From: Muricea muricata
Taxonomy: Eukaryota; Cnidaria; Anthozoa; Malacalcyonacea; Plexauridae
NCBI GenBank assembly: GCA_963855995.1
Contig: OY979716.1
Location: 55,767,907 to 55,831,906, forward strand
Length of the DNA stretch: 64,000 bases
Direction of reading: 5' to 3'
The first letter of the stretch is position 1, and each line of letters opens with the position of its first letter. The notes beneath the pieces were generated by a model. The model worked only from the letters and a program-made list of their open reading frames with translations. It did not search any database and was not told where the DNA came from. Positions 1 to 64,000 of this stretch are shown here, piece after piece. The position numbers were made by a program, and so were the translations under genes.

Positions 1-164
1 TCAATTTCACTCAGTCACAAATTCAAAACGAATTTAAATTAGTATCAATCAATTTATGTGTAGACTTCTCGTTTTTGCAGGAGAGCCACTGCATGTGTAA
101 TAGTATTAACAGCATGTTTGCCATTTGGTATAATTCAAACTATGGTTCCAGTACGATTACCTAA

Positions 165-290
165 TTCTAGAAAAAGTTAAAATTAGCTGGGGAAATCTGT
201 AATGAATTTGTAGACAACCCTTCATCGAAGGTACGACAATTACATCATCTTCTAGAACGAATTCTTCTAGAAAAAATTGATTTCTCCAGC
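165..290. repeat. Palindrome cluster and long inverted repeat
   Basis: Two arms, 186-197 and 279-290, are reverse complements except for one G-T position, with an 81-nt interval. Inside it, TCTAGAA and TTCTAGA at 251-257 and 265-271 are perfect inverted arms around a 7-nt centre containing GAATTC. A third TTCTAGAA lies at 165-172. The group recurs in nearly every unit. Unit 3 has lost the left arm and one palindrome through a local rearrangement. Function is unknown; TTCnnGAA is also the heat-shock-element half-site pair. Confidence 0.6.
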
Positions 291-356
291 ACTGGTGAGC
301 AATGTAGTCAATATAAACATTCTCAATAGCAATTTTTAAAAAAGAACAAGAGGAAG

Positions 357-360
357 AAAA
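357..360 (-). terminator. Pol III terminator of tRNA-Asn (unit 1 example)
   Basis: Four T on the minus strand directly follow the discriminator base. A second T6 run lies further downstream in the spacer. Unit 40 has T7 here. Confidence 0.75.
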
Positions 361-384
361 CGTCCCTGGATGGATTTGAACCAT

Positions 385-417
<33 letters not shown>

Positions 418-434
418 CATTGCGCCACAGAGAC
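361..434 (-). tRNA. tRNA-Asn-GTT: tRNA-Asn (GTT), unit 1 (reference copy)
   Basis: This elongator tRNA decodes AAC and AAU. The 74-nt gene folds as a full cloverleaf: acceptor GTCTCTG/CAGGGAC with one T-G pair, D-stem GCGC/GCGC, anticodon stem TTCGG/CCGAA around loop CTGTTAA, T-stem GATGG/CCATC with loop TTCAAAT, and discriminator G. There is no intron and no encoded CCA. A and B boxes are intact. Confidence 0.98.
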
Positions 435-563
435 TTTTGCAAGATGTGAAAGTGCAGGTCACGTGCAAGATTAATCAAATGCCTTGCAAGATATGGACAT
501 ATAGTTTAGACCTCAATGAACTGAAATGCTGGTGTAACTAAGCACGTGGTAAAAAAATTTAAG
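435..563. promoter_or_regulatory. Asn-iMet intergenic spacer with two CACGTG motifs
   Basis: This is the 5' flank of Asn and the 3' flank of the initiator gene. It holds CACGTG palindromes at 460-465 and 543-548 and a heptamer GCAAGAT three times (439-445, 465-471, 486-492). All are present in most units. CACGTG is the E-box bound by Myc/Max-type bHLH factors in animals; binding here is inference. Confidence 0.4.
551..557 (-). terminator. Pol III terminator of initiator tRNA-Met (unit 1 example)
   Basis: Seven T on the minus strand begin 6 nt after the 3' end of the initiator gene. This is the strongest terminator in the unit and is conserved in all copies I read. Confidence 0.85.
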
Positions 564-635
564 TAGCAGAGAGTGGTTTCGATCCACCGACCTCTGGGTT
601 ACGGGCCCAGCACGCTTCCACTGCGCCACTCTGCT
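564..635 (-). tRNA. tRNA-iMet(CGT variant): Initiator tRNA body with CGT anticodon, unit 1 (reference CGT copy)
   Basis: The 72-nt body is a eukaryotic initiator: acceptor AGCAGAG/CTCTGCT with A1-T72, D-stem GCGC/GCGT, anticodon stem CTGGG/CCCAG with the three G-C pairs, C33, T-loop ATCGAAA with A54 and A60, and discriminator A. The loop reads CCCGTAA, so the anticodon is CGT (cognate codon ACG) instead of CAT. All other positions match the CAT consensus. MetRS normally needs CAU, so charging is uncertain. An automated caller may label it Thr(CGT). Confidence 0.93.
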
Positions 636-834
636 TAATTTGCTAAATTGCATGCGTGGTTATGCATAAGCTAACTCAAATTAATTAATTAACAAAATAA
701 TACGATATTATATTTTCCTTTTATCTAAGAAAATCCTATCTCTAAAGTTTCTCGTCTTCTAATTAAGCTTCACCTACCATTTTTTATTCCAAAACACCTG
801 CATTCTTGAGATGAATAGATGTGTGCAGCTTGCT
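636..834. other. iMet-to-Gln-relic spacer
   Basis: AT-rich spacer of about 200 bp, the 5' flank of the initiator gene. It contains ATGCATAAGC and a TTAATTAATTAA run that loses one 4-bp repeat in units 20, 23 and 36, and an AT-rich ATATTATATTTT stretch. No gene is seen. Confidence 0.7.
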
Positions 835-906
835 GGTTTCCTGGTGTCATGGTTAGCACTTTTGACTTTTAATCCAAGAATCCAAATTGAAATCTTGGCA
901 GTAAAT
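835..906 (+). pseudogene. tRNA-Gln-like relic, unit 1 (reference copy)
   Basis: This aligns along its length with animal tRNA-Gln: GGTTTCC, then TGGTGTCATGGTTAGCAC as D-arm, an anticodon arm with loop CTTTTAA, and T-arm loop TTGAAAT. The acceptor strands (GGTTTCC against CAGTAAA) barely pair, the anticodon stem has a T-C mismatch, position 14 is C, and the B box is poor. The anticodon position reads TTT instead of the Gln TTG. It is probably a dead tRNA-Gln carried in the unit. Confidence 0.6.
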
Positions 907-965
907 GCTATTATTTTGTACTTTTTGCCGCTCTATTCCGTAAAAATACTTTAAACTCGTGCCCG

Positions 966-1036
966 GCTTACTTCTCAAGCACTATTATTCTCGCCTAGTT
1001 TGGGAGAAGTCACGCTTCGGTTCCCGTACAATCCCA
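966..1036 (+). pseudogene. Possible tRNA-Gly-like relic (one per unit)
   Basis: ATTCTCGCCT at 987-996 and TTCGGTTCCCG at 1016-1026 match the anticodon arm and T-loop region of animal tRNA-Gly(GCC), at about the right spacing. The 5' half and acceptor match only weakly, and the anticodon is not GCC. It also contains a perfect 7-bp inverted repeat ACTTCTC/GAGAAGT (970-976, 1004-1010). It recurs about 130 nt downstream of each Gln-like relic. It could be chance similarity. Confidence 0.3.
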
Positions 1037-1438
1037 TGATTTAGCCTATTCAAAAAGTTTGAAAACGAAGCACGATTAAACTATTTTGTTTCTGGCAAAC
1101 AAATGTCCACAAACGTGCTATTTTCTTCCGTCATACATAAAAATTTCATCACGGTTCCATTCGCGGAAATCAGATAACTGGATGTTGATATAGAAGTGTT
1201 ATACCATATGATTCCTGCATTGTTGCAAATGTTCTGGTTGTTCGAAGCGCATTATTGGAAAACATACAAAAGAGAAAATACAGTATGGAACAGGCCTGTA
1301 ATAAAAAGCAAGACCGATAAAAGGAAATATACTTGAAACAAAGCATGAAAAAGTTTGACTTTCACATTTGAAACAGCGAAAACTTAATTCTTTTTATTCA
1401 TCCACACGAAACTACTACTCAATTCAAAATTACTTCCT
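1037..1438. other. Gly-like patch to Ile spacer
   Basis: About 400 bp of AT-rich spacer. A plus-strand frame of 77 codons starts at an ATG here (1104 in this unit) but is broken by TAA in unit 1 and in many others, so I do not call a gene. No RNA gene is recognised. Confidence 0.65.
1426..1429 (-). terminator. Pol III terminator of tRNA-Ile (unit 1 example)
   Basis: Four T on the minus strand, 10 nt beyond the discriminator. This minimal terminator is conserved in the units. Confidence 0.6.
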
Positions 1439-1511
1439 TGGTCTGTGTGAGGATCGAACTCACGACATTGGCGTTATTAGCACCACGCTCTACCTACTGA
1501 GCTAACAGACC
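1439..1511 (-). tRNA. tRNA-Ile-AAT: tRNA-Ile (AAT), unit 1 (reference copy)
   Basis: Decodes Ile codons after A34 is changed to inosine, as is usual in eukaryotes. The 73-nt cloverleaf has acceptor GGTCTGT/ACAGACC, D-stem GCTC/GAGC, anticodon stem TGGTG/CGCCA around CTAATAA, T-stem GTGAG/CTCAC with loop TTCGATC, and discriminator A. A and B boxes are intact. There is no intron. Confidence 0.98.
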
Positions 1512-1942
1512 AACCATTTCAAATGTGTAGATAAAACGTTATTGTTGTAATCCAAGCACTGAAAATTTTCTCTTGTTTCGTATCAATTTCACTCAGTCAC
1601 AAATTCAAAACGAATTTAAATTAGTATCAATCAATTTATGTGTAGACTTCTCGTTTTTGCAGGAGAGCCACTGCATGTGTAATAATATTAACAGCATGTT
1701 TGCCATTTGGTATAATTCAAACTATGGTTCTAGTACGAGTACCTAATTCTAGAAAAAGTTAAAATTAGCTGGGGAAATCTGTAATGAATTTGTAGACAAC
1801 CCTTCATCGAAGGTATGACAATTACATCATCTTCTAGAACGAATTCTTCTAGAAAAAATTAATTTCTCTAGCACTGGTGAGCAATGTAGTCAATATAAAC
1901 ATTCTCAATAGCAATTTTTAAAAAAGAACAAGAGGAAGAAAA
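1512..1942. other. Ile-to-Asn spacer
   Basis: About 430 bp, the longest gene-free stretch in the unit. It is the 5' flank of Ile on one side and the 3' flank of Asn on the other. It holds the TTCTAGAA cluster and inverted repeat described at 165-290. Short frames here are not supported as genes. A splice-donor-like GGTGAG followed by CAATTTTTAA was noted but no snRNA or spliced-leader gene can be supported. Confidence 0.65.
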
Positions 1943-1966
1943 CGTCCCTGGATGGATTTGAACCAT

Positions 1967-1999
<33 letters not shown>

Positions 2000-2016
2000 C
2001 ATTGCGCCACAGAGAC
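1943..2016 (-). tRNA. tRNA-Asn-GTT: tRNA-Asn (GTT), unit 2
   Basis: No change seen from the unit 1 gene. Confidence 0.97.
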
Positions 2017-2145
2017 TTTCGCAAGATGTGAAAGTGCAGGTCACGTGCAAGATTAATCAAATGCCTTGCAAGATATGGACATATAGTTTAGACCTCAATG
2101 AATTGAAATGCTGGTGTAACTAAGCACGTGGTAAAAAAATTTAAG

Positions 2146-2217
2146 TAGCAGAGAGTGGTTTCGATCCACCGACCTCTGGGTTATGGGCCCAGCACGCTTC
2201 CACTGCGCCACTCTGCT
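2146..2217 (-). tRNA. tRNA-iMet-CAT: Initiator tRNA-Met (CAT), unit 2 (reference CAT copy)
   Basis: Starts translation at AUG with eIF2. Same body as the unit 1 copy but with loop CCCATAA, anticodon CAT. All stems, C33, A54 and C56 are intact, so this is one of ten clean CAT copies (units 2, 3, 4, 14, 31, 32, 34, 36, 39, 41). Confidence 0.98.
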
Positions 2218-2416
2218 TAATTTGCTAAATTGCATGCGTGGTTATGCATAAGCTAACTCAAATTAATTAATTAACAAAATAATACGATATTATATTTTCC
2301 TTTTATCTAAGAAAGTCCTATCTCTAAAGTTTCTCGTCTTCTAACTAAGCTTCACCTACCATTTTTTATTCCAAAACACCTGCATTCTTGAGATGAATAG
2401 ATGTGTGCAGCTTGCT

Positions 2417-2488
2417 GGTTTCCTGGTGTCATGCTTAGCACTTTTGACTTTTAATCCAAGAATCCAAATTGAAATCTTGGCAGTAAAT
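2417..2488 (+). pseudogene. tRNA-Gln-like relic, unit 2
   Basis: D-loop reads CATGC, so position 19 is C; this is the commoner form (31 of 40) and faces G56 in the T-loop. Confidence 0.55.
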
Positions 2489-3020
2489 GCTATTATTTTG
2501 TACTTTTTGCCGCTCTATTCCGTAAAAATACTTTAAACTCGTGCCCGGCTTACTTCTCAAGCGCTATTATTCTCGCCTAGTTTGGGAGAAGTCACGCTTC
2601 GGTTCCCGTACAATCCCATGATTTAGCCTATTCAAAAAGTTTGAAAACGAAGCACGATAAAACTATTTTGTTTCTGGCAAACAAATGTCCACAAACGTGC
2701 TATTTTCTTCCATCATACATAAAAATTTGATCACGGTTCCATTTGCGGAAATCAGACAACTTGATGTTGATATAGAAGTGTTATACTATATGATTCCTGC
2801 ATTGTTGCAAATGTTCTGGTTGTTCGAAGCGCATTATTGGAAAACATACAAAAGAGAAAATACAGTATGGAACAGGCCTGTAATAAAAAGCAAGACCGAT
2901 AAAAGGAAATATACTTGAAACAAAGCATGAAAAAGTTTGACTTTCACATTTGAAACAGCGAAAACTTAATTCTTTTTATTCATCCACACGAAACTACTAC
3001 TCAATTCAAAATTACTTCCT

Positions 3021-3093
3021 TGGTCTGTGCGAGGATCGAACTCACGACATTGGCGTTATTAGCACCACGCTCTACCTACTGAGCTAACAGACC
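3021..3093 (-). tRNA. tRNA-Ile-AAT: tRNA-Ile (AAT), unit 2
   Basis: A64 changed to G, giving a T-G pair in the T-stem; otherwise intact. Confidence 0.96.
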
Positions 3094-3319
3094 AACCATT
3101 TCAAATGTGTAGATAAAACGTTATTGTTGTAATCCAAGCACTGAAAATTTTCTCTTGTTTCGTATCAATTTCACTCAGTCACAAATTCAAAACGAATTTA
3201 AATTAGTATCAATCAATTTATGTGTAGACTTCTCGTTTTTGCAGGAGAGCCACTGCATGTGTAATAGTATTAACAGCATGTTTGCCATTTGGTATAATTC
3301 AAACTATGGTTCTAGTACG

Positions 3320-3360
3320 ATTACCTAATCGTAGACAACCCTTGTAGACAACCCTTCATC
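3320..3360. repeat. Local rearrangement in the unit 2/3 spacer
   Basis: A 13-bp GTAGACAACCCTT is duplicated head to tail (3331-3343, 3344-3356) and about 43 bp of the usual sequence is missing, making this unit 30 bp short. The lost piece includes one TTCTAGAA palindrome and the left arm of the long inverted repeat. Confidence 0.85.
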
Positions 3361-3494
3361 GAAGGTATGACAATTACATCATCTTCTAGAACGAATTCTT
3401 CTAGAAAAAATTAATTTCTCCAGCACTGGTGAGCAATGTAGTCAATATAAACATTCTCAATAGCAATTTTTAAAAAAGAACAAGAGGAAGAAAA

Positions 3495-3568
3495 CGTCCC
3501 TGGATGGATTTGAACCATCAACCTTTCGGATAACAGCCGAACGCGCTAACCCATTGCGCCACAGAGAC
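3495..3568 (-). tRNA. tRNA-Asn-GTT: tRNA-Asn (GTT), unit 3, A38T
   Basis: Anticodon loop reads CTGTTAT; the anticodon itself is unchanged. Confidence 0.95.
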
Positions 3569-3697
3569 TTTCGCAAGATGTGAAAGTGCAGGTCACGTGC
3601 AAGATTAATCAAATGCCTTGCAAGATATGGACATATAGTTTAGACCTCAATGAACTGAAATGCTGGTGTAACTAAGCACGTGGTAAAAAAATTTAAG

Positions 3698-3769
3698 TAG
3701 CAGAGAGTGGTTTCGATCCACCGACCTCTGGGTTATGGGCCCAGCACGCTTCCACTGCGCCACTCTGCT
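3698..3769 (-). tRNA. tRNA-iMet-CAT: Initiator tRNA-Met (CAT), unit 3
   Basis: Clean CAT copy. Confidence 0.97.
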
Positions 3770-3968
3770 TAATTTGCTAAATTGCATGCGTGGTTATGCA
3801 TAAGCTAACTCAAATTAATTAATTAACAAAATAATACGATATTATATTTTCCTTTTATCTAAGAAAATCCTATCTCTAAAGTTTCTCGTCTTCTAATTAA
3901 GCTTCACCTACCATTTTTTATTCCAAAACACCTGCATTCTTGAGATGAATAGATGTGTGCAGCTTGCT

Positions 3969-4040
3969 GGTTTCCTGGTGTCATGCTTAGCACTTTTGAC
4001 TTTTAATCCAAGAATCCAAATTGAAATCTTGGCAGTAAAT
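3969..4040 (+). pseudogene. tRNA-Gln-like relic, unit 3
   Basis: CATGC form. Confidence 0.55.
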
Positions 4041-4572
4041 GCTATTATTTTGTACTTTTTGCCGCTCTATTCCGTAAAAATACTTTAAACTTGTGCCCGG
4101 CTTACTTCTCAAGCGCTATTATTCTCGCCTAGTTTGGGAGAAGTCACGCTTCGGTTCCCGTACAATCCCATGATTTAGCCTATTCAAAAAGTTTGAAAAC
4201 GAAGCACGATTAAACTATTTTGTTTCTGGCAAACAAATGTCCACAAACGTGCTATTTTCTTCCGTCATACATAAAAATTTCATCACGGTTCCATTTGCGG
4301 AAATCAGACAACTTGATGTTGATATAGAAGTGTTATACTATATGATTCCTGCATTGTTGCAAATGTTCTGGTTGTTCGAAGCGCATTATTGGAAAACATA
4401 CAAAAGAGAAAATACAGTATGGAACAGGCCTGTAATAAAAAGCAAGACCGATAAAAGGAAATATACTTGAAACAAAGCATGAAAAAGTTTGACTTTCACA
4501 TTTGAAACAGCGAAAAATTAATTCTTTTTATTCATCCACACGAAACTACTACTCAATTCAAAATTACTTCCT

Positions 4573-4645
4573 TGGTCTGTGTGAGGATCGAACTCACGAC
4601 ATTGGCGTTATTAGCACCACGCCCTACCTACTGAGCTAACAGACC
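4573..4645 (-). tRNA. tRNA-Ile-AAT: tRNA-Ile (AAT), unit 3
   Basis: A23 changed to G, giving a T-G pair in the D-stem. Confidence 0.96.
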
Positions 4646-5076
4646 AACCATTTCAAATGTGTAGATAAAACGTTATTGTTGTAATCCAAGCACTGAAAAT
4701 TTTCTCTTGTTTCGTATCAATTTCACTCAGTCACAAATTCAAAACGAATTTAAATTAGTATCAATCAATTTATGTGTAGACTTCTCCTTTTTGCAGGAGA
4801 GCCACTGCATGTGTAATAGTATTAACAGCATGTTTGCCATTTGGTATAATTCAAACTATGGTTCCAGTACGATTACCTAATTCTAGAAAAAGTTAAAATT
4901 AGCTGGGGAAATCTGTAATGAATTTGTAGACAACCCTTCATCGAAGGTACGACAATTACATCATCTTCTAGAACGAATTCTTCTAGAAAAAATTGATTTC
5001 TCCAGCACTGGTGAGCAATGTAGTCAATATAAACATTCTCAATAGCAATTTTTAAAAAAGAACAAGAGGAAGAAAA

Positions 5077-5100
5077 CGTCCCTGGATGGATTTGAACCAT

Positions 5101-5133
<33 letters not shown>

Positions 5134-5150
5134 CATTGCGCCACAGAGAC
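5077..5150 (-). tRNA. tRNA-Asn-GTT: tRNA-Asn (GTT), unit 4
   Basis: Same as unit 1. Confidence 0.97.
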
Positions 5151-5279
5151 TTTCGCAAGATGTGAAAGTGCAGGTCACGTGCAAGATTAATCAAATGCCT
5201 TGCACGATATGGACATATAGTTTAGACCTCAATGAACTGAAATGCTGGTGTAACTAAGCACGTGGTAAAAAAATTTAAG

Positions 5280-5351
5280 TAGCAGAGAGTGGTTTCGATC
5301 CACCGACCTCTGGGTTATGGGCCCAGCACGCTTCCACTGCGCCACTCTGCT
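5280..5351 (-). tRNA. tRNA-iMet-CAT: Initiator tRNA-Met (CAT), unit 4
   Basis: Clean CAT copy. Confidence 0.97.
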
Positions 5352-5550
5352 TAATTTGCTAAATTGCATGCGTGGTTATGCATAAGCTAACTCAAATTAA
5401 TTAATTAACAAAATAATACGATATTATATTTTCCTTTTATCTAAGAAAATCCTATCTCTAAAGTTTCTCGTCTTCTAATTAAGCTTCACCTACCATTTTT
5501 TATTCCAAAACACCTGCATTCTTGAGATGAATAGATGTGTGCAGCTTGCT

Positions 5551-5622
5551 GGTTTCCTGGTGTCATGCTTAGCACTTTTGACTTTTAATCCAAGAATCCA
5601 AATTGAAATCTTGGCAGTAAAT
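5551..5622 (+). pseudogene. tRNA-Gln-like relic, unit 4
   Basis: CATGC form. Confidence 0.55.
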
Positions 5623-6154
5623 GCTATTATTTTGTACTTTTTGCCGCTCTATTCCGTAAAAATACTTTAAACTTGTGCCCGGCTTACTTCTCAAGCGCTA
5701 TTATTCTCGCCTAGTTTGGGAGAAGTCACGCTTCGGTTCCCGTACAATCCCATGATTTAGCCTATTCAAAAAGTTTGAAAACGAAGCACGATTAAACTAT
5801 TTTGTTTCTGGCAAACAAATGTCCACAAACGTGCTATTTTCTTCCGTCATACATAAAAATTTCATCACGGTTCCATTTGCGGAAATCAGACAACTTGATG
5901 TTGATATAGAAGTGTTATACTATATGATTCCTGCATTGTTGCAAATGTTCTGGTTGTTCGAAGCGCATTATTGGAAAACATACAAAAGAGAAAATACAGT
6001 ATGGAACAGGCCTGTAATAAAAAGCAAGACCGATAAAAGGAAATATACTTGAAACAAAGCATGAAAAAGTTTGACTTTCACATTTGAAACAGCGAAAACT
6101 TAATTCTTTTTATTCATTCACACGAAACTACTACTCAATTCAAAATTACTTCCT

Positions 6155-6227
6155 TGGTCTGTGTGAGGATCGAACTCACAACATTGGCGTTATTAGCACC
6201 ACGCTCTACCTACTGAGCTAACAGACC
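6155..6227 (-). tRNA. tRNA-Ile-AAT: tRNA-Ile (AAT), unit 4
   Basis: C48 changed to T, altering the usual G15-C48 contact; stems intact. Confidence 0.95.
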
Positions 6228-6658
6228 AACCATTTCAAATGTGTAGATAAAACGTTATTGTTGTAATCCAAGCACTGAAAATTTTCTCTTGTTTCGTATC
6301 AATTTCACTCAGTCACAAATTCAAAACGAATTTAAATTAGTATGAATCAATTTATGTGTAGACTTCTCGTTTTTGCAGGAGAGCCACTGCATGTGTAATA
6401 GTATTAACAGCATGTTTGCCATTTGGTATAATTCAAACTATGGTTCCAGTACGATTACCTAATTCTAGAAAAAGTTAAAATTAGCTGGGGAAATCTGTAA
6501 TGAATTTGTAGACAACCCTTCATCGAAGGTACAACAATTACATCATCTTCTAGAACGAATTCTTCTAGAAAAAATTGATTTCTCCAGCACTGGTGAGCAA
6601 TGTAGTCAATATAAACATTCTCAATAGCAATTTTTAAAAAAGAAAAAGAGGAAGAAAA

Positions 6659-6732
6659 CGTCCCTGGATGGATTTGAACCATCAACCTTTCGGTTAAAAG
6701 CCGAACGCGCTAACCCATTGCGCCACAGAGAC
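6659..6732 (-). tRNA. tRNA-Asn body with TTT (Lys) anticodon, unit 5
   Basis: Position 34 is T instead of G, so the loop reads CTTTTAA and the anticodon would decode AAA/AAG Lys codons. The rest of the Asn body is unchanged. AsnRS relies on the GUU anticodon, so charging identity is uncertain. It is the only such copy among 41. Confidence 0.92.
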
Positions 6733-6861
6733 TTTCGCAAGATGTGAAAGTGCAGGTCACGTGCAAGATTAATCAAATGCCTTGCAAGATATGGACATAT
6801 AGTTTAGACCTCAATGAACTGAAATGCTGGTGTAACTAAGCACGTGGTAAAAAAATTTAAG

Positions 6862-6933
6862 TAGCAGAGAGTGGTTTCAATCCACCGACCTCTGGGTTAT
6901 GGGCCCAGCACGCTTCCACTGCGCCACTCTGCT
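6862..6933 (-). tRNA. tRNA-iMet-CAT: Initiator tRNA-Met (CAT) with C56T, unit 5
   Basis: T-loop reads ATTGAAA: the invariant C56, needed for the G19-C56 contact and for the B box, is T. Anticodon CAT. Probably weak or inactive. Confidence 0.85.
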
Positions 6934-7132
6934 TAATTTTCTAAATTGCATGCGTGGTTATGCATAAGCTAACTCAAATTAATTAATTAACAAAATAATA
7001 CGATACTATATTTTCCTTTTATCTAAGAAAATCCTATCTCTAAAGTTTCTCGTCTTCTAATTAAGCTTCACCTACCATTTTTTATTCCAAAACACCTGCA
7101 TTCTTGAGATGAATAGATGTGTGCAGCTTGCT

Positions 7133-7204
7133 GGTTTCCTGGTGTCATGGTTAGCACTTTTGACTTTTAATCCAAGAATCCAAATTGAAATCTTGGCAGT
7201 AAAT
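7133..7204 (+). pseudogene. tRNA-Gln-like relic, unit 5
   Basis: CATGG form (G18 G19 kept), as in unit 1. Confidence 0.55.
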
Positions 7205-7736
7205 GCTATTATTTTGTACTTTTTGCCGCTCTATTCCGTAAAAATACTTTAAACTCGTGCCCGGCTTACTTCTCAAGCGCTATTATTCTCGCCTAGTTTG
7301 GGAGAAGTCACGCTTCGGTTCCCGTACAATCCCATGATTTAGCCTATTCAAAAAGTTTGAAAACGAAGCACGATTAAACTATTTTGTTTCTGGCAAACAA
7401 ATGTCCACAAACGTGCTATTTTCTTCCGTCATACATAAAACTTTCATCACGGTTCCATTCGCGGAAATCAGATAACTGGATGTTGATATAGAAGTGTTAT
7501 ACCATATGATTCCTGGATTGTTGCAAATGTTCTGGTTGTTCGAAGCGCATTATTGGAAAACATACAAAAGAGAAAATACAGTATGGAACAGGCCTGTAAT
7601 AAAAAGCAAGACCGATAAAAGGAAATATACTTGAAACAAAGCATGAAAAAGCTTGACTTTCACATTTGAAACAGCGAAAACTTAATTCTTTTTATTCATC
7701 CACACGAAACTACTACTCAATTCAAAATTACTTCCT

Positions 7737-7809
7737 TGGTCTGTGTGAGGATGGAACTCACGACATTGGCGTTATTAGCACCACGCTCTACCTACTGAGC
7801 TAACAGACC
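7737..7809 (-). tRNA. tRNA-Ile-AAT: tRNA-Ile (AAT), unit 5, G57C
   Basis: T-loop reads TTCCATC; purine 57 is lost and the B box is altered. Confidence 0.9.
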
Positions 7810-8240
7810 AACCATTTCAAATGTGTAGATAAAACGTTATTGTTGTAATCCAAGCACTGAAAATTTTCTCTTGTTTCGTATCAATTTCACTCAGTCACAA
7901 ATTCAAAACGAATTTAAATTAGTATCAATCAATTTATGTGTAGACTTCTCGTTTTTGCAGGAGAGCCACTGCATGTGTAATAGTATTAACAGCATGTTTG
8001 CCATTTGGTATAATTCAAACTATGGTTCTAGTACGATTACCTAATTCTAGAAAAAGTTAAAATTAGCTGGGGAAATCTGTAATGAATTTGTAGACAACCC
8101 TTCATCGAAGGTATGACAATTACATCATCTTCTAGAACGAATTCTTCTAGAAAAAATTAATTTCTCCAGCACTGGTGAGCAATGTAGTCAATATAAACAT
8201 TCTCAATAGCAATTTTTAAAAAAGAACAAGAGAAAGAAAA

Positions 8241-8314
8241 CGTCCCTGGATGGATTTGAACCATCAACCTTTCGGATAACAGCCGAACGCGCTAACCCAT
8301 TGCGCCACAGAGAC
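8241..8314 (-). tRNA. tRNA-Asn-GTT: tRNA-Asn (GTT), unit 6, A38T
   Basis: Same loop change as unit 3. Confidence 0.95.
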
Positions 8315-8443
8315 TTTCGCAAGATGTGAAAGTGCAGGTCACGTGCAAGATTAATCAAATGCCTTGCAAGATATGGACATATAGTTTAGACCTCAATGAA
8401 CTGAAATGCTGGTGTAACTAAGCACGTGGTAAAAAAATTTAAG

Positions 8444-8515
8444 TAGCAGAGAGTGGTTTCAATCCACCGACCTCTGGGTTATGGGCCCAGCACGCTTCCA
8501 CTGCGCCACTCTGCT
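8444..8515 (-). tRNA. tRNA-iMet-CAT: Initiator tRNA-Met (CAT) with C56T, unit 6
   Basis: C56T as in unit 5, but next to a CATGC relic, unlike the other C56T units. Confidence 0.85.
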
Positions 8516-8714
8516 TAATTTGCTAAATTGCATGCGTGGTTATGCATAAGCTAACTCAAATTAATTAATTAACAAAATAATACGATATTATATTTTCCTT
8601 TTATCTAAGAAAATCCTATCTCTAAAGTTTCTCGTCTTCTAACTAAGCTTCACCTACCATTTTTTATTCCAAAACACCTGCATTCTTGAGATGAATAGAT
8701 GTGTGCAGCTTGCT

Positions 8715-8786
8715 GGTTTCCTGGTGTCATGCTTAGCACTTTTGACTTTTAATCCAAGAATCCAAATTGAAATCTTGGCAGTAAAT
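8715..8786 (+). pseudogene. tRNA-Gln-like relic, unit 6
   Basis: CATGC form. Confidence 0.55.
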
Positions 8787-9318
8787 GCTATTATTTTGTA
8801 CTTTTTGCCGCTCTATTCCGTAAAAATACTTTAAACTCGTGCCCGGCTTACTTCTCAAGCGCTATTATTCTCGCCTAGTTTGGGAGAAGTCACGCTTCGG
8901 TTCCCGTACAATCCCATGATTTAGCCTATTCAAAAAGTTTGAAAACGAAGCACGATAAAACTATTTTGTTTCTGGCAAACAAATGTCCACAAACGTGCTA
9001 TTTTCTTCCATCATACATAAAAATTTGATCACGGTTCCATTTGCGGAAATCAGACAACTTGATGTTGATATAGAAGTGTTATACCATATGATTCCTGCAT
9101 TGTTGCAAATGTTCTGGTTGTTCGAAGCGCATTATTGGAAAACATACAAAAGAGAAAATACAGTATGGAACAGGCCTGTAATAAAAAGCAAGACCGATAA
9201 AAGGAAATATACTTGAAACAAAGCATGAAAAAGTTTGACTTTCACATTTGAAACAGCGAAAACTTAATTCTTTTTATTCATCCACACGAAACTACTACTC
9301 AATTCAAAATTACTTCCT

Positions 9319-9391
9319 TGGTCTGTGTGAGGATCGAACTCACGACATTGGCGTTATTAGCACCACGCTCTACCTACTGAGCTAACAGACC
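9319..9391 (-). tRNA. tRNA-Ile-AAT: tRNA-Ile (AAT), unit 6
   Basis: Same as unit 1. Confidence 0.97.
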
Positions 9392-9822
9392 AACCATTTC
9401 AAATGTGTAGATAAAACGTTATTGTTGTAATCCAAGCACTGAAAATTTTCTCTTGTTTCGTATCAATTTCACTCAGTCACAAATTCAAAACGAATTTAAA
9501 TTAGTATGAATCAATTTATGTGTAGACTTCTCGTTTTTGCAGGAGAGCCACTGCATGTGTAATAGTATTAACAGCATGTTTGCCATTTGGTATAATTCAA
9601 ACTATGGTTCTAGTACGATTACCTAATTCTAGAAAAAGTTAAAATTAGCTGGGGAAATCTGTAATGAATTTGTAGACAACCCTTCATCGAAGGTATGACA
9701 ATTACATCATCTTCTAGAACGAATTCTTCTGGAAAAAATTAATTTCTCCAGCACTGGTGAGCAATGTAGTCAATATAAACATTCTCAATAGCAATTTTTA
9801 AAAAAGAACAAGAGGAAGAAAA

Positions 9823-9896
9823 CGTCCCTGGATGGATTTGAACCATCAACCTTTCGGATAACAGCCGAACGCGCTAACCCATTGCGCCACAGAGAC
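9823..9896 (-). tRNA. tRNA-Asn-GTT: tRNA-Asn (GTT), unit 7, A38T
   Basis: Same loop change as units 3 and 6. Confidence 0.95.
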
Positions 9897-10025
9897 TTTC
9901 GCAAGATGTGAAAGTGCAGGTCACGTGCAAGATTAATCAAATGCCTTGCAAGATATGGACATATAGTTTAGACCTCAATGAACTGAAATGCTGGTGTAAC
10001 TAAGCACGTGGTAAAAAAATTTAAG

Positions 10026-10097
10026 TAGCAGAGAGTGGTTTCGATCCACCGACCTCTGGGTTACGGGCCCAGCACGCTTCCACTGCGCCACTCTGCT
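10026..10097 (-). tRNA. tRNA-iMet(CGT variant): Initiator body with CGT anticodon, unit 7
   Basis: CGT copy. It is the only CGT unit whose Asn 5' flank has TTTCGC instead of TTTTG. Confidence 0.93.
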
Positions 10098-10296
10098 TAA
10101 TTTGCTAAATTGCATGCGTGGTTATGCATAAGCTAACTCAAATTAATTAATTAACAAAATAATACGATATTATATTTTCCTTTTATCTAAGAAAATCCTA
10201 TCTCTAAAGTTTCTCGTCTTCTAATTAAGCTTCACCTACCATTTTTTATTCCAAAACACCTGCATTCTTGAGATGAATAGATGTGTGCAGCTTGCT

Positions 10297-10368
10297 GGTT
10301 TCCTGGTGTCATGCTTAGCACTTTTGACTTTTAATCCAAGAATCCAAATTGAAATCTTGGCAGTAAAT
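10297..10368 (+). pseudogene. tRNA-Gln-like relic, unit 7
   Basis: CATGC form. Confidence 0.55.
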
Positions 10369-10900
10369 GCTATTATTTTGTACTTTTTGCCGCTCTATTC
10401 CGTAAAAATACTTTAAACTCGTGCCCGGCTTACTTCTCAAGCGCTATTATTCTCGCCTAGTTTGGGAGAAGTCACGCTTCGGTTCCCGTACAATCCCATG
10501 ATTTAGCCTATTCAAAAAGTTTGAAAACGAAGCACGATTAAACTATTTTGTTTCTGGCAAACAAATGTCCACAAACGTGCTATTTTCTTCCGTCATACAT
10601 AAAAATTTCATCACGGTTCCATTCGCGGAAATCAGATAACTGGATGTTGATATAGAAGTGTTATACCATATGATTCCTGCATTGTTGCAAATGTTCTGGT
10701 TGTTCGAAGCGCATTATTGGAAAACATACAAAAGAGAAAATACAGTATGGAACAGGCCTGTAATAAAAAGCAAGACCGATAAAAGGAAATATACTTGAAA
10801 CAAAGCATGAAAAAGTTTGACTTTCACATTTGAAACAGCGAAAACTTAATGCTTTTTACTCATCCACACGAAACTACTACTCAATTCAAAATTACTTCCT

Positions 10901-10973
10901 TGGTCTGTGTGAGGATCGAACTCAGGACATTGGCGTTATTAGCACCACGCTCTACCTACTGAGCTAACAGACC
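10901..10973 (-). tRNA. tRNA-Ile-AAT: tRNA-Ile (AAT), unit 7, G49C
   Basis: First T-stem pair becomes a C-C mismatch. Confidence 0.92.
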
Positions 10974-11404
10974 AACCATTTCAAATGTGTAGATAAAACG
11001 TTATTGTTGTAATCCAAGCACTGAAAATTTTCTCTTGTTTCGTATCAATTTCACTCAGTCACAAATTCAAAACGAATTTAAATTAGTATCAATCAATTTA
11101 TGTGTAGATTTCTCGTTTTTGCAGGAGAGCCACTGCATGTGTAATAGTATTAACAGCATGTTTGCCATTTGGTATAATTCAAACTATGGTTCCAGTACGA
11201 TTACCTAGTTCTAGAAAAAGTTAAAATTAGCTGGGGAAATCTGTAATGAATTTGTAGACAACCCTTCATCGAAGGTACGACAATTACATCATCTTCTAGA
11301 ACGAATTCTTCTAGAAAAAATTGATTTCTCCAGCACTGGTGAGCAATGTAGTCAATATAAACATTCTCAATAGCAATTTTTAAAAAAGAACAAGAGGAAG
11401 AAAA

Positions 11405-11428
11405 CGTCCCTGGATGGATTTGAACCAT

Positions 11429-11461
<33 letters not shown>

Positions 11462-11478
11462 CATTGCGCCACAGAGAC
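11405..11478 (-). tRNA. tRNA-Asn-GTT: tRNA-Asn (GTT), unit 8
   Basis: Same as unit 1. Confidence 0.97.
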
Positions 11479-11607
11479 TTTTGCAAGATGTGAAAGTGCA
11501 GGTCACGTGCAAGATTAATCAAATGCCTTGCAAGATATGGACATATAGTTTAGACCTCAATGAACTGAAATGCTGGTGTAACTAAGCACGTGGTAAAAAA
11601 ATTTAAG

Positions 11608-11679
11608 TAGCAGAGAGTGGTTTCGATCCACCGACCTCTGGGTTACGGGCCCAGCACGCTTCCACTGCGCCACTCTGCT
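11608..11679 (-). tRNA. tRNA-iMet(CGT variant): Initiator body with CGT anticodon, unit 8
   Basis: CGT copy, otherwise unchanged. The unit belongs to a subtype (8, 9, 12, 25) with GCTTGATTCC after the relic and AAAAAAACCC before Ile. Confidence 0.93.
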
Positions 11680-11878
11680 TAATTTGCTAAATTGCATGCG
11701 TGGTTATGCATAAGCTAACTCAAATTAATTAATTAACAAAATAATACGATATTATATTTTCCTTTTATCTAAGAAAATCCTATCTCTAAAGTTTCTCGTC
11801 TTCTAATTAAGCTTCACCTACCATTTTTTATTCCAAAACACCCGCATTCTTGAGATGAATAGATGTGTGCAGCTTGCT

Positions 11879-11950
11879 GGTTTCCTGGTGTCATGCTTAG
11901 CACTTTTGACTTTTAATCCAAGAATCCAAATTGAAATCTTGGCAGTAAAT
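11879..11950 (+). pseudogene. tRNA-Gln-like relic, unit 8
   Basis: CATGC form. Confidence 0.55.
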
Positions 11951-12482
11951 GCTATTATTTTGTACTTTTTGCCGCTTGATTCCGTAAAAATACTTTAAAC
12001 TCGTGCCCGGCTTACTTCTCAAGCGCTATTATTCTCGCCTAGTTTGGGAGAAGTCACGCTTCGGTTCCCGTACAATCCCATGATTTAGCCTATTCAAAAA
12101 GTTTGAAAACGAAGCACGATTAAACTATTTTGTTTCTGGCAAACAAATGTCCACAAACGTGCTATTTTCTTCCGTCATACATAAAAATTTCATCACGGTT
12201 CCATTTGCGGAAATCAGACAACTTGATGTTGATATAGAAGTGTTATACGATATGATTCCTGCATTGTTGCAAATGTTCTGGTTGTTCGAAGCGCATTATT
12301 GGAAAACATACAAAAGAGAAAATACAGTATGGAACAGGCCTGTAATAAAAAGCAAGACCGATAAAAGGAAATATACTTGAAAAAAACCCTTAAAAAGTTT
12401 GACTTTCACATTTGAAACAGCGAAAACTTAATTCTTTTTATTCATCCACACGAAACTACTACTCAATTCAAAATTACTTCCT

Positions 12483-12555
12483 TGGTCTGTGTGAGGATCG
12501 AACTCACGACATTGGCGTTATTAGCACCACGCTCTACCTACTGAGCTAACAGACC
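12483..12555 (-). tRNA. tRNA-Ile-AAT: tRNA-Ile (AAT), unit 8
   Basis: Same as unit 1. Confidence 0.97.
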
Positions 12556-12986
12556 AACCATTTCAAATGTGTAGATAAAACGTTATTGTTGTAATCCAAG
12601 CACTGAAAATTTTCTCTTGTTTCGTATCAATTTCACTCAGTCACAAATTCAAAACGAATTTAAATTAGTATCAATCAATTTATGTGTAGACTTCTCGTTT
12701 TTGCAGGAGAGCCACTGCATGTGTAATAGTATTAACAGCATGTTTGCCATTTGGTATAATTCAAACTATGGTTCTAGTACGATTACCTAATTCTAGAAAA
12801 AGTTAAAATTAGCTGGGGAAATCTGTAATGAATTTGTAGACAACCCTTCATCGAAGGTACGACAATTACATCATCTTCTAGAACGAATTCTTCTAGAAAA
12901 AATTGATTTCTCCAGCACTGGTGAGCAATGTAGTCAATATAAACATTCTAAATAGCAATTTTTAAAAAAGAACAAGAGGAAGAAAA

Positions 12987-13010
12987 CGTCCCTGGATGGA
13001 TTTGAACCAT

Positions 13011-13043
<33 letters not shown>

Positions 13044-13060
13044 CATTGCGCCACAGAGAC
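12987..13060 (-). tRNA. tRNA-Asn-GTT: tRNA-Asn (GTT), unit 9
   Basis: Same as unit 1. Confidence 0.97.
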
Positions 13061-13189
13061 TTTTGCAAGATGTGAAAGTGCAGGTCACGTGCAAGATTAA
13101 TCAAATGCCTTGCAAGATATGGACATATAGTTTAGACCTCAATGAACTGAAATGCTGGTGTAACTAAGCACGTGGTAAAAAAATTTAAG

Positions 13190-13261
13190 TAGCAGAGAGT
13201 GGTTTCGATCCACCGACCTCTGGGTTACGGGCCCAGCACGCTTCCACTGCGCCACTCTGCT
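13190..13261 (-). tRNA. tRNA-iMet(CGT variant): Initiator body with CGT anticodon, unit 9
   Basis: CGT copy, otherwise unchanged. Confidence 0.93.
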
Positions 13262-13460
13262 TAATTTGCTAAATTGCATGCGTGGTTATGCATAAGCTAA
13301 CTCAAATTAATTAATTAACAAAATAATACGATATTATATTTTCCTTTTATCTAAGAAAATCCTATCTCTAAAGTTTCTCGTCTTCTAATTAAGCTTCACC
13401 TACCATTTTTTATTCCAAAACACCCGCATTCTTGAGATGAATAGATGTGTGCAGCTTGCT

Positions 13461-13532
13461 GGTTTCCTGGTGTCATGCTTAGCACTTTTGACTTTTAATC
13501 CAAGAATCCAAATTGAAATCTTGGCAGTAAAT
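13461..13532 (+). pseudogene. tRNA-Gln-like relic, unit 9
   Basis: CATGC form. Confidence 0.55.
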
Positions 13533-14064
13533 GCTATTATTTTGTACTTTTTGCCGCTTGATTCCGTAAAAATACTTTAAACTCGTGCCCGGCTTACTTC
13601 TCAAGCGCTATTATTCTCGCCTAGTTTGGGAGAAGTCACGCTTCGGTTCCCGTACAATCCCATGATTTAGCCTATTCAAAAAGTTTGAAAACGAAGCACG
13701 ATTAAACTATTTTGTTTCTGGCAAACAAATGTCCACAAACGTGCTATTTTCTTCCGTCATACATAAAAATTTCATCACGGTTCCATTTGCGGAAATCAGA
13801 CAACTTGATGTTGATATAGAAGTGTTATACGATATGATTCCTGCATTGTTGCAAATGTTCTGGTTGTTCGAAGCGCATTATTGGAAAACATACAAAAGAG
13901 AAAATACAGTATGGAACAGGCCTGTAATAAAAAGCAAGACCGATAAAAGGAAATATACTTGAAAAAAACCCTTAAAAAGTTTGACTTTCACATTTGAAAC
14001 AGCGAAAACTTAATTCTTTTTATTCATCGACACGAAACTACTACTCAATTCAAAATTACTTCCT

Positions 14065-14137
14065 TGGTCTGTGTGAGGATCGAACTCACGACATTGGCGT
14101 TATTAGCACCACGCTCTACCTACTGAGCTAACAGACC
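14065..14137 (-). tRNA. tRNA-Ile-AAT: tRNA-Ile (AAT), unit 9
   Basis: Same as unit 1. Confidence 0.97.
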
Positions 14138-14568
14138 AACCATTTCAAATGTGTAGATAAAACGTTATTGTTGTAATCCAAGCACTGAAAATTTTCTCTT
14201 GTTTCGTATCAATTTCACTCAGTCACAAATTCAAAACGAATTTAAATTAGTATCAATCAATTTATGTGTAGACTTCTCGTTTTTGCAGGAGAGCCACTGC
14301 ATGTGTAATAATATTAACAGCATGTTTGCCATTTGGTATAATTCAAACTATGGTTCTAGTACGAGTACCTAATTCTAGAAAAAGTTAAAATTAGCTGGGG
14401 AAATCTGTAATGAATTTGTAGACAACCCTTCATCGAAGGTATGACAATTACATCATCTTCTAAAACGAATTCTTCTAGAAAAAATTAATTTCTCCAGCAC
14501 TGGTGAGCAATGTAGTCAATATAAACATTCTCAATAGCAATTTTTAAAAAAGAACAAGAGGAAGAAAA

Positions 14569-14592
14569 CGTCCCTGGATGGGTTTGAACCAT

Positions 14593-14625
<33 letters not shown>

Positions 14626-14642
14626 CATTGCGCCACAGAGAC
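14569..14642 (-). tRNA. tRNA-Asn-GTT: tRNA-Asn (GTT), unit 10, T60C
   Basis: T-loop reads TTCAAAC; probably neutral. Confidence 0.96.
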
Positions 14643-14771
14643 TTTCGCAAGATGTGAAAGTGCAGGTCACGTGCAAGATTAATCAAATGCCTTGCAAGAT
14701 ATGGACATATAGTTTAGACCTCAATGAATTGAAATGCTGGTGTAACTAAGCACGTGGTAAAAAAATTTAAG

Positions 14772-14843
14772 TAGCAGAGAGTGGTTTCGATCCACCGACC
14801 TCTGGGTTATGGGCCCAGCACGCTTCCAGTGCGCCACTCTGCT
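14772..14843 (-). tRNA. tRNA-iMet-CAT: Initiator tRNA-Met (CAT) with G15C, unit 10
   Basis: The A box reads TGGCGCACTGG; G15, partner of C48, is C. Anticodon CAT and C56 are intact. Confidence 0.9.
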
Positions 14844-15042
14844 TAATTTGCTAAATTGCATGCGTGGTTATGCATAAGCTAACTCAAATTAATTAATTAA
14901 CAAAATAATACGATATTATATTTTCCTTTTATCTAAGAAAATCCTATCTCTAAAGTTTCTCGTCTTCTAACTAAGCTTCACCTACCATTTTTTATTCCAA
15001 AACACCTGCATTCTTGAGATGAATAGATGTGTGCAGCTTGCT

Positions 15043-15114
15043 GGTTTCTTGGTGTCATGCTTAGCACTTTTGACTTTTAATCCAAGAATCCAAATTGAAA
15101 TCTTGGCAGTAAAT
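15043..15114 (+). pseudogene. tRNA-Gln-like relic, unit 10
   Basis: CATGC form; one further change near its 5' end (TTTCTT). Confidence 0.55.
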
Positions 15115-15646
15115 GCTATTATTTTGTACTTTTTGCCGCTCTATTCCGTAAAAATACTTTAAACTCGTGCCCGGCTTACTTCTCAAGCGCTATTATTCTC
15201 GCCTAGTTTGGGAGAAGTCACGCTTCGGTTCCCGTACAATCCCATGATTTAGCCTATTCAAAAAGTTTGAAAACGAAGCACGATAAAACTATTTTGTTTC
15301 TGGCAAACAAATGTCCACAAACGTGCTATTTTCTTCCATCATACATAAAAATTTGATCACGGTTCCATTTGCGGAAATCAGACAACTTGATGTTGATATA
15401 GAAGTGTTATACTATATGATTCCTGCATTGTTGCAAATGTTCTGGTTGTTCGAAGCGCATTATTGGAAAACATACAAAAGAGAAAATACAGTATGGAACA
15501 GGCCTGTAATAAAAAGCAAGACCGATAAAAGGAAATATACTTGAAACAAAGCATGAAAAAGTTTGACTTTCACATTTGAAACAGCGAAAACTTAATTCTT
15601 TTTATTCATCCACACGAAACTACTACTCAATTCAAAATTACTTCCT

Positions 15647-15719
15647 TGGTCTGTGTGAGGATCGAACTCACGACATTGGCGTTATTAGCACCACGCTCTA
15701 CCTACTGAGCTAACAGACC
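15647..15719 (-). tRNA. tRNA-Ile-AAT: tRNA-Ile (AAT), unit 10
   Basis: Same as unit 1. The following spacer has a 3-bp insertion near 15830. Confidence 0.97.
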
Positions 15720-16153
15720 AACCATTTCAAATGTGTAGATAAAACGTTATTGTTGTAATCCAAGCACTGAAAATTTTCTCTTGTTTCGTATCAATTTCAC
15801 TCAGTCACAAATTCAAAACGAATTTAAATTATTAGTATCAATCAATTTATGTGTAGACTTCTCGTTTTTGCAGGAGAGCCACTGCATGTGTAATAGTATT
15901 AACAGCATGTTTGCCATTTGGTATAATTCAAACTATGGTTCCAGTACGATTACCTAATTCTAGAAAAAGTTAAAATTAGCTGGGGAAATCTGTAATGAAT
16001 TTGTAGACAACCCTTCATCGAAGGTACGACAATTACATCATCTTCTAGAACGAATTCTTCTAGAAAAAATTGATTTCTCCAGCACTGGTGAGCAATGTAG
16101 TCAATATAAACATTCTCAATAGCAATTTTTAAAAAAGAACAAGAGGAAGAAAA

Positions 16154-16177
16154 CGTCCCTGGATGGATTTGAACCAT

Positions 16178-16210
<33 letters not shown>

Positions 16211-16227
16211 CATTGCGCCACAGAGAC
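16154..16227 (-). tRNA. tRNA-Asn-GTT: tRNA-Asn (GTT), unit 11
   Basis: Same as unit 1. Confidence 0.97.
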
Positions 16228-16356
16228 TTTTGCAAGATGTGAAAGTGCAGGTCACGTGCAAGATTAATCAAATGCCTTGCAAGATATGGACATATAGTTT
16301 AGACCTCAATGAACTGAAATGCTGGTGTAACTAAGCACGTGGTAAAAAAATTTAAG

Positions 16357-16428
16357 TAGCAGAGAGTGGTTTCGATCCACCGACCTCTGGGTTACGGGCC
16401 CAGCACGCTTCCACTGCGCCACTCTGCT
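16357..16428 (-). tRNA. tRNA-iMet(CGT variant): Initiator body with CGT anticodon, unit 11
   Basis: CGT copy, otherwise unchanged. Confidence 0.93.
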
Positions 16429-16627
16429 TAATTTGCTAAATTGCATGCGTGGTTATGCATAAGCTAACTCAAATTAATTAATTAACAAAATAATACGATA
16501 TTATATTTTCCTTTTATCTAAGAAAATCCTATCTCTAAAGTTTCTCGTCTTCTAATTAAGCTTCACCTACCATTTTTTATTCCAAAACACCTGCATTCTT
16601 GAGATGAATAGATGTGTGCAGCTTGCT

Positions 16628-16699
16628 GGTTTCCTGGTGTCATGCTTAGCACTTTTGACTTTTAATCCAAGAATCCAAATTGAAATCTTGGCAGTAAAT
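16628..16699 (+). pseudogene. tRNA-Gln-like relic, unit 11
   Basis: CATGC form. Confidence 0.55.
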
Positions 16700-17231
16700 G
16701 CTATTATTTTGTACTTTTTGCCGCTCTATTCCGTAAAAATACTTTAAACTCGTGCCCGGCTTACTTCTCAAGCGCTATTATTCTCGCCTAGTTTGGGAGA
16801 AGTCACGCTTCGGTTCCCGTACAATCCCATGATTTAGCCTATTCAAAAAGTTTGAAAACGAAGCACGATTAAACTATTTTGTTTCTGGCAAACAAATGTC
16901 CACAAACGTGCTATTTTCTTCCGTCATACATAAAAATTTCATCACGGTTCCATTCGCGGAAATCAGATAACTGGATGTTGATATAGAAGTGTTATACCAT
17001 ATGATTCCTGCATTGTTGCAAATGTTCTGGTTGTTCGAAGCGCATTATTGGAAAACATACAAAAGAGAAAATACAGTATGGAACAGGCCTGTAATAAAAA
17101 GCAAGACCGATAAAAGGAAATATACTTGAAACAAAGCATGAAAAAGTTTGACTTTCACATTTGAAACAGCGAAAACTTAATGCTTTTTACTCATCCACAC
17201 GAAACTACTACTCAATTCAAAATTACTTCCT

Positions 17232-17304
17232 TGGTCTGTGTGAGGATCGAACTCACGACATTGGCGTTATTAGCACCACGCTCTACCTACTGAGCTAACA
17301 GACC
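17232..17304 (-). tRNA. tRNA-Ile-AAT: tRNA-Ile (AAT), unit 11
   Basis: Same as unit 1. Confidence 0.97.
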
Positions 17305-17735
17305 AACCATTTCAAATGTGTAGATAAAACGTTATTGTTGTAATCCAAGCACTGAAAATTTTCTCTTGTTTCGTATCAATTTCACTCAGTCACAAATTCA
17401 AAACGAATTTAAATTAGTATCAATCAATTTATGTGTAGACTTCTCGTTTTTGCAGGAGAGCCACTGCATGTGTAATAGTATTAACAGCATGTTTGCCATT
17501 TGGTATAATTCAAACTATGGTTCCAGTACGATTACCTAATTCTAGAAAAAGTTAAAATTAGCTGGGGAAATCTGTAATGAATTTGTAGACAACCCTTCAT
17601 CGAAGGTACGACAATTACATCATCTTCTAGAACGAATTCTTCTAGAAAAAATTGATTTCTCCAGCACTGGTGAGCAATGTAGTCAATATAAACATTCTCA
17701 ATAGCAATTTTTAAAAAAGAACAAGAGGAAGAAAA

Positions 17736-17759
17736 CGTCCCTGGATGGATTTGAACCAT

Positions 17760-17792
<33 letters not shown>

Positions 17793-17809
17793 CATTGCGC
17801 CACAGAGAC
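17736..17809 (-). tRNA. tRNA-Asn-GTT: tRNA-Asn (GTT), unit 12
   Basis: Same as unit 1. Confidence 0.97.
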
Positions 17810-17938
17810 TTTTGCAAGATGTGAAAGTGCAGGTCACGTGCAAGATTAATCAAATGCCTTGCAAGATATGGACATATAGTTTAGACCTTAATGAACTGAA
17901 ATGCTGGTGTAACTAAGCACGTGGTAAAAAAATTTAAG

Positions 17939-18010
17939 TAGCAGAGAGTGGTTTCGATCCACCGACCTCTGGGTTACGGGCCCAGCACGCTTCCACTGCG
18001 CCACTCTGCT
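17939..18010 (-). tRNA. tRNA-iMet(CGT variant): Initiator body with CGT anticodon, unit 12
   Basis: CGT copy, otherwise unchanged. Confidence 0.93.
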
Positions 18011-18209
18011 TAATTTGCTAAATTGCATGCGTGGTTATGCATAAGCTAACTCAAATTAATTAATTAACAAAATAATACGATATTATATTTTCCTTTTATC
18101 TAAGAAAATCCTATCTCTAAAGTTTCTCGTCTTCTAATTAAGCTTCACCTACCATTTTTTATTCCAAAACACCCGCATTCTTGAGATGAATAGATGTGTG
18201 CAGCTTGCT

Positions 18210-18281
18210 GGTTTCCTGGTGTCATGCTTAGCACTTTTGACTTTTAATCCAAGAATCCAAATTGAAATCTTGGCAGTAAAT
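18210..18281 (+). pseudogene. tRNA-Gln-like relic, unit 12
   Basis: CATGC form. Confidence 0.55.
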
Positions 18282-18813
18282 GCTATTATTTTGTACTTTT
18301 TGCCGCTTGATTCCGTAAAAATACTTTAAACTCGTGCCCGGCTTACTTCTCAAGCGCTATTATTCTCGCCTAGTTTGGGAGAAGTCACGCTTCGGTTCCC
18401 GTACAATCCCATGATTTAGCCTATTCAAAAAGTTTGAAAACGAAGCACGATTAAACTATTTTGTTTCTGGCAAACAAATGTCCACAAACGTGCTATTTTC
18501 TTCCGTCATACATAAAAATTTCATCACGGTTCCATTTGCGGAAATCAGACAACTTGATGTTGATATAGAAGTGTTATACGATATGATTCCTGCATTGTTG
18601 CAAATGTTCTGGTTGTTCGAAGCGCATTATTGGAAAACATACAAAAGAGAAAATACAGTATGGAACAGGCCTGTAATAAAAAGCAAGACCGATAAAAGGA
18701 AATATACTTGAAAAAAACCCTTAAAAAGTTTGACTTTCACATTTGAAACAGCGAAAACTTAATTCTTTTTATTCATCCACACGAAACTACTACTCAATTC
18801 AAAATTACTTCCT

Positions 18814-18886
18814 TGGTCTGTGTGAGGATCGAACTCACAACATTGGCGTTATTAGCACCACGCTCTACCAACTGAGCTAACAGACC
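18814..18886 (-). tRNA. tRNA-Ile-AAT: tRNA-Ile (AAT), unit 12
   Basis: D-loop has the more usual AGTTGG (A17 to T) and C48 is T. The same pair of changes recurs only in unit 25. Confidence 0.96.
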
Positions 18887-19317
18887 AACCATTTCAAATG
18901 TGTAGATAAAACGTTATTGTTGTAATCCAAGCACTGAAAATTTTCTCTTGTTTCGTATCAATTTCACTCAGTCACAAATTCAAAACGAATTTAAATTAGT
19001 ATCAATCAATTTATGTGTAGACTTCTCGTTTTTGCAGGAGAGCCACTGCATGTGTAATAGTATTAACAGCATGTTTGCCATTTGGTATAATTCAAACTAT
19101 GGTTCCAGTACGATTACCTAATTCTAGAAAAAGTTAAAATTAGCTGGGGAAATCTGTAATGAATTTGTAGACAACCCTTCATCGAAGGTACAACAATTAC
19201 ATCATCTTCTAGAACGAATTCTTCTAGAAAAAATTGATTTCTCCAGCACTGGTGAGCAATGTAGTCAATATAAACATTCTCAATAGCAATTTTTAAAAAA
19301 GAAAAAGAGGAAGAAAA

Positions 19318-19341
19318 CGTCCCTGGATGGATTTGAACCAT

Positions 19342-19374
<33 letters not shown>

Positions 19375-19391
19375 CATTGCGCCACAGAGAC
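19318..19391 (-). tRNA. tRNA-Asn-GTT: tRNA-Asn (GTT), unit 13
   Basis: Same as unit 1. Confidence 0.97.
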
Positions 19392-19520
19392 TTTCGCAAG
19401 ATGTGAAAGTGCAGGTCACGTGCAAGATTAATCAAATGCCTTGCAAGATATGGACATATAGTTTAGACCTCAATGAACTGAAATGCTGGTGTAACTAAGC
19501 ACGTGGTAAAAAAATTTAAG

Positions 19521-19592
19521 TAGCAGAGAGTGGTTTCAATCCACCGACCTCTGGGTTATGGGCCCAGCACGCTTCCACTGCGCCACTCTGCT
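19521..19592 (-). tRNA. tRNA-iMet-CAT: Initiator tRNA-Met (CAT) with C56T, unit 13
   Basis: C56T copy. Confidence 0.85.
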
Positions 19593-19791
19593 TAATTTGC
19601 TAAATTGCATGCGTGGTTATGCATAAGCTAACTCAAATTAATTAATTAACAAAATAATACGATATTATATTTTCCTTTTATCTAAGAAAATCCTATCTCT
19701 AAAGTTTCTCGTCTTCTAATTAAGCTTCACCTACCATTTTTTATTCCAAAACACCTGCATTCTTGAGATGAATAGATGTGTGCAGCTTGCT

Positions 19792-19863
19792 GGTTTCCTG
19801 GTGTCATGGTTAGCACTTTTGACTTTTAATCCAAGAATCCAAATTGAAATCTTGGCAGTAAAT
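19792..19863 (+). pseudogene. tRNA-Gln-like relic, unit 13
   Basis: CATGG form. Confidence 0.55.
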
Positions 19864-20395
19864 GCTATTATTTTGTACTTTTTGCCGCTCTATTCCGTAA
19901 AAATACTTTAAACTCGTGCCCGGCTTACTTCTCAAGCGCTATTATTCTCGCCTAGTTTGGGAGAAGTCACGCTTCGGTTCCCGTACAATCACATGATTTA
20001 GCCTATTCAAAAAGTTTGAAAACGAAGCACGATTAAACTATTTTGTTTCTGGCAAACAAATGTCCACAAACGTGCTATTTTCTTCCGTCATACATAAAAA
20101 TTTCATCACGGTTCCATTCGCGGAAATCAGATAACTTGATGTTGATATAGAAGTGTTATACCATATGATTCCTGCATTGTTGCAAATGTTCTGGTTGTTC
20201 GAAGCGCATTATTGGAAAACATACAAAAGAGAAAATACAGTATGGAACAGGCCTGTAATAAAAAGCAAGACCGATAAAAGGAAATATACTTGAAACAAAG
20301 CATGAAAAAGTTTGACTTTCACATTTGAAACAGCGAAAACTTAATTCTTTTTATTCATCCACACGAAACTACTACTCAATTCAAAATTACTTCCT

Positions 20396-20468
20396 TGGTC
20401 TGTGTGAGGATCGAACTCACGACTTTGGCGTTATTAGCACCACGCTCTACCTACTGAGCTAACAGACC
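20396..20468 (-). tRNA. tRNA-Ile-AAT: tRNA-Ile (AAT), unit 13
   Basis: Variable loop T45 changed to A, a marker shared by units 13-18. Confidence 0.97.
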
Positions 20469-20899
20469 AACCATTTCAAATGTGTAGATAAAACGTTATT
20501 GTTGTAATCCAAGCACTGAAAATTTTCTCTTGTTTCGTATCAATTTCACTCAGTCACAAATTCAAAACGAATTTAAATTAGTATCAATCAATTTATGTGT
20601 AGACTTCTCGTTTTTGCAGGAGAGCCACTGCATGTGTAATAGTATTAACAGCATGTTTGCCATTTGGTATAATTCAAACTATGGTTCCAGTACGATTACC
20701 TAATTCTAGAAAAAGTTAAAATTAGCTGGGGAAATCTGTAATGAATTTGTAGACAACCCTTCATCGAAGGTACGACAATTACATCATCTTCTAGAACGAA
20801 TTCTTCTAGAAAAAATTGATTTCTCCAGCACTGGTGAGCAATGTAGTCAATATAAACATTCTCAATAGCAATTTTTAAAAAAGAAATAGAGGAAGAAAA

Positions 20900-20923
20900 C
20901 GTCCCTGGATGGATTTGAACCAT

Positions 20924-20956
<33 letters not shown>

Positions 20957-20973
20957 CATTGCGCCACAGAGAC
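20900..20973 (-). tRNA. tRNA-Asn-GTT: tRNA-Asn (GTT), unit 14
   Basis: Same as unit 1. Confidence 0.97.
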
Positions 20974-21102
20974 TTTCGCAAGATGTGAAAGTGCAGGTCA
21001 CGTGCAAGATTAATCAAATGCCTTGCAAGATATGGACATATAGTTTAGACCTCAATGAACTGAAATGCTGGTGTAACTAAGCACGTGGTAAAAAAATTTG
21101 AG

Positions 21103-21174
21103 TAGCAGAGAGTGGTTTCGATCCACCGACCTCTGGGTTATGGGCCCAGCACGCTTCCACTGCGCCACTCTGCT
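21103..21174 (-). tRNA. tRNA-iMet-CAT: Initiator tRNA-Met (CAT), unit 14
   Basis: Clean CAT copy, the only one between units 5 and 30. Confidence 0.97.
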
Positions 21175-21373
21175 TAATTTGCTAAATTGCATGCGTGGTT
21201 ATGCATAAGCTAACTCAAATTAATTAATTAACAAAATAATACGATATTATATTTTCCTTTTATCTAAGAAAATCCTATCTCTAAAGTTTCTCGTCTTCTA
21301 ATTAAGCTTCACCTACCATTTTTTATTCCAAAACACCTGCATTCTTGAGATGAATAGATGTGTGCAGCTTGCT

Positions 21374-21445
21374 GGTTTCCTGGTGTCATGCTTAGCACTT
21401 TTGACTTTTAATCCAAGAATCCAAATTGAAATCTTGGCAGTAAAT
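21374..21445 (+). pseudogene. tRNA-Gln-like relic, unit 14
   Basis: CATGC form. Confidence 0.55.
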
Positions 21446-21977
21446 GCTATTATTTTGTACTTTTTGCCGCTCTATTCCGTAAAAATACTTTAAACTCGTG
21501 CCCGGCTTACTTCTCAAGCGCTATTATTCTCGCCTAGTTTGGGAGAAGTCACGCTTCGGTTCCCGTACAATCACATGATTTAGCCTATTCAAAAAGTTTG
21601 AAAACGAAGCACGATTAAACTATTTTGTTTCTGGCAAACAAATGTCCACAAACGTGCTATTTTCTTCCGTCATACATAAAAATTTCATCACGGTTCCATT
21701 CGCGGAAATCAGATAACTTGATGTTGATATAGAAGTGTTATACCATATGATTCCTGCATTGTTGCAAATGTTCTGGTTGTTCGAAGCGCATTATTGGAAA
21801 ACATACAAAAGAGAAAATACAGTATGGAACAGGCCTGTAATAAAAAGCAAGACCGATAAAAGGAAATATACTTGAAACAAAGCATGAAAAAGTTTGACTT
21901 TCACATTTGAAACAGCGAAAACTTAATTCTTTTTATTCATCCACACGAAACTACTACTCAATTCAAAATTACTTCCT

Positions 21978-22050
21978 TGGTCTGTGTGAGGATCGAACTC
22001 ACGACTTTGGCGTTATTAGCACCACGCTCTACCTACTGAGCTAACAGACC
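21978..22050 (-). tRNA. tRNA-Ile-AAT: tRNA-Ile (AAT), unit 14
   Basis: T45A marker. Confidence 0.97.
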
Positions 22051-22481
22051 AACCATTTCAAATGTGTAGATAAAACGTTATTGTTGTAATCCAAGCACTG
22101 AAAATTTTCTCTTGTTTCGTATCAATTTCACTCAGTCACAAATTCAAAACGAATTTAAATTAGTATCAATCAATTTATGTGTAGACTTCTCGTTTTTGCA
22201 GGAGAGCCACTGCATGTGTAATAATATTAACAGCATGTTTGCCATTTGGTATAATTCAAACTATGGTTCTAGTACGAGTACCTAATTCTAGAAAAAGTTA
22301 AAATTAGCTGGGGAAATCTGTAATGAATTTGTAGACAACCCTTCATCGAAGGTATGACAATTACATCATCTTCTAGAACGAATTCTTCTAGAAAAAATTA
22401 ATTTCTCCAGCACTGGTGAGCAATGTAGTCAATATAAACATTCTCAATAGCAATTTTTAAAAAAGAAAAAGAGGAAGAAAA

Positions 22482-22505
22482 CGTCCCTGGATGGATTTGA
22501 ACCAT

Positions 22506-22538
<33 letters not shown>

Positions 22539-22555
22539 CATTGCGCCACAGAGAC
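22482..22555 (-). tRNA. tRNA-Asn-GTT: tRNA-Asn (GTT), unit 15
   Basis: Same as unit 1. Confidence 0.97.
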
Positions 22556-22684
22556 TTTCGCAAGATGTGAAAGTGCAGGTCACGTGCAAGATTAATCAAA
22601 TGCCTTGCAAGATATGGACATATAGTTTAGAGCTCAATGAACTGAAATGCTGGTGTAACTAAGCACGTGGTAAAAAAATTTAAG

Positions 22685-22756
22685 TAGCAGAGAGTGGTTT
22701 CAATCCACCGACCTCTGGGTTATGGGCCCAGCACGCTTCCACTGCGCCACTCTGCT
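22685..22756 (-). tRNA. tRNA-iMet-CAT: Initiator tRNA-Met (CAT) with C56T, unit 15
   Basis: C56T copy. Confidence 0.85.
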
Positions 22757-22955
22757 TAATTTGCTAAATTGCATGCGTGGTTATGCATAAGCTAACTCAA
22801 ATTAATTAATTAACAAAATAATACGATATTATATTTTCCTTTTATCTAAGAAAATCCTATCTCTAAAGTTTCTCGTCTTCTAATTAAGCTTCACTTACCA
22901 TTTTTTATTCCAAAACACCTGCATTCTTGAGATGAATAGATGTGTGCAGCTTGCT

Positions 22956-23027
22956 GGTTTCCTGGTGTCATGGTTAGCACTTTTGACTTTTAATCCAAGA
23001 ATCCAAATTGAAATCTTGGCAGTAAAT
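22956..23027 (+). pseudogene. tRNA-Gln-like relic, unit 15
   Basis: CATGG form. Confidence 0.55.
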
Positions 23028-23559
23028 GCTATTATTTTGTACTTTTTGCCGCTCTATTCCGTAAAAATACTTTAAACTCGTGCCCGGCTTACTTCTCAAG
23101 CGCTATTATTCTCGCCTAGTTTGGGAGAAGTCACGCTTCGGTTCCCGTACAATCACATGATTTAGCCTATTCAAAAAGTTTGAAAACGAAGCACGATTAA
23201 ACTATTTTGTTTCTGGCAAACAAATGTCCACAAACGTGCTATTTTCTTCCGTCATACATAAAAATTTCATCACGGTTCCATTCGCGGAAATCAGATAACT
23301 TGATGTTGATATAGAAGTGTTATACCATATGATTCCTGCATTGTTGCAAATGTTCTGGTTGTTCGAAGCGCATTATTGGAAAACATACAAAAGAGAAAAT
23401 ACAGTATGGAACAGGCCTGTAATAAAAAGCAAGACCGATAAAAGGAAATATACTTGAAACAAAGCATGAAAAAGTTTGACTTTCACATTTGAAACAGCGA
23501 AAACTTAATTCTTTTTATTCATCCACACGAAACTACTACTCAATTCAAAATTACTTCCT

Positions 23560-23632
23560 TGGTCTGTGTGAGGATCGAACTCACGACTTTGGCGTTATTA
23601 GCACCACGCTCTACCTACTGAGCTAACAGACC
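23560..23632 (-). tRNA. tRNA-Ile-AAT: tRNA-Ile (AAT), unit 15
   Basis: T45A marker. Confidence 0.97.
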
Positions 23633-24063
23633 AACCATTTCAAATGTGTAGATAAAACGTTATTGTTGTAATCCAAGCACTGAAAATTTTCTCTTGTTTC
23701 GTATCAATTTCACTCAGTCACAAATTCAAAACGAATTTAAATTAGTATCAATCAATTTATGTGTAGACTTCTCGTTTTTGCAGGAGAGCCACTGCATGTG
23801 TAATAATATTAACAGCATGTTTGCCATTTGGTATAATTCAAACTATGGTTCTAGTACGAGTACCTAATTCTAGAAAAAGTTAAAATTAGCTGGGGAAATC
23901 TGTAATGAATTTGTAGACAACCCTTCATCGAAGGTATGACAATTACATCATCTTCTAGAACGAATTCTTCTAGAAAAAATTAATTTCTCCAGCACTGGTG
24001 AGCAATGTAGTCAATATAAACATTCTCAATAGCAATTTTTAAAAAAGAAAAAGAGGAAGAAAA

Positions 24064-24087
24064 CGTCCCTGGATGGATTTGAACCAT

Positions 24088-24120
<33 letters not shown>

Positions 24121-24137
24121 CATTGCGCCACAGAGAC
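24064..24137 (-). tRNA. tRNA-Asn-GTT: tRNA-Asn (GTT), unit 16
   Basis: Gene as in unit 1. The CACGTG in its 5' flank is changed to CAGGTG, as in unit 17. Confidence 0.97.
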
Positions 24138-24266
24138 TTTCGCAAGATGTGAAAGTGCAGGTCAGGTGCAAGATTAATCAAATGCCTTGCAAGATATGGA
24201 CATATAGTTTAGACCTCAATGAACTGAAATGCTGGTGTAACTAAGCACGTGGTAAAAAAATTTAAG

Positions 24267-24338
24267 TAGCAGAGAGTGGTTTCAATCCACCGACCTCTGG
24301 GTTATGGGCCCAGCACGCTTCCACTGCGCCACTCTGCT
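24267..24338 (-). tRNA. tRNA-iMet-CAT: Initiator tRNA-Met (CAT) with C56T, unit 16
   Basis: C56T copy. Confidence 0.85.
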
Positions 24339-24537
24339 TAATTTGCTAAATTGCATGCGTGGTTATGCATAAGCTAACTCAAATTAATTAATTAACAAAA
24401 TAATACGATATTATATTTTCCTTTTATCTAAGAAAATCCTATCTCTAAAGTTTCTCGTCTTCTAATTAAGCTTCACCTACCATTTTTTATTCCAAAACAC
24501 CTGCATTCTTGAGATGAATAGATGTGTGCAGCTTGCT

Positions 24538-24609
24538 GGTTTCCTGGTGTCATGGTTAGCACTTTTGACTTTTAATCCAAGAATCCAAATTGAAATCTTG
24601 GCAGTAAAT
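24538..24609 (+). pseudogene. tRNA-Gln-like relic, unit 16
   Basis: CATGG form. Confidence 0.55.
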
Positions 24610-25141
24610 GCTATTATTTTGTACTTTTTGCCGCTCTATTCCGTAAAAATACTTTAAACTCGTGCCCGGCTTACTTCTCAAGCGCTATTATTCTCGCCTA
24701 GTTTGGGAGAAGTCACGCTTCGGTTCCCGTACAATCACATGATTTAGCCTATTCAAAAAGTTTGAAAACGAAGCACGATTAAACTATTTTGTTTCTGGCA
24801 AACAAATGTCCACAAACGTGCTATTTTCTTCCGTCATACATAAAAATTTCATCACGGTTCCATTCGCGGAAATCAGATAACTTGATGTTGATATAGAAGT
24901 GTTATACCATATGATTCCTGCATTGTTGCAAATGTTCTGGTTGTTCGAAGCGCATTATTGGAAAACATACAAAAGAGAAAATACAGTATGGAACAGGCCT
25001 GTAATAAAAAGCAAGACCGATAAAAGGAAATATACTTGAAACAAAGCATGAAAAAGTTTGACTTTCACATTTGAAACAGCGAAAACTTAATTCTTTTTAT
25101 TCATCCACACGAAACTACTACTCAATTCAAAATTACTTCCT

Positions 25142-25214
25142 TGGTCTGTGTGAGGATCGAACTCACGACTTTGGCGTTATTAGCACCACGCTCTACCTAC
25201 TGAGCTAACAGACC
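25142..25214 (-). tRNA. tRNA-Ile-AAT: tRNA-Ile (AAT), unit 16
   Basis: T45A marker. Confidence 0.97.
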
Positions 25215-25645
25215 AACCATTTCAAATGTGTAGATAAAACGTTATTGTTGTAATCCAAGCACTGAAAATTTTCTCTTGTTTCGTATCAATTTCACTCAGT
25301 CACAAATTCAAAACGAATTTAAATTAGTATCAATCAATTTATGTGTAGACTTCTCGTTTTTGCAGGAGAGCCACTGCATGTGTAATAATATTAACAGCAT
25401 GTTTGCCATTTGGTATAATTCAAACTATGGTTCTAGTACGAGTACCTAATTCTAGAAAAAGTTAAAATTAGCTGGGGAAATCTGTAATGAATTTGTAGAC
25501 AACCCTTCATCGAAGGTATGACAATTACATCATCTTCTAGAACGAATTCTTCTAGAAAAAATTAATTTCTCCAGCACTGGTGAGCAATGTAGTCAATATA
25601 AACATTCTCAATAGCAATTTTTAAAAAAGAAAAAGAGGAAGAAAA

Positions 25646-25669
25646 CGTCCCTGGATGGATTTGAACCAT

Positions 25670-25702
<33 letters not shown>

Positions 25703-25719
25703 CATTGCGCCACAGAGAC
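25646..25719 (-). tRNA. tRNA-Asn-GTT: tRNA-Asn (GTT), unit 17
   Basis: Gene as in unit 1; 5' flank carries CAGGTG. Confidence 0.97.
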
Positions 25720-25848
25720 TTTCGCAAGATGTGAAAGTGCAGGTCAGGTGCAAGATTAATCAAATGCCTTGCAAGATATGGACATATAGTTTAGACCTCA
25801 ATGAACTGAAATGCTGGTGTAACTAAGCACGTGGTAAAAAAATTTAAG

Positions 25849-25920
25849 TAGCAGAGAGTGGTTTCAATCCACCGACCTCTGGGTTATGGGCCCAGCACGC
25901 TTCCACTGCGCCACTCTGCT
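25849..25920 (-). tRNA. tRNA-iMet-CAT: Initiator tRNA-Met (CAT) with C56T, unit 17
   Basis: C56T copy. Confidence 0.85.
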
Positions 25921-26119
25921 TAATTTGCTAAATTGCATGCGTGGTTATGCATAAGCTAACTCAAATTAATTAATTAACAAAATAATACGATATTATATTT
26001 TCCTTTTATCTAAGAAAATCCTATCTCTAAAGTTTCTCGTCTTCTAATTAAGCTTCACCTACCATTTTTTATTCCAAAACACCTGCATTCTTGAGATGAA
26101 TAGATGTGTGCAGCTTGCT

Positions 26120-26191
26120 GGTTTCCTGGTGTCATGGTTAGCACTTTTGACTTTTAATCCAAGAATCCAAATTGAAATCTTGGCAGTAAAT
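26120..26191 (+). pseudogene. tRNA-Gln-like relic, unit 17
   Basis: CATGG form. Confidence 0.55.
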
Positions 26192-26723
26192 GCTATTATT
26201 TTGTACTTTTTGCCGCTCTATTCCGTAAAAATACTTTAAACTCGTGCCCGGCTTACTTCTCAAGCGCTATTATTCTCGCCTAGTTTGGGAGAAGTCACGC
26301 TTCGGTTCCCGTACAATCACATGATTTAGCCTATTCAAAAAGTTTGAAAACGAAGCACGATTAAACTATTTTGTTTCTGGCAAACAAATGTCCACAAACG
26401 TGCTATTTTCTTCCGTCATACATAAAAATTTCATCACGGTTCCATTCGCGGAAATCAGATAACTTGATGTTGATATAGAAGTGTTATACCATATGATTCC
26501 TGCATTGTTGCAAATGTTCTGGTTGTTCGAAGCGCATTATTGGAAAACATACAAAAGAGAAAATACAGTATGGAACAGGCCTGTAATAAAAAGCAAGACC
26601 GATAAAAGGAAATATACTTGAAACAAAGCATGAAAAAGTTTGACTTTCACATTTGAAACAGCGAAAACTTAATTCTTTTTATTCATCCACACGAAACTAC
26701 TACTCAATTCAAAATTACTTCCT

Positions 26724-26796
26724 TGGTCTGTGTGAGGATCGAACTCACGACTTTGGCGTTACTAGCACCACGCTCTACCTACTGAGCTAACAGACC
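26724..26796 (-). tRNA. tRNA-Ile body with AGT (Thr) anticodon, unit 17
   Basis: A35 is G, so the loop reads CTAGTAA and the anticodon AGT would decode Thr codons ACU/ACC. The rest is an intact Ile body with the T45A marker. Whether IleRS, ThrRS or neither charges it cannot be told from sequence. Confidence 0.93.
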
Positions 26797-27227
26797 AACC
26801 ATTTCAAATGTGTAGATAAAACGTTATTGTTGTAATCCAAGCACTGAAAATTTTCTCTTGTTTCGTATCAATTTCACTCAGTCACAAATTCAAAACGAAT
26901 TTAAATTAGTATCAATCAATTTATGTGTAGACTTCTCGTTTTTGCAGGAGAGCCACTGCATGTGTAATAGTATTAACAGCATGTTTGCCATTTGGTATAA
27001 TTCAAACTATGGTTCTAGTACGAGTACCTAATTCTAGAAAAAGTTAAAATTAGCTGGGGAAATCTGTAATGAATTTGTAGACAACCCTTCATCGAAGGTA
27101 TGACAATTACATCATCTTCTAGAACGAATTCTTCTAGAAAAAATTAATTTCTCCAGCACTGGTGAGCAATGTAGTCAATATAAACATTCTCAATAGCAAT
27201 TTTTAAAAAAGAACAAGAGGAAGAAAA

Positions 27228-27251
27228 CGTCCCTGGATGGATTTGAACCAT

Positions 27252-27284
<33 letters not shown>

Positions 27285-27301
27285 CATTGCGCCACAGAGA
27301 C
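27228..27301 (-). tRNA. tRNA-Asn-GTT: tRNA-Asn (GTT), unit 18
   Basis: Same as unit 1. Confidence 0.97.
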
Positions 27302-27430
27302 TTTTGCAAGATGTGAAAGTGCAGGTCACGTGCAAGATTAATCAAATGCCTTGCAAGATATGGACATATAGTTTAGACCTCAATGAACTGAAATGCTGGT
27401 GTAACTAAGCACGTGGTAAAAAAATTTAAG

Positions 27431-27502
27431 TAGCAGAGAGTGGTTTCGATCCACCGACCTCTGGGTTACGGGCCCAGCACGCTTCCACTGCGCCACTCTG
27501 CT
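27431..27502 (-). tRNA. tRNA-iMet(CGT variant): Initiator body with CGT anticodon, unit 18
   Basis: CGT copy. This unit and unit 17 each contain an AGT Ile gene, so unit 18 carries two Thr-type anticodons. Confidence 0.93.
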
Positions 27503-27701
27503 TAATTTGCTAAAATGCATGCGTGGTTATGCATAAGCTAACTCAAATTAATTAATTAACAAAATAATACGATATTATATTTTCCTTTTATCTAAGAAAA
27601 TCCTATCTCTAAAGTTTCTCGTCTTCTAATTAAGCTTCACCTACCATTTTTTATTCCAAAACACCTGCATTCTTGAGATGAATAGATGTGTGCAGCTTGC
27701 T

Positions 27702-27773
27702 GGTTTCCTGGTGTCATGCTTAGCACTTTTGACTTTTAATCCAAGAATCCAAATTGAAATCTTGGCAGTAAAT
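27702..27773 (+). pseudogene. tRNA-Gln-like relic, unit 18
   Basis: CATGC form. Confidence 0.55.
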
Positions 27774-28305
27774 GCTATTATTTTGTACTTTTTGCCGCTC
27801 TATTCCGTAAAAATACTTTAAACTCGTGCCCGGCTTACTTCTTAAGCGCTATTATTCTCGCCTAGTTTGGGAGAAGTCACGCTTCGGTTCCCGTACAATC
27901 ACATGATTTAGCCTATTCAAAAAGTTTGAAAACGAAGCACGATTAAACTATTTTGTTTCTGGCAAACAAATGTCCACAAACGTGCTATTTTCTTCCGTCA
28001 TACATAAAAATTTCATCACGGTTCCATTCGCGGAAATCAGATAACTTGATGTTGATATAGAAGTGTTATACCATATGATTCCTGCATTGTTGCAAATGTT
28101 CTGGTTGTTCGAAGCGCATTATTGGAAAACATACAAAAGAGAAAATACAGTATGGAACAGGCCTGTAATAAAAAGCAAGACCGATAAAAGGAAATATACT
28201 TGAAACAAAGCATGAAAAAGTTTGACTTTCACATTTGAAACAGCGAAAACTTAATTCTTTTTATTCATCCACACGAAACTACTACTCAATTCAAAATTAC
28301 TTCCT

Positions 28306-28378
28306 TGGTCTGTGTGAGGATCGAACTCACGACTTTGGCGTTACTAGCACCACGCTCTACCTACTGAGCTAACAGACC
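28306..28378 (-). tRNA. tRNA-Ile body with AGT (Thr) anticodon, unit 18
   Basis: Same A35G change as in the neighbouring unit 17. Confidence 0.93.
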
Positions 28379-28809
28379 AACCATTTCAAATGTGTAGATA
28401 AAACGTTATTGTTGTAATCCAAGCACTGAAAATTTTCTCTTGTTTCGTATCAATTTCACTCAGTCACAAATTCAAAACGAATTTAAATTAGTATCAATCA
28501 ATTTATGTGTAGACTTCTCGTTTTTGCAGGAGAGCCACTGCATGTGTAATAATATTAACAGCATGTTTGCCATTTGGTATAATTCAAACTATGGTTCTAG
28601 TACGAGTACCTAATTCTAGAAAAAGTTAAAATTAGCTGGGGAAATCTGTAATGAATTTGTAGACAACCCTTCATCGAAGGTATGACAATTACATCATCTT
28701 CTAGAACGAATTCTTCTAGAAAAAATTAATTTCTCCAGCACTGGTGAGCAATGTAGTCAATATAAACATTCTCAATAGCAATTTTTAAAAAAGAACAAGA
28801 AGAAGAAAA

Positions 28810-28833
28810 CGTCCCTGGATGGATTTGAACCAT

Positions 28834-28866
<33 letters not shown>

Positions 28867-28883
28867 CATTGCGCCACAGAGAC
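28810..28883 (-). tRNA. tRNA-Asn-GTT: tRNA-Asn (GTT), unit 19
   Basis: Same as unit 1. Confidence 0.97.
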
Positions 28884-29012
28884 TTTTGCAAGATGTGAAA
28901 GTGCAGGTCACGTGCAAGATTAATCAAATGCCTTGCAAGATATGGACATATAGTTTAGACCTCAATGAACTGAAATGCTGGTGTAACTAAGCACGTGGTA
29001 AAAAAATTTAAG

Positions 29013-29084
29013 TAGCAGAGAGTGGTTTCGATCCACCGACCTCTGGGTTACGGGCCCAGCACGCTTCCACTGCGCCACTCTGCT
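29013..29084 (-). tRNA. tRNA-iMet(CGT variant): Initiator body with CGT anticodon, unit 19
   Basis: CGT copy, otherwise unchanged. Confidence 0.93.
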
Positions 29085-29283
29085 TAATTTGCTAAATTGC
29101 ATGCGTGGTTATGCATAAGCTAACTCAAATTAATTAATTAACAAAATAATACGATATTATATTTTCCTTTTATCTAAGAAAATCCTATCTCTAAAGTTTC
29201 TCGTCTTCTAATTAAGCTTCACCTACCATTTTTTATTCCAAAACACCTGCATTCTTGAGATGAATAGATGTGTGCAGCTTGCT

Positions 29284-29355
29284 GGTTTCCTGGTGTCATG
29301 CTTAGCACTTTTGACTTTTAATCCAAGAATCCAAATTGAAATCTTGGCAGTAAAT
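29284..29355 (+). pseudogene. tRNA-Gln-like relic, unit 19
   Basis: CATGC form. Confidence 0.55.
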
Positions 29356-29887
29356 GCTATTATTTTGTACTTTTTGCCGCTCTATTCCGTAAAAATACTT
29401 TAAACTCGTGCCCGGCTTACTTCTCAAGTGCTATTATTCTCGCCTAGTTTGGGAGAAGTCACGCTTCGGTTCCCGTACAATCCCATGATTTAGCCTATTC
29501 AAAAAGTTTGAAAACGAAGCACGATTAAACTATTTTGTTTCTGGCAAACAAATGTCCACAAACGTGCTATTTTCTTCCGTCATACATAAAAATTTCATCA
29601 CGGTTCCATTCGCGGAAATCAGATAACTGGATGTTGATATAGAAGTGTTATACCATATGATTCCTGCATTGTTGCAAATGTTCTGGTTGTTCGAAGCGCA
29701 TTATTGGAAAACATACAAAAGAGAAAATACAGTATGGAACAGGCCTGTAATAAAAAGCAAGACCGATAAAAGGAAATATACTTGAAACAAAGCATGAAAA
29801 AGTTTGACTTTCACATTTGAAACAGCGAAAACTTAATGCTTTTTACTCATCCACACGAAACTACTACTCAATTCAAAATTACTTCCT

Positions 29888-29960
29888 TGGTCTGTGTGAG
29901 GATCGAACTCACGACATTGGCGTTATTAGCACCACGCTCTACCTACTGAGCTAACAGACC
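29888..29960 (-). tRNA. tRNA-Ile-AAT: tRNA-Ile (AAT), unit 19
   Basis: Same as unit 1. Confidence 0.97.
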
Positions 29961-30391
29961 AACCATTTCAAATGTGTAGATAAAACGTTATTGTTGTAAT
30001 CCAAGCACTGAAAATTTTCTCTTGTTTCGTATCAATTTCACTCAGTCACAAATTCAAAACGAATTTAAATTAGTATCAATCAATTTATGTGTAGACTTCT
30101 CGTTTTTGCAGGAGAGCCACTGCATGTGTAATAGTATTAACAGCATGTTTGCCATTTGGTATAATTCAAACTATGGTTCCAGTACGATTACCTAATTCTA
30201 GAAAAAGTTAAAATTAGCTGGGGAAATCTGTAATGAATTTGTAGACAACCCTTCATCGAAGGTACGACAATTACATCATCTTCTAGAACGAATTCTTCTA
30301 GAAAAAATTGATTTCTCCAGCACTGGTGAGCAATGTAGTCAATATAAACATTCTCAATAGCAATTTTTAAAAAAGAACAAGAGGAAGAAAA

Positions 30392-30415
30392 CGTCCCTGG
30401 ATGGATTTGAACCAT

Positions 30416-30448
<33 letters not shown>

Positions 30449-30465
30449 CATTGCGCCACAGAGAC
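30392..30465 (-). tRNA. tRNA-Asn-GTT: tRNA-Asn (GTT), unit 20
   Basis: Same as unit 1. Confidence 0.97.
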
Positions 30466-30594
30466 TTTCGCAAGATGCGAAAGTGCAGGTCACGTGCAAG
30501 ATTAATCAAATGCCTTGCAAGATATGGACATATAGTTTAGACCTCAATGAACTGAAATGCTGGTGTAACTAAGCACGTGGTAAAAAAATTTAAG

Positions 30595-30666
30595 TAGCAG
30601 AGAGTGGTTTCAATCCACCGACCTCTGGGTTATGGGCCCAGCACGCTTCCACTGCGCCACTCTGCT
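30595..30666 (-). tRNA. tRNA-iMet-CAT: Initiator tRNA-Met (CAT) with C56T, unit 20
   Basis: C56T copy. The 5' flank has a 4-bp loss in the TTAA run, shared with unit 23. Confidence 0.85.
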
Positions 30667-30861
30667 TAATTTGCTAAATTGCATGCGTGGTTATGCATAA
30701 TCTAACTCAAATTAATTAACAAAATAATACGATATTATATTTTCCTTTTATCTAAGAAAATCCTATCTCTAAAGTTTCTCGTCTTCTAATTAAGCTTCAC
30801 CTACCATTTTTTATTCCAAAACACCTGCATTCTTGAGATGAATAGATGTGTGCAGCTTGCT

Positions 30862-30933
30862 GGTTTCCTGGTGTCATGGTTAGCACTTTTGACTTTTAAT
30901 CCAAGAATCCAAATTGAAATCTTGGCAGTAAAT
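30862..30933 (+). pseudogene. tRNA-Gln-like relic, unit 20
   Basis: CATGG form. Confidence 0.55.
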
Positions 30934-31465
30934 GCTATTATTTTGTACTTTTTGCCGCTCTATTCCGTAAAAATACTTTAAACTCGTGCCCGGCTTACTT
31001 CTCAAGCGCTATTATTCTCGCCTAGTTTGGGAGAAGTCACGCTTCGGTTCCCGTACAATCCCATGATTTAGCCTATTCAAAAAGTTTGAAAACGAAGCAC
31101 GATTAAACTATTTTGTTTCTGGCAAACAAATGTCCACAAACGTGCTATTTTCTTCCGTCATACATAAAAATTTCATCACGGTTCCATTCGCGGAAATCAG
31201 ATAACTGGATGTTGATATAGAAGTGTTATACCATATGATTCCTGCATTGTTGCAAATGTTCTGGTTGTTCGAAGCGCATTATTGGAAAACATACAAAAGA
31301 GAAAATACAGTATGGAACAGGCCTGTAATAAAAAGCAAGACCGATAAAAGGAAATATACTTGAAACAAAGCATGAAAAAGTTTGACTTTCACATTTGAAA
31401 CAGCGAAAACTTAATGCTTTTTATTCATCCACACGAAACTACTACTCAATTCAAAATTACTTCCT

Positions 31466-31538
31466 TGGTCTGTGGGAGGATCGAACTCACGACATTGGCG
31501 TTATTAGCACCACGCTCTACCTACTGAGCTAACAGACC
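31466..31538 (-). tRNA. tRNA-Ile-AAT: tRNA-Ile (AAT), unit 20, A64C
   Basis: T-stem gains a T-C mismatch at 50-64. Confidence 0.92.
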
Positions 31539-31969
31539 AACCATTTCAAATGTGTAGATAAAACGTTATTGTTGTAATCCAAGCACTGAAAATTTTCTCT
31601 TGTTTCGTATCAATTTCACTCAGTCACAAATTCAAAACGAATTTAAATTAGTATCAATCAATTTATGTGTAGACTTCTCGTTTTTGCAGGAGAGCCACTG
31701 CATGTGTAATAGTATTAACAGCATGTTTGCCATTTGGTATAATTCAAACTATGGTTCCAGTACGATTACCTAATTCTAGAAAAAGTTAAAATTAGCTGGG
31801 GAAATCTGTAATGAATTTGTAGACAACCCTTCATCGAAGGTACGACAATTACATCATCTTCTAGAACGAATTCTTCTAGAAAAAATTGATTTCTCCAGCA
31901 CTGGTGAGCAATGTAGTCAATATAAACATTCTCAATAGCAATTTTTAAAAAAGAACAAGAGGAAGAAAA

Positions 31970-31993
31970 CGTCCCTGGATGGATTTGAACCAT

Positions 31994-32026
<33 letters not shown>

Positions 32027-32043
32027 CATTGCGCCACAGAGAC
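31970..32043 (-). tRNA. tRNA-Asn-GTT: tRNA-Asn (GTT), unit 21
   Basis: Same as unit 1. Confidence 0.97.
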
Positions 32044-32172
32044 TTTTGCAAGATGTGAAAGTGCAGGTCACGTGCAAGATTAATCAAATGCCTTGCAAGA
32101 TATGGACATATAGTTTAGACCTCAATGAACTGAAATGCTGGTGTAACTAAGCACGTGGTAAAAAAATTTAAG

Positions 32173-32244
32173 TAGCAGAGAGTGGTTTCGATCCACCGAC
32201 CTCTGGGTTACGGGCCCAGCACGCTTCCACTGCGCCACTCTGCT
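32173..32244 (-). tRNA. tRNA-iMet(CGT variant): Initiator body with CGT anticodon, unit 21
   Basis: CGT copy, otherwise unchanged. Confidence 0.93.
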
Positions 32245-32443
32245 TAATTTGCTAAATTGCATGCGTGGTTATGCATAAGCTAACTCAAATTAATTAATTA
32301 ACAAAATAATACGATATTATATTTTCCTTTTATCTAAGAAAATCCTATCTCTAAAGTTTCTCGTCTTCTAATTAAGCTTCACCTACCATTTTTTATTCCA
32401 AAACACCTGCATTCTTGAGATGAATAGATGTGTGCAGCTTGCT

Positions 32444-32515
32444 GGTTTCCTGGTGTCATGCTTAGCACTTTTGACTTTTAATCCAAGAATCCAAATTGAA
32501 ATCTTGGCAGTAAAT
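32444..32515 (+). pseudogene. tRNA-Gln-like relic, unit 21
   Basis: CATGC form. Confidence 0.55.
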
Positions 32516-33047
32516 GCTATTATTTTGTACTTTTTGCCGCTCTATTCCGTAAAAATACTTTAAACTCGTGCCCGGCTTACTTCTCAAGCGCTATTATTCT
32601 CGCCTAGTTTGGGAGAAGTCACGCTTCGGTTCCCGTACAATCCCATGATTTAGCCTATTCAAAAAGTTTGAAAACGAAGCACGATTAAACTATTTTGTTT
32701 CTGGCAAACAAATGTCCACAAACGTGCTATTTTCTTCCGTCATACATAAAAATTTCATCACGGTTCCATTCGCGGAAATCAGATAACTGGATGTTGATAT
32801 AGAAGTGTTATACCATATGATTCCTGCATTGTTGCAAATGTTCTGGTTGTTCGAAGCGCATTATTGGAAAACATACAAAAGAGAAAATACAGTATATAAC
32901 AGGCCTGTAATAAAAAGCAAGACCGATAAAAGGAAATATACTTGAAACAAAGCATGAAAAAGTTTGACTTTCACATTTGAAACAGCGAAAACTTAATGCT
33001 TTTTACTCATCCACACGAAACTACTACTCAATTCAAAATTACTTCCT

Positions 33048-33120
33048 TGGTCTGTGTGAGGATCGAACTCACGACATTGGCGTTATTAGCACCACGCTCT
33101 ACCTACTGAGCTAACAGACC
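33048..33120 (-). tRNA. tRNA-Ile-AAT: tRNA-Ile (AAT), unit 21
   Basis: Same as unit 1. Confidence 0.97.
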
Positions 33121-33551
33121 AACCATTTCAAATGTGTAGATAAAACGTTATTGTTGTAATCCAAGCACTGAAAATTTTCTCTTGTTTCGTATCAATTTCA
33201 CTCAGTCACAAATTCAAAACGAATTTAAATTAGTATCAATCAATTTATGTGTAGACTTCTCGTTTTTGCAGGAGAGCCACTGCATGTGTAATAGTATTAA
33301 CAGCATGTTTGCCATTTGGTATAATTCAAACTATGGTTCCAGTACGATTACCTAATTCTAGAAAAAGTTAAAATTAGCTGGGGAAATCTGTAATGAATTT
33401 GTAGACAACCCTTCATCGAAGGTACGACAATTACATCATCTTCTAGAACGAATTCTTCTAGAAAAAATTGATTTCTCCAGCACTGGTGAGCAATGTAGTC
33501 AATATAAACATTCTCAATAGCAATTTTTAAAAAAGAACAAGAGGAAGAAAA

Positions 33552-33575
33552 CGTCCCTGGATGGATTTGAACCAT

Positions 33576-33608
<33 letters not shown>

Positions 33609-33625
33609 CATTGCGCCACAGAGAC
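33552..33625 (-). tRNA. tRNA-Asn-GTT: tRNA-Asn (GTT), unit 22
   Basis: Same as unit 1. Confidence 0.97.
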
Positions 33626-33754
33626 TTTTGCAAGATGTGAAAGTGCAGGTCACGTGCAAGATTAATCAAATGCCTTGCAAGATATGGACATATAGTTTAG
33701 ACCTCAATGAACTGAAATGCTGGTGTAACTAAGCACGTGGTAAAAAAATTTAAG

Positions 33755-33826
33755 TAGCAGAGAGTGGTTTCGATCCACCGACCTCTGGGTTACGGGCCCA
33801 GCACGCTTCCACTGCGCCACTCTGCT
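33755..33826 (-). tRNA. tRNA-iMet(CGT variant): Initiator body with CGT anticodon, unit 22
   Basis: CGT copy, otherwise unchanged. Confidence 0.93.
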
Positions 33827-34025
33827 TAATTTGCTAAATTGCATGCGTGGTTATGCATAAGCTAACTCAAATTAATTAATTAACAAAATAATACGATATT
33901 ATATTTTCCTTTTATCTAAGAAAATCCTATCTCTAAAGTTTCTCGTCTTCTAATTAAGCTTCACCTACCATTTTTTATTCCAAAACACCTGCATTCTTGA
34001 GATGAATAGATGTGTGCAGCTTGCT

Positions 34026-34097
34026 GGTTTCCTGGTGTCATGCTTAGCACTTTTGACTTTTAATCCAAGAATCCAAATTGAAATCTTGGCAGTAAAT
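34026..34097 (+). pseudogene. tRNA-Gln-like relic, unit 22
   Basis: CATGC form. Confidence 0.55.
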
Positions 34098-34629
34098 GCT
34101 ATTATTTTGTACTTTTTGCCGCTCTATTCCGTAAAAATACTTTAAACTCGTGCCCGGCTTACTTCTCAAGTGCTATTATTCTCGCCTAGTTTGGGAGAAG
34201 TCACGCTTCGGTTCCCGTACAATCCCATGATTTAGCCTATTCAAAAAGTTTGAAAACGAAGCACGATTAAACTATTTTGTTTCTGGCAAACAAATGTCCA
34301 CAAACGTGCTATTTTCTTCCGTCATACATAAAAATTTCATCACGGTTCCATTCGCGGAAATCAGATAACTGGATGTTGATATAGAAGTGTTATACCATAT
34401 GATTCCTGCATTGTTGCAAATGTTCTGGTTGTTCGAAGCGCATTATTGGAAAACATACAAAAGAGAAAATACAGTATGGAACAGGCCTGTAATAAAAAGC
34501 AAGACCGATAAAAGGAAATATACTTGAAACAAAGCATGAAAAAGTTTGACTTTCACATTTGAAACAGCGAAAACTTAATGCTTTTTACTCATCCACACGA
34601 AACTACTACTCAATTCAAAATTACTTCCT

Positions 34630-34702
34630 TGGTCTGTGTGAGGATCGAACTCACGACATTGGCGTTATTAGCACCACGCTCTACCTACTGAGCTAACAGA
34701 CC
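34630..34702 (-). tRNA. tRNA-Ile-AAT: tRNA-Ile (AAT), unit 22
   Basis: Same as unit 1. Confidence 0.97.
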
Positions 34703-35133
34703 AACCATTTCAAATGTGTAGATAAAACGTTATTGTTGTAATCCAAGCACTGAAAATTTTCTCTTGTTTCGTATCAATTTCACTCAGTCACAAATTCAAA
34801 ACGAATTTAAATTAGTATCAATCAATTTATGTGTAGACTTCTCGTTTTTGCAGGAGAGCCACTGCATTTGTAATAGTATTAACAGCATGTTTGCCATTTG
34901 GTATAATTCAAACTATGGTTCCAGTACGATTACCTAATTCTAGAAAAAGTTAAAATTGGCTGGGGAAATCTGTAATGAATTTGTAGACAACCCTTCATCG
35001 AAGGTACGACAATTACATCATCTTCTAGAACGAATTCTTCTAGAAAAAATTGATTTCTCCAGCACTGGTGAGCAATGTAGTCAATATAAACATTCTCAAT
35101 AGCAATTTTTAAAAAAGAACAAGAGGAAGAAAA

Positions 35134-35157
35134 CGTCCCTGGATGGATTTGAACCAT

Positions 35158-35190
<33 letters not shown>

Positions 35191-35207
35191 CATTGCGCCA
35201 CAGAGAC
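35134..35207 (-). tRNA. tRNA-Asn-GTT: tRNA-Asn (GTT), unit 23
   Basis: Same as unit 1. Confidence 0.97.
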
Positions 35208-35336
35208 TTTCGCAAGATGCGAAAGTGCAGGTCACGTGCAAGATTAATCAAATGCCTTGCAAGATATGGACATATAGTTTAGACCTCAATGAACTGAAAT
35301 GCTGGTGTAACTAAGCACGTGGTAAAAAAATTTAAG

Positions 35337-35408
35337 TAGCAGAGAGTGGTTTCAATCCACCGACCTCTGGGTTATGGGCCCAGCACGCTTCCACTGCGCC
35401 ACTCTGCT
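35337..35408 (-). tRNA. tRNA-iMet-CAT: Initiator tRNA-Met (CAT) with C56T, unit 23
   Basis: C56T copy with the 4-bp flank deletion seen in unit 20. Confidence 0.85.
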
Positions 35409-35603
35409 TAATTTGCTAAATTGCATGCGTGGTTATGCATAATCTAACTCAAATTAATTAACAAAATAATACGATATTATATTTTCCTTTTATCTAAGAA
35501 AATCCTATCTCTAAAGTTTCTCGTCTTCTAATTAAGCTTCACCTACCATTTTTTATTCCAAAACACCTGCATTCTTGAGATGAATAGATGTGTGCAGCTT
35601 GCT

Positions 35604-35675
35604 GGTTTCCTGGTGTCATGGTTAGCACTTTTGACTTTTAATCCAAGAATCCAAATTGAAATCTTGGCAGTAAAT
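35604..35675 (+). pseudogene. tRNA-Gln-like relic, unit 23
   Basis: CATGG form. Confidence 0.55.
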
Positions 35676-36207
35676 GCTATTATTTTGTACTTTTTGCCGC
35701 TCTATTCCGTAAAAATACTTTAAACTCGTGCCCGGCTTACTTCTCAAGCGCTATTATTCTCGCCTAGTTTGGGAGAAGTCACGCTTCGGTTCCCGTACAA
35801 TCCCATGATTTAGCCTATTCAAAAAGTTTGAAAACGAAGCACGATTAAACTATTTTGTTTCTGGCAAACAAATGTCCACAAACGTGCTATTTTCTTCCGT
35901 CATACATAAAAATTTCATCACGGTTCCATTCGCGGAAATCAGATAACTGGATGTTGATATAGAAGTGTTATACCATATGATTCCTGCATTGTTGCAAATG
36001 TTCTGGTTGTTCGAAGCGCATTATTGGAAAACATACAAAAGAGAAAATACAGTATGGAACAGGCCTGTAATAAAAAGCAAGACCGATAAAAGGAAATATA
36101 CTTGAAACAAAGCATGAAAAAGTTTGACTTTCACATTTGAAACAGCGAAAACTTAATTCTTTTTATTCATCCACACGAAACTACTACTCAATTCAAAATT
36201 ACTTCCT

Positions 36208-36280
36208 TGGTCTGTGTGAGGATCGAACTCACGACATTGGCGTTATTAGCACCACGCTCTACCTACTGAGCTAACAGACC
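36208..36280 (-). tRNA. tRNA-Ile-AAT: tRNA-Ile (AAT), unit 23
   Basis: Same as unit 1. Confidence 0.97.
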
Positions 36281-36711
36281 AACCATTTCAAATGTGTAGA
36301 TAAAACGTTATTGTTGTAATCCAAGCACTGAAAATTTTCTCTTGTTTCGTATCAATTTCACTCAGTCACAAATTCAAAACGAATTTAAATTAGTATCAAT
36401 CAATTTATGTGTAGACTTCTCGTTTTTGCAGGAGAGCCACTGCATGTGTAATAATATTAACAGCATGTTTGCCATTTGGTATAATTCAAACTATGGTTCT
36501 AGTACGAGTACCTAATTCTAGAAAAAGTTAAAATTAGCTGGGGAAATCTGTAATGAATTTGTAGACAACCCTTCATCGAAGGTACGACAATTACATCATC
36601 TTCTAGAACGAATTCTTCTAGAAAAAATTAATTTCTCCAGCACTGGTGAGCAATGTAGTCAATATAAACATTCTCAATAGCAATTTTTAAAAAAGAACAA
36701 GAGGAAGAAAA

Positions 36712-36735
36712 CGTCCCTGGATGGATTTGAACCAT

Positions 36736-36768
<33 letters not shown>

Positions 36769-36785
36769 CATTGCGCCACAGAGAC
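36712..36785 (-). tRNA. tRNA-Asn-GTT: tRNA-Asn (GTT), unit 24
   Basis: Same as unit 1. Confidence 0.97.
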
Positions 36786-36914
36786 TTTCGCAAGATGTGA
36801 AAGTGCAGGTCACGTGCAAGATTAATCAAATGCCTTGCAAGATATGGACATATAGTTTAGACCTCAATGAATTGAAATGCTGGTGTAACTAAGCACGTGG
36901 TAAAAAAATTTAAG

Positions 36915-36986
36915 TAGCAGAGAGTGGTTTCGATCCACCGACCTCTGGGTTATGGGCCCAGCACGCTTCCAGTGCGCCACTCTGCT
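36915..36986 (-). tRNA. tRNA-iMet-CAT: Initiator tRNA-Met (CAT) with G15C, unit 24
   Basis: Same A-box change as unit 10. Confidence 0.9.
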
Positions 36987-37185
36987 TAATTTGCTAAATT
37001 GCATGCGTGGTTATGCATAAGCTAACTCAAATTAATTAATTAACAAAATAATACGATATTATATTTTCCTTTTATCTAAGAAAATCCTATCTCTAAAGTT
37101 TCTCGTCTTCTAACTAAGCTTCACCTACCATTTTTTATTCCAAAACACCTGCATTCTTGAGATGAATAGATGTGTGCAGCTTGCT

Positions 37186-37257
37186 GGTTTCCTGGTGTCA
37201 TGCTTAGCACTTTTGACTTTTAATCCAAGAATCCAAATTGAAATCTTGGCAGTAAAT
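37186..37257 (+). pseudogene. tRNA-Gln-like relic, unit 24
   Basis: CATGC form. Confidence 0.55.
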
Positions 37258-37789
37258 GCTATTATTTTGTACTTTTTGCCGCTCTATTCCGTAAAAATAC
37301 TTTAAACTCGTGCCCGGCTTACTTCTCAAGCGCTATTATTCTCGCCTAATTTGGGAGAAGTCACGCTTCGGTTCCCGTACAATCCCATGATTTAGCCTAT
37401 TCAAAAAGTTTGAAAACGAAGCACGATTAAACTATTTTGTTTCTGGCAAACAAATGTCCACAAACGTGCTATTTTCTTCCGTCATACATAAAAATTTCAT
37501 CACGGTTCCATTCGCGGAAATCAGATAACTGGATGTTGATATAGAAGTGTTATACCATATGATTCCTGCATTGTTGCAAATGTTCTGGTTGTACGAAGCG
37601 CATTATTGGAAAACATACAAAAGAGAAAATACAGTATGGAACAGGCCTGTAATAAAAAGGAAGACCGATAAAAGGAAATATACTTGAAACAAAGCATGAA
37701 AAAGTTTGACTTTCACATTTGAAACAGCGAAAACTTGATGCTTTTTACTCATCCACACGAAACTACTACTCAATTCAAAATTACTTCCT

Positions 37790-37862
37790 TGGTCTGTGTG
37801 AGGATCGAACTCACGACATTGGCGTTATTAGCACCACGCTCTACCTACTGAGCTAACAGACC
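37790..37862 (-). tRNA. tRNA-Ile-AAT: tRNA-Ile (AAT), unit 24
   Basis: Same as unit 1. Confidence 0.97.
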
Positions 37863-38293
37863 AACCATTTCAAATGTGTAGATAAAACGTTATTGTTGTA
37901 ATCCAAGCACTGAAAATTTTCTCTTGTTTCGTATCAATTTCACTCAGTCACAAATTCAAAACGAATTTAAATTAGTATCAATCAATTTATGTGTAGACTT
38001 CTCGTTTTTGCAGGAGAGCCACTGCATGTGTAATAGTATTAACAGCATGTTTGCCATTTGGTATAATTCAAACTATGGTTCCAGTACGATTACCTAATTC
38101 TAGAAAAAGTTAAAATTAGCTGGGGAAATCTGTAATGAATTTGTAGACAACCCTTCATCGAAGGTACGACAATTACATCATCTTCTAGAACGAATTCTTC
38201 TAGAAAAAATTGATTTCTCCAGCACTGGTGAGCAATGTAGTCGATATAAACATTCTCAATAGCAATTTTTAAAAAAGAACAAGAGGAAGAAAA

Positions 38294-38367
38294 CGTCCCT
38301 GGATGGATTTGAACCATCAACCTTTTGGTTAACAGCCGAACGCGCTAACCCATTGCGCCACAGAGAC
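38294..38367 (-). tRNA. tRNA-Asn-GTT: tRNA-Asn (GTT), unit 25, G41A
   Basis: Anticodon stem gains a C29-A41 mismatch. Confidence 0.92.
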
Positions 38368-38496
38368 TTTTGGAAGATGTGAAAGTGCAGGTCACGTGCA
38401 AGATTAATCAAATGCCTTGCAAGATATGGACATATAGTTTAGACCTCAATGAACTGAAATGCTGGTGTAACTAAGCACGTGGTAAAAAAATTTAAG

Positions 38497-38568
38497 TAGC
38501 AGAGAGTGGTTTCGATCCACCGACCTCTGGGTTACGGGCCCAGCACGCTTCCACTGCGCCACTCTGCT
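38497..38568 (-). tRNA. tRNA-iMet(CGT variant): Initiator body with CGT anticodon, unit 25
   Basis: CGT copy, otherwise unchanged. Confidence 0.93.
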
Positions 38569-38767
38569 TAATTTGCTAAATTGCATGCGTGGTTATGCAT
38601 AAGCTAACTCAAATTAATTAATTAACAAAATAATACGATATTATATTTTCCTTTTATCTAAGAAAATCCTATCTCTAAAGTTTCTCGTCTTCTAATTAAG
38701 CTTCACCTACCATTTTTTATTCCAAAACACCCGCATTCTTGAGATGAATAGATGTGTGCAGCTTGCT

Positions 38768-38839
38768 GGTTTCCTGGTGTCATGCTTAGCACTTTTGACT
38801 TTTAATCCAAGAATCCAAATTGAAATCTTGGCAGTAAAT
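38768..38839 (+). pseudogene. tRNA-Gln-like relic, unit 25
   Basis: CATGC form. Confidence 0.55.
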
Positions 38840-39371
38840 GCTATTATTTTGTACTTTTTGCCGCTTGATTCCGTAAAAATACTTTAAACTCGTGCCCGGC
38901 TTACTTCTCAAGCGCTATTATTCTCGCCTAGTTTGGGAGAAGTCACGCTTCGGTTCCCGTACAATCCCATGATTTAGCCTATTCAAAAAGTTTGAAAACG
39001 AAGCACGATTAAACTATTTTGTTTCTGGCAAACAAATGTCCACAAACGTGCTATTTTCTTCCGTCATACATAAAAATTTCATCACGGTTCCATTTGCGGA
39101 AATCAGACAACTTGATGTTGATATAGAAGTGTTATACGATATGATTCCTGCATTGTTGCAAATGTTCTGGTTGTTCGAAGCGCATTATTGGAAAACATAC
39201 AAAAGAGAAAATACAGTATGGAACAGGCCTGTAATAAAAAGCAAGACCGATAAAAGGAAATATACTTGAAAAAAACCCTTAAAAAGTTTGACTTTCACAT
39301 TTGAAACAGCGAAAACTTAATTCTTTTTATTCATCCACACGAAACTACTACTCAATTCAAAATTACTTCCT

Positions 39372-39444
39372 TGGTCTGTGTGAGGATCGAACTCACAACA
39401 TTGGCGTTATTAGCACCACGCTCTACCAACTGAGCTAACAGACC
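39372..39444 (-). tRNA. tRNA-Ile-AAT: tRNA-Ile (AAT), unit 25
   Basis: Carries the same A17T and C48T pair as unit 12, 13 units away. Confidence 0.96.
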
Positions 39445-39875
39445 AACCATTTCAAATGTGTAGATAAAACGTTATTGTTGTAATCCAAGCACTGAAAATT
39501 TTCTCTTGTTTCGTATCAATTTCACTCAGTCACAAATTCAAAACGAATTTAAATTAGTATCAATCAATTTATGTGTAGACTTCTCGTTTTTGCAGGAGAG
39601 CCACTGCATGTGTAATAGTATTAACAGCATGTTTGCCATTTGGTATAATTCAAACTATGGTTCCAGTACGATTACCTAATTCTAGAAAAAGTTAAAATTA
39701 GCTGGGGAAATCTGTAATGAATTTGTAGACAACCCTTCATCGAAGGTACAACAATTACATCATCTTCTAGAACGAATTCTTCTAGAAAAAATTGATTTCT
39801 CCAGCACTGGTGAGCAATGTAGTCAATATAAACATTCTCAATAGCAATTTTTAAAAAAGAAAAAGAGGAAGAAAA

Positions 39876-39949
39876 CGTCCCTGGATGGATTTGAACCATC
39901 AACCTTTCGGTTAACAGTTGAACGCGCTAACCCATTGCGCCACAGAGAC
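39876..39949 (-). tRNA. tRNA-Asn-GTT: tRNA-Asn (GTT), unit 26, damaged anticodon stem
   Basis: G30 and G31 are both A, leaving two adjacent A-C mismatches next to the anticodon loop. Probably a failing copy. Confidence 0.85.
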
Positions 39950-40078
39950 TTTCGCAAGATGTGAAAGTGCAGGTCACGTGCAAGATTAATCAAATGCCTT
40001 GCAAGATATGGACATATAGTTTAGACCTCAATGAACTGAAATGCTGGTGTAACTAAGCACGTGGTAAAAAAATTTAAG

Positions 40079-40150
40079 TAGCAGAGAGTGGTTTCAATCC
40101 ACCGACCTCTGGGTTATGGGCCCAGCACGCTTCCACTGCGCCACTCTGCT
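40079..40150 (-). tRNA. tRNA-iMet-CAT: Initiator tRNA-Met (CAT) with C56T, unit 26
   Basis: C56T copy. Confidence 0.85.
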
Positions 40151-40349
40151 TAATTTGCTAAATTGCATGCGTGGTTATGCATAAGCTAACTCAAATTAAT
40201 TAATTAACAAAATAATACGATATTATATTTTCCTTTTATCTAAGAAAATCCTATCTCTAAAGTTTCTCGTCTTCTAATTAAGCTTCACCTACCATTTTTT
40301 ATTCCAAAACACCTGCATTCTTGAGATGAATAGATGTGTGCAGCTTGCT

Positions 40350-40421
40350 GGTTTCCTGGTGTCATGGTTAGCACTTTTGACTTTTAATCCAAGAATCCAA
40401 ATTGAAATCTTGGCAGTAAAT
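40350..40421 (+). pseudogene. tRNA-Gln-like relic, unit 26
   Basis: CATGG form. Confidence 0.55.
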
Positions 40422-40953
40422 GCTATTATTTTGTACTTTTTGCCGCTCTATTCCGTAAAAATACTTTAAACTCGTGCCCGGCTTACTTCTCAAGCGCTAT
40501 TATTCTCGCCTAGTTTGGGAGAAGTCACGCTTCGGTTCCCGTACAATCCCATGATTTAGCCTATTCAAAAAGTTTGAAAACGAAGCACGATTAAACTATT
40601 TTGTTTCTGGCAAACAAATGTCCACAAACGTGCTATTTTCTTCCGTCATACATAAAAATTTCATCACGGTTCCATTCGCGGAAATCAGATAACTGGATGT
40701 TGATATAGAAGTGTTATACCATATGATTCCTGCATTGTTGCAAATGTTCTGGTTGTTCGAAGCGCATTATTGGAAAACATACAAAAGAGAAAATACAGTA
40801 TGGAACAGGCCTGTAATAAAAAGCAAGACCGATAAAAGGAAATATACTTGAAACAAAGCATGAAAAAGTTTGACTTTCACATTTGAAACAGCGAAAACTT
40901 AATTCTTTTTATTCATCCACACGAAATTACTACTCAATTCAAAATTACTTCCT

Positions 40954-41026
40954 TGGTCTGTGTGAGGATCGAACTCACGACATTGGCGTTATTAGCACCA
41001 CGCTCTACCTACTGAGCTAACAGACC
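40954..41026 (-). tRNA. tRNA-Ile-AAT: tRNA-Ile (AAT), unit 26
   Basis: Same as unit 1. Confidence 0.97.
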
Positions 41027-41457
41027 AACCATTTCAAATGTGTAGATAAAACGTTATTGTTGTAATCCAAGCACTGAAAATTTTCTCTTGTTTCGTATCA
41101 ATTTCACTCAGTCACAAATTCAAAACGAATTTAAATTAGTATCAATCAATTTATGTGTAGACTTCTCGTTTTTGCAGGAGAGCCACTGGATGTGTAATAA
41201 TATTAACAGCATGTTTGCCATTTGGTATAATTCAAACTATGGTTCTAGTACGAGTACCTAATTCTAGAAAAAGTTAAAATTAGCTGGGGAAATCTGTAAT
41301 GAATTTGTAGACAACCCTTCATCGAAGGTATGACAATTACATCATCTTCTAGAACGAATTCTTCTAGAAAAAATTAATTTCTCCAGCACTGGTGAGCAAT
41401 GTAGTCAATATAAACATTCTCAATAGCAATTTTTAAAAAAGAACAAGAGGAAGAAAA

Positions 41458-41481
41458 CGTCCCTGGATGGATTTGAACCAT

Positions 41482-41514
<33 letters not shown>

Positions 41515-41531
41515 CATTGCGCCACAGAGAC
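41458..41531 (-). tRNA. tRNA-Asn-GTT: tRNA-Asn (GTT), unit 27
   Basis: Same as unit 1. Confidence 0.97.
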
Positions 41532-41660
41532 TTTCGCAAGATGTGAAAGTGCAGGTCACGTGCAAGATTAATCAAATGCCTTGCAAGATATGGACATATA
41601 GTTTAGACCTCAATGAATTGAAATGCTGGTGTAACTAAGCACGTGGTAAAAAAATTTAAG

Positions 41661-41732
41661 TAGCAGAGAGTGGTTTCGATCCACCGACCTCTGGGTTATG
41701 GGCCCAGCACGCTTCCAGTGCGCCACTCTGCT
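41661..41732 (-). tRNA. tRNA-iMet-CAT: Initiator tRNA-Met (CAT) with G15C, unit 27
   Basis: Same A-box change as units 10 and 24. Confidence 0.9.
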
Positions 41733-41931
41733 TAATTTGCTAAATTGCATGCGTGGTTATGCATAAGCTAACTCAAATTAATTAATTAACAAAATAATAC
41801 GATATTATATTTTCCTTTTATCTAAGAAAATCCTATCTCTAAAGTTTCTCGTCTTCTAACTAAGCTTCACCTACCATTTTTTATTCCAAAACACCTGCAT
41901 TCTTGAGATGAATAGATGTGTGCAGCTTGCT

Positions 41932-42003
41932 GGTTTCCTGGTGTCATGCTTAGCACTTTTGACTTTTAATCCAAGAATCCAAATTGAAATCTTGGCAGTA
42001 AAT
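41932..42003 (+). pseudogene. tRNA-Gln-like relic, unit 27
   Basis: CATGC form. Confidence 0.55.
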
Positions 42004-42535
42004 GCTATTATTTTGTACTTTTTGCCGCTCTATTCCGTAAAAATACTTTAAACTCGTGCCCGGCTTACTTCTCAAGCGCTATTATTCTCGCCTAGTTTGG
42101 GAGAAGTCACGCTTCGGTTCCCGTACAATCCCATGATTTAGCCTATTCAAAAAGTTTGAAAACGAAGCACGATAAAACTATTTTGTTTCTGGCAAACAAA
42201 TGTCCACAAACGTGCTATTTTCTTCCATCATACATAAAAAGTTGATCACGGTTCCATTTGCGGAAATCAGACAACTTGATGTTGATATAGAAGTGTTATA
42301 CTATATGATTCCTGCATTGTTGCAAATGTTCTGGTTGTTCGAAGCGCATTATTGGAAAACATACAAAAGAGAAAATACAGTATGGAACAGGCCTGTAATA
42401 AAAAGCAAGACCGATAAAAGGAAATATACTTGAAACAAAGCATGAAAAAGTTTGACTTTCACATTTGAAACAGCGAAAACTTAATTCTTTTTATTCATCC
42501 ACACGAAACTACTACTCAATTCAAAATTACTTCCT

Positions 42536-42608
42536 TGGTCTGTGTGAGGATCGAACTCACGACATTGGCGTTATTAGCACCACGCTCTACCTACTGAGCT
42601 AACAGACC
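42536..42608 (-). tRNA. tRNA-Ile-AAT: tRNA-Ile (AAT), unit 27
   Basis: Same as unit 1. Confidence 0.97.
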
Positions 42609-43039
42609 AACCATTTCAAATGTGTAGATAAAACGTTATTGTTGTAATCCAAGCACTGAAAATTTTCTCTTGTTTCGTATCAATTTCACTCAGTCACAAA
42701 TTCAAAACGAATTTAAATTAGTATCAATCAATTTATGTGTAGACTTCTCGTTTTTGCAGGAGAGCCACTGCATGTGTAATAGTATTAACAGCATGTTTGC
42801 CATTTGGTATAATTCAAACTATGGTTCCAGTACGATTACCTAATTCTAGAAAAAGTTAAAATTAGCTGGGGAAATCTGTAATGAATTTGTAGACAACCCT
42901 TCATCGAAGGTACGACAATTACATCATGTTCTAGAACGAATTCTTCTAGAAAAAATTGATTTCTCCAGCACTGGTGAGCAATGTAGTCAATATAAACATT
43001 CTCAATAGCAATTTTTAAAAAAGAACAAGAGGAAGAAAA

Positions 43040-43063
43040 CGTCCCTGGATGGATTTGAACCAT

Positions 43064-43096
<33 letters not shown>

Positions 43097-43113
43097 CATT
43101 GCGCCACAGAGAC
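43040..43113 (-). tRNA. tRNA-Asn-GTT: tRNA-Asn (GTT), unit 28
   Basis: Same as unit 1; left-block flanks. Confidence 0.97.
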
Positions 43114-43242
43114 TTTTGCAAGATGTGAAAGTGCAGGTCACGTGCAAGATTAATCAAATGCCTTGCAAGATATGGACATATAGTTTAGACCTCAATGAAC
43201 TGAAATGCTGGTGTAACTAAGCACGTGGTAAAAAAATTTAAG

Positions 43243-43314
43243 TAGCAGAGAGTGGTTTCGATCCACCGACCTCTGGGTTACGGGCCCAGCACGCTTCCAC
43301 TGCGCCACTCTGCT
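43243..43314 (-). tRNA. tRNA-iMet(CGT variant): Initiator body with CGT anticodon, unit 28
   Basis: Last CGT copy before the block switch; body unchanged. Confidence 0.93.
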
Positions 43315-43513
43315 TAATTTGCTAAATTGCATGCGTGGTTATGCATAAGCTAACTCAAATTAATTAATTAACAAAATAATACGATATTATATTTTCCTTT
43401 TATCTAAGAAAATCCTATCTCTTAAGTTTCTCGTCTTCTAATTAAGCTTCACCTACCATTTTTTATTCCAAAACACCTGCATTCTTGAGATGAATAGATG
43501 TGTGCAGCTTGCT

Positions 43514-43585
43514 GGTTTCCTGGTGTCATGCTTAGCACTTTTGACTTTTAATCCAAGAATCCAAATTGAAATCCTTGCAGTAAAT
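43514..43585 (+). pseudogene. tRNA-Gln-like relic, unit 28 (at block switch)
   Basis: CATGC form, with CCTTGCAG at its 3' end, which is a right-block marker (also units 34, 37, 40). Sequence left of it is left-block type. Confidence 0.55.
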
Positions 43586-44117
43586 GCTATTATTTTGTAC
43601 TTTTTGCCGCTTGATTCTGTAAAAATACTTTAAACTCGTGCCCGGCTTACTTCTCAAGCGCTATTATTCTCGCCTAGTTTGGGAGAAGTCACGCTTCGGT
43701 TCCCGTACAATCCCATGATTTAGCCTATTCAAAAAGTTTGAAAACGAAGCACGATTAAACTATTTTGTTTCTGGCAAACAAATGTCCACAAACGTGCTAT
43801 TTTCTTCCGTCATACATAAAAATTTCATTACGGTTCCATTTGCGGAAATCAGATAACTTGATGTTGATATAGAAGTGTTATACCATATGATTCCTTCATT
43901 GTTGCAAATGTTCTGGTTGTTCGAAGCGCATTATTGGAAAACATACAAAAGAGAAAATACAGTTTGGAACAGGCCTGTAATAAAAAGCAAGACCGATAAA
44001 AGGAAATATACTTGAAACAAAGCATGAAAAAGTTTGACTTTCACATTTGAAACAGCGAAAACTTAATTCTTTTTATTCATCCACACGAAACTACTACTCA
44101 ATTCAAAATTACTTCCT

Positions 44118-44190
44118 TGGTCTGTGTGAGGATCGAACTCACGACATTGGTGTTATTAGCACCACGCTCTACCTACTGAGCTAACAGACC
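44118..44190 (-). tRNA. tRNA-Ile-AAT: tRNA-Ile (AAT), unit 28
   Basis: G40 is A, turning a T-G pair of the anticodon stem into T-A. Shared with units 32 and 36. Confidence 0.97.
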
Positions 44191-44621
44191 GACCATTTCA
44201 AATGTGTCGATAAAACGTTATTGTTGTAATCCAAGCACTGAAAATTTTCTCTTGTTTCGTATCAATTTCACTCAGTCACAAATTCAAAACGAATTTGAAT
44301 TAGTATCAATCAATTTATGTGTAGACTTCTCGTTTTTGCAGGAGAGCCACTGCATGTGTAATAGTATTAACAGCATGTTTGCCATTTGGTATAATTCAAA
44401 CTATGGTTCTAGTACGATTACCTAATTCTAGAAAAAGTTAAAATTAGCTGGGGAAATCTGTAATGAATTTGTAGACAACCCTTCATCGAAGGTACGACAA
44501 TTACATCATCTTCTAGAACGAATTCTTCTAGAAAAAATTAATTTCTCCAGCACTGGTGAGCAATGTAGTCAATATAACCATTCTCATTAGCAATTTTTAA
44601 AAAAGAACAAGAGGAAGAAAA

Positions 44622-44645
44622 CGTCCCTGGATGGATTTGAACCAT

Positions 44646-44678
<33 letters not shown>

Positions 44679-44695
44679 CATTGCGCCACAGAGAC
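44622..44695 (-). tRNA. tRNA-Asn-GTT: tRNA-Asn (GTT), unit 29
   Basis: Same as unit 1. Confidence 0.97.
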
Positions 44696-44824
44696 TTTCG
44701 CAAGATGTGAAAGTGCAGGTCACGTGCAAGATTAATCAAATGCCTTGCAAGATATGGACATATAGTTTAGACCTCAATGAACTGAAATGCTGGTGTAACT
44801 AAGCACGTGGTAAAAAAATTTAAG

Positions 44825-44894
44825 TAGCAGAGAGTGGTTTCGATCCACCGACCTCTGGGTTATGGGCCCAGCACGCTTCCACTGCGCCACTGCT
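44825..44894 (-). pseudogene. Initiator tRNA-Met with 2-bp acceptor deletion, unit 29 (reference)
   Basis: Two bases (GA) are missing from the 5' acceptor strand, which reads AGCAG before TGGCG, so the gene is 70 nt and the 7-bp acceptor stem cannot form. Anticodon CAT and the T-arm are normal. Found in units 29, 30, 33, 37 and 40. Confidence 0.88.
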
Positions 44895-45098
44895 TAATTT
44901 GCTAAATTGCATGCGTGGTTATGCATAAGCTAACTCAAATTAATTAATTAACAAAATAATACGATATTATATTTTCCTTATATCTAAGAAAATCCTGTCT
45001 CTAAAGTTTCTCGTCTTCTAATTAAGCTTCACCTACCATTTTTTATTCCGAAACACCTGCATTCTTGAGATGAATAGATGTGTGCAGCTTAGCTTGCT

Positions 45099-45170
45099 GG
45101 TTTCCTGGTGTCATGCTTAGCACTTTTGACTTTTAATCCAAGAATCCAAATTGAAATCTTGGCAGTAAAT
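45099..45170 (+). pseudogene. tRNA-Gln-like relic, unit 29
   Basis: CATGC form, preceded by the AGCTT duplication. Confidence 0.55.
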
Positions 45171-45702
45171 GCTATTATTTTGTACTTTTTGCCGCTTGAT
45201 TCCGTAAAAATACTTTAAACTCGTGCCCGGCTTACTTCTCAAGCGCTATTATTCTCGCCTAGTTTGGGAGAAGTCACGCTTCGGTTCCCGTACAATCCCA
45301 TGATTTAGCCTATTCAAAAAGTTTGAAAACGAAGCACAATTAAACTATTTTGTTTCTGGCAAACAAATGTCCACAAACGTGCTATTTTCTTCCGTCATAC
45401 ATAAAAATTTCATCACGGTTCCATTTGCGGAAATCAGACAACTTGATGTTGATATAGAAGTGTTATACCATATGATTCCTGCATTGTTGCAAATGTTCTG
45501 GTTGTTCGAAGCGCATTATTGGAAAACATACAAAAGAGAAAATACAGTATGGAACAGGCCTGTAATAAAAAGCAAGACCGATAAAAGGAAATATACTTGA
45601 AACAAAGCATGAAAAAGTTTGACTTTCACATTTGAAACAGCGAAAACTTAATTCTTTTTATTCATCCACACGAAACTACTACTCAATTCAAAATTACTTC
45701 CT

Positions 45703-45775
45703 TGGTCTGTGTGAGGATCGAACTCACGACATTGGCGTTATTAGCACCACGCTCTACCTACTGAGCTAACAGACC
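45703..45775 (-). tRNA. tRNA-Ile-AAT: tRNA-Ile (AAT), unit 29
   Basis: Same as unit 1; 5' flank of right-block type. Confidence 0.97.
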
Positions 45776-46206
45776 GACCATTCCAAATGCTTAGATAAAA
45801 TGTTATTGTTGTAATCCAAGCACTGAAAATTTTCTCTTGTTTGGTATCAATTTCACTCAGTCACAAATTCAAAACGAATTTGAATTAGTATCAATCAATT
45901 TATGTGTAGACTTCTCGTTTTTGCAGGAGAGCCACTGCATGTGTAATAGTATTAACAGCATGTTTGCCATTTGGTATAATTCAAACTATGGTTCCAGTAC
46001 GATTACCTAATTCTAGAAAAAGTTAAAATTAGCTGGGGAAATCTGTAATGAATTTGTAGACAACCCTTCATCGAAGGTACGACAATTACATCATCTTCTA
46101 GAACGAATTCTTCTAGAAAAAATTAATTTCTCCAGCACTGGTGAGCAATGTAGTCAATATAAACATTCTCAATAGCAATTTTTAAAAAAGAACAAGAGGA
46201 AGAAAA

Positions 46207-46230
46207 CGTCCCTGGATGGATTTGAACCAT

Positions 46231-46263
<33 letters not shown>

Positions 46264-46280
46264 CATTGCGCCACAGAGAC
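46207..46280 (-). tRNA. tRNA-Asn-GTT: tRNA-Asn (GTT), unit 30
   Basis: Same as unit 1. Confidence 0.97.
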
Positions 46281-46409
46281 TTTCGCAAGATGTGAAAGTG
46301 CAGGTCACGTGCAAGATTAATCAAATGCCTTGCAAGATATGGACATATAGTTTAGACCTCAATGACTTGAAATGCTGGTGTAACTAAGCACGTGGTAAAA
46401 AAATTTAAG

Positions 46410-46479
46410 TAGCAGAGAGTGGTTTCGATCCACCGACCTCTGGGTTATGGGCCCAGCACGCTTCCACTGCGCCACTGCT
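46410..46479 (-). pseudogene. Initiator tRNA-Met with 2-bp acceptor deletion, unit 30
   Basis: Same deletion as unit 29. Confidence 0.88.
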
Positions 46480-46683
46480 TAATTTGCTAAATTGCATGCG
46501 TGGTTATGCATAAGCTAACTCAAATTAATTAATTAACAAAATAATACGATATTATATTTTCCTTATATCTAAGAAAATCCTGTCTGTAAAGTTTCTCGTC
46601 TTCTAATTAAGCTTCACCTACCATTTTTTATTCCGAAACACCTGCATTCTTGAGATGAATAGATGTGTGCAGCTTAGCTTGCT

Positions 46684-46755
46684 GGTTTCCTGGTGTCATG
46701 CTTAGCACTTTTGACTTTTAATCCAAGACTCCAAATTGAAATCTTGGCAGTAAAT
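46684..46755 (+). pseudogene. tRNA-Gln-like relic, unit 30
   Basis: CATGC form with AGCTT duplication; one extra change (AAGACTCC) after the anticodon arm. Confidence 0.55.
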
Positions 46756-47287
46756 GCTATTATTTTGTACTTTTTGCCGCTTGATTCCGTAAAAATACTT
46801 TAAACTCGTGCCCGGCTTACTTCTCAAGCGCTATTATTCTCGCCTAGTTTGGGAGAAGTCACGCTTCGGTTCCCGTACAATCCCATGATTTAGCCTATTC
46901 AAAAAGTTTGAAAACGAAGCACAATTAAACTATTTTGTTTCTGGCAAACAAATGTCCACAAACGTGCTATTTTCTTCCGTCATACATAAAAATTTCATCA
47001 CGGTTCCATTTGCGGAAATCAGACAACTTGATGTTGATATAGAAGTGTTATACCATATGATTCCTGCATTGTTGCAAATGTTCTGGTTGTTCGAAGCGCA
47101 TTATTGGAAAACATACAAAAGAGAAAATACAGTATGGAACAGGCCTGTAATAAAAAGCAAGACCGATAAAAGGAAATATACTTGAAACAAAGCATGAAAA
47201 AGTTTGACTTTCACATTTGAAACAGCGAAAACTTAATTCTTTTTATTCATCCACACGAAACTACTACTCAATTCAAAATTACTTCCT

Positions 47288-47360
47288 TGGTCTGTGTGAG
47301 GATCGAACTCACGACATTGGCGTTATTAGCACCACGCTCTACCTACTGAGCTAACAGACC
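47288..47360 (-). tRNA. tRNA-Ile-AAT: tRNA-Ile (AAT), unit 30
   Basis: Same as unit 1. Confidence 0.97.
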
Positions 47361-47791
47361 CACCATTCCAAATGCTTAGATAAAATGTTATTGTTGTAAT
47401 CCAAGCACTGAAAATTTTCTCTTGTTTGGTATCAATTTCACTCAGTCACAAATTCAAAACGAATTTGAATTAGTATCAATCAATTTATGTGTAGACTTCT
47501 CGTTTTTGCAGGAGAGCCACTGCATGTGTAATAGTATTAACAGCATGTTTGCCATTTGGTATAATTCAAACTATGGTTCTAGTACGATTACCTAATTCTA
47601 GAAAAAGTTAAAATTAGCTGGGGAAATCTGTAATGAATTTGTAGACAACCCTTCATCGAAGGTACGACAATTACATCATCTTCTAGAACGAATTCTTCTA
47701 GAAAAAATTAATTTCTCCAGCACTGGTGAGCAATGTAGTCAATATAACCATTCTCAATAGCAATTTTTAAAAAAGAACAAGAGGAAGAAAA

Positions 47792-47815
47792 CGTCCCTGG
47801 ATGGATTTGAACCAT

Positions 47816-47848
<33 letters not shown>

Positions 47849-47865
47849 CATTGCGCCACAGAGAC
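47792..47865 (-). tRNA. tRNA-Asn-GTT: tRNA-Asn (GTT), unit 31
   Basis: Same as unit 1. Confidence 0.97.
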
Positions 47866-47994
47866 TTTCGCAAGATGTGAAAGTGCAGGTCACGTGCAAG
47901 ATTAATCAAATGCCTTGCAAGATATGGACATATAGTTTAGACCTCAATGAACTGAAATGCTGGTGTAACTAAGCACGTGGTAAAAAAATTTAAG

Positions 47995-48066
47995 TAGCAG
48001 AGAGTGGTTTCGATCCACCGACCTCTGGGTTATGGGCCCAGCACGCTTCCACTGCGCCACTCTGCT
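47995..48066 (-). tRNA. tRNA-iMet-CAT: Initiator tRNA-Met (CAT), unit 31
   Basis: Clean CAT copy. Confidence 0.97.
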
Positions 48067-48270
48067 TAATTTGCTAAATTGCATGCGTGGTTATGCATAA
48101 GCTAACTCAAATTAATTAATTAACAAAATAATACGATATTATATTTTCCTTATATCTAAGAAAATCCTGTCTCTAAAGTTTCTCGTCTTCTAATTAAGCT
48201 TCACCTACCATTTTTTATTCCGAAACACCTGCATTCTTGAGATGAATAGATGTGTGCAGCTTAGCTTGCT

Positions 48271-48342
48271 GGTTTCCTGGTGTCATGCTTAGCACTTTTG
48301 ACTTTTAATCCAAGAATCCAAATTGAAATCTTGGCAGTAAAT
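48271..48342 (+). pseudogene. tRNA-Gln-like relic, unit 31
   Basis: CATGC form with AGCTT duplication. Confidence 0.55.
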
Positions 48343-48874
48343 GCTATTATTTTGTACTTTTTGCCGCTTGATTCCGTAAAAATACTTTAAACTCGTGCCC
48401 GGCTTACTTCTCAAGCGCTATTATTCTCGCCTAGTTTGGGAGAAGTCACGCTTCGGTTCCCGTACAATCCCATGATTTAGCCTATTCAAAAAGTTTGAAA
48501 ACGAAGCACAATTAAACTATTTTGTTTCTGGCAAACAAATGTCCACAAACGTGCTATTTTCTTCCGTCATACATAAAAATTTCATCACGGTTCCATTTGC
48601 GGAAATCAGACAACTTGATGTTGATATAGAAGTGTTATACCATATGATTCCTGCATTGTTGCAAATGTTCTGGTTGTTCGAAGCGCATTATTGGAAAACA
48701 TACAAAAGAGAAAATACAGTATGGAACAGGCCTGTAATAAAAAGCAAGACCGATAAAAGGAAATATACTTGAAACAAAGCATGAAAAAGTTTGACTTTCA
48801 CATTTGAAACAGCGAAAACTTAATTCTTTTTATTCATCCACACGAAACTACTACTCAATTCAAAATTACTTCCT

Positions 48875-48947
48875 TGGTCTGTGTGAGGATCGAACTCACG
48901 ACATTGGCGTTATTAGCACCACGCTCTACCTACTGAGCTAACAGACC
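48875..48947 (-). tRNA. tRNA-Ile-AAT: tRNA-Ile (AAT), unit 31
   Basis: Same as unit 1. Confidence 0.97.
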
Positions 48948-49378
48948 GACCATTCCAAATGCTTAGATAAAATGTTATTGTTGTAATCCAAACACTGAAA
49001 ATTTTCTCTTGTTTCGTATCAATTTCACTCAGTCACAAATTCAAAACGAATTTGAATTAGTATCAATCAATTTATGTGTAGACTTCTCGTTTTTGCAGGA
49101 GAGCCACTGCATGTGTAATAGTATTAACAGCATGTTTGCCATTTGGTATAATTCAAACTATGGTTCTAGTACGATTACCTAATTCTAGAAAAAGTTAAAA
49201 TTAGCTGGGGAAATCTGTAATGAATTTGTAGACAACCCTTCATCGAAGGTACGACAATTACATCATCTTCTAGAACGAATTCTTCTAGAAAAAATTAATT
49301 TCTCCAGCACTGGTGAGCAATGTAGTCAATATAACTATTCTCAATAGCAATTTTTAAAAAAGAACAAGAGGAAGAAAA

Positions 49379-49402
49379 CGTCCCTGGATGCATTTGAACC
49401 AT

Positions 49403-49435
<33 letters not shown>

Positions 49436-49452
49436 CATTGCGCCACAGAGAC
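49379..49452 (-). tRNA. tRNA-Asn-GTT: tRNA-Asn (GTT), unit 32, C61G
   Basis: The G53-C61 closing pair of the T-arm becomes G-G, which also changes the B box. Shared with unit 34. Confidence 0.9.
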
Positions 49453-49581
49453 TTTCGCAAGATGTGAAAGTGCAGGTCACGTGCAAGATTAATCAAATGC
49501 CTTGCAAGATATGGACATATAGTTTAGACCTCAATGAACTGAAATGCTGGTGTAACTAAGCACGTGGTAAAAAAATTTAAG

Positions 49582-49653
49582 TAGCAGAGAGTGGTTTCGA
49601 TCCACCGACCTCTGGGTTATGGGCCCAGCACGCTTCCACTGCGCCACTCTGCT
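49582..49653 (-). tRNA. tRNA-iMet-CAT: Initiator tRNA-Met (CAT), unit 32
   Basis: Clean CAT copy. Confidence 0.97.
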
Positions 49654-49852
49654 TAATTTGCTAAATTGCATGCGTGGTTATGCATAAGCTAACTCAAATT
49701 AATTAATTAACAAAATAATACGATATTATATTTTCCTTATATCTAAGAAAATCCTGTCTCTAAAGTTTCTCGTCTTCTAATTAAGCTTCACCTACCATTT
49801 TTTATTCCGAAACACCTGCATTCTTGAGATGAATAGATGTGTGCAGCTTGCT

Positions 49853-49924
49853 GGTTTCCTGGTGTCAAGCTTAGCACTTTTGACTTTTAATCCAAGAATC
49901 CAAATTGAAATCTTGGCAGTAAAT
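49853..49924 (+). pseudogene. tRNA-Gln-like relic, unit 32
   Basis: D-loop reads CAAGC; no AGCTT duplication. Confidence 0.55.
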
Positions 49925-50456
49925 GCTATTATTTTGTACTTTTTGCAGCTTGATTCCGTAAAAATACTTTAAACTCGTGCCCGGCTTACTTCTCAAGCGC
50001 TATTATTCTCGCCTAGTTTGGGAGAAGTCACGCTTCGGTTCCCGTACAATCCCATGATTTAGCCTATTCAAAAAGTTTGAAAACGAAGCACGATTAAACT
50101 ATTTTGTTTCTGGCAAACAAATGTCCACAAACGTGCTATTTTCTTCCGTCATACATAAAAATTTCATTACGGTTCCATTTGCGGAAATCAGATAACTTGA
50201 TGTTGATATAGAAGTGTTATACCATATGATTCCTTCATTGTTGCAAATGTTCTGGTTGTTCGAAGCGCATTATTGGAAAACATACAAAAGAGAAAATACA
50301 GTTTGGTACAGGCCTGTAATAAAAAGCAAGACCGATAAAAGGAAATATACTTGAAACAAAGCATGAAAAAGTTTGACTTTCACATTTGAAACAGCGAAAA
50401 CTTAATTCTTTTTATTCATCCACACGAAACTACTACTCAATTCAAAATTACTTCCT

Positions 50457-50529
50457 TGGTCTGTGTGAGGATCGAACTCACGACATTGGTGTTATTAGCA
50501 CCACGCTCTACCTACTGAGCTAACAGACC
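50457..50529 (-). tRNA. tRNA-Ile-AAT: tRNA-Ile (AAT), unit 32
   Basis: G40A, as unit 28. Confidence 0.97.
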
Positions 50530-50960
50530 GACCATTTCAAATGTGTCGATAAAACGTTATTGTTGTAATCCAAGCACTGAAAATTTTCTCTTGTTTCGTA
50601 TCAATTTCACTCAGTCACAAATTCAAAACGAATTTGAATTAGTATCAATCAATTTATGTGTAGACCTCTCGTTTTTGCAGGAGAGCCACTGCATGTGTAA
50701 TAGTATTAACAGCATGTTTGCCATTTGGTATAATTCAAACTATGGTTCTAGTACGATTACCTAATTCTAGAAAAAGTTAAAATTAGCTGGGGAAATCTGT
50801 AATGAATTTGTAGACAACCCTTCATCGAAGGTACGACAATTACATCATCTTCTAGAACGAATTCTTCTAGAAAAAATTAATTTCTCCAGCACTGGTGAGC
50901 AATGTAGTCAATATAACCATTCTCAATAGCAATTTTTAAAAAAGAACAAGAGGAAGAAAA

Positions 50961-50984
50961 CGTCCCTGGATGGATTTGAACCAT

Positions 50985-51017
<33 letters not shown>

Positions 51018-51034
51018 CATTGCGCCACAGAGAC
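50961..51034 (-). tRNA. tRNA-Asn-GTT: tRNA-Asn (GTT), unit 33
   Basis: Same as unit 1. Confidence 0.97.
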
Positions 51035-51163
51035 TTTCGCAAGATGTGAAAGTGCAGGTCACGTGCAAGATTAATCAAATGCCTTGCAAGATATGGACAT
51101 ATAGTTTAGATCTCAATGAACTGAAATGCTGGTGTAACTAAGCACGTGGTAAAAAAATTTAAG

Positions 51164-51233
51164 TAGCAGAGAGTGGTTTCGATCCACCGACCTCTGGGTT
51201 ATGGGCCCAGCACGCTTCCACTGCGCCACTGCT
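51164..51233 (-). pseudogene. Initiator tRNA-Met with 2-bp acceptor deletion, unit 33
   Basis: Same deletion as unit 29. Confidence 0.88.
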
Positions 51234-51437
51234 TAATTTGCTAAATTGCATGCGTGGTTATGCATAAGCTAACTCAAATTAATTAATTAACAAAATAATA
51301 CGATATTATATTTTCCTTATATCTAAGAAAATCCTGTCTCTAAAGTTTCTCGTCTTCTAATTAAGCTTCACCTACCATTTTTTATTCCGAAACACCTGCA
51401 TTCTTGAGATGAATAGATGTGTGCAGCTTAGCTTGCT

Positions 51438-51509
51438 GGTTTCCTGGTGTCATGCTTAGCACTTTTGACTTTTAATCCAAGAATCCAAATTGAAATCTTG
51501 GCAGTAAAT
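51438..51509 (+). pseudogene. tRNA-Gln-like relic, unit 33
   Basis: CATGC form with AGCTT duplication. Confidence 0.55.
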
Positions 51510-52041
51510 GCTATTATTTTGTACTTTTTGCCGCTTGATTCCGTAAAAATACTTTAAACTCGTGCCCGGCTTACTTCTCAAGCGCTATTATTCTCGCCTA
51601 GTTTGGGAGAAGTCACGCTTCGGTTCCCGTACAATCCCATGATTTAGCCTATTCAAAAAGTTTGAAAACGAAGCACAATTAAACTATTTTGTTTCTGGCA
51701 AACAAATGTCCACAAACGTGCTATTTTCTTCCGTCATACATAAAAATTTCATCACGGTTCCATTTGCGGAAATCAGACAACTTGATGTTGATATAGAAGT
51801 GTTATACCATATGATTCCTGCATTGTTGCAAATGTTCTGGTTGTTCGAAGCGCATTATTGGAAAACATACAAAAGAGAAAATACAGTATGGAACAGGCCT
51901 GTAATAAAAAGCAAGACCGATAAAAGGAAATATACTTGAAACAAAGCATGAAAAAGTTTGACTTTCACATTTGAAACAGCGAAAACTTAATTCTTTTTAT
52001 TCATCCACACGAAACTACTACTCAATTCAAAATTACTTCCT

Positions 52042-52114
52042 TGGTCTGTGTGAGGATCGAACTCACGACATTGGCGTTATTAGCACCACGCTCTACCTAC
52101 TGAGCTAACAGACC
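52042..52114 (-). tRNA. tRNA-Ile-AAT: tRNA-Ile (AAT), unit 33
   Basis: Same as unit 1. Confidence 0.97.
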
Positions 52115-52545
52115 GACCATTCCAAATGCTTAGATAAAATGTTATTGTTGTAATCCAAACACTGAAAATTTTCTCTTGTTTCGTATCAATTTCACTCAGT
52201 CACAAATTCAAAACGAATTTGAATTAGTATCAATCAATTTATGTGTAGACTTCTCGTTTTTGCAGGAGAGCCACTGCATGTGTAATAGTATTAACAGCAT
52301 GTTTGCCATTTGGTATAATTCAAACTATGGTTCTAGTACGATTACCTAATTCTAGAAAAAGTTAAAATTAGCTGGGGAAATCTGTAATGAATTTGTAGAC
52401 AACCCTTCATCGAAGGTACGACAATTACATCATCTTCTAGAACGAATTCTTCTAGAAAAAATTAATTTCTCCAGCACTGGTGAGCAATGTAGTCAATATA
52501 ACTATTCTCAATAGCAATTTTTAAAAAAGAACAAGAGGAAGAAAA

Positions 52546-52569
52546 CGTCCCTGGATGCATTTGAACCAT

Positions 52570-52602
<33 letters not shown>

Positions 52603-52619
52603 CATTGCGCCACAGAGAC
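52546..52619 (-). tRNA. tRNA-Asn-GTT: tRNA-Asn (GTT), unit 34, C61G
   Basis: Same T-arm change as unit 32. Confidence 0.9.
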
Positions 52620-52748
52620 TTTCGCAAGATGTGAAAAAGCAGGTCACGTGCAAGATTAATCAAATGCCTTGCAAGATATGGACATATAGTTTAGACCTCA
52701 ATGAACTGAAATGCTGGTGTAACTAAGCACGTGGTAAAAAAATTTAAG

Positions 52749-52820
52749 TAGCAGAGAGTGGTTTCGATCCACCGACCTCTGGGTTATGGGCCCAGCACGC
52801 TTCCACTGCGCCACTCTGCT
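52749..52820 (-). tRNA. tRNA-iMet-CAT: Initiator tRNA-Met (CAT), unit 34
   Basis: Clean CAT copy. Confidence 0.97.
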
Positions 52821-53019
52821 TAATTTGCTAAATTGCATGCGTGGTTATGCATAAGCTAACTCAAATTAATTAATTAACAAAATAATACGATATTATATTT
52901 TCCTTATATCTAAGAAAATTCTGTCTCTAAAGTTTCTCGTCTTCTAATTAAGCTTCACCTACCATTTTTTATTCCGAAACACCTGCATTCTTGAGATGAA
53001 TAGATGTGTGCAGCTTGCT

Positions 53020-53091
53020 GGTTTCCTGGTGTCATGCTTAGCACTTTTGACTTTTAATCCAAGAATCCAAATTGAAATCCTTGCAGTAAAT
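53020..53091 (+). pseudogene. tRNA-Gln-like relic, unit 34
   Basis: CATGC form with CCTTGCAG 3' end; no AGCTT duplication. Confidence 0.55.
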
Positions 53092-53623
53092 GCTATTATT
53101 TTGTACTTTTTGCCGCTTGATTCCGTAAAAATACTTTAAACTCGTGCCCGGCTTACTTCTCAAGCGCTATTATTCTCGCCTAGTTTGGGAGAAGTCACGC
53201 TTCGGTTCCCGTACAATCCCATGATTTAGCCTATTCAAAAAGTTTGAAAACGAAGCACGATTAAACTATTTTGTTTCTGGCAAACAAATGTCCACAAACG
53301 TGCTATTTTCTTCCGTCATACATAAAAATTTCATCACGGTTCCATTTGCGGAAATCAGACAACTTGATGTTGATATAGAAGTGTTATACCATATGATTCC
53401 TGCATTGTTGCAAATGTTCTGGTTGTTCGAAGCGCATTATTGGAAAACATACAAAAGAGAAAATACAGTATGGAACAGGCCTGTAATAAAAAGCAAGACC
53501 GATAAAAGGAAATATACTTGAAACAAAGCATGAAAAAGTTTGACTTTCACATTTAAAACAGAGAAAACTTATATCTTTTTATTTATCCACACGAAACTAC
53601 TACTCAATTCAAAATTACTTCCT

Positions 53624-53696
53624 TGGTCTGTGTGAGGATCGAACTCACGACATTGGCGTTATTAGCACCACGCTCTACCTACTGAGCTGACAGACC
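53624..53696 (-). tRNA. tRNA-Ile-AAT: tRNA-Ile (AAT), unit 34, T8C
   Basis: The near-invariant T8, which contacts A14, is C. Stems are intact. Confidence 0.92.
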
Positions 53697-54127
53697 GACC
53701 ATTCCAAATGTGTAGATATAATGTTATTGTTGTAATCCAAGCACTGAAAATTTTCTCTTGTTTCGTATCAATTTCACTCAGTCACAAACTCAAAAGGAAT
53801 TTGATATAGTATCAATCAATTTATGTGTAGACTTCTCGTTTTTGCAGGAGAGCCACTGCATGTGTAATAGTATTAACAGCATGTTTGCCATTTGGTATAA
53901 TTCAAACTATGGTTCCAGTACGATTACCTAATTCTAGAAAAAGTTAAAATTAGCTGGGGAAATCTGTAATGAATTTGTAGACAACCCTTCATCGAAGGTA
54001 CGACAATTACATCATCTTCTAGAACGAATTCTTCTAGAAAAAATTAATTTCTCCAGCACTGGTGAGCAATGTAGTCAATATAACCATTCTCAATAGCAAT
54101 TTTTAAAAAAGAACAAGAGGAAGAAAA

Positions 54128-54151
54128 CGTCCCTGGATGGATTTGAACCAT

Positions 54152-54184
<33 letters not shown>

Positions 54185-54201
54185 CATTGCGCCACAGAGA
54201 C
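54128..54201 (-). tRNA. tRNA-Asn-GTT: tRNA-Asn (GTT), unit 35
   Basis: Same as unit 1. Confidence 0.97.
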
Positions 54202-54330
54202 TTTCGCAAGATGTGAAAGTGCAGGTCACGTGCAAGATTAATCAAATGCCTTGCAAGATATGGACATATAGTTTAGACCTCAATGAACTGAAATGCTGGT
54301 GTAACTAAGCACGTGGTAAAAAAATTTAAG

Positions 54331-54402
54331 TAGCAGAGAGTGTTTTCGATCCACCGACCTCTGGGTTATGGGCCCAGCACGCTTCCACTGCGCCACTCTG
54401 CT
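54331..54402 (-). tRNA. tRNA-iMet-CAT: Initiator tRNA-Met (CAT), unit 35, C61A
   Basis: T-arm closing pair becomes G53-A61 and the B box is altered; the rest is intact. Confidence 0.9.
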
Positions 54403-54606
54403 TAATTTGCTAAATTGCATGCGTGGTTATGCATAAGCTAACTCAAATTAATTAATTAACAAAATAATACGATATTATATTTTCCTTATATCTAAGAAAA
54501 TCCTGTCTCTAAAGTTTCTCGTCTTCTAATTAAGCTTCACCTACCATTTTTTATTCCGAAACACCTGCATTCTTGAGATGAATAGATGTGTGCAGCTTAG
54601 CTTGCT

Positions 54607-54678
54607 GGTTTCCTGGTGTCATGCTTAGCACTTTTGACTTTTAATCCAAGAATCCAAATTGAAATCTTGGCAGTAAAT
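54607..54678 (+). pseudogene. tRNA-Gln-like relic, unit 35
   Basis: CATGC form with AGCTT duplication. Confidence 0.55.
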
Positions 54679-55210
54679 GCTATTATTTTGTACTTTTTGC
54701 CGCTTGATTCCGTAAAAATACTTTAAACTCGTGCCCGGCTTACTTCTCAAGCGCTATTATTCTCGCCTAGTTTGGGAGAAGTCACGCTTCGGTTCCCGTA
54801 CAATCCCATGATTTAGCCTATTCAAAAAGTTTGAAAACGAAGCACGATTAAACTATTTTGTTTCTGGCAAACAAATGTCCACAAACGTGCTATTTTCTTC
54901 CGTCATACATAAAAATTTCATCACGGTTCCATTTGCGGAAATCAGACAACTTGATGTTGATATAGAAGTGTTATACCATATGATTCCTGCATTGTTGCAA
55001 ATGTTCTGGTTGTTCGAAGCGCATTATTGGAAAACATACAAAAGAGAAAATACAGTATGGAACAGGCCTGTAATAAAAAGCAAGACCGATAAAAGGAAAT
55101 ATACTTGAAACAAAGCATGAAAAAGTTTGACTTTCACATTTGAAACAGCGAAAACTTAATTCTTTTTATTTATCCACACGAAACTACTACTCAATTCAAA
55201 GTTACTTCCT

Positions 55211-55283
55211 TGGTCTGTGTGAGGATCGAACTCACGACATTGGCGTTATTAGCACCACGCTCTACCTACTGAGCTAACAGACC
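55211..55283 (-). tRNA. tRNA-Ile-AAT: tRNA-Ile (AAT), unit 35
   Basis: Same as unit 1. Confidence 0.97.
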
Positions 55284-55714
55284 GACCATTTCAAATGTGT
55301 AGATATAACGTTATTGTTGTAATCCAAGCACTGAAAATTTTCTCTTGTTTCGTATCAATTTCACTCAGTCACAAACTCAAAAGGAATTTGATATAGTATC
55401 AATCAATTTATGTGTAGACTTCTCGTTTTTGCAGGAGAGCCACTGCATGTGTAATAGTATTAACAGCATGTTTGCCATTTGGTATAATTCAAACTATGGT
55501 TCCAGTACGATTACCTAATTCTAGAAAAAGTTAAAATTAGCTGGGGAAATCTGTAATGAATTTGTAGACAACCCTTCATCGAAGGTACGACAATTACATC
55601 ATCTTCTAGAACGAATTCTTCTAGAAAAAATTAATTTCTCCAGCACTGGTGAGCAATGTAGTCAATATAAACATTCTCAATAGCAATTTTTAAAAAAGAA
55701 CAAGAGGAAGAAAA

Positions 55715-55738
55715 CGTCCCTGGATGGATTTGAACCAT

Positions 55739-55771
<33 letters not shown>

Positions 55772-55788
55772 CATTGCGCCACAGAGAC
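55715..55788 (-). tRNA. tRNA-Asn-GTT: tRNA-Asn (GTT), unit 36
   Basis: Same as unit 1. Confidence 0.97.
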
Positions 55789-55917
55789 TTTCGCAAGATG
55801 TGAAAGTGCAGGTCACGTGCAAGATTAATCAAATGCCTTGCAAGATATGGACATATAGTTTCGACCTCAATGAACTGAAATGCTGGTGTAACTAAGCACG
55901 TGGTAAAAAAATTTAAG

Positions 55918-55989
55918 TAGCAGAGAGTGGTTTCGATCCACCGACCTCTGGGTTATGGGCCCAGCACGCTTCCACTGCGCCACTCTGCT
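55918..55989 (-). tRNA. tRNA-iMet-CAT: Initiator tRNA-Met (CAT), unit 36
   Basis: Clean CAT copy; 4-bp loss in the 5' flank TTAA run, as in units 20 and 23. Confidence 0.97.
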
Positions 55990-56184
55990 TAATTTGCTAA
56001 ATTGCATGCGTGGTTATGCATAAGCTAACTCAAATTAATTAACAAAATAATACGATATTATATTTTCCTTATATCTAAGAAAATCCTGTCTCTAAAGTTT
56101 CTCGTCTTCTAATTAAGCTTCACCTACCATTTTTTATTCCGAAACACCTGCATTCTTGAGATGAATAGATGTGTGCAGCTTGCT

Positions 56185-56256
56185 GGTTTCCTGGTGTCAT
56201 GCTTAGCACTTTTGACTTTTAATCCAAGAATCCAAATTGAAATCTTGGCAGTAAAT
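56185..56256 (+). pseudogene. tRNA-Gln-like relic, unit 36
   Basis: CATGC form without AGCTT duplication. Confidence 0.55.
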
Positions 56257-56788
56257 GCTAATATTTTGTACTTTTTGCCGCTTGATTCCGTAAAAATACT
56301 TTAAACTCGTGCCCGGCTTACTTCTCAAGCGCTATTATTCTCGCCTAGTTTGGGAGAAGTCAGGCTTCGGTTCCCGTACAATCCCATGATTTAGCCTATT
56401 CAAAAAGTTTGAAAACGAAGCACGATTAAACTATTTTGTTTCTGGCAAACAAATGTCCACAAACGTGCTATTTTCTTCCGTCATACATAAAAATTTCATT
56501 ACGGTTCCATTTGCGGAAATCAGATAACTTGATGTTGATATAGAAGTGTTATACCATATGATTCCTTCATTGTTGCAAATGTTCTGGTTGTTCGAAGCGC
56601 ATTATTGGAAAACATACAAAAGAGAAAATACAGTTTGGAACAGGCCTGTAATAAAAAGCAAGACCAATAAAAGGAAATATACTTGAAACAAAGCATGAAA
56701 AAGTTTGACTTTCACATTTGAAACAGCGAAAACTTAATTCTTTTTATTCATCCACACGAAACTACTACTCAATTCAAAATTACTTCCT

Positions 56789-56861
56789 TGGTCTGTGTGA
56801 GGATCGAACTCACGACATTGGTGTTATTAGCACCACGCTCTACCTACTGAGCTAACAGACC
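56789..56861 (-). tRNA. tRNA-Ile-AAT: tRNA-Ile (AAT), unit 36
   Basis: G40A, as units 28 and 32. Confidence 0.97.
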
Positions 56862-57292
56862 GACCATTTCAAATGTGTCGATAAAACGTTATTGTTGTAA
56901 TCCAAGCACTGAAAATTTTCTCTTGTTTCGTATCAATTTCACTCAGTCACAAATTCAAAACGAATTTGAATTAGTATCAATCAATTTATGTGTAGACTTC
57001 TCGTTTTTGCAGGAGAGCCACTGCATGTGTAATAGTATTAACAGCATGTTTGCCATTTGGTATAATTCAAACTATGGTTCTAGTACGATTACCTAATTCT
57101 AGAAAAAGTTAAAATTAGCTGGGGAAATCTGTAATGAATTTGTAGACAACCCTTCATCGAAGGTACGACAATTACATCATCTTCTAGAACGAATTCTTCT
57201 AGAAAAAATTAATTTCTCCAGCACTGGTGAGCAATGTAGTCAATATAACCATTCTCAATAGCAATTTTTAAAAAAGAACAAGAGGAAGAAAA

Positions 57293-57316
57293 CGTCCCTG
57301 GATGGATTTGAACCAT

Positions 57317-57349
<33 letters not shown>

Positions 57350-57366
57350 CATTGCGCCACAGAGAC
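57293..57366 (-). tRNA. tRNA-Asn-GTT: tRNA-Asn (GTT), unit 37
   Basis: Same as unit 1. Confidence 0.97.
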
Positions 57367-57495
57367 TTTCGCAAGATGTGAAAGTGCAGGTCACGTGCAA
57401 GATTAATCAAATGCCTTGCAAGATATGGACATATAGTTTAGACCTCAATGAACTGAAATGCTGGTGTAACTAAGCACGTGGTAAAAAAATTTAAG

Positions 57496-57565
57496 TAGCA
57501 GAGAGTGGTTTCGATCCACCGACCTCTGGGTTATGGGCCCAGCACGCTTCCACTGCGCCACTGCT
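57496..57565 (-). pseudogene. Initiator tRNA-Met with 2-bp acceptor deletion, unit 37
   Basis: Same deletion as unit 29. Confidence 0.88.
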
Positions 57566-57764
57566 TAATTTGCTAAATTGCATGCGTGGTTATGCATAAG
57601 CTAACTCAAATTAATTAATTAACAAAATAATACGATATTATATTTTCCTTATATCTAAGAAAATCCTGTCTCTAAAGTTTCTCGTCTTCTAATTAAGCTT
57701 CACCTACCATTTTTTATTCCGAAACACCTGCATTCTTGAGATGAATAGATGTGTGCAGCTTGCT

Positions 57765-57836
57765 GGTTTCCTGGTGTCATGCTTAGCACTTTTGACTTGT
57801 AATCCAAGAATCCAAATTGAAATCCTTGCAGTAAAT
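57765..57836 (+). pseudogene. tRNA-Gln-like relic, unit 37
   Basis: CATGC form with CCTTGCAG 3' end; its loop reads CTTGTAA, unlike all others. Confidence 0.55.
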
Positions 57837-58369
57837 GCTATTATTTTGTACTTTTTGCCGCTTGATTCTGTAAAAATACTTTAAACTCGTGCCCGGCTTA
57901 CTTCTCAAGCGCTATTATTCTCGCCTAGTTTGGGAGAAGTCACGCTTTGGTTCCCGTACAATCCCATGATTTAGCCTATTCAAAAAGTTTGAAAACGAAG
58001 CACGATTAAACTATTTTGTTTCTGGCAAACAAATGTCCACAAACGTGCTATTTTCTTCTGTCATACATAAAAATTTCATCACGGATCCATTCGCGGAAAT
58101 CAGATACCTGGATGTTGATATAGAAGTGTTATACCATATGATTCCTGCATTGTTGCAAATGTTCTGGTTGTTCGAAGCGCATTATTGGAAAACATACAAA
58201 AGAGAAAATACAGTATGGAACAGGCGTGTAATAAAAAGCAAGACCGATAAAAGGAAATATACTTGAAACAAAGCATGAAAAAGTTTGACTTTCACATTAA
58301 AAAACAGCGAGAACTTAATTCTTTTTATTTATCCACACGAAACTACTACTCAATTCAAAATTACTTCCT

Positions 58370-58442
58370 TGGTCTGTGTGAGGATCGAACTCACGACATT
58401 GGCGTTATTAGCACCACGCTCTACCTACTGAGCTAACAGACC
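58370..58442 (-). tRNA. tRNA-Ile-AAT: tRNA-Ile (AAT), unit 37
   Basis: Same as unit 1. Confidence 0.97.
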
Positions 58443-58873
58443 GACCATTTCAAATGTGTAGATATAACGTTATTGTTGTAATCCAAGCACTGAAAATTTT
58501 CTCTTGTTTCGTATCAATTTCACTCAGTCACAAACTCAAAAGGAATTTGATATAGTATCAATCAATTTATGTGTAGACTTCTCGTTTTTGCAGGAGAGCC
58601 ACTGCATGTGTAATAGTATTAACAGCATGTTTGCCATTTGGTATAATTCAAACTATGGTTCCAGTACGATTACCTAATTCTAGAAAAAGTTAAAATTAGC
58701 TGGGGAAATCTGTAATGAATTTGTAGACAACCCTTCATCGAAGGTACGACAATTACATCATCTTCTAGAACGAATTCTTCTAGAAAAAATTAATTTCTCC
58801 AGCACTGGTGAGCAATGTAGTCAATATAAACATTCTCAATAGCAATTTTTAAAAAAGAACAAGAGGAAGAAAA

Positions 58874-58897
58874 CGTCCCTGGATGGATTTGAACCAT

Positions 58898-58930
<33 letters not shown>

Positions 58931-58947
58931 CATTGCGCCACAGAGAC
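58874..58947 (-). tRNA. tRNA-Asn-GTT: tRNA-Asn (GTT), unit 38
   Basis: Same as unit 1. Confidence 0.97.
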
Positions 58948-59076
58948 TTTCGCAAGATGTGAAAGTGCAGGTCACGTGCAAGATTAATCAAATGCCTTGC
59001 AAGATATGGACATATAGTTTAGACCTCAATGAACTGAAATGCTGGTGTAACTAAGCACGTGGTAAAAAAATTTAAG

Positions 59077-59148
59077 TAGCAGAGAACGGTTTCGATCCAC
59101 CGACCTCTGGGTTATGGGCCCAGCACGCTTCCACTGCGCCACTCTGCT
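59077..59148 (-). tRNA. tRNA-iMet-CAT: Initiator tRNA-Met (CAT), unit 38, T-stem changes
   Basis: A63G and C64T turn two T-stem pairs into wobble pairs, next to an existing G-T; a weakened T-stem. Confidence 0.92.
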
Positions 59149-59352
59149 TAATTTGCTAAATTGCATGCGTGGTTATGCATAAGCTAACTCAAATTAATTA
59201 ATTAACAAAATAATACGATATTATATTTTCCTTATATCTAAGAAAATCCTGTCTCTAAAGTTTCTCGTCTTCTAATTAAGCTTCACCTACCATTTTTTAT
59301 TCCGAAACACCTGCATTCTTGAGATGAATAGATGTGTGCAGCTTAGCTTGCT

Positions 59353-59424
59353 GGTTTCCTGGTGTCATGCTTAGCACTTTTGACTTTTAATCCAAGAATC
59401 CAAATTGAAATCTTGGCAGTAAAT
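59353..59424 (+). pseudogene. tRNA-Gln-like relic, unit 38
   Basis: CATGC form with AGCTT duplication. Confidence 0.55.
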
Positions 59425-59956
59425 GCTATTATTTTGTACTTTTTGCCGCTTGATTCCGTAAAAATACTTTAAACTCGTGCCCGGCTTACTTCTCAAGCGC
59501 TATTATTCTCGCCTAGTTTGGGAGAAGTCACGCTTCGGTTCCCGTACAATCCCATGATTTAGCCTATTCAAAAAGTTTGAAAACGAAGCACGATTAAACT
59601 ATTTTGTTTCTAGCAAACAAATGTCCACAAACGTGCTATTTTCTTCCGTCATACATAAAAATTTTATCACGGTTCCATTTGCGGAAATCAGACAACTTGA
59701 TGTTGATATAGAAGTGTTATACCATATGATTCCTGCATTGTTGCAAATGTTCTGGTTGTTCGAAGCGCATTATTGGAAAACATACAAAAGAGAAAATACA
59801 GTATGGAACAGGCCTGTAATAAAAAGCAAGACCGATAAAAGGAAATATACTTGAAACAAAGCATGAAAAAGTTTGACTTTCACATTTGAAACAGCGAAAA
59901 CTTAATTCTTTTTATTTATCCACACGAAACTACTACTCAATTCAAAATTACTTCCT

Positions 59957-60029
59957 TGGTCTGTGTGAGGATCGAACTCACGACATTGGCATTATTAGCA
60001 CCACGCTCTACCTACTGAGCTAACAGACC
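59957..60029 (-). tRNA. tRNA-Ile-AAT: tRNA-Ile (AAT), unit 38, C39T
   Basis: Last anticodon-stem pair becomes G-T. Confidence 0.95.
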
Positions 60030-60460
60030 GACCATTCCAAATGTGTAGATAAAACGTTATTGTTGTAATCCAAGCACTGAAAATTTTCTCTTGTTTCGTA
60101 TCAATTTCACTCAGTCACAAATTCAAAATGAATTTGAATTAGTATCAATCAATTTATGTGTAGACTTCTCGTTTTTGCAGGAGAGCCACTGCATGTGTAA
60201 TAGTATTAACAGCATGTTTGCCATTTGGTATAATTCAAACTATGGTTCTAGTACGATTACCTAATTCTAGAAAAAGTTAAAATTAGCTGGGGAAATCTGT
60301 AATGAATTTGTAGACAACCCTTCATCGAAGGTACGACAATTACATCATCTTCTAGAACGAATTCTTCTAGAAAAAATTAATTTCTCCAGCACTGGTGAGC
60401 AATGTAGTCAATATAACCATTCTCAATAGCAATTTTTAAAAAAGAACAAGAGGAAGAAAA

Positions 60461-60484
60461 CGTCCCTGGATGGATTTGAACCAT

Positions 60485-60517
<33 letters not shown>

Positions 60518-60534
60518 CATTGCGCCACAGAGAC
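60461..60534 (-). tRNA. tRNA-Asn-GTT: tRNA-Asn (GTT), unit 39
   Basis: Same as unit 1. Confidence 0.97.
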
Positions 60535-60663
60535 TTTCGCAAGATGTGAAAGTGCAGGTCACGTGCAAGATTAATCAAATGCCTTGCAAGATATGGACAT
60601 ATAGTTTAGACCTCAATGAACTGAAATGCTGGTGTAACTAAGCACGTGGTAAAAAAATTTAAG

Positions 60664-60735
60664 TAGCAGAGAGTGGTTTCGATCCACCGACCTCTGGGTT
60701 ATGGGCCCAGCACGCTTCCACTGCGCCACTCTGCT
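60664..60735 (-). tRNA. tRNA-iMet-CAT: Initiator tRNA-Met (CAT), unit 39
   Basis: Clean CAT copy. Confidence 0.97.
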
Positions 60736-60939
60736 TAATTTGCTAAATTGCATGCGTGGTTATGCATAAGCTAACTCAAATTAATTAATTAACAAAATAA
60801 TACGATATTATATTTTCCTTATATCTAAGAAAATCCTGTCTCTAAAGTTTCTGGTCTTCTAATTAAGCTTCACCTGCCATTTTTTATTTCGAAACACCTG
60901 CATTCTTGAGATGAATAGATGTGTGCAGCTTAGCTTGCT

Positions 60940-61011
60940 GGTTTCCTGGTGTCATGCTTAGCACTTTTGACTTTTAATCCAAGAATCCAAATTGAAATCT
61001 TGGCAGTAAAT
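60940..61011 (+). pseudogene. tRNA-Gln-like relic, unit 39
   Basis: CATGC form with AGCTT duplication. Confidence 0.55.
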
Positions 61012-61543
61012 GCTATTATTTTGTACTTTTTGCCGCTTGATTCCGTAAAAATACTTTAAACTCGTGCCCGGCTTACTTCTCAAGCGCTATTATTCTGGCC
61101 TAGTTTGGGAGAAGTCACGCTTCGGTTCCCGTACAATCCCATGATTTAGCCTATTCAAAAAGTTTGAAAACGAAGCACGATTAAACTATTTTGTTTCTGG
61201 CAAACAAATGTCCACAAACGTGCTATTTTCTTCCGTCATACATAAAAATTTCATCACGGTTCCATTTGCGGAAATCAGACAACTTGATGTTGATATAGAA
61301 GTGTTATACCATATGATTCCTGCATTGTTGCAAATGTTCTGGTTGTTCGAAGCGCATTATTGGAAAACATACAAAAGAGAAAATACAGTATGGAACAGGC
61401 CTGTAATAAAAAGCAAGACCGATAAAAGGAAATATACTTGAAACAAAGCATGAAAAAGTTTGACTTTCACATTTGAAACATCGAAAACTTAATTCTTTTT
61501 ATTCATCCACACGAAACTACTACTCAATTCAAAATTACTTCCT

Positions 61544-61616
61544 TGGTCTGTGTGAGGATCGAACTCACGACATTGGCGTTATTAGCACCACGCTCTACCT
61601 ACTGAGCTAACAGACC
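61544..61616 (-). tRNA. tRNA-Ile-AAT: tRNA-Ile (AAT), unit 39
   Basis: Same as unit 1. Confidence 0.97.
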
Positions 61617-62047
61617 GACCATTCCAAATGTGTAGATAAAACGTTATTGTTGTAATCCAAGCACTGAAAATTTTCTCTTGTTTCGTATCAATTTCACTCA
61701 GTCACAAATTCAAAACGAATTTGAATTAGTATCAATCAATTTATGTGTAGACTTCTCGTTTTTGCAGGAGAGCCACTGCATGTGTAATAGTATTAACAGC
61801 ATGTTTGCCATTTGGTATAATTCAAACTATGGTTCTAGTACGATTACCTAATTCTAGAAAAAGTTAAAATTAGCTGGGGAAATCTGTAATGAATTTGTAG
61901 ACAACCCTTCATCGAAGGTACGACAATTACATCATCTTCTAGAACGAATTCTTCTAGAAAAAATTAATTTCTCCAGCACTGGTGAGCAATGTAGTCAATA
62001 TAACCATTCTCAATAGCAATTTTTAAAAAAGAACAAGAGGAAAAAAA

Positions 62048-62071
62048 CGTCCCTGGATGGATTTGAACCAT

Positions 62072-62104
<33 letters not shown>

Positions 62105-62121
62105 CATTGCGCCACAGAGAC
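62048..62121 (-). tRNA. tRNA-Asn-GTT: tRNA-Asn (GTT), unit 40
   Basis: Gene as in unit 1; a flank change extends its terminator to T7. Confidence 0.97.
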
Positions 62122-62250
62122 TTTCGCAAGATGTGAAAGTGCAGGTCACGTGCAAGATTAATCAAATGCCTTGCAAGATATGGACATATAGTTTAGACCT
62201 CAATGAACTGAAATGCTGGTGTAACTAAGCACGTGGTAAAAAAATTTAAG

Positions 62251-62320
62251 TAGCAGAGAGTGGTTTCGATCCACCGACCTCTGGGTTATGGGCCCAGCAC
62301 GCTTCCACTGCGCCACTGCT
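62251..62320 (-). pseudogene. Initiator tRNA-Met with 2-bp acceptor deletion, unit 40
   Basis: Same deletion as unit 29. Confidence 0.88.
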
Positions 62321-62519
62321 TAATTTGCTAAATTGCATGCGTGGTTATGCATAAGCTAACTCAAATTAATTAATTAACAAAATAATACGATATTATATTT
62401 TCCTTATATCTAAGAAAATCCTGTCTCTAAAGTTTCTCGTCTTCTAATTAAGCTTCACCTACCATTTTTTATTCCGAAACACCTGCATTCTTGAGATGAA
62501 TAGATGTGTGCAGCTTGCT

Positions 62520-62591
62520 GGTTTCCTGGTGTCATGCTTAGCACTTTTGACTTTTAATCCAAGAATCCAAATTGAAATCCTTGCAGTAAAT
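62520..62591 (+). pseudogene. tRNA-Gln-like relic, unit 40
   Basis: CATGC form with CCTTGCAG 3' end. Confidence 0.55.
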
Positions 62592-63124
62592 GCTATTATT
62601 TTGTACTTTTTGCCGCTTGATTCTGTAAAAATACTTTAAACTCGTGCCCGGCTTACTTCTCAAGCGCTATTATTCTCGCCTAGTTTGGGAGAAGTCACGC
62701 TTTGGTTCCCGTACAATCCCATGATTTAGCCTATTCAAAAAGTTTGAAAACGAAGCACGATTAAACTATTTTGTTTCTGGCAAACAAATGTCCACAAACG
62801 TGCTATTTTCTTCTGTCATACATAAAAATTTCATCACGGATCCATTCGCGGAAATCAGATACCTGGATGTTGATATAGAAGTGTTATACCATATGATTCC
62901 TGCATTGTTGCAAATGTTCTGGTTGTTCGAAGCGCATTATTGGAAAACATACAAAAGAGAAAATACAGTATGGAACAGGCGTGTAATAAAAAGCAAGACC
63001 GATAAAAGGAAATATACTTGAAACAAAGCATGAAAAAGTTTGACTTTCACATTAAAAAACAGCGAAAACTTAATTGTTTTTATTTATCCACACGAAACTA
63101 CTACTCAATTCAAAATTACTTCCT

Positions 63125-63197
63125 TGGTCTGTGTGAGGATCGAACTCACGACATTGGCGTTATTAGCACCACGCTCTACCTACTGAGCTAACAGACC
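63125..63197 (-). tRNA. tRNA-Ile-AAT: tRNA-Ile (AAT), unit 40
   Basis: Same as unit 1. Confidence 0.97.
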
Positions 63198-63628
63198 GAC
63201 CATTTCAAATGTGTAGATATAACGTTATTGTTGTAATCCAAGCACTGAAAGTTTTCTCTTGTTTCGTATCAATTTCACTCAGTCACAAACTCAAAAGGAA
63301 TTTGATATAGTATCAATCAATTTATGTGTAGACTTCTCGTTTTTGCAGGAGAGCCACTGCATGTGTAATAGTATTAACAGCATGTTTGCCATTTGGTATA
63401 ATTCAAACTATGGTTCCAGTACGATTACCTAATTCTAGAAAAAGTTAAAATTAGCTGGGGAAATCTGTAATGAATTTGTAGACAACCCTTCATCGAAGGT
63501 ACGACAATTACATCATCTTCTAGAACGAATTCTTCTAGAAAAAATTAATTTCTCCAGCACTGGTGAGCAATGTAGTCAATATAAACATTCTCAATAGCAA
63601 TTTTTAAAAAAGAACAAGAGGAAGAAAA

Positions 63629-63702
63629 CGTCCCTGGATGGATTTGAACCATCAACCTTTGGGTTAACAGCCGAACGCGCTAACCCATTGCGCCACAGAG
63701 AC
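63629..63702 (-). tRNA. tRNA-Asn-GTT: tRNA-Asn (GTT), unit 41, G41C
   Basis: Anticodon stem gains a C29-C41 mismatch. Confidence 0.92.
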
Positions 63703-63831
63703 TTTCGCAAGATGTGAAAGTGCAGGTCACGTGCAAGATTAATCAAATGCCTTGCAAGATATGGACATATAGTTTAGACCTCAATGAACTGAAATGCTGG
63801 TGTAACTAAGCACGTGGTAAAAAAATTTAAG

Positions 63832-63903
63832 TAGCAGAGAGTGGTTTCGATCCACCGACCTCTGGGTTATGGGCCCAGCACGCTTCCACTGCGCCACTCT
63901 GCT
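63832..63903 (-). tRNA. tRNA-iMet-CAT: Initiator tRNA-Met (CAT), unit 41
   Basis: Clean CAT copy; the unit is cut by the window end. Confidence 0.97.
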
Positions 63904-64000
63904 TAATTTGCTAAATTGCATGCGTGGTTATGCATAAGCTAACTCAAATTAATTAATTAACAAAATAATACGATATTATATTTTCCTTATATCTAAGAAA

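Follow-up and report, generated by a model that had tools for sequence, protein, structure and literature searches.

Fourteen initiator tRNA genes with a CGT anticodon in a tandem tRNA array of Muricea muricata: probable spread of a single allele by exchange between units

An initiator tRNA gene identical to its sister genes save for an A to G change at Sprinzl position 35, which turns the CAU anticodon into CGU, was described in Drosophila simulans (Phillips and Ardell 2021, PMC7884595); genomes of this genus have 5-7 annotated initiators each. The shift was undetected in the D. simulans-complex assemblies of another study, where allelic variation was suggested (PMC7919458). Met-to-Thr shifts to CGU were observed in Xenopus tropicalis, zebrafish, stickleback, cod, sea urchin and two fungi (PMC8092322); the functional case is a yeast elongator, EMT2, and the animal cases are not specified as initiators in the sections of PMC8092322 at hand. 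Tandemly repeated units that contain tRNA genes occur in Entamoeba (PMC2652664), in the human 1q23.3 repeat (PMC4041453) and in the tRNA-Cys clusters of Arabidopsis (PMC10701932). For the Entamoeba arrays, homogenisation by concerted evolution was proposed, and no clear sign of pseudogene copies was seen. In the Arabidopsis clusters, variants damaging the tRNA structure were found inside the repeats.

The DNA analysed here (the window, 64,000 nucleotides) lies within a tandem array of at least 178 copies of a unit of about 1.58 kb, made of a tRNA-Asn, an initiator and a tRNA-Ile gene. Some initiator copies carry the A35G change of the D. simulans gene (PMC7884595) on an otherwise unchanged initiator; in the Met-to-Thr shifts, too, a tRNA-Met body has undergone this anticodon change (PMC8092322, PMC3923123). 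However, the fly shift was seen in one gene and here it is present in 14 copies in a tandem array; also, in contrast to yeast EMT2, the shifted gene is an initiator. The array differs from the Entamoeba, human and Arabidopsis arrays in its Asn/initiator/Ile unit, in its copy number and in a tRNA gene diversity that is not below that of the spacer. In the literature searched, we found no case of a CGU initiator amplified in tandem. The locus is a further natural case of the initiator shift from CAU to CGU described in D. simulans, here in multiple copies. Searches of viral and prokaryote contig collections for the CGT-initiator motif returned 0 stretches, which says little about animals; in the viral collection the CAT initiator motif was found in 15 stretches and a word from the array spacer had no match.

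The array continues past both the left and the right end of the window. We compared 178 complete units spanning 281 kb, in which 132 of the 177 intervals between units were 1582 bp long. The units run head to tail, have one structure and are homogenised by exchange, as in a tandem tRNA array under concerted evolution. In the window, the 41 initiator copies fall into two blocks.

1..44254, no strand: units 1-28, with 12 CGT, 9 C56T, 3 G15C and 4 clean CAT initiator copies
44255..64000, no strand: units 29-41, a diverged block in which CGT is absent

The initiators of units 29-41 comprise six clean CAT copies, five copies with a 2-nt deletion in the acceptor stem, and units 35 and 38 with changes in the T stem. 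An earlier note on this DNA counted 28 units; its class counts hold for units 1-28, including the four clean CAT copies (units 2, 3, 4 and 14), but the window actually has 41 initiator copies. All 12 units in which it placed a CGT anticodon on an intact body were confirmed, as listed below.

564..635, - strand: CGT initiator of unit 1, anticodon at 601-603, 56.6 bits
10026..10097, - strand: CGT initiator of unit 7, the only CGT copy in the window without the linked upstream T (see below)
11608..11679, - strand: CGT initiator of unit 8
13190..13261, - strand: CGT initiator of unit 9
16357..16428, - strand: CGT initiator of unit 11
17939..18010, - strand: CGT initiator of unit 12
27431..27502, - strand: CGT initiator of unit 18
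29013..29084, - strand: CGT initiator of unit 19
32173..32244, - strand: CGT initiator of unit 21
33755..33826, - strand: CGT initiator of unit 22
38497..38568, - strand: CGT initiator of unit 25
43243..43314, - strand: CGT initiator of unit 28

Positions are given in Sprinzl numbering, so that A34G of the gene is A35G and C55T of the gene is C56T. In these 12 of the 41 copies, as in all 14 CGT copies of the 178 units, A35G was the sole difference from the clean CAT copy. The two further CGT copies are situated directly to the left of the window (G000:C1:55765306 and 55766888). The features that define an initiator body are A1-T72, the G29-31:C39-41 pairs, C33, A54 and A60; all of them were present in the 12 CGT copies of the window, as was C56. 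A T7 terminator followed each of the 41 initiator copies.

Among the 178 units, initiator alleles were represented by 79 clean CAT copies, 21 C56T, 18 G15C, 14 CGT, 12 acceptor deletions and 9 G18A; the variants other than CGT have spread likewise. Two more copies had C56T together with a second change. Examples of the classes in the window are as follows.

2146..2217, - strand: clean CAT initiator of unit 2, the reference for comparison, 57.4 bits
6862..6933, - strand: example of the C56T class (9 of the 41 window copies), 54.8 bits
14772..14843, - strand: example of the G15C class (3 of the 41), 53.6 bits
44825..44894, - strand: example of the class with the 2-nt acceptor-stem deletion (5 of the 41), 42.5 bits

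The loss of Rfam score was 0.8 bits for CGT, the smallest among the common initiator variants. We take A35G to touch no tertiary pair and no internal Pol III promoter element. Given this assumption and the small score loss, CGT is the common variant most likely to give a stable RNA. Minimum free energy folding with RNAfold predicted the same structure and energy for CAT, CGT and C56T, none of them a cloverleaf, and thus did not separate the alleles.

The CAT anticodon was found in 164 of the 178 units, with no exception in units 29-41, and hence CGT is derived. All CGT copies were located inside 30 consecutive units (45.8 kb). One spacer site was strongly associated with them.

438..438, + strand: the CGT-linked marker, a C-to-T change (unit position 445) a short way upstream of the Asn gene and 164 bp from the altered anticodon

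The upstream T accompanied CGT in 11 of the 12 window copies and was absent from all other units of 1-28. In these units, r2 with CGT was 0.86 for this marker and at most 0.36 at all other shared sites, and four gametes were observed at many sites. Since the T is linked to CGT at a distance of 164 bp, sequencing error is unlikely to account for the allele, and we rejected assembly or read error as its source. Across the 178 units, the T was present in 13 of the 14 CGT copies and also in 12 non-CGT units, which indicates that CGT arose on an older haplotype. The sharing of this older marker by 13 of 14 copies, on otherwise shuffled flanks, points to a single origin of CGT and spread by conversion or unequal exchange. 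Recent spread by conversion had been proposed in the earlier note, and it is supported by the single marker haplotype, by the shuffled flanks and by the confinement to 46 kb of the 281-kb sample. Duplication of neighbouring units was rejected as the only spreading process, as the flanks differ and CGT copies in units 1-28 formed five neighbouring pairs compared to 4.7 expected, with no clustering beyond chance.

It had also been argued that random decay should have added other changes to the CGT copies, and selection for an ACG-reading initiator had been suggested. The absence of second changes is real, but it does not distinguish CGT: the 9 C56T and 3 G15C copies are equally free of them, and no initiator in units 1-28 differs from the clean copy by more than one change. 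With the singleton rate of the spacer, 1.27 second changes are expected in 12 CGT copies and P(0) = 0.28 (P values treat related array copies as independent). Similarly, among 28 spacer alleles of like frequency (10-20 copies), 7 had a single 72-nt haplotype with no second changes, and 13 were confined to at most 60 kb. We therefore rejected the inference of selection from cleanliness. Within 150 bp, CGT carriers shared the lowest flank diversity among 10 alleles; within 400 bp, their flank diversity was no outlier. Diversity in the 178-unit sample was 0.0156 for the initiator, 0.0121 for Asn, 0.0152 for Ile and 0.0154 for the spacer. Thus, with tRNA genes no less variable than the spacer, no sign of selection for CGT was seen (0.0156 vs 0.0154, with power limited by the relatedness of copies), and the suggestion of selection for an ACG-reading initiator is not supported.

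We consider it quite probable that the 14 CGT copies go back to one A35G mutation in an initiator gene of this tandem array, which is large and redundant. The mutation would have arisen on the pre-existing marker haplotype, and gene conversion or unequal crossing-over would have copied it into nearby units, as with many spacer variants, in a neutral or nearly neutral manner. The CGU RNA, if made, may be inert or minor. MetRS depends on the anticodon (PMC9976931), and G1-C71 is a major identity element for ThrRS in yeast and E. coli (PMC8092322); all 12 window CGT copies have A1-T72 in place of the G1-C72 pair. With the Met anticodon lost and the ThrRS pair missing, the RNA is likely to be poorly charged. 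Residual charging with Met is possible by analogy: E. coli MetRS is able to mischarge tRNA-Thr(CGU) (PMC9976931), and shifted fly tRNAs were suggested to keep the ancestral amino acid (PMC7919458). If this account is right, array exchange alone can carry an anticodon allele to high copy number, and repeated clean tRNA variants need not signal function.

That the CGT copies were retained or spread by selection as functional initiators, beginning translation at ACG with Met or Thr, appears very unlikely. At least 14 apparently promoter-competent copies would have to yield a CGU RNA that is partly charged, with Met or with Thr, is taken up by scanning ribosomes and increases initiation at ACG, which we regard as equally doubtful. 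The intact remainder of the body, the terminators and, as we assume, the promoter boxes would fit such a role, as would the low diversity of the nearest flanks and the rank of CGT as the commonest initiator class in units 1-28 (12/28). Yeast ALA1 naturally uses ACG, a near-cognate codon, as a start (PMC2909995), in cell-free systems engineered initiators with a changed anticodon begin translation at the codon that it matches (PMC13232202), and the mischarging mentioned above could supply Met. However, in yeast the Met-to-Thr shift functions in an elongator that has the G1-C71 pair (PMC8092322); the CGU initiator lacks this pair, and its copies are no cleaner than chance predicts. If true, this reading would make the locus an example from nature of an altered-anticodon initiator raised in copy number, perhaps with variation among individuals. 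The natural gene dose of the array could serve to study how animal cells deal with a CGU initiator, both in charging it and in tolerating it.

Nearly every position of initiator tRNA is conserved, so that almost any change looks critical. This bears on a very unlikely reading in which the array expanded because of its Asn or Ile genes, and changes disarming surplus initiators, CGT among them, were favoured to limit initiator dosage. The common initiator variants do fall on conserved positions; unchanged copies number 79/178 for the initiator vs 121/178 for Asn and 97/179 for Ile, and the modal haplotype frequency of the initiator (0.44) is below that of 80% of spacer windows. Still, initiator diversity (percentile 0.62) and the initiator count of shared sites (percentile 0.87) are not extreme among spacer values, and Ile is likewise enriched in shared sites. 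A higher mutation rate in transcribed tRNA genes, with later spread by exchange, is most improbable as the source of the anticodon changes. Shared variable sites occur at 38/219 positions of tRNA genes vs 155/1363 of spacer (Fisher P = 0.014, block resampling P = 0.023), but among alleles present in at least five copies this enrichment is not significant (P = 0.32); A35G was also seen in two tRNA-Ile copies, yet the linkage of CGT fits a single origin. Raised mutation concerns origin only, and it is compatible with the spread of one near-neutral allele by exchange.

In the window, 41 initiator-type tRNA copies were detected by ARAGORN and BLAST. All lie on the minus strand, with tRNA-Asn on one side and tRNA-Ile on the other, and the unit measures about 1,582 bp. 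Five copies that lack 2 nt were skipped by ARAGORN and recovered by BLAST and Rfam. The window spans G000:C1:55767907-55831906 of a 124 Mb contig (genome, 453 Mb). Within the region examined around it (G000:C1 55550001-55881906), the array's first tRNA copy from the left was at 55600089, and the array was still present at 55881705, close to the right limit. From this sampled array (G000:C1:55600089-55881906) we aligned 178 complete units. Two tRNA-Ser genes and one tRNA-Thr gene lie to the left of the array, and a 5 kb N run, which may be a gap, occupies G000:C1:55576907-55581906. Unit 3 was 30 bp shorter, with a 13-bp tandem duplication at 3331-3356.

Twelve initiator copies (units 1, 7, 8, 9, 11, 12, 18, 19, 21, 22, 25 and 28) carried the CGT anticodon. 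As the earlier note had stated, the only difference from a clean copy was A34G in gene numbering (Sprinzl A35G) in 12/12, and the 72-nt sequence keeps A1-T72, the three G-C pairs beside the loop, C33, A54 and C56. Its counts for units 1-28 were also correct: four of the 16 other copies were clean CAT, and 12 had exactly one change. Units 29-41 form a diverged block.

Initiator tRNA and anticodon alleles (gene numbering)
Units 1-28: C55T (Sprinzl C56T), 9 copies
Units 1-28: G15C, 3 copies
Units 29-41: clean CAT, 6 copies
Units 29-41: two-base acceptor deletion, 5 copies
Units 29-41: C60A, 1 copy
Units 29-41: A62G+C63T, 1 copy
Sampled array: clean, 79/178
Sampled array: C55T, 21/178, and 2 further copies with added C67G
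Sampled array: G15C, 18/178
Sampled array: A34G (CGT), 14/178
Sampled array: acceptor deletion, 12/178
Sampled array: G17A (Sprinzl G18A), 9/178
Sampled array: triple change, 5/178
Sampled array: tRNA-Asn with GTA anticodon, 7/178
Sampled array: tRNA-Asn with TTT anticodon, 1 copy
Sampled array: tRNA-Ile with AGT anticodon, 2 copies
Sampled array: tRNA-Ile with AAC anticodon, 2 copies

The remaining initiator classes among the 178 copies were rarer still. Rfam bit scores were 57.4 for CAT, 56.6 for CGT, 54.8 for C56T, 53.6 for G15C and 42.5 for the deletion class, with single copies at 52.9 (unit 38) and 47.0 (unit 35). The diverged sub-block covers window positions 44255-64000 and further array sequence outside; from 55842819 to 55855490 clean initiators alternate with acceptor-deletion copies.

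CGT was restricted to 30 consecutive units (45.8 kb) among the 178, with 2 of its 14 copies immediately beyond the window's left edge. Among units 1-28, a C-to-T spacer change just upstream of the Asn gene, 164 bp from the anticodon change, was present in 11 of the 12 CGT units and in zero others (r2 0.86), while r2 with CGT was at most 0.36 at all other shared sites, many of which showed all four gamete types. Across the sampled array this marker occurred in 25/178 units, 13 of them CGT. A single origin of CGT is therefore most likely, on an older haplotype whose flanks were later lost through exchange. Clustering of CGT units beyond chance, looked for within units 1-28, was not found. Together these observations support spread by gene conversion or unequal crossing-over, in line with the conversion that the earlier note had proposed.

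Selection for an ACG-reading initiator, the note's other proposal, was not supported by cleanliness, flank diversity or tRNA-versus-spacer diversity, in second-hit, flank-diversity and shared-site tests that assume more independence than related copies possess. The argument that randomly decaying CGT copies should carry other hits does not hold: the spacer singleton rate predicts 1.27 private second hits in 12 copies x 72 nt, with P(0) = 0.28 (0.051 across all 28 initiator copies). Six spacer sites in units 1-28 had a minor allele in 11-13 copies. Among 28 spacer alleles with 10-20 copies, seven were equally clean over 72 nt and 13 spanned no more than 60 kb. CGT carriers had a flank diversity of 0.50 within 150 bp, which ties with the position 110 allele (also 0.50) for the lowest value in a set of 10 derived alleles similar in frequency; at 400 bp it was 5.67 in a range of 2.57-6.91, no outlier. 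Diversity was 0.0156 in the initiator, 0.0154 in the spacer, 0.0152 in Ile and 0.0121 in Asn. Shared variable sites numbered 38/219 in tRNA genes vs 155/1363 in the spacer (Fisher P = 0.014, block resampling P = 0.023), a slight excess that was not significant for alleles with at least 5 copies (P = 0.32). Over the sampled array, tRNA genes were as variable as the spacer or more so.

That the CGT copies serve as a working initiator for ACG starts seems very improbable to us. In yeast experiments, an initiator whose anticodon has been altered can begin translation at the codon that matches it. A T7 run lies a few bases beyond the gene end in 41/41 window initiators and the change presumably falls outside both internal promoter boxes, so the RNA could be made. 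Engineered initiators also start at matching codons in cell-free systems (PMC13232202); yeast uses ACG and other non-AUG starts with no initiator change (PMC2909995). Charging would likely be poor by both enzymes, since MetRS recognises tRNA through the anticodon (PMC9976931) and the A1-T72 body lacks G1-C71, named as a major ThrRS identity element in PMC8092322. Some Met charging is possible, given that E. coli MetRS mischarges tRNA-Thr(CGU) (PMC9976931) and that shifted fly tRNAs retain the ancestral amino acid, as PMC7919458 suggests.

The CGT case belongs to a known kind. A D. simulans initiator gene, otherwise the same as its sisters, has the same single A35G change, CAU to CGU (Phillips and Ardell 2021, PMC7884595), and CAU-to-CGU in tRNA-Met is reported from Xenopus, three fish, sea urchin and two fungi (PMC8092322). 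Tandem tRNA arrays are known from Entamoeba (PMC2652664), human (PMC4041453) and Arabidopsis (PMC10701932). The new part, as far as literature searches show, is a CGT initiator amplified in an array.

CGT is no special case here, as the same array holds the other anticodon alleles listed. In alloacceptor shifts, changes at position 35 are the commonest according to PMC3923123, which also reports an Asn/Lys shift in fly, from GTT to TTT, resembling the one in the Asn TTT copy (Lys-type; unit 5, 6659-6732). The Ile AGT copies (A35G, Thr-type; units 17 and 18, 26723-26797 and 28305-28379) have the identical middle-base change to the CGT initiators. The GTA (Tyr) anticodon of the seven Asn copies is T37A with A39T, and the initiator of those units has G17A. 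They lie at G000:C1 55646459-55662352, where GTA units alternate with ordinary ones, resembling a two-unit higher-order repeat, and at 55760357. On the opposite strand, a degenerate tRNA-like stretch at 2419-2488 (+) and 3971-4040 (+), which we take to resemble tRNA-Gln, scored 20 bits, under the gathering score of 29 (E 0.91), in a scan of 2000-5300.
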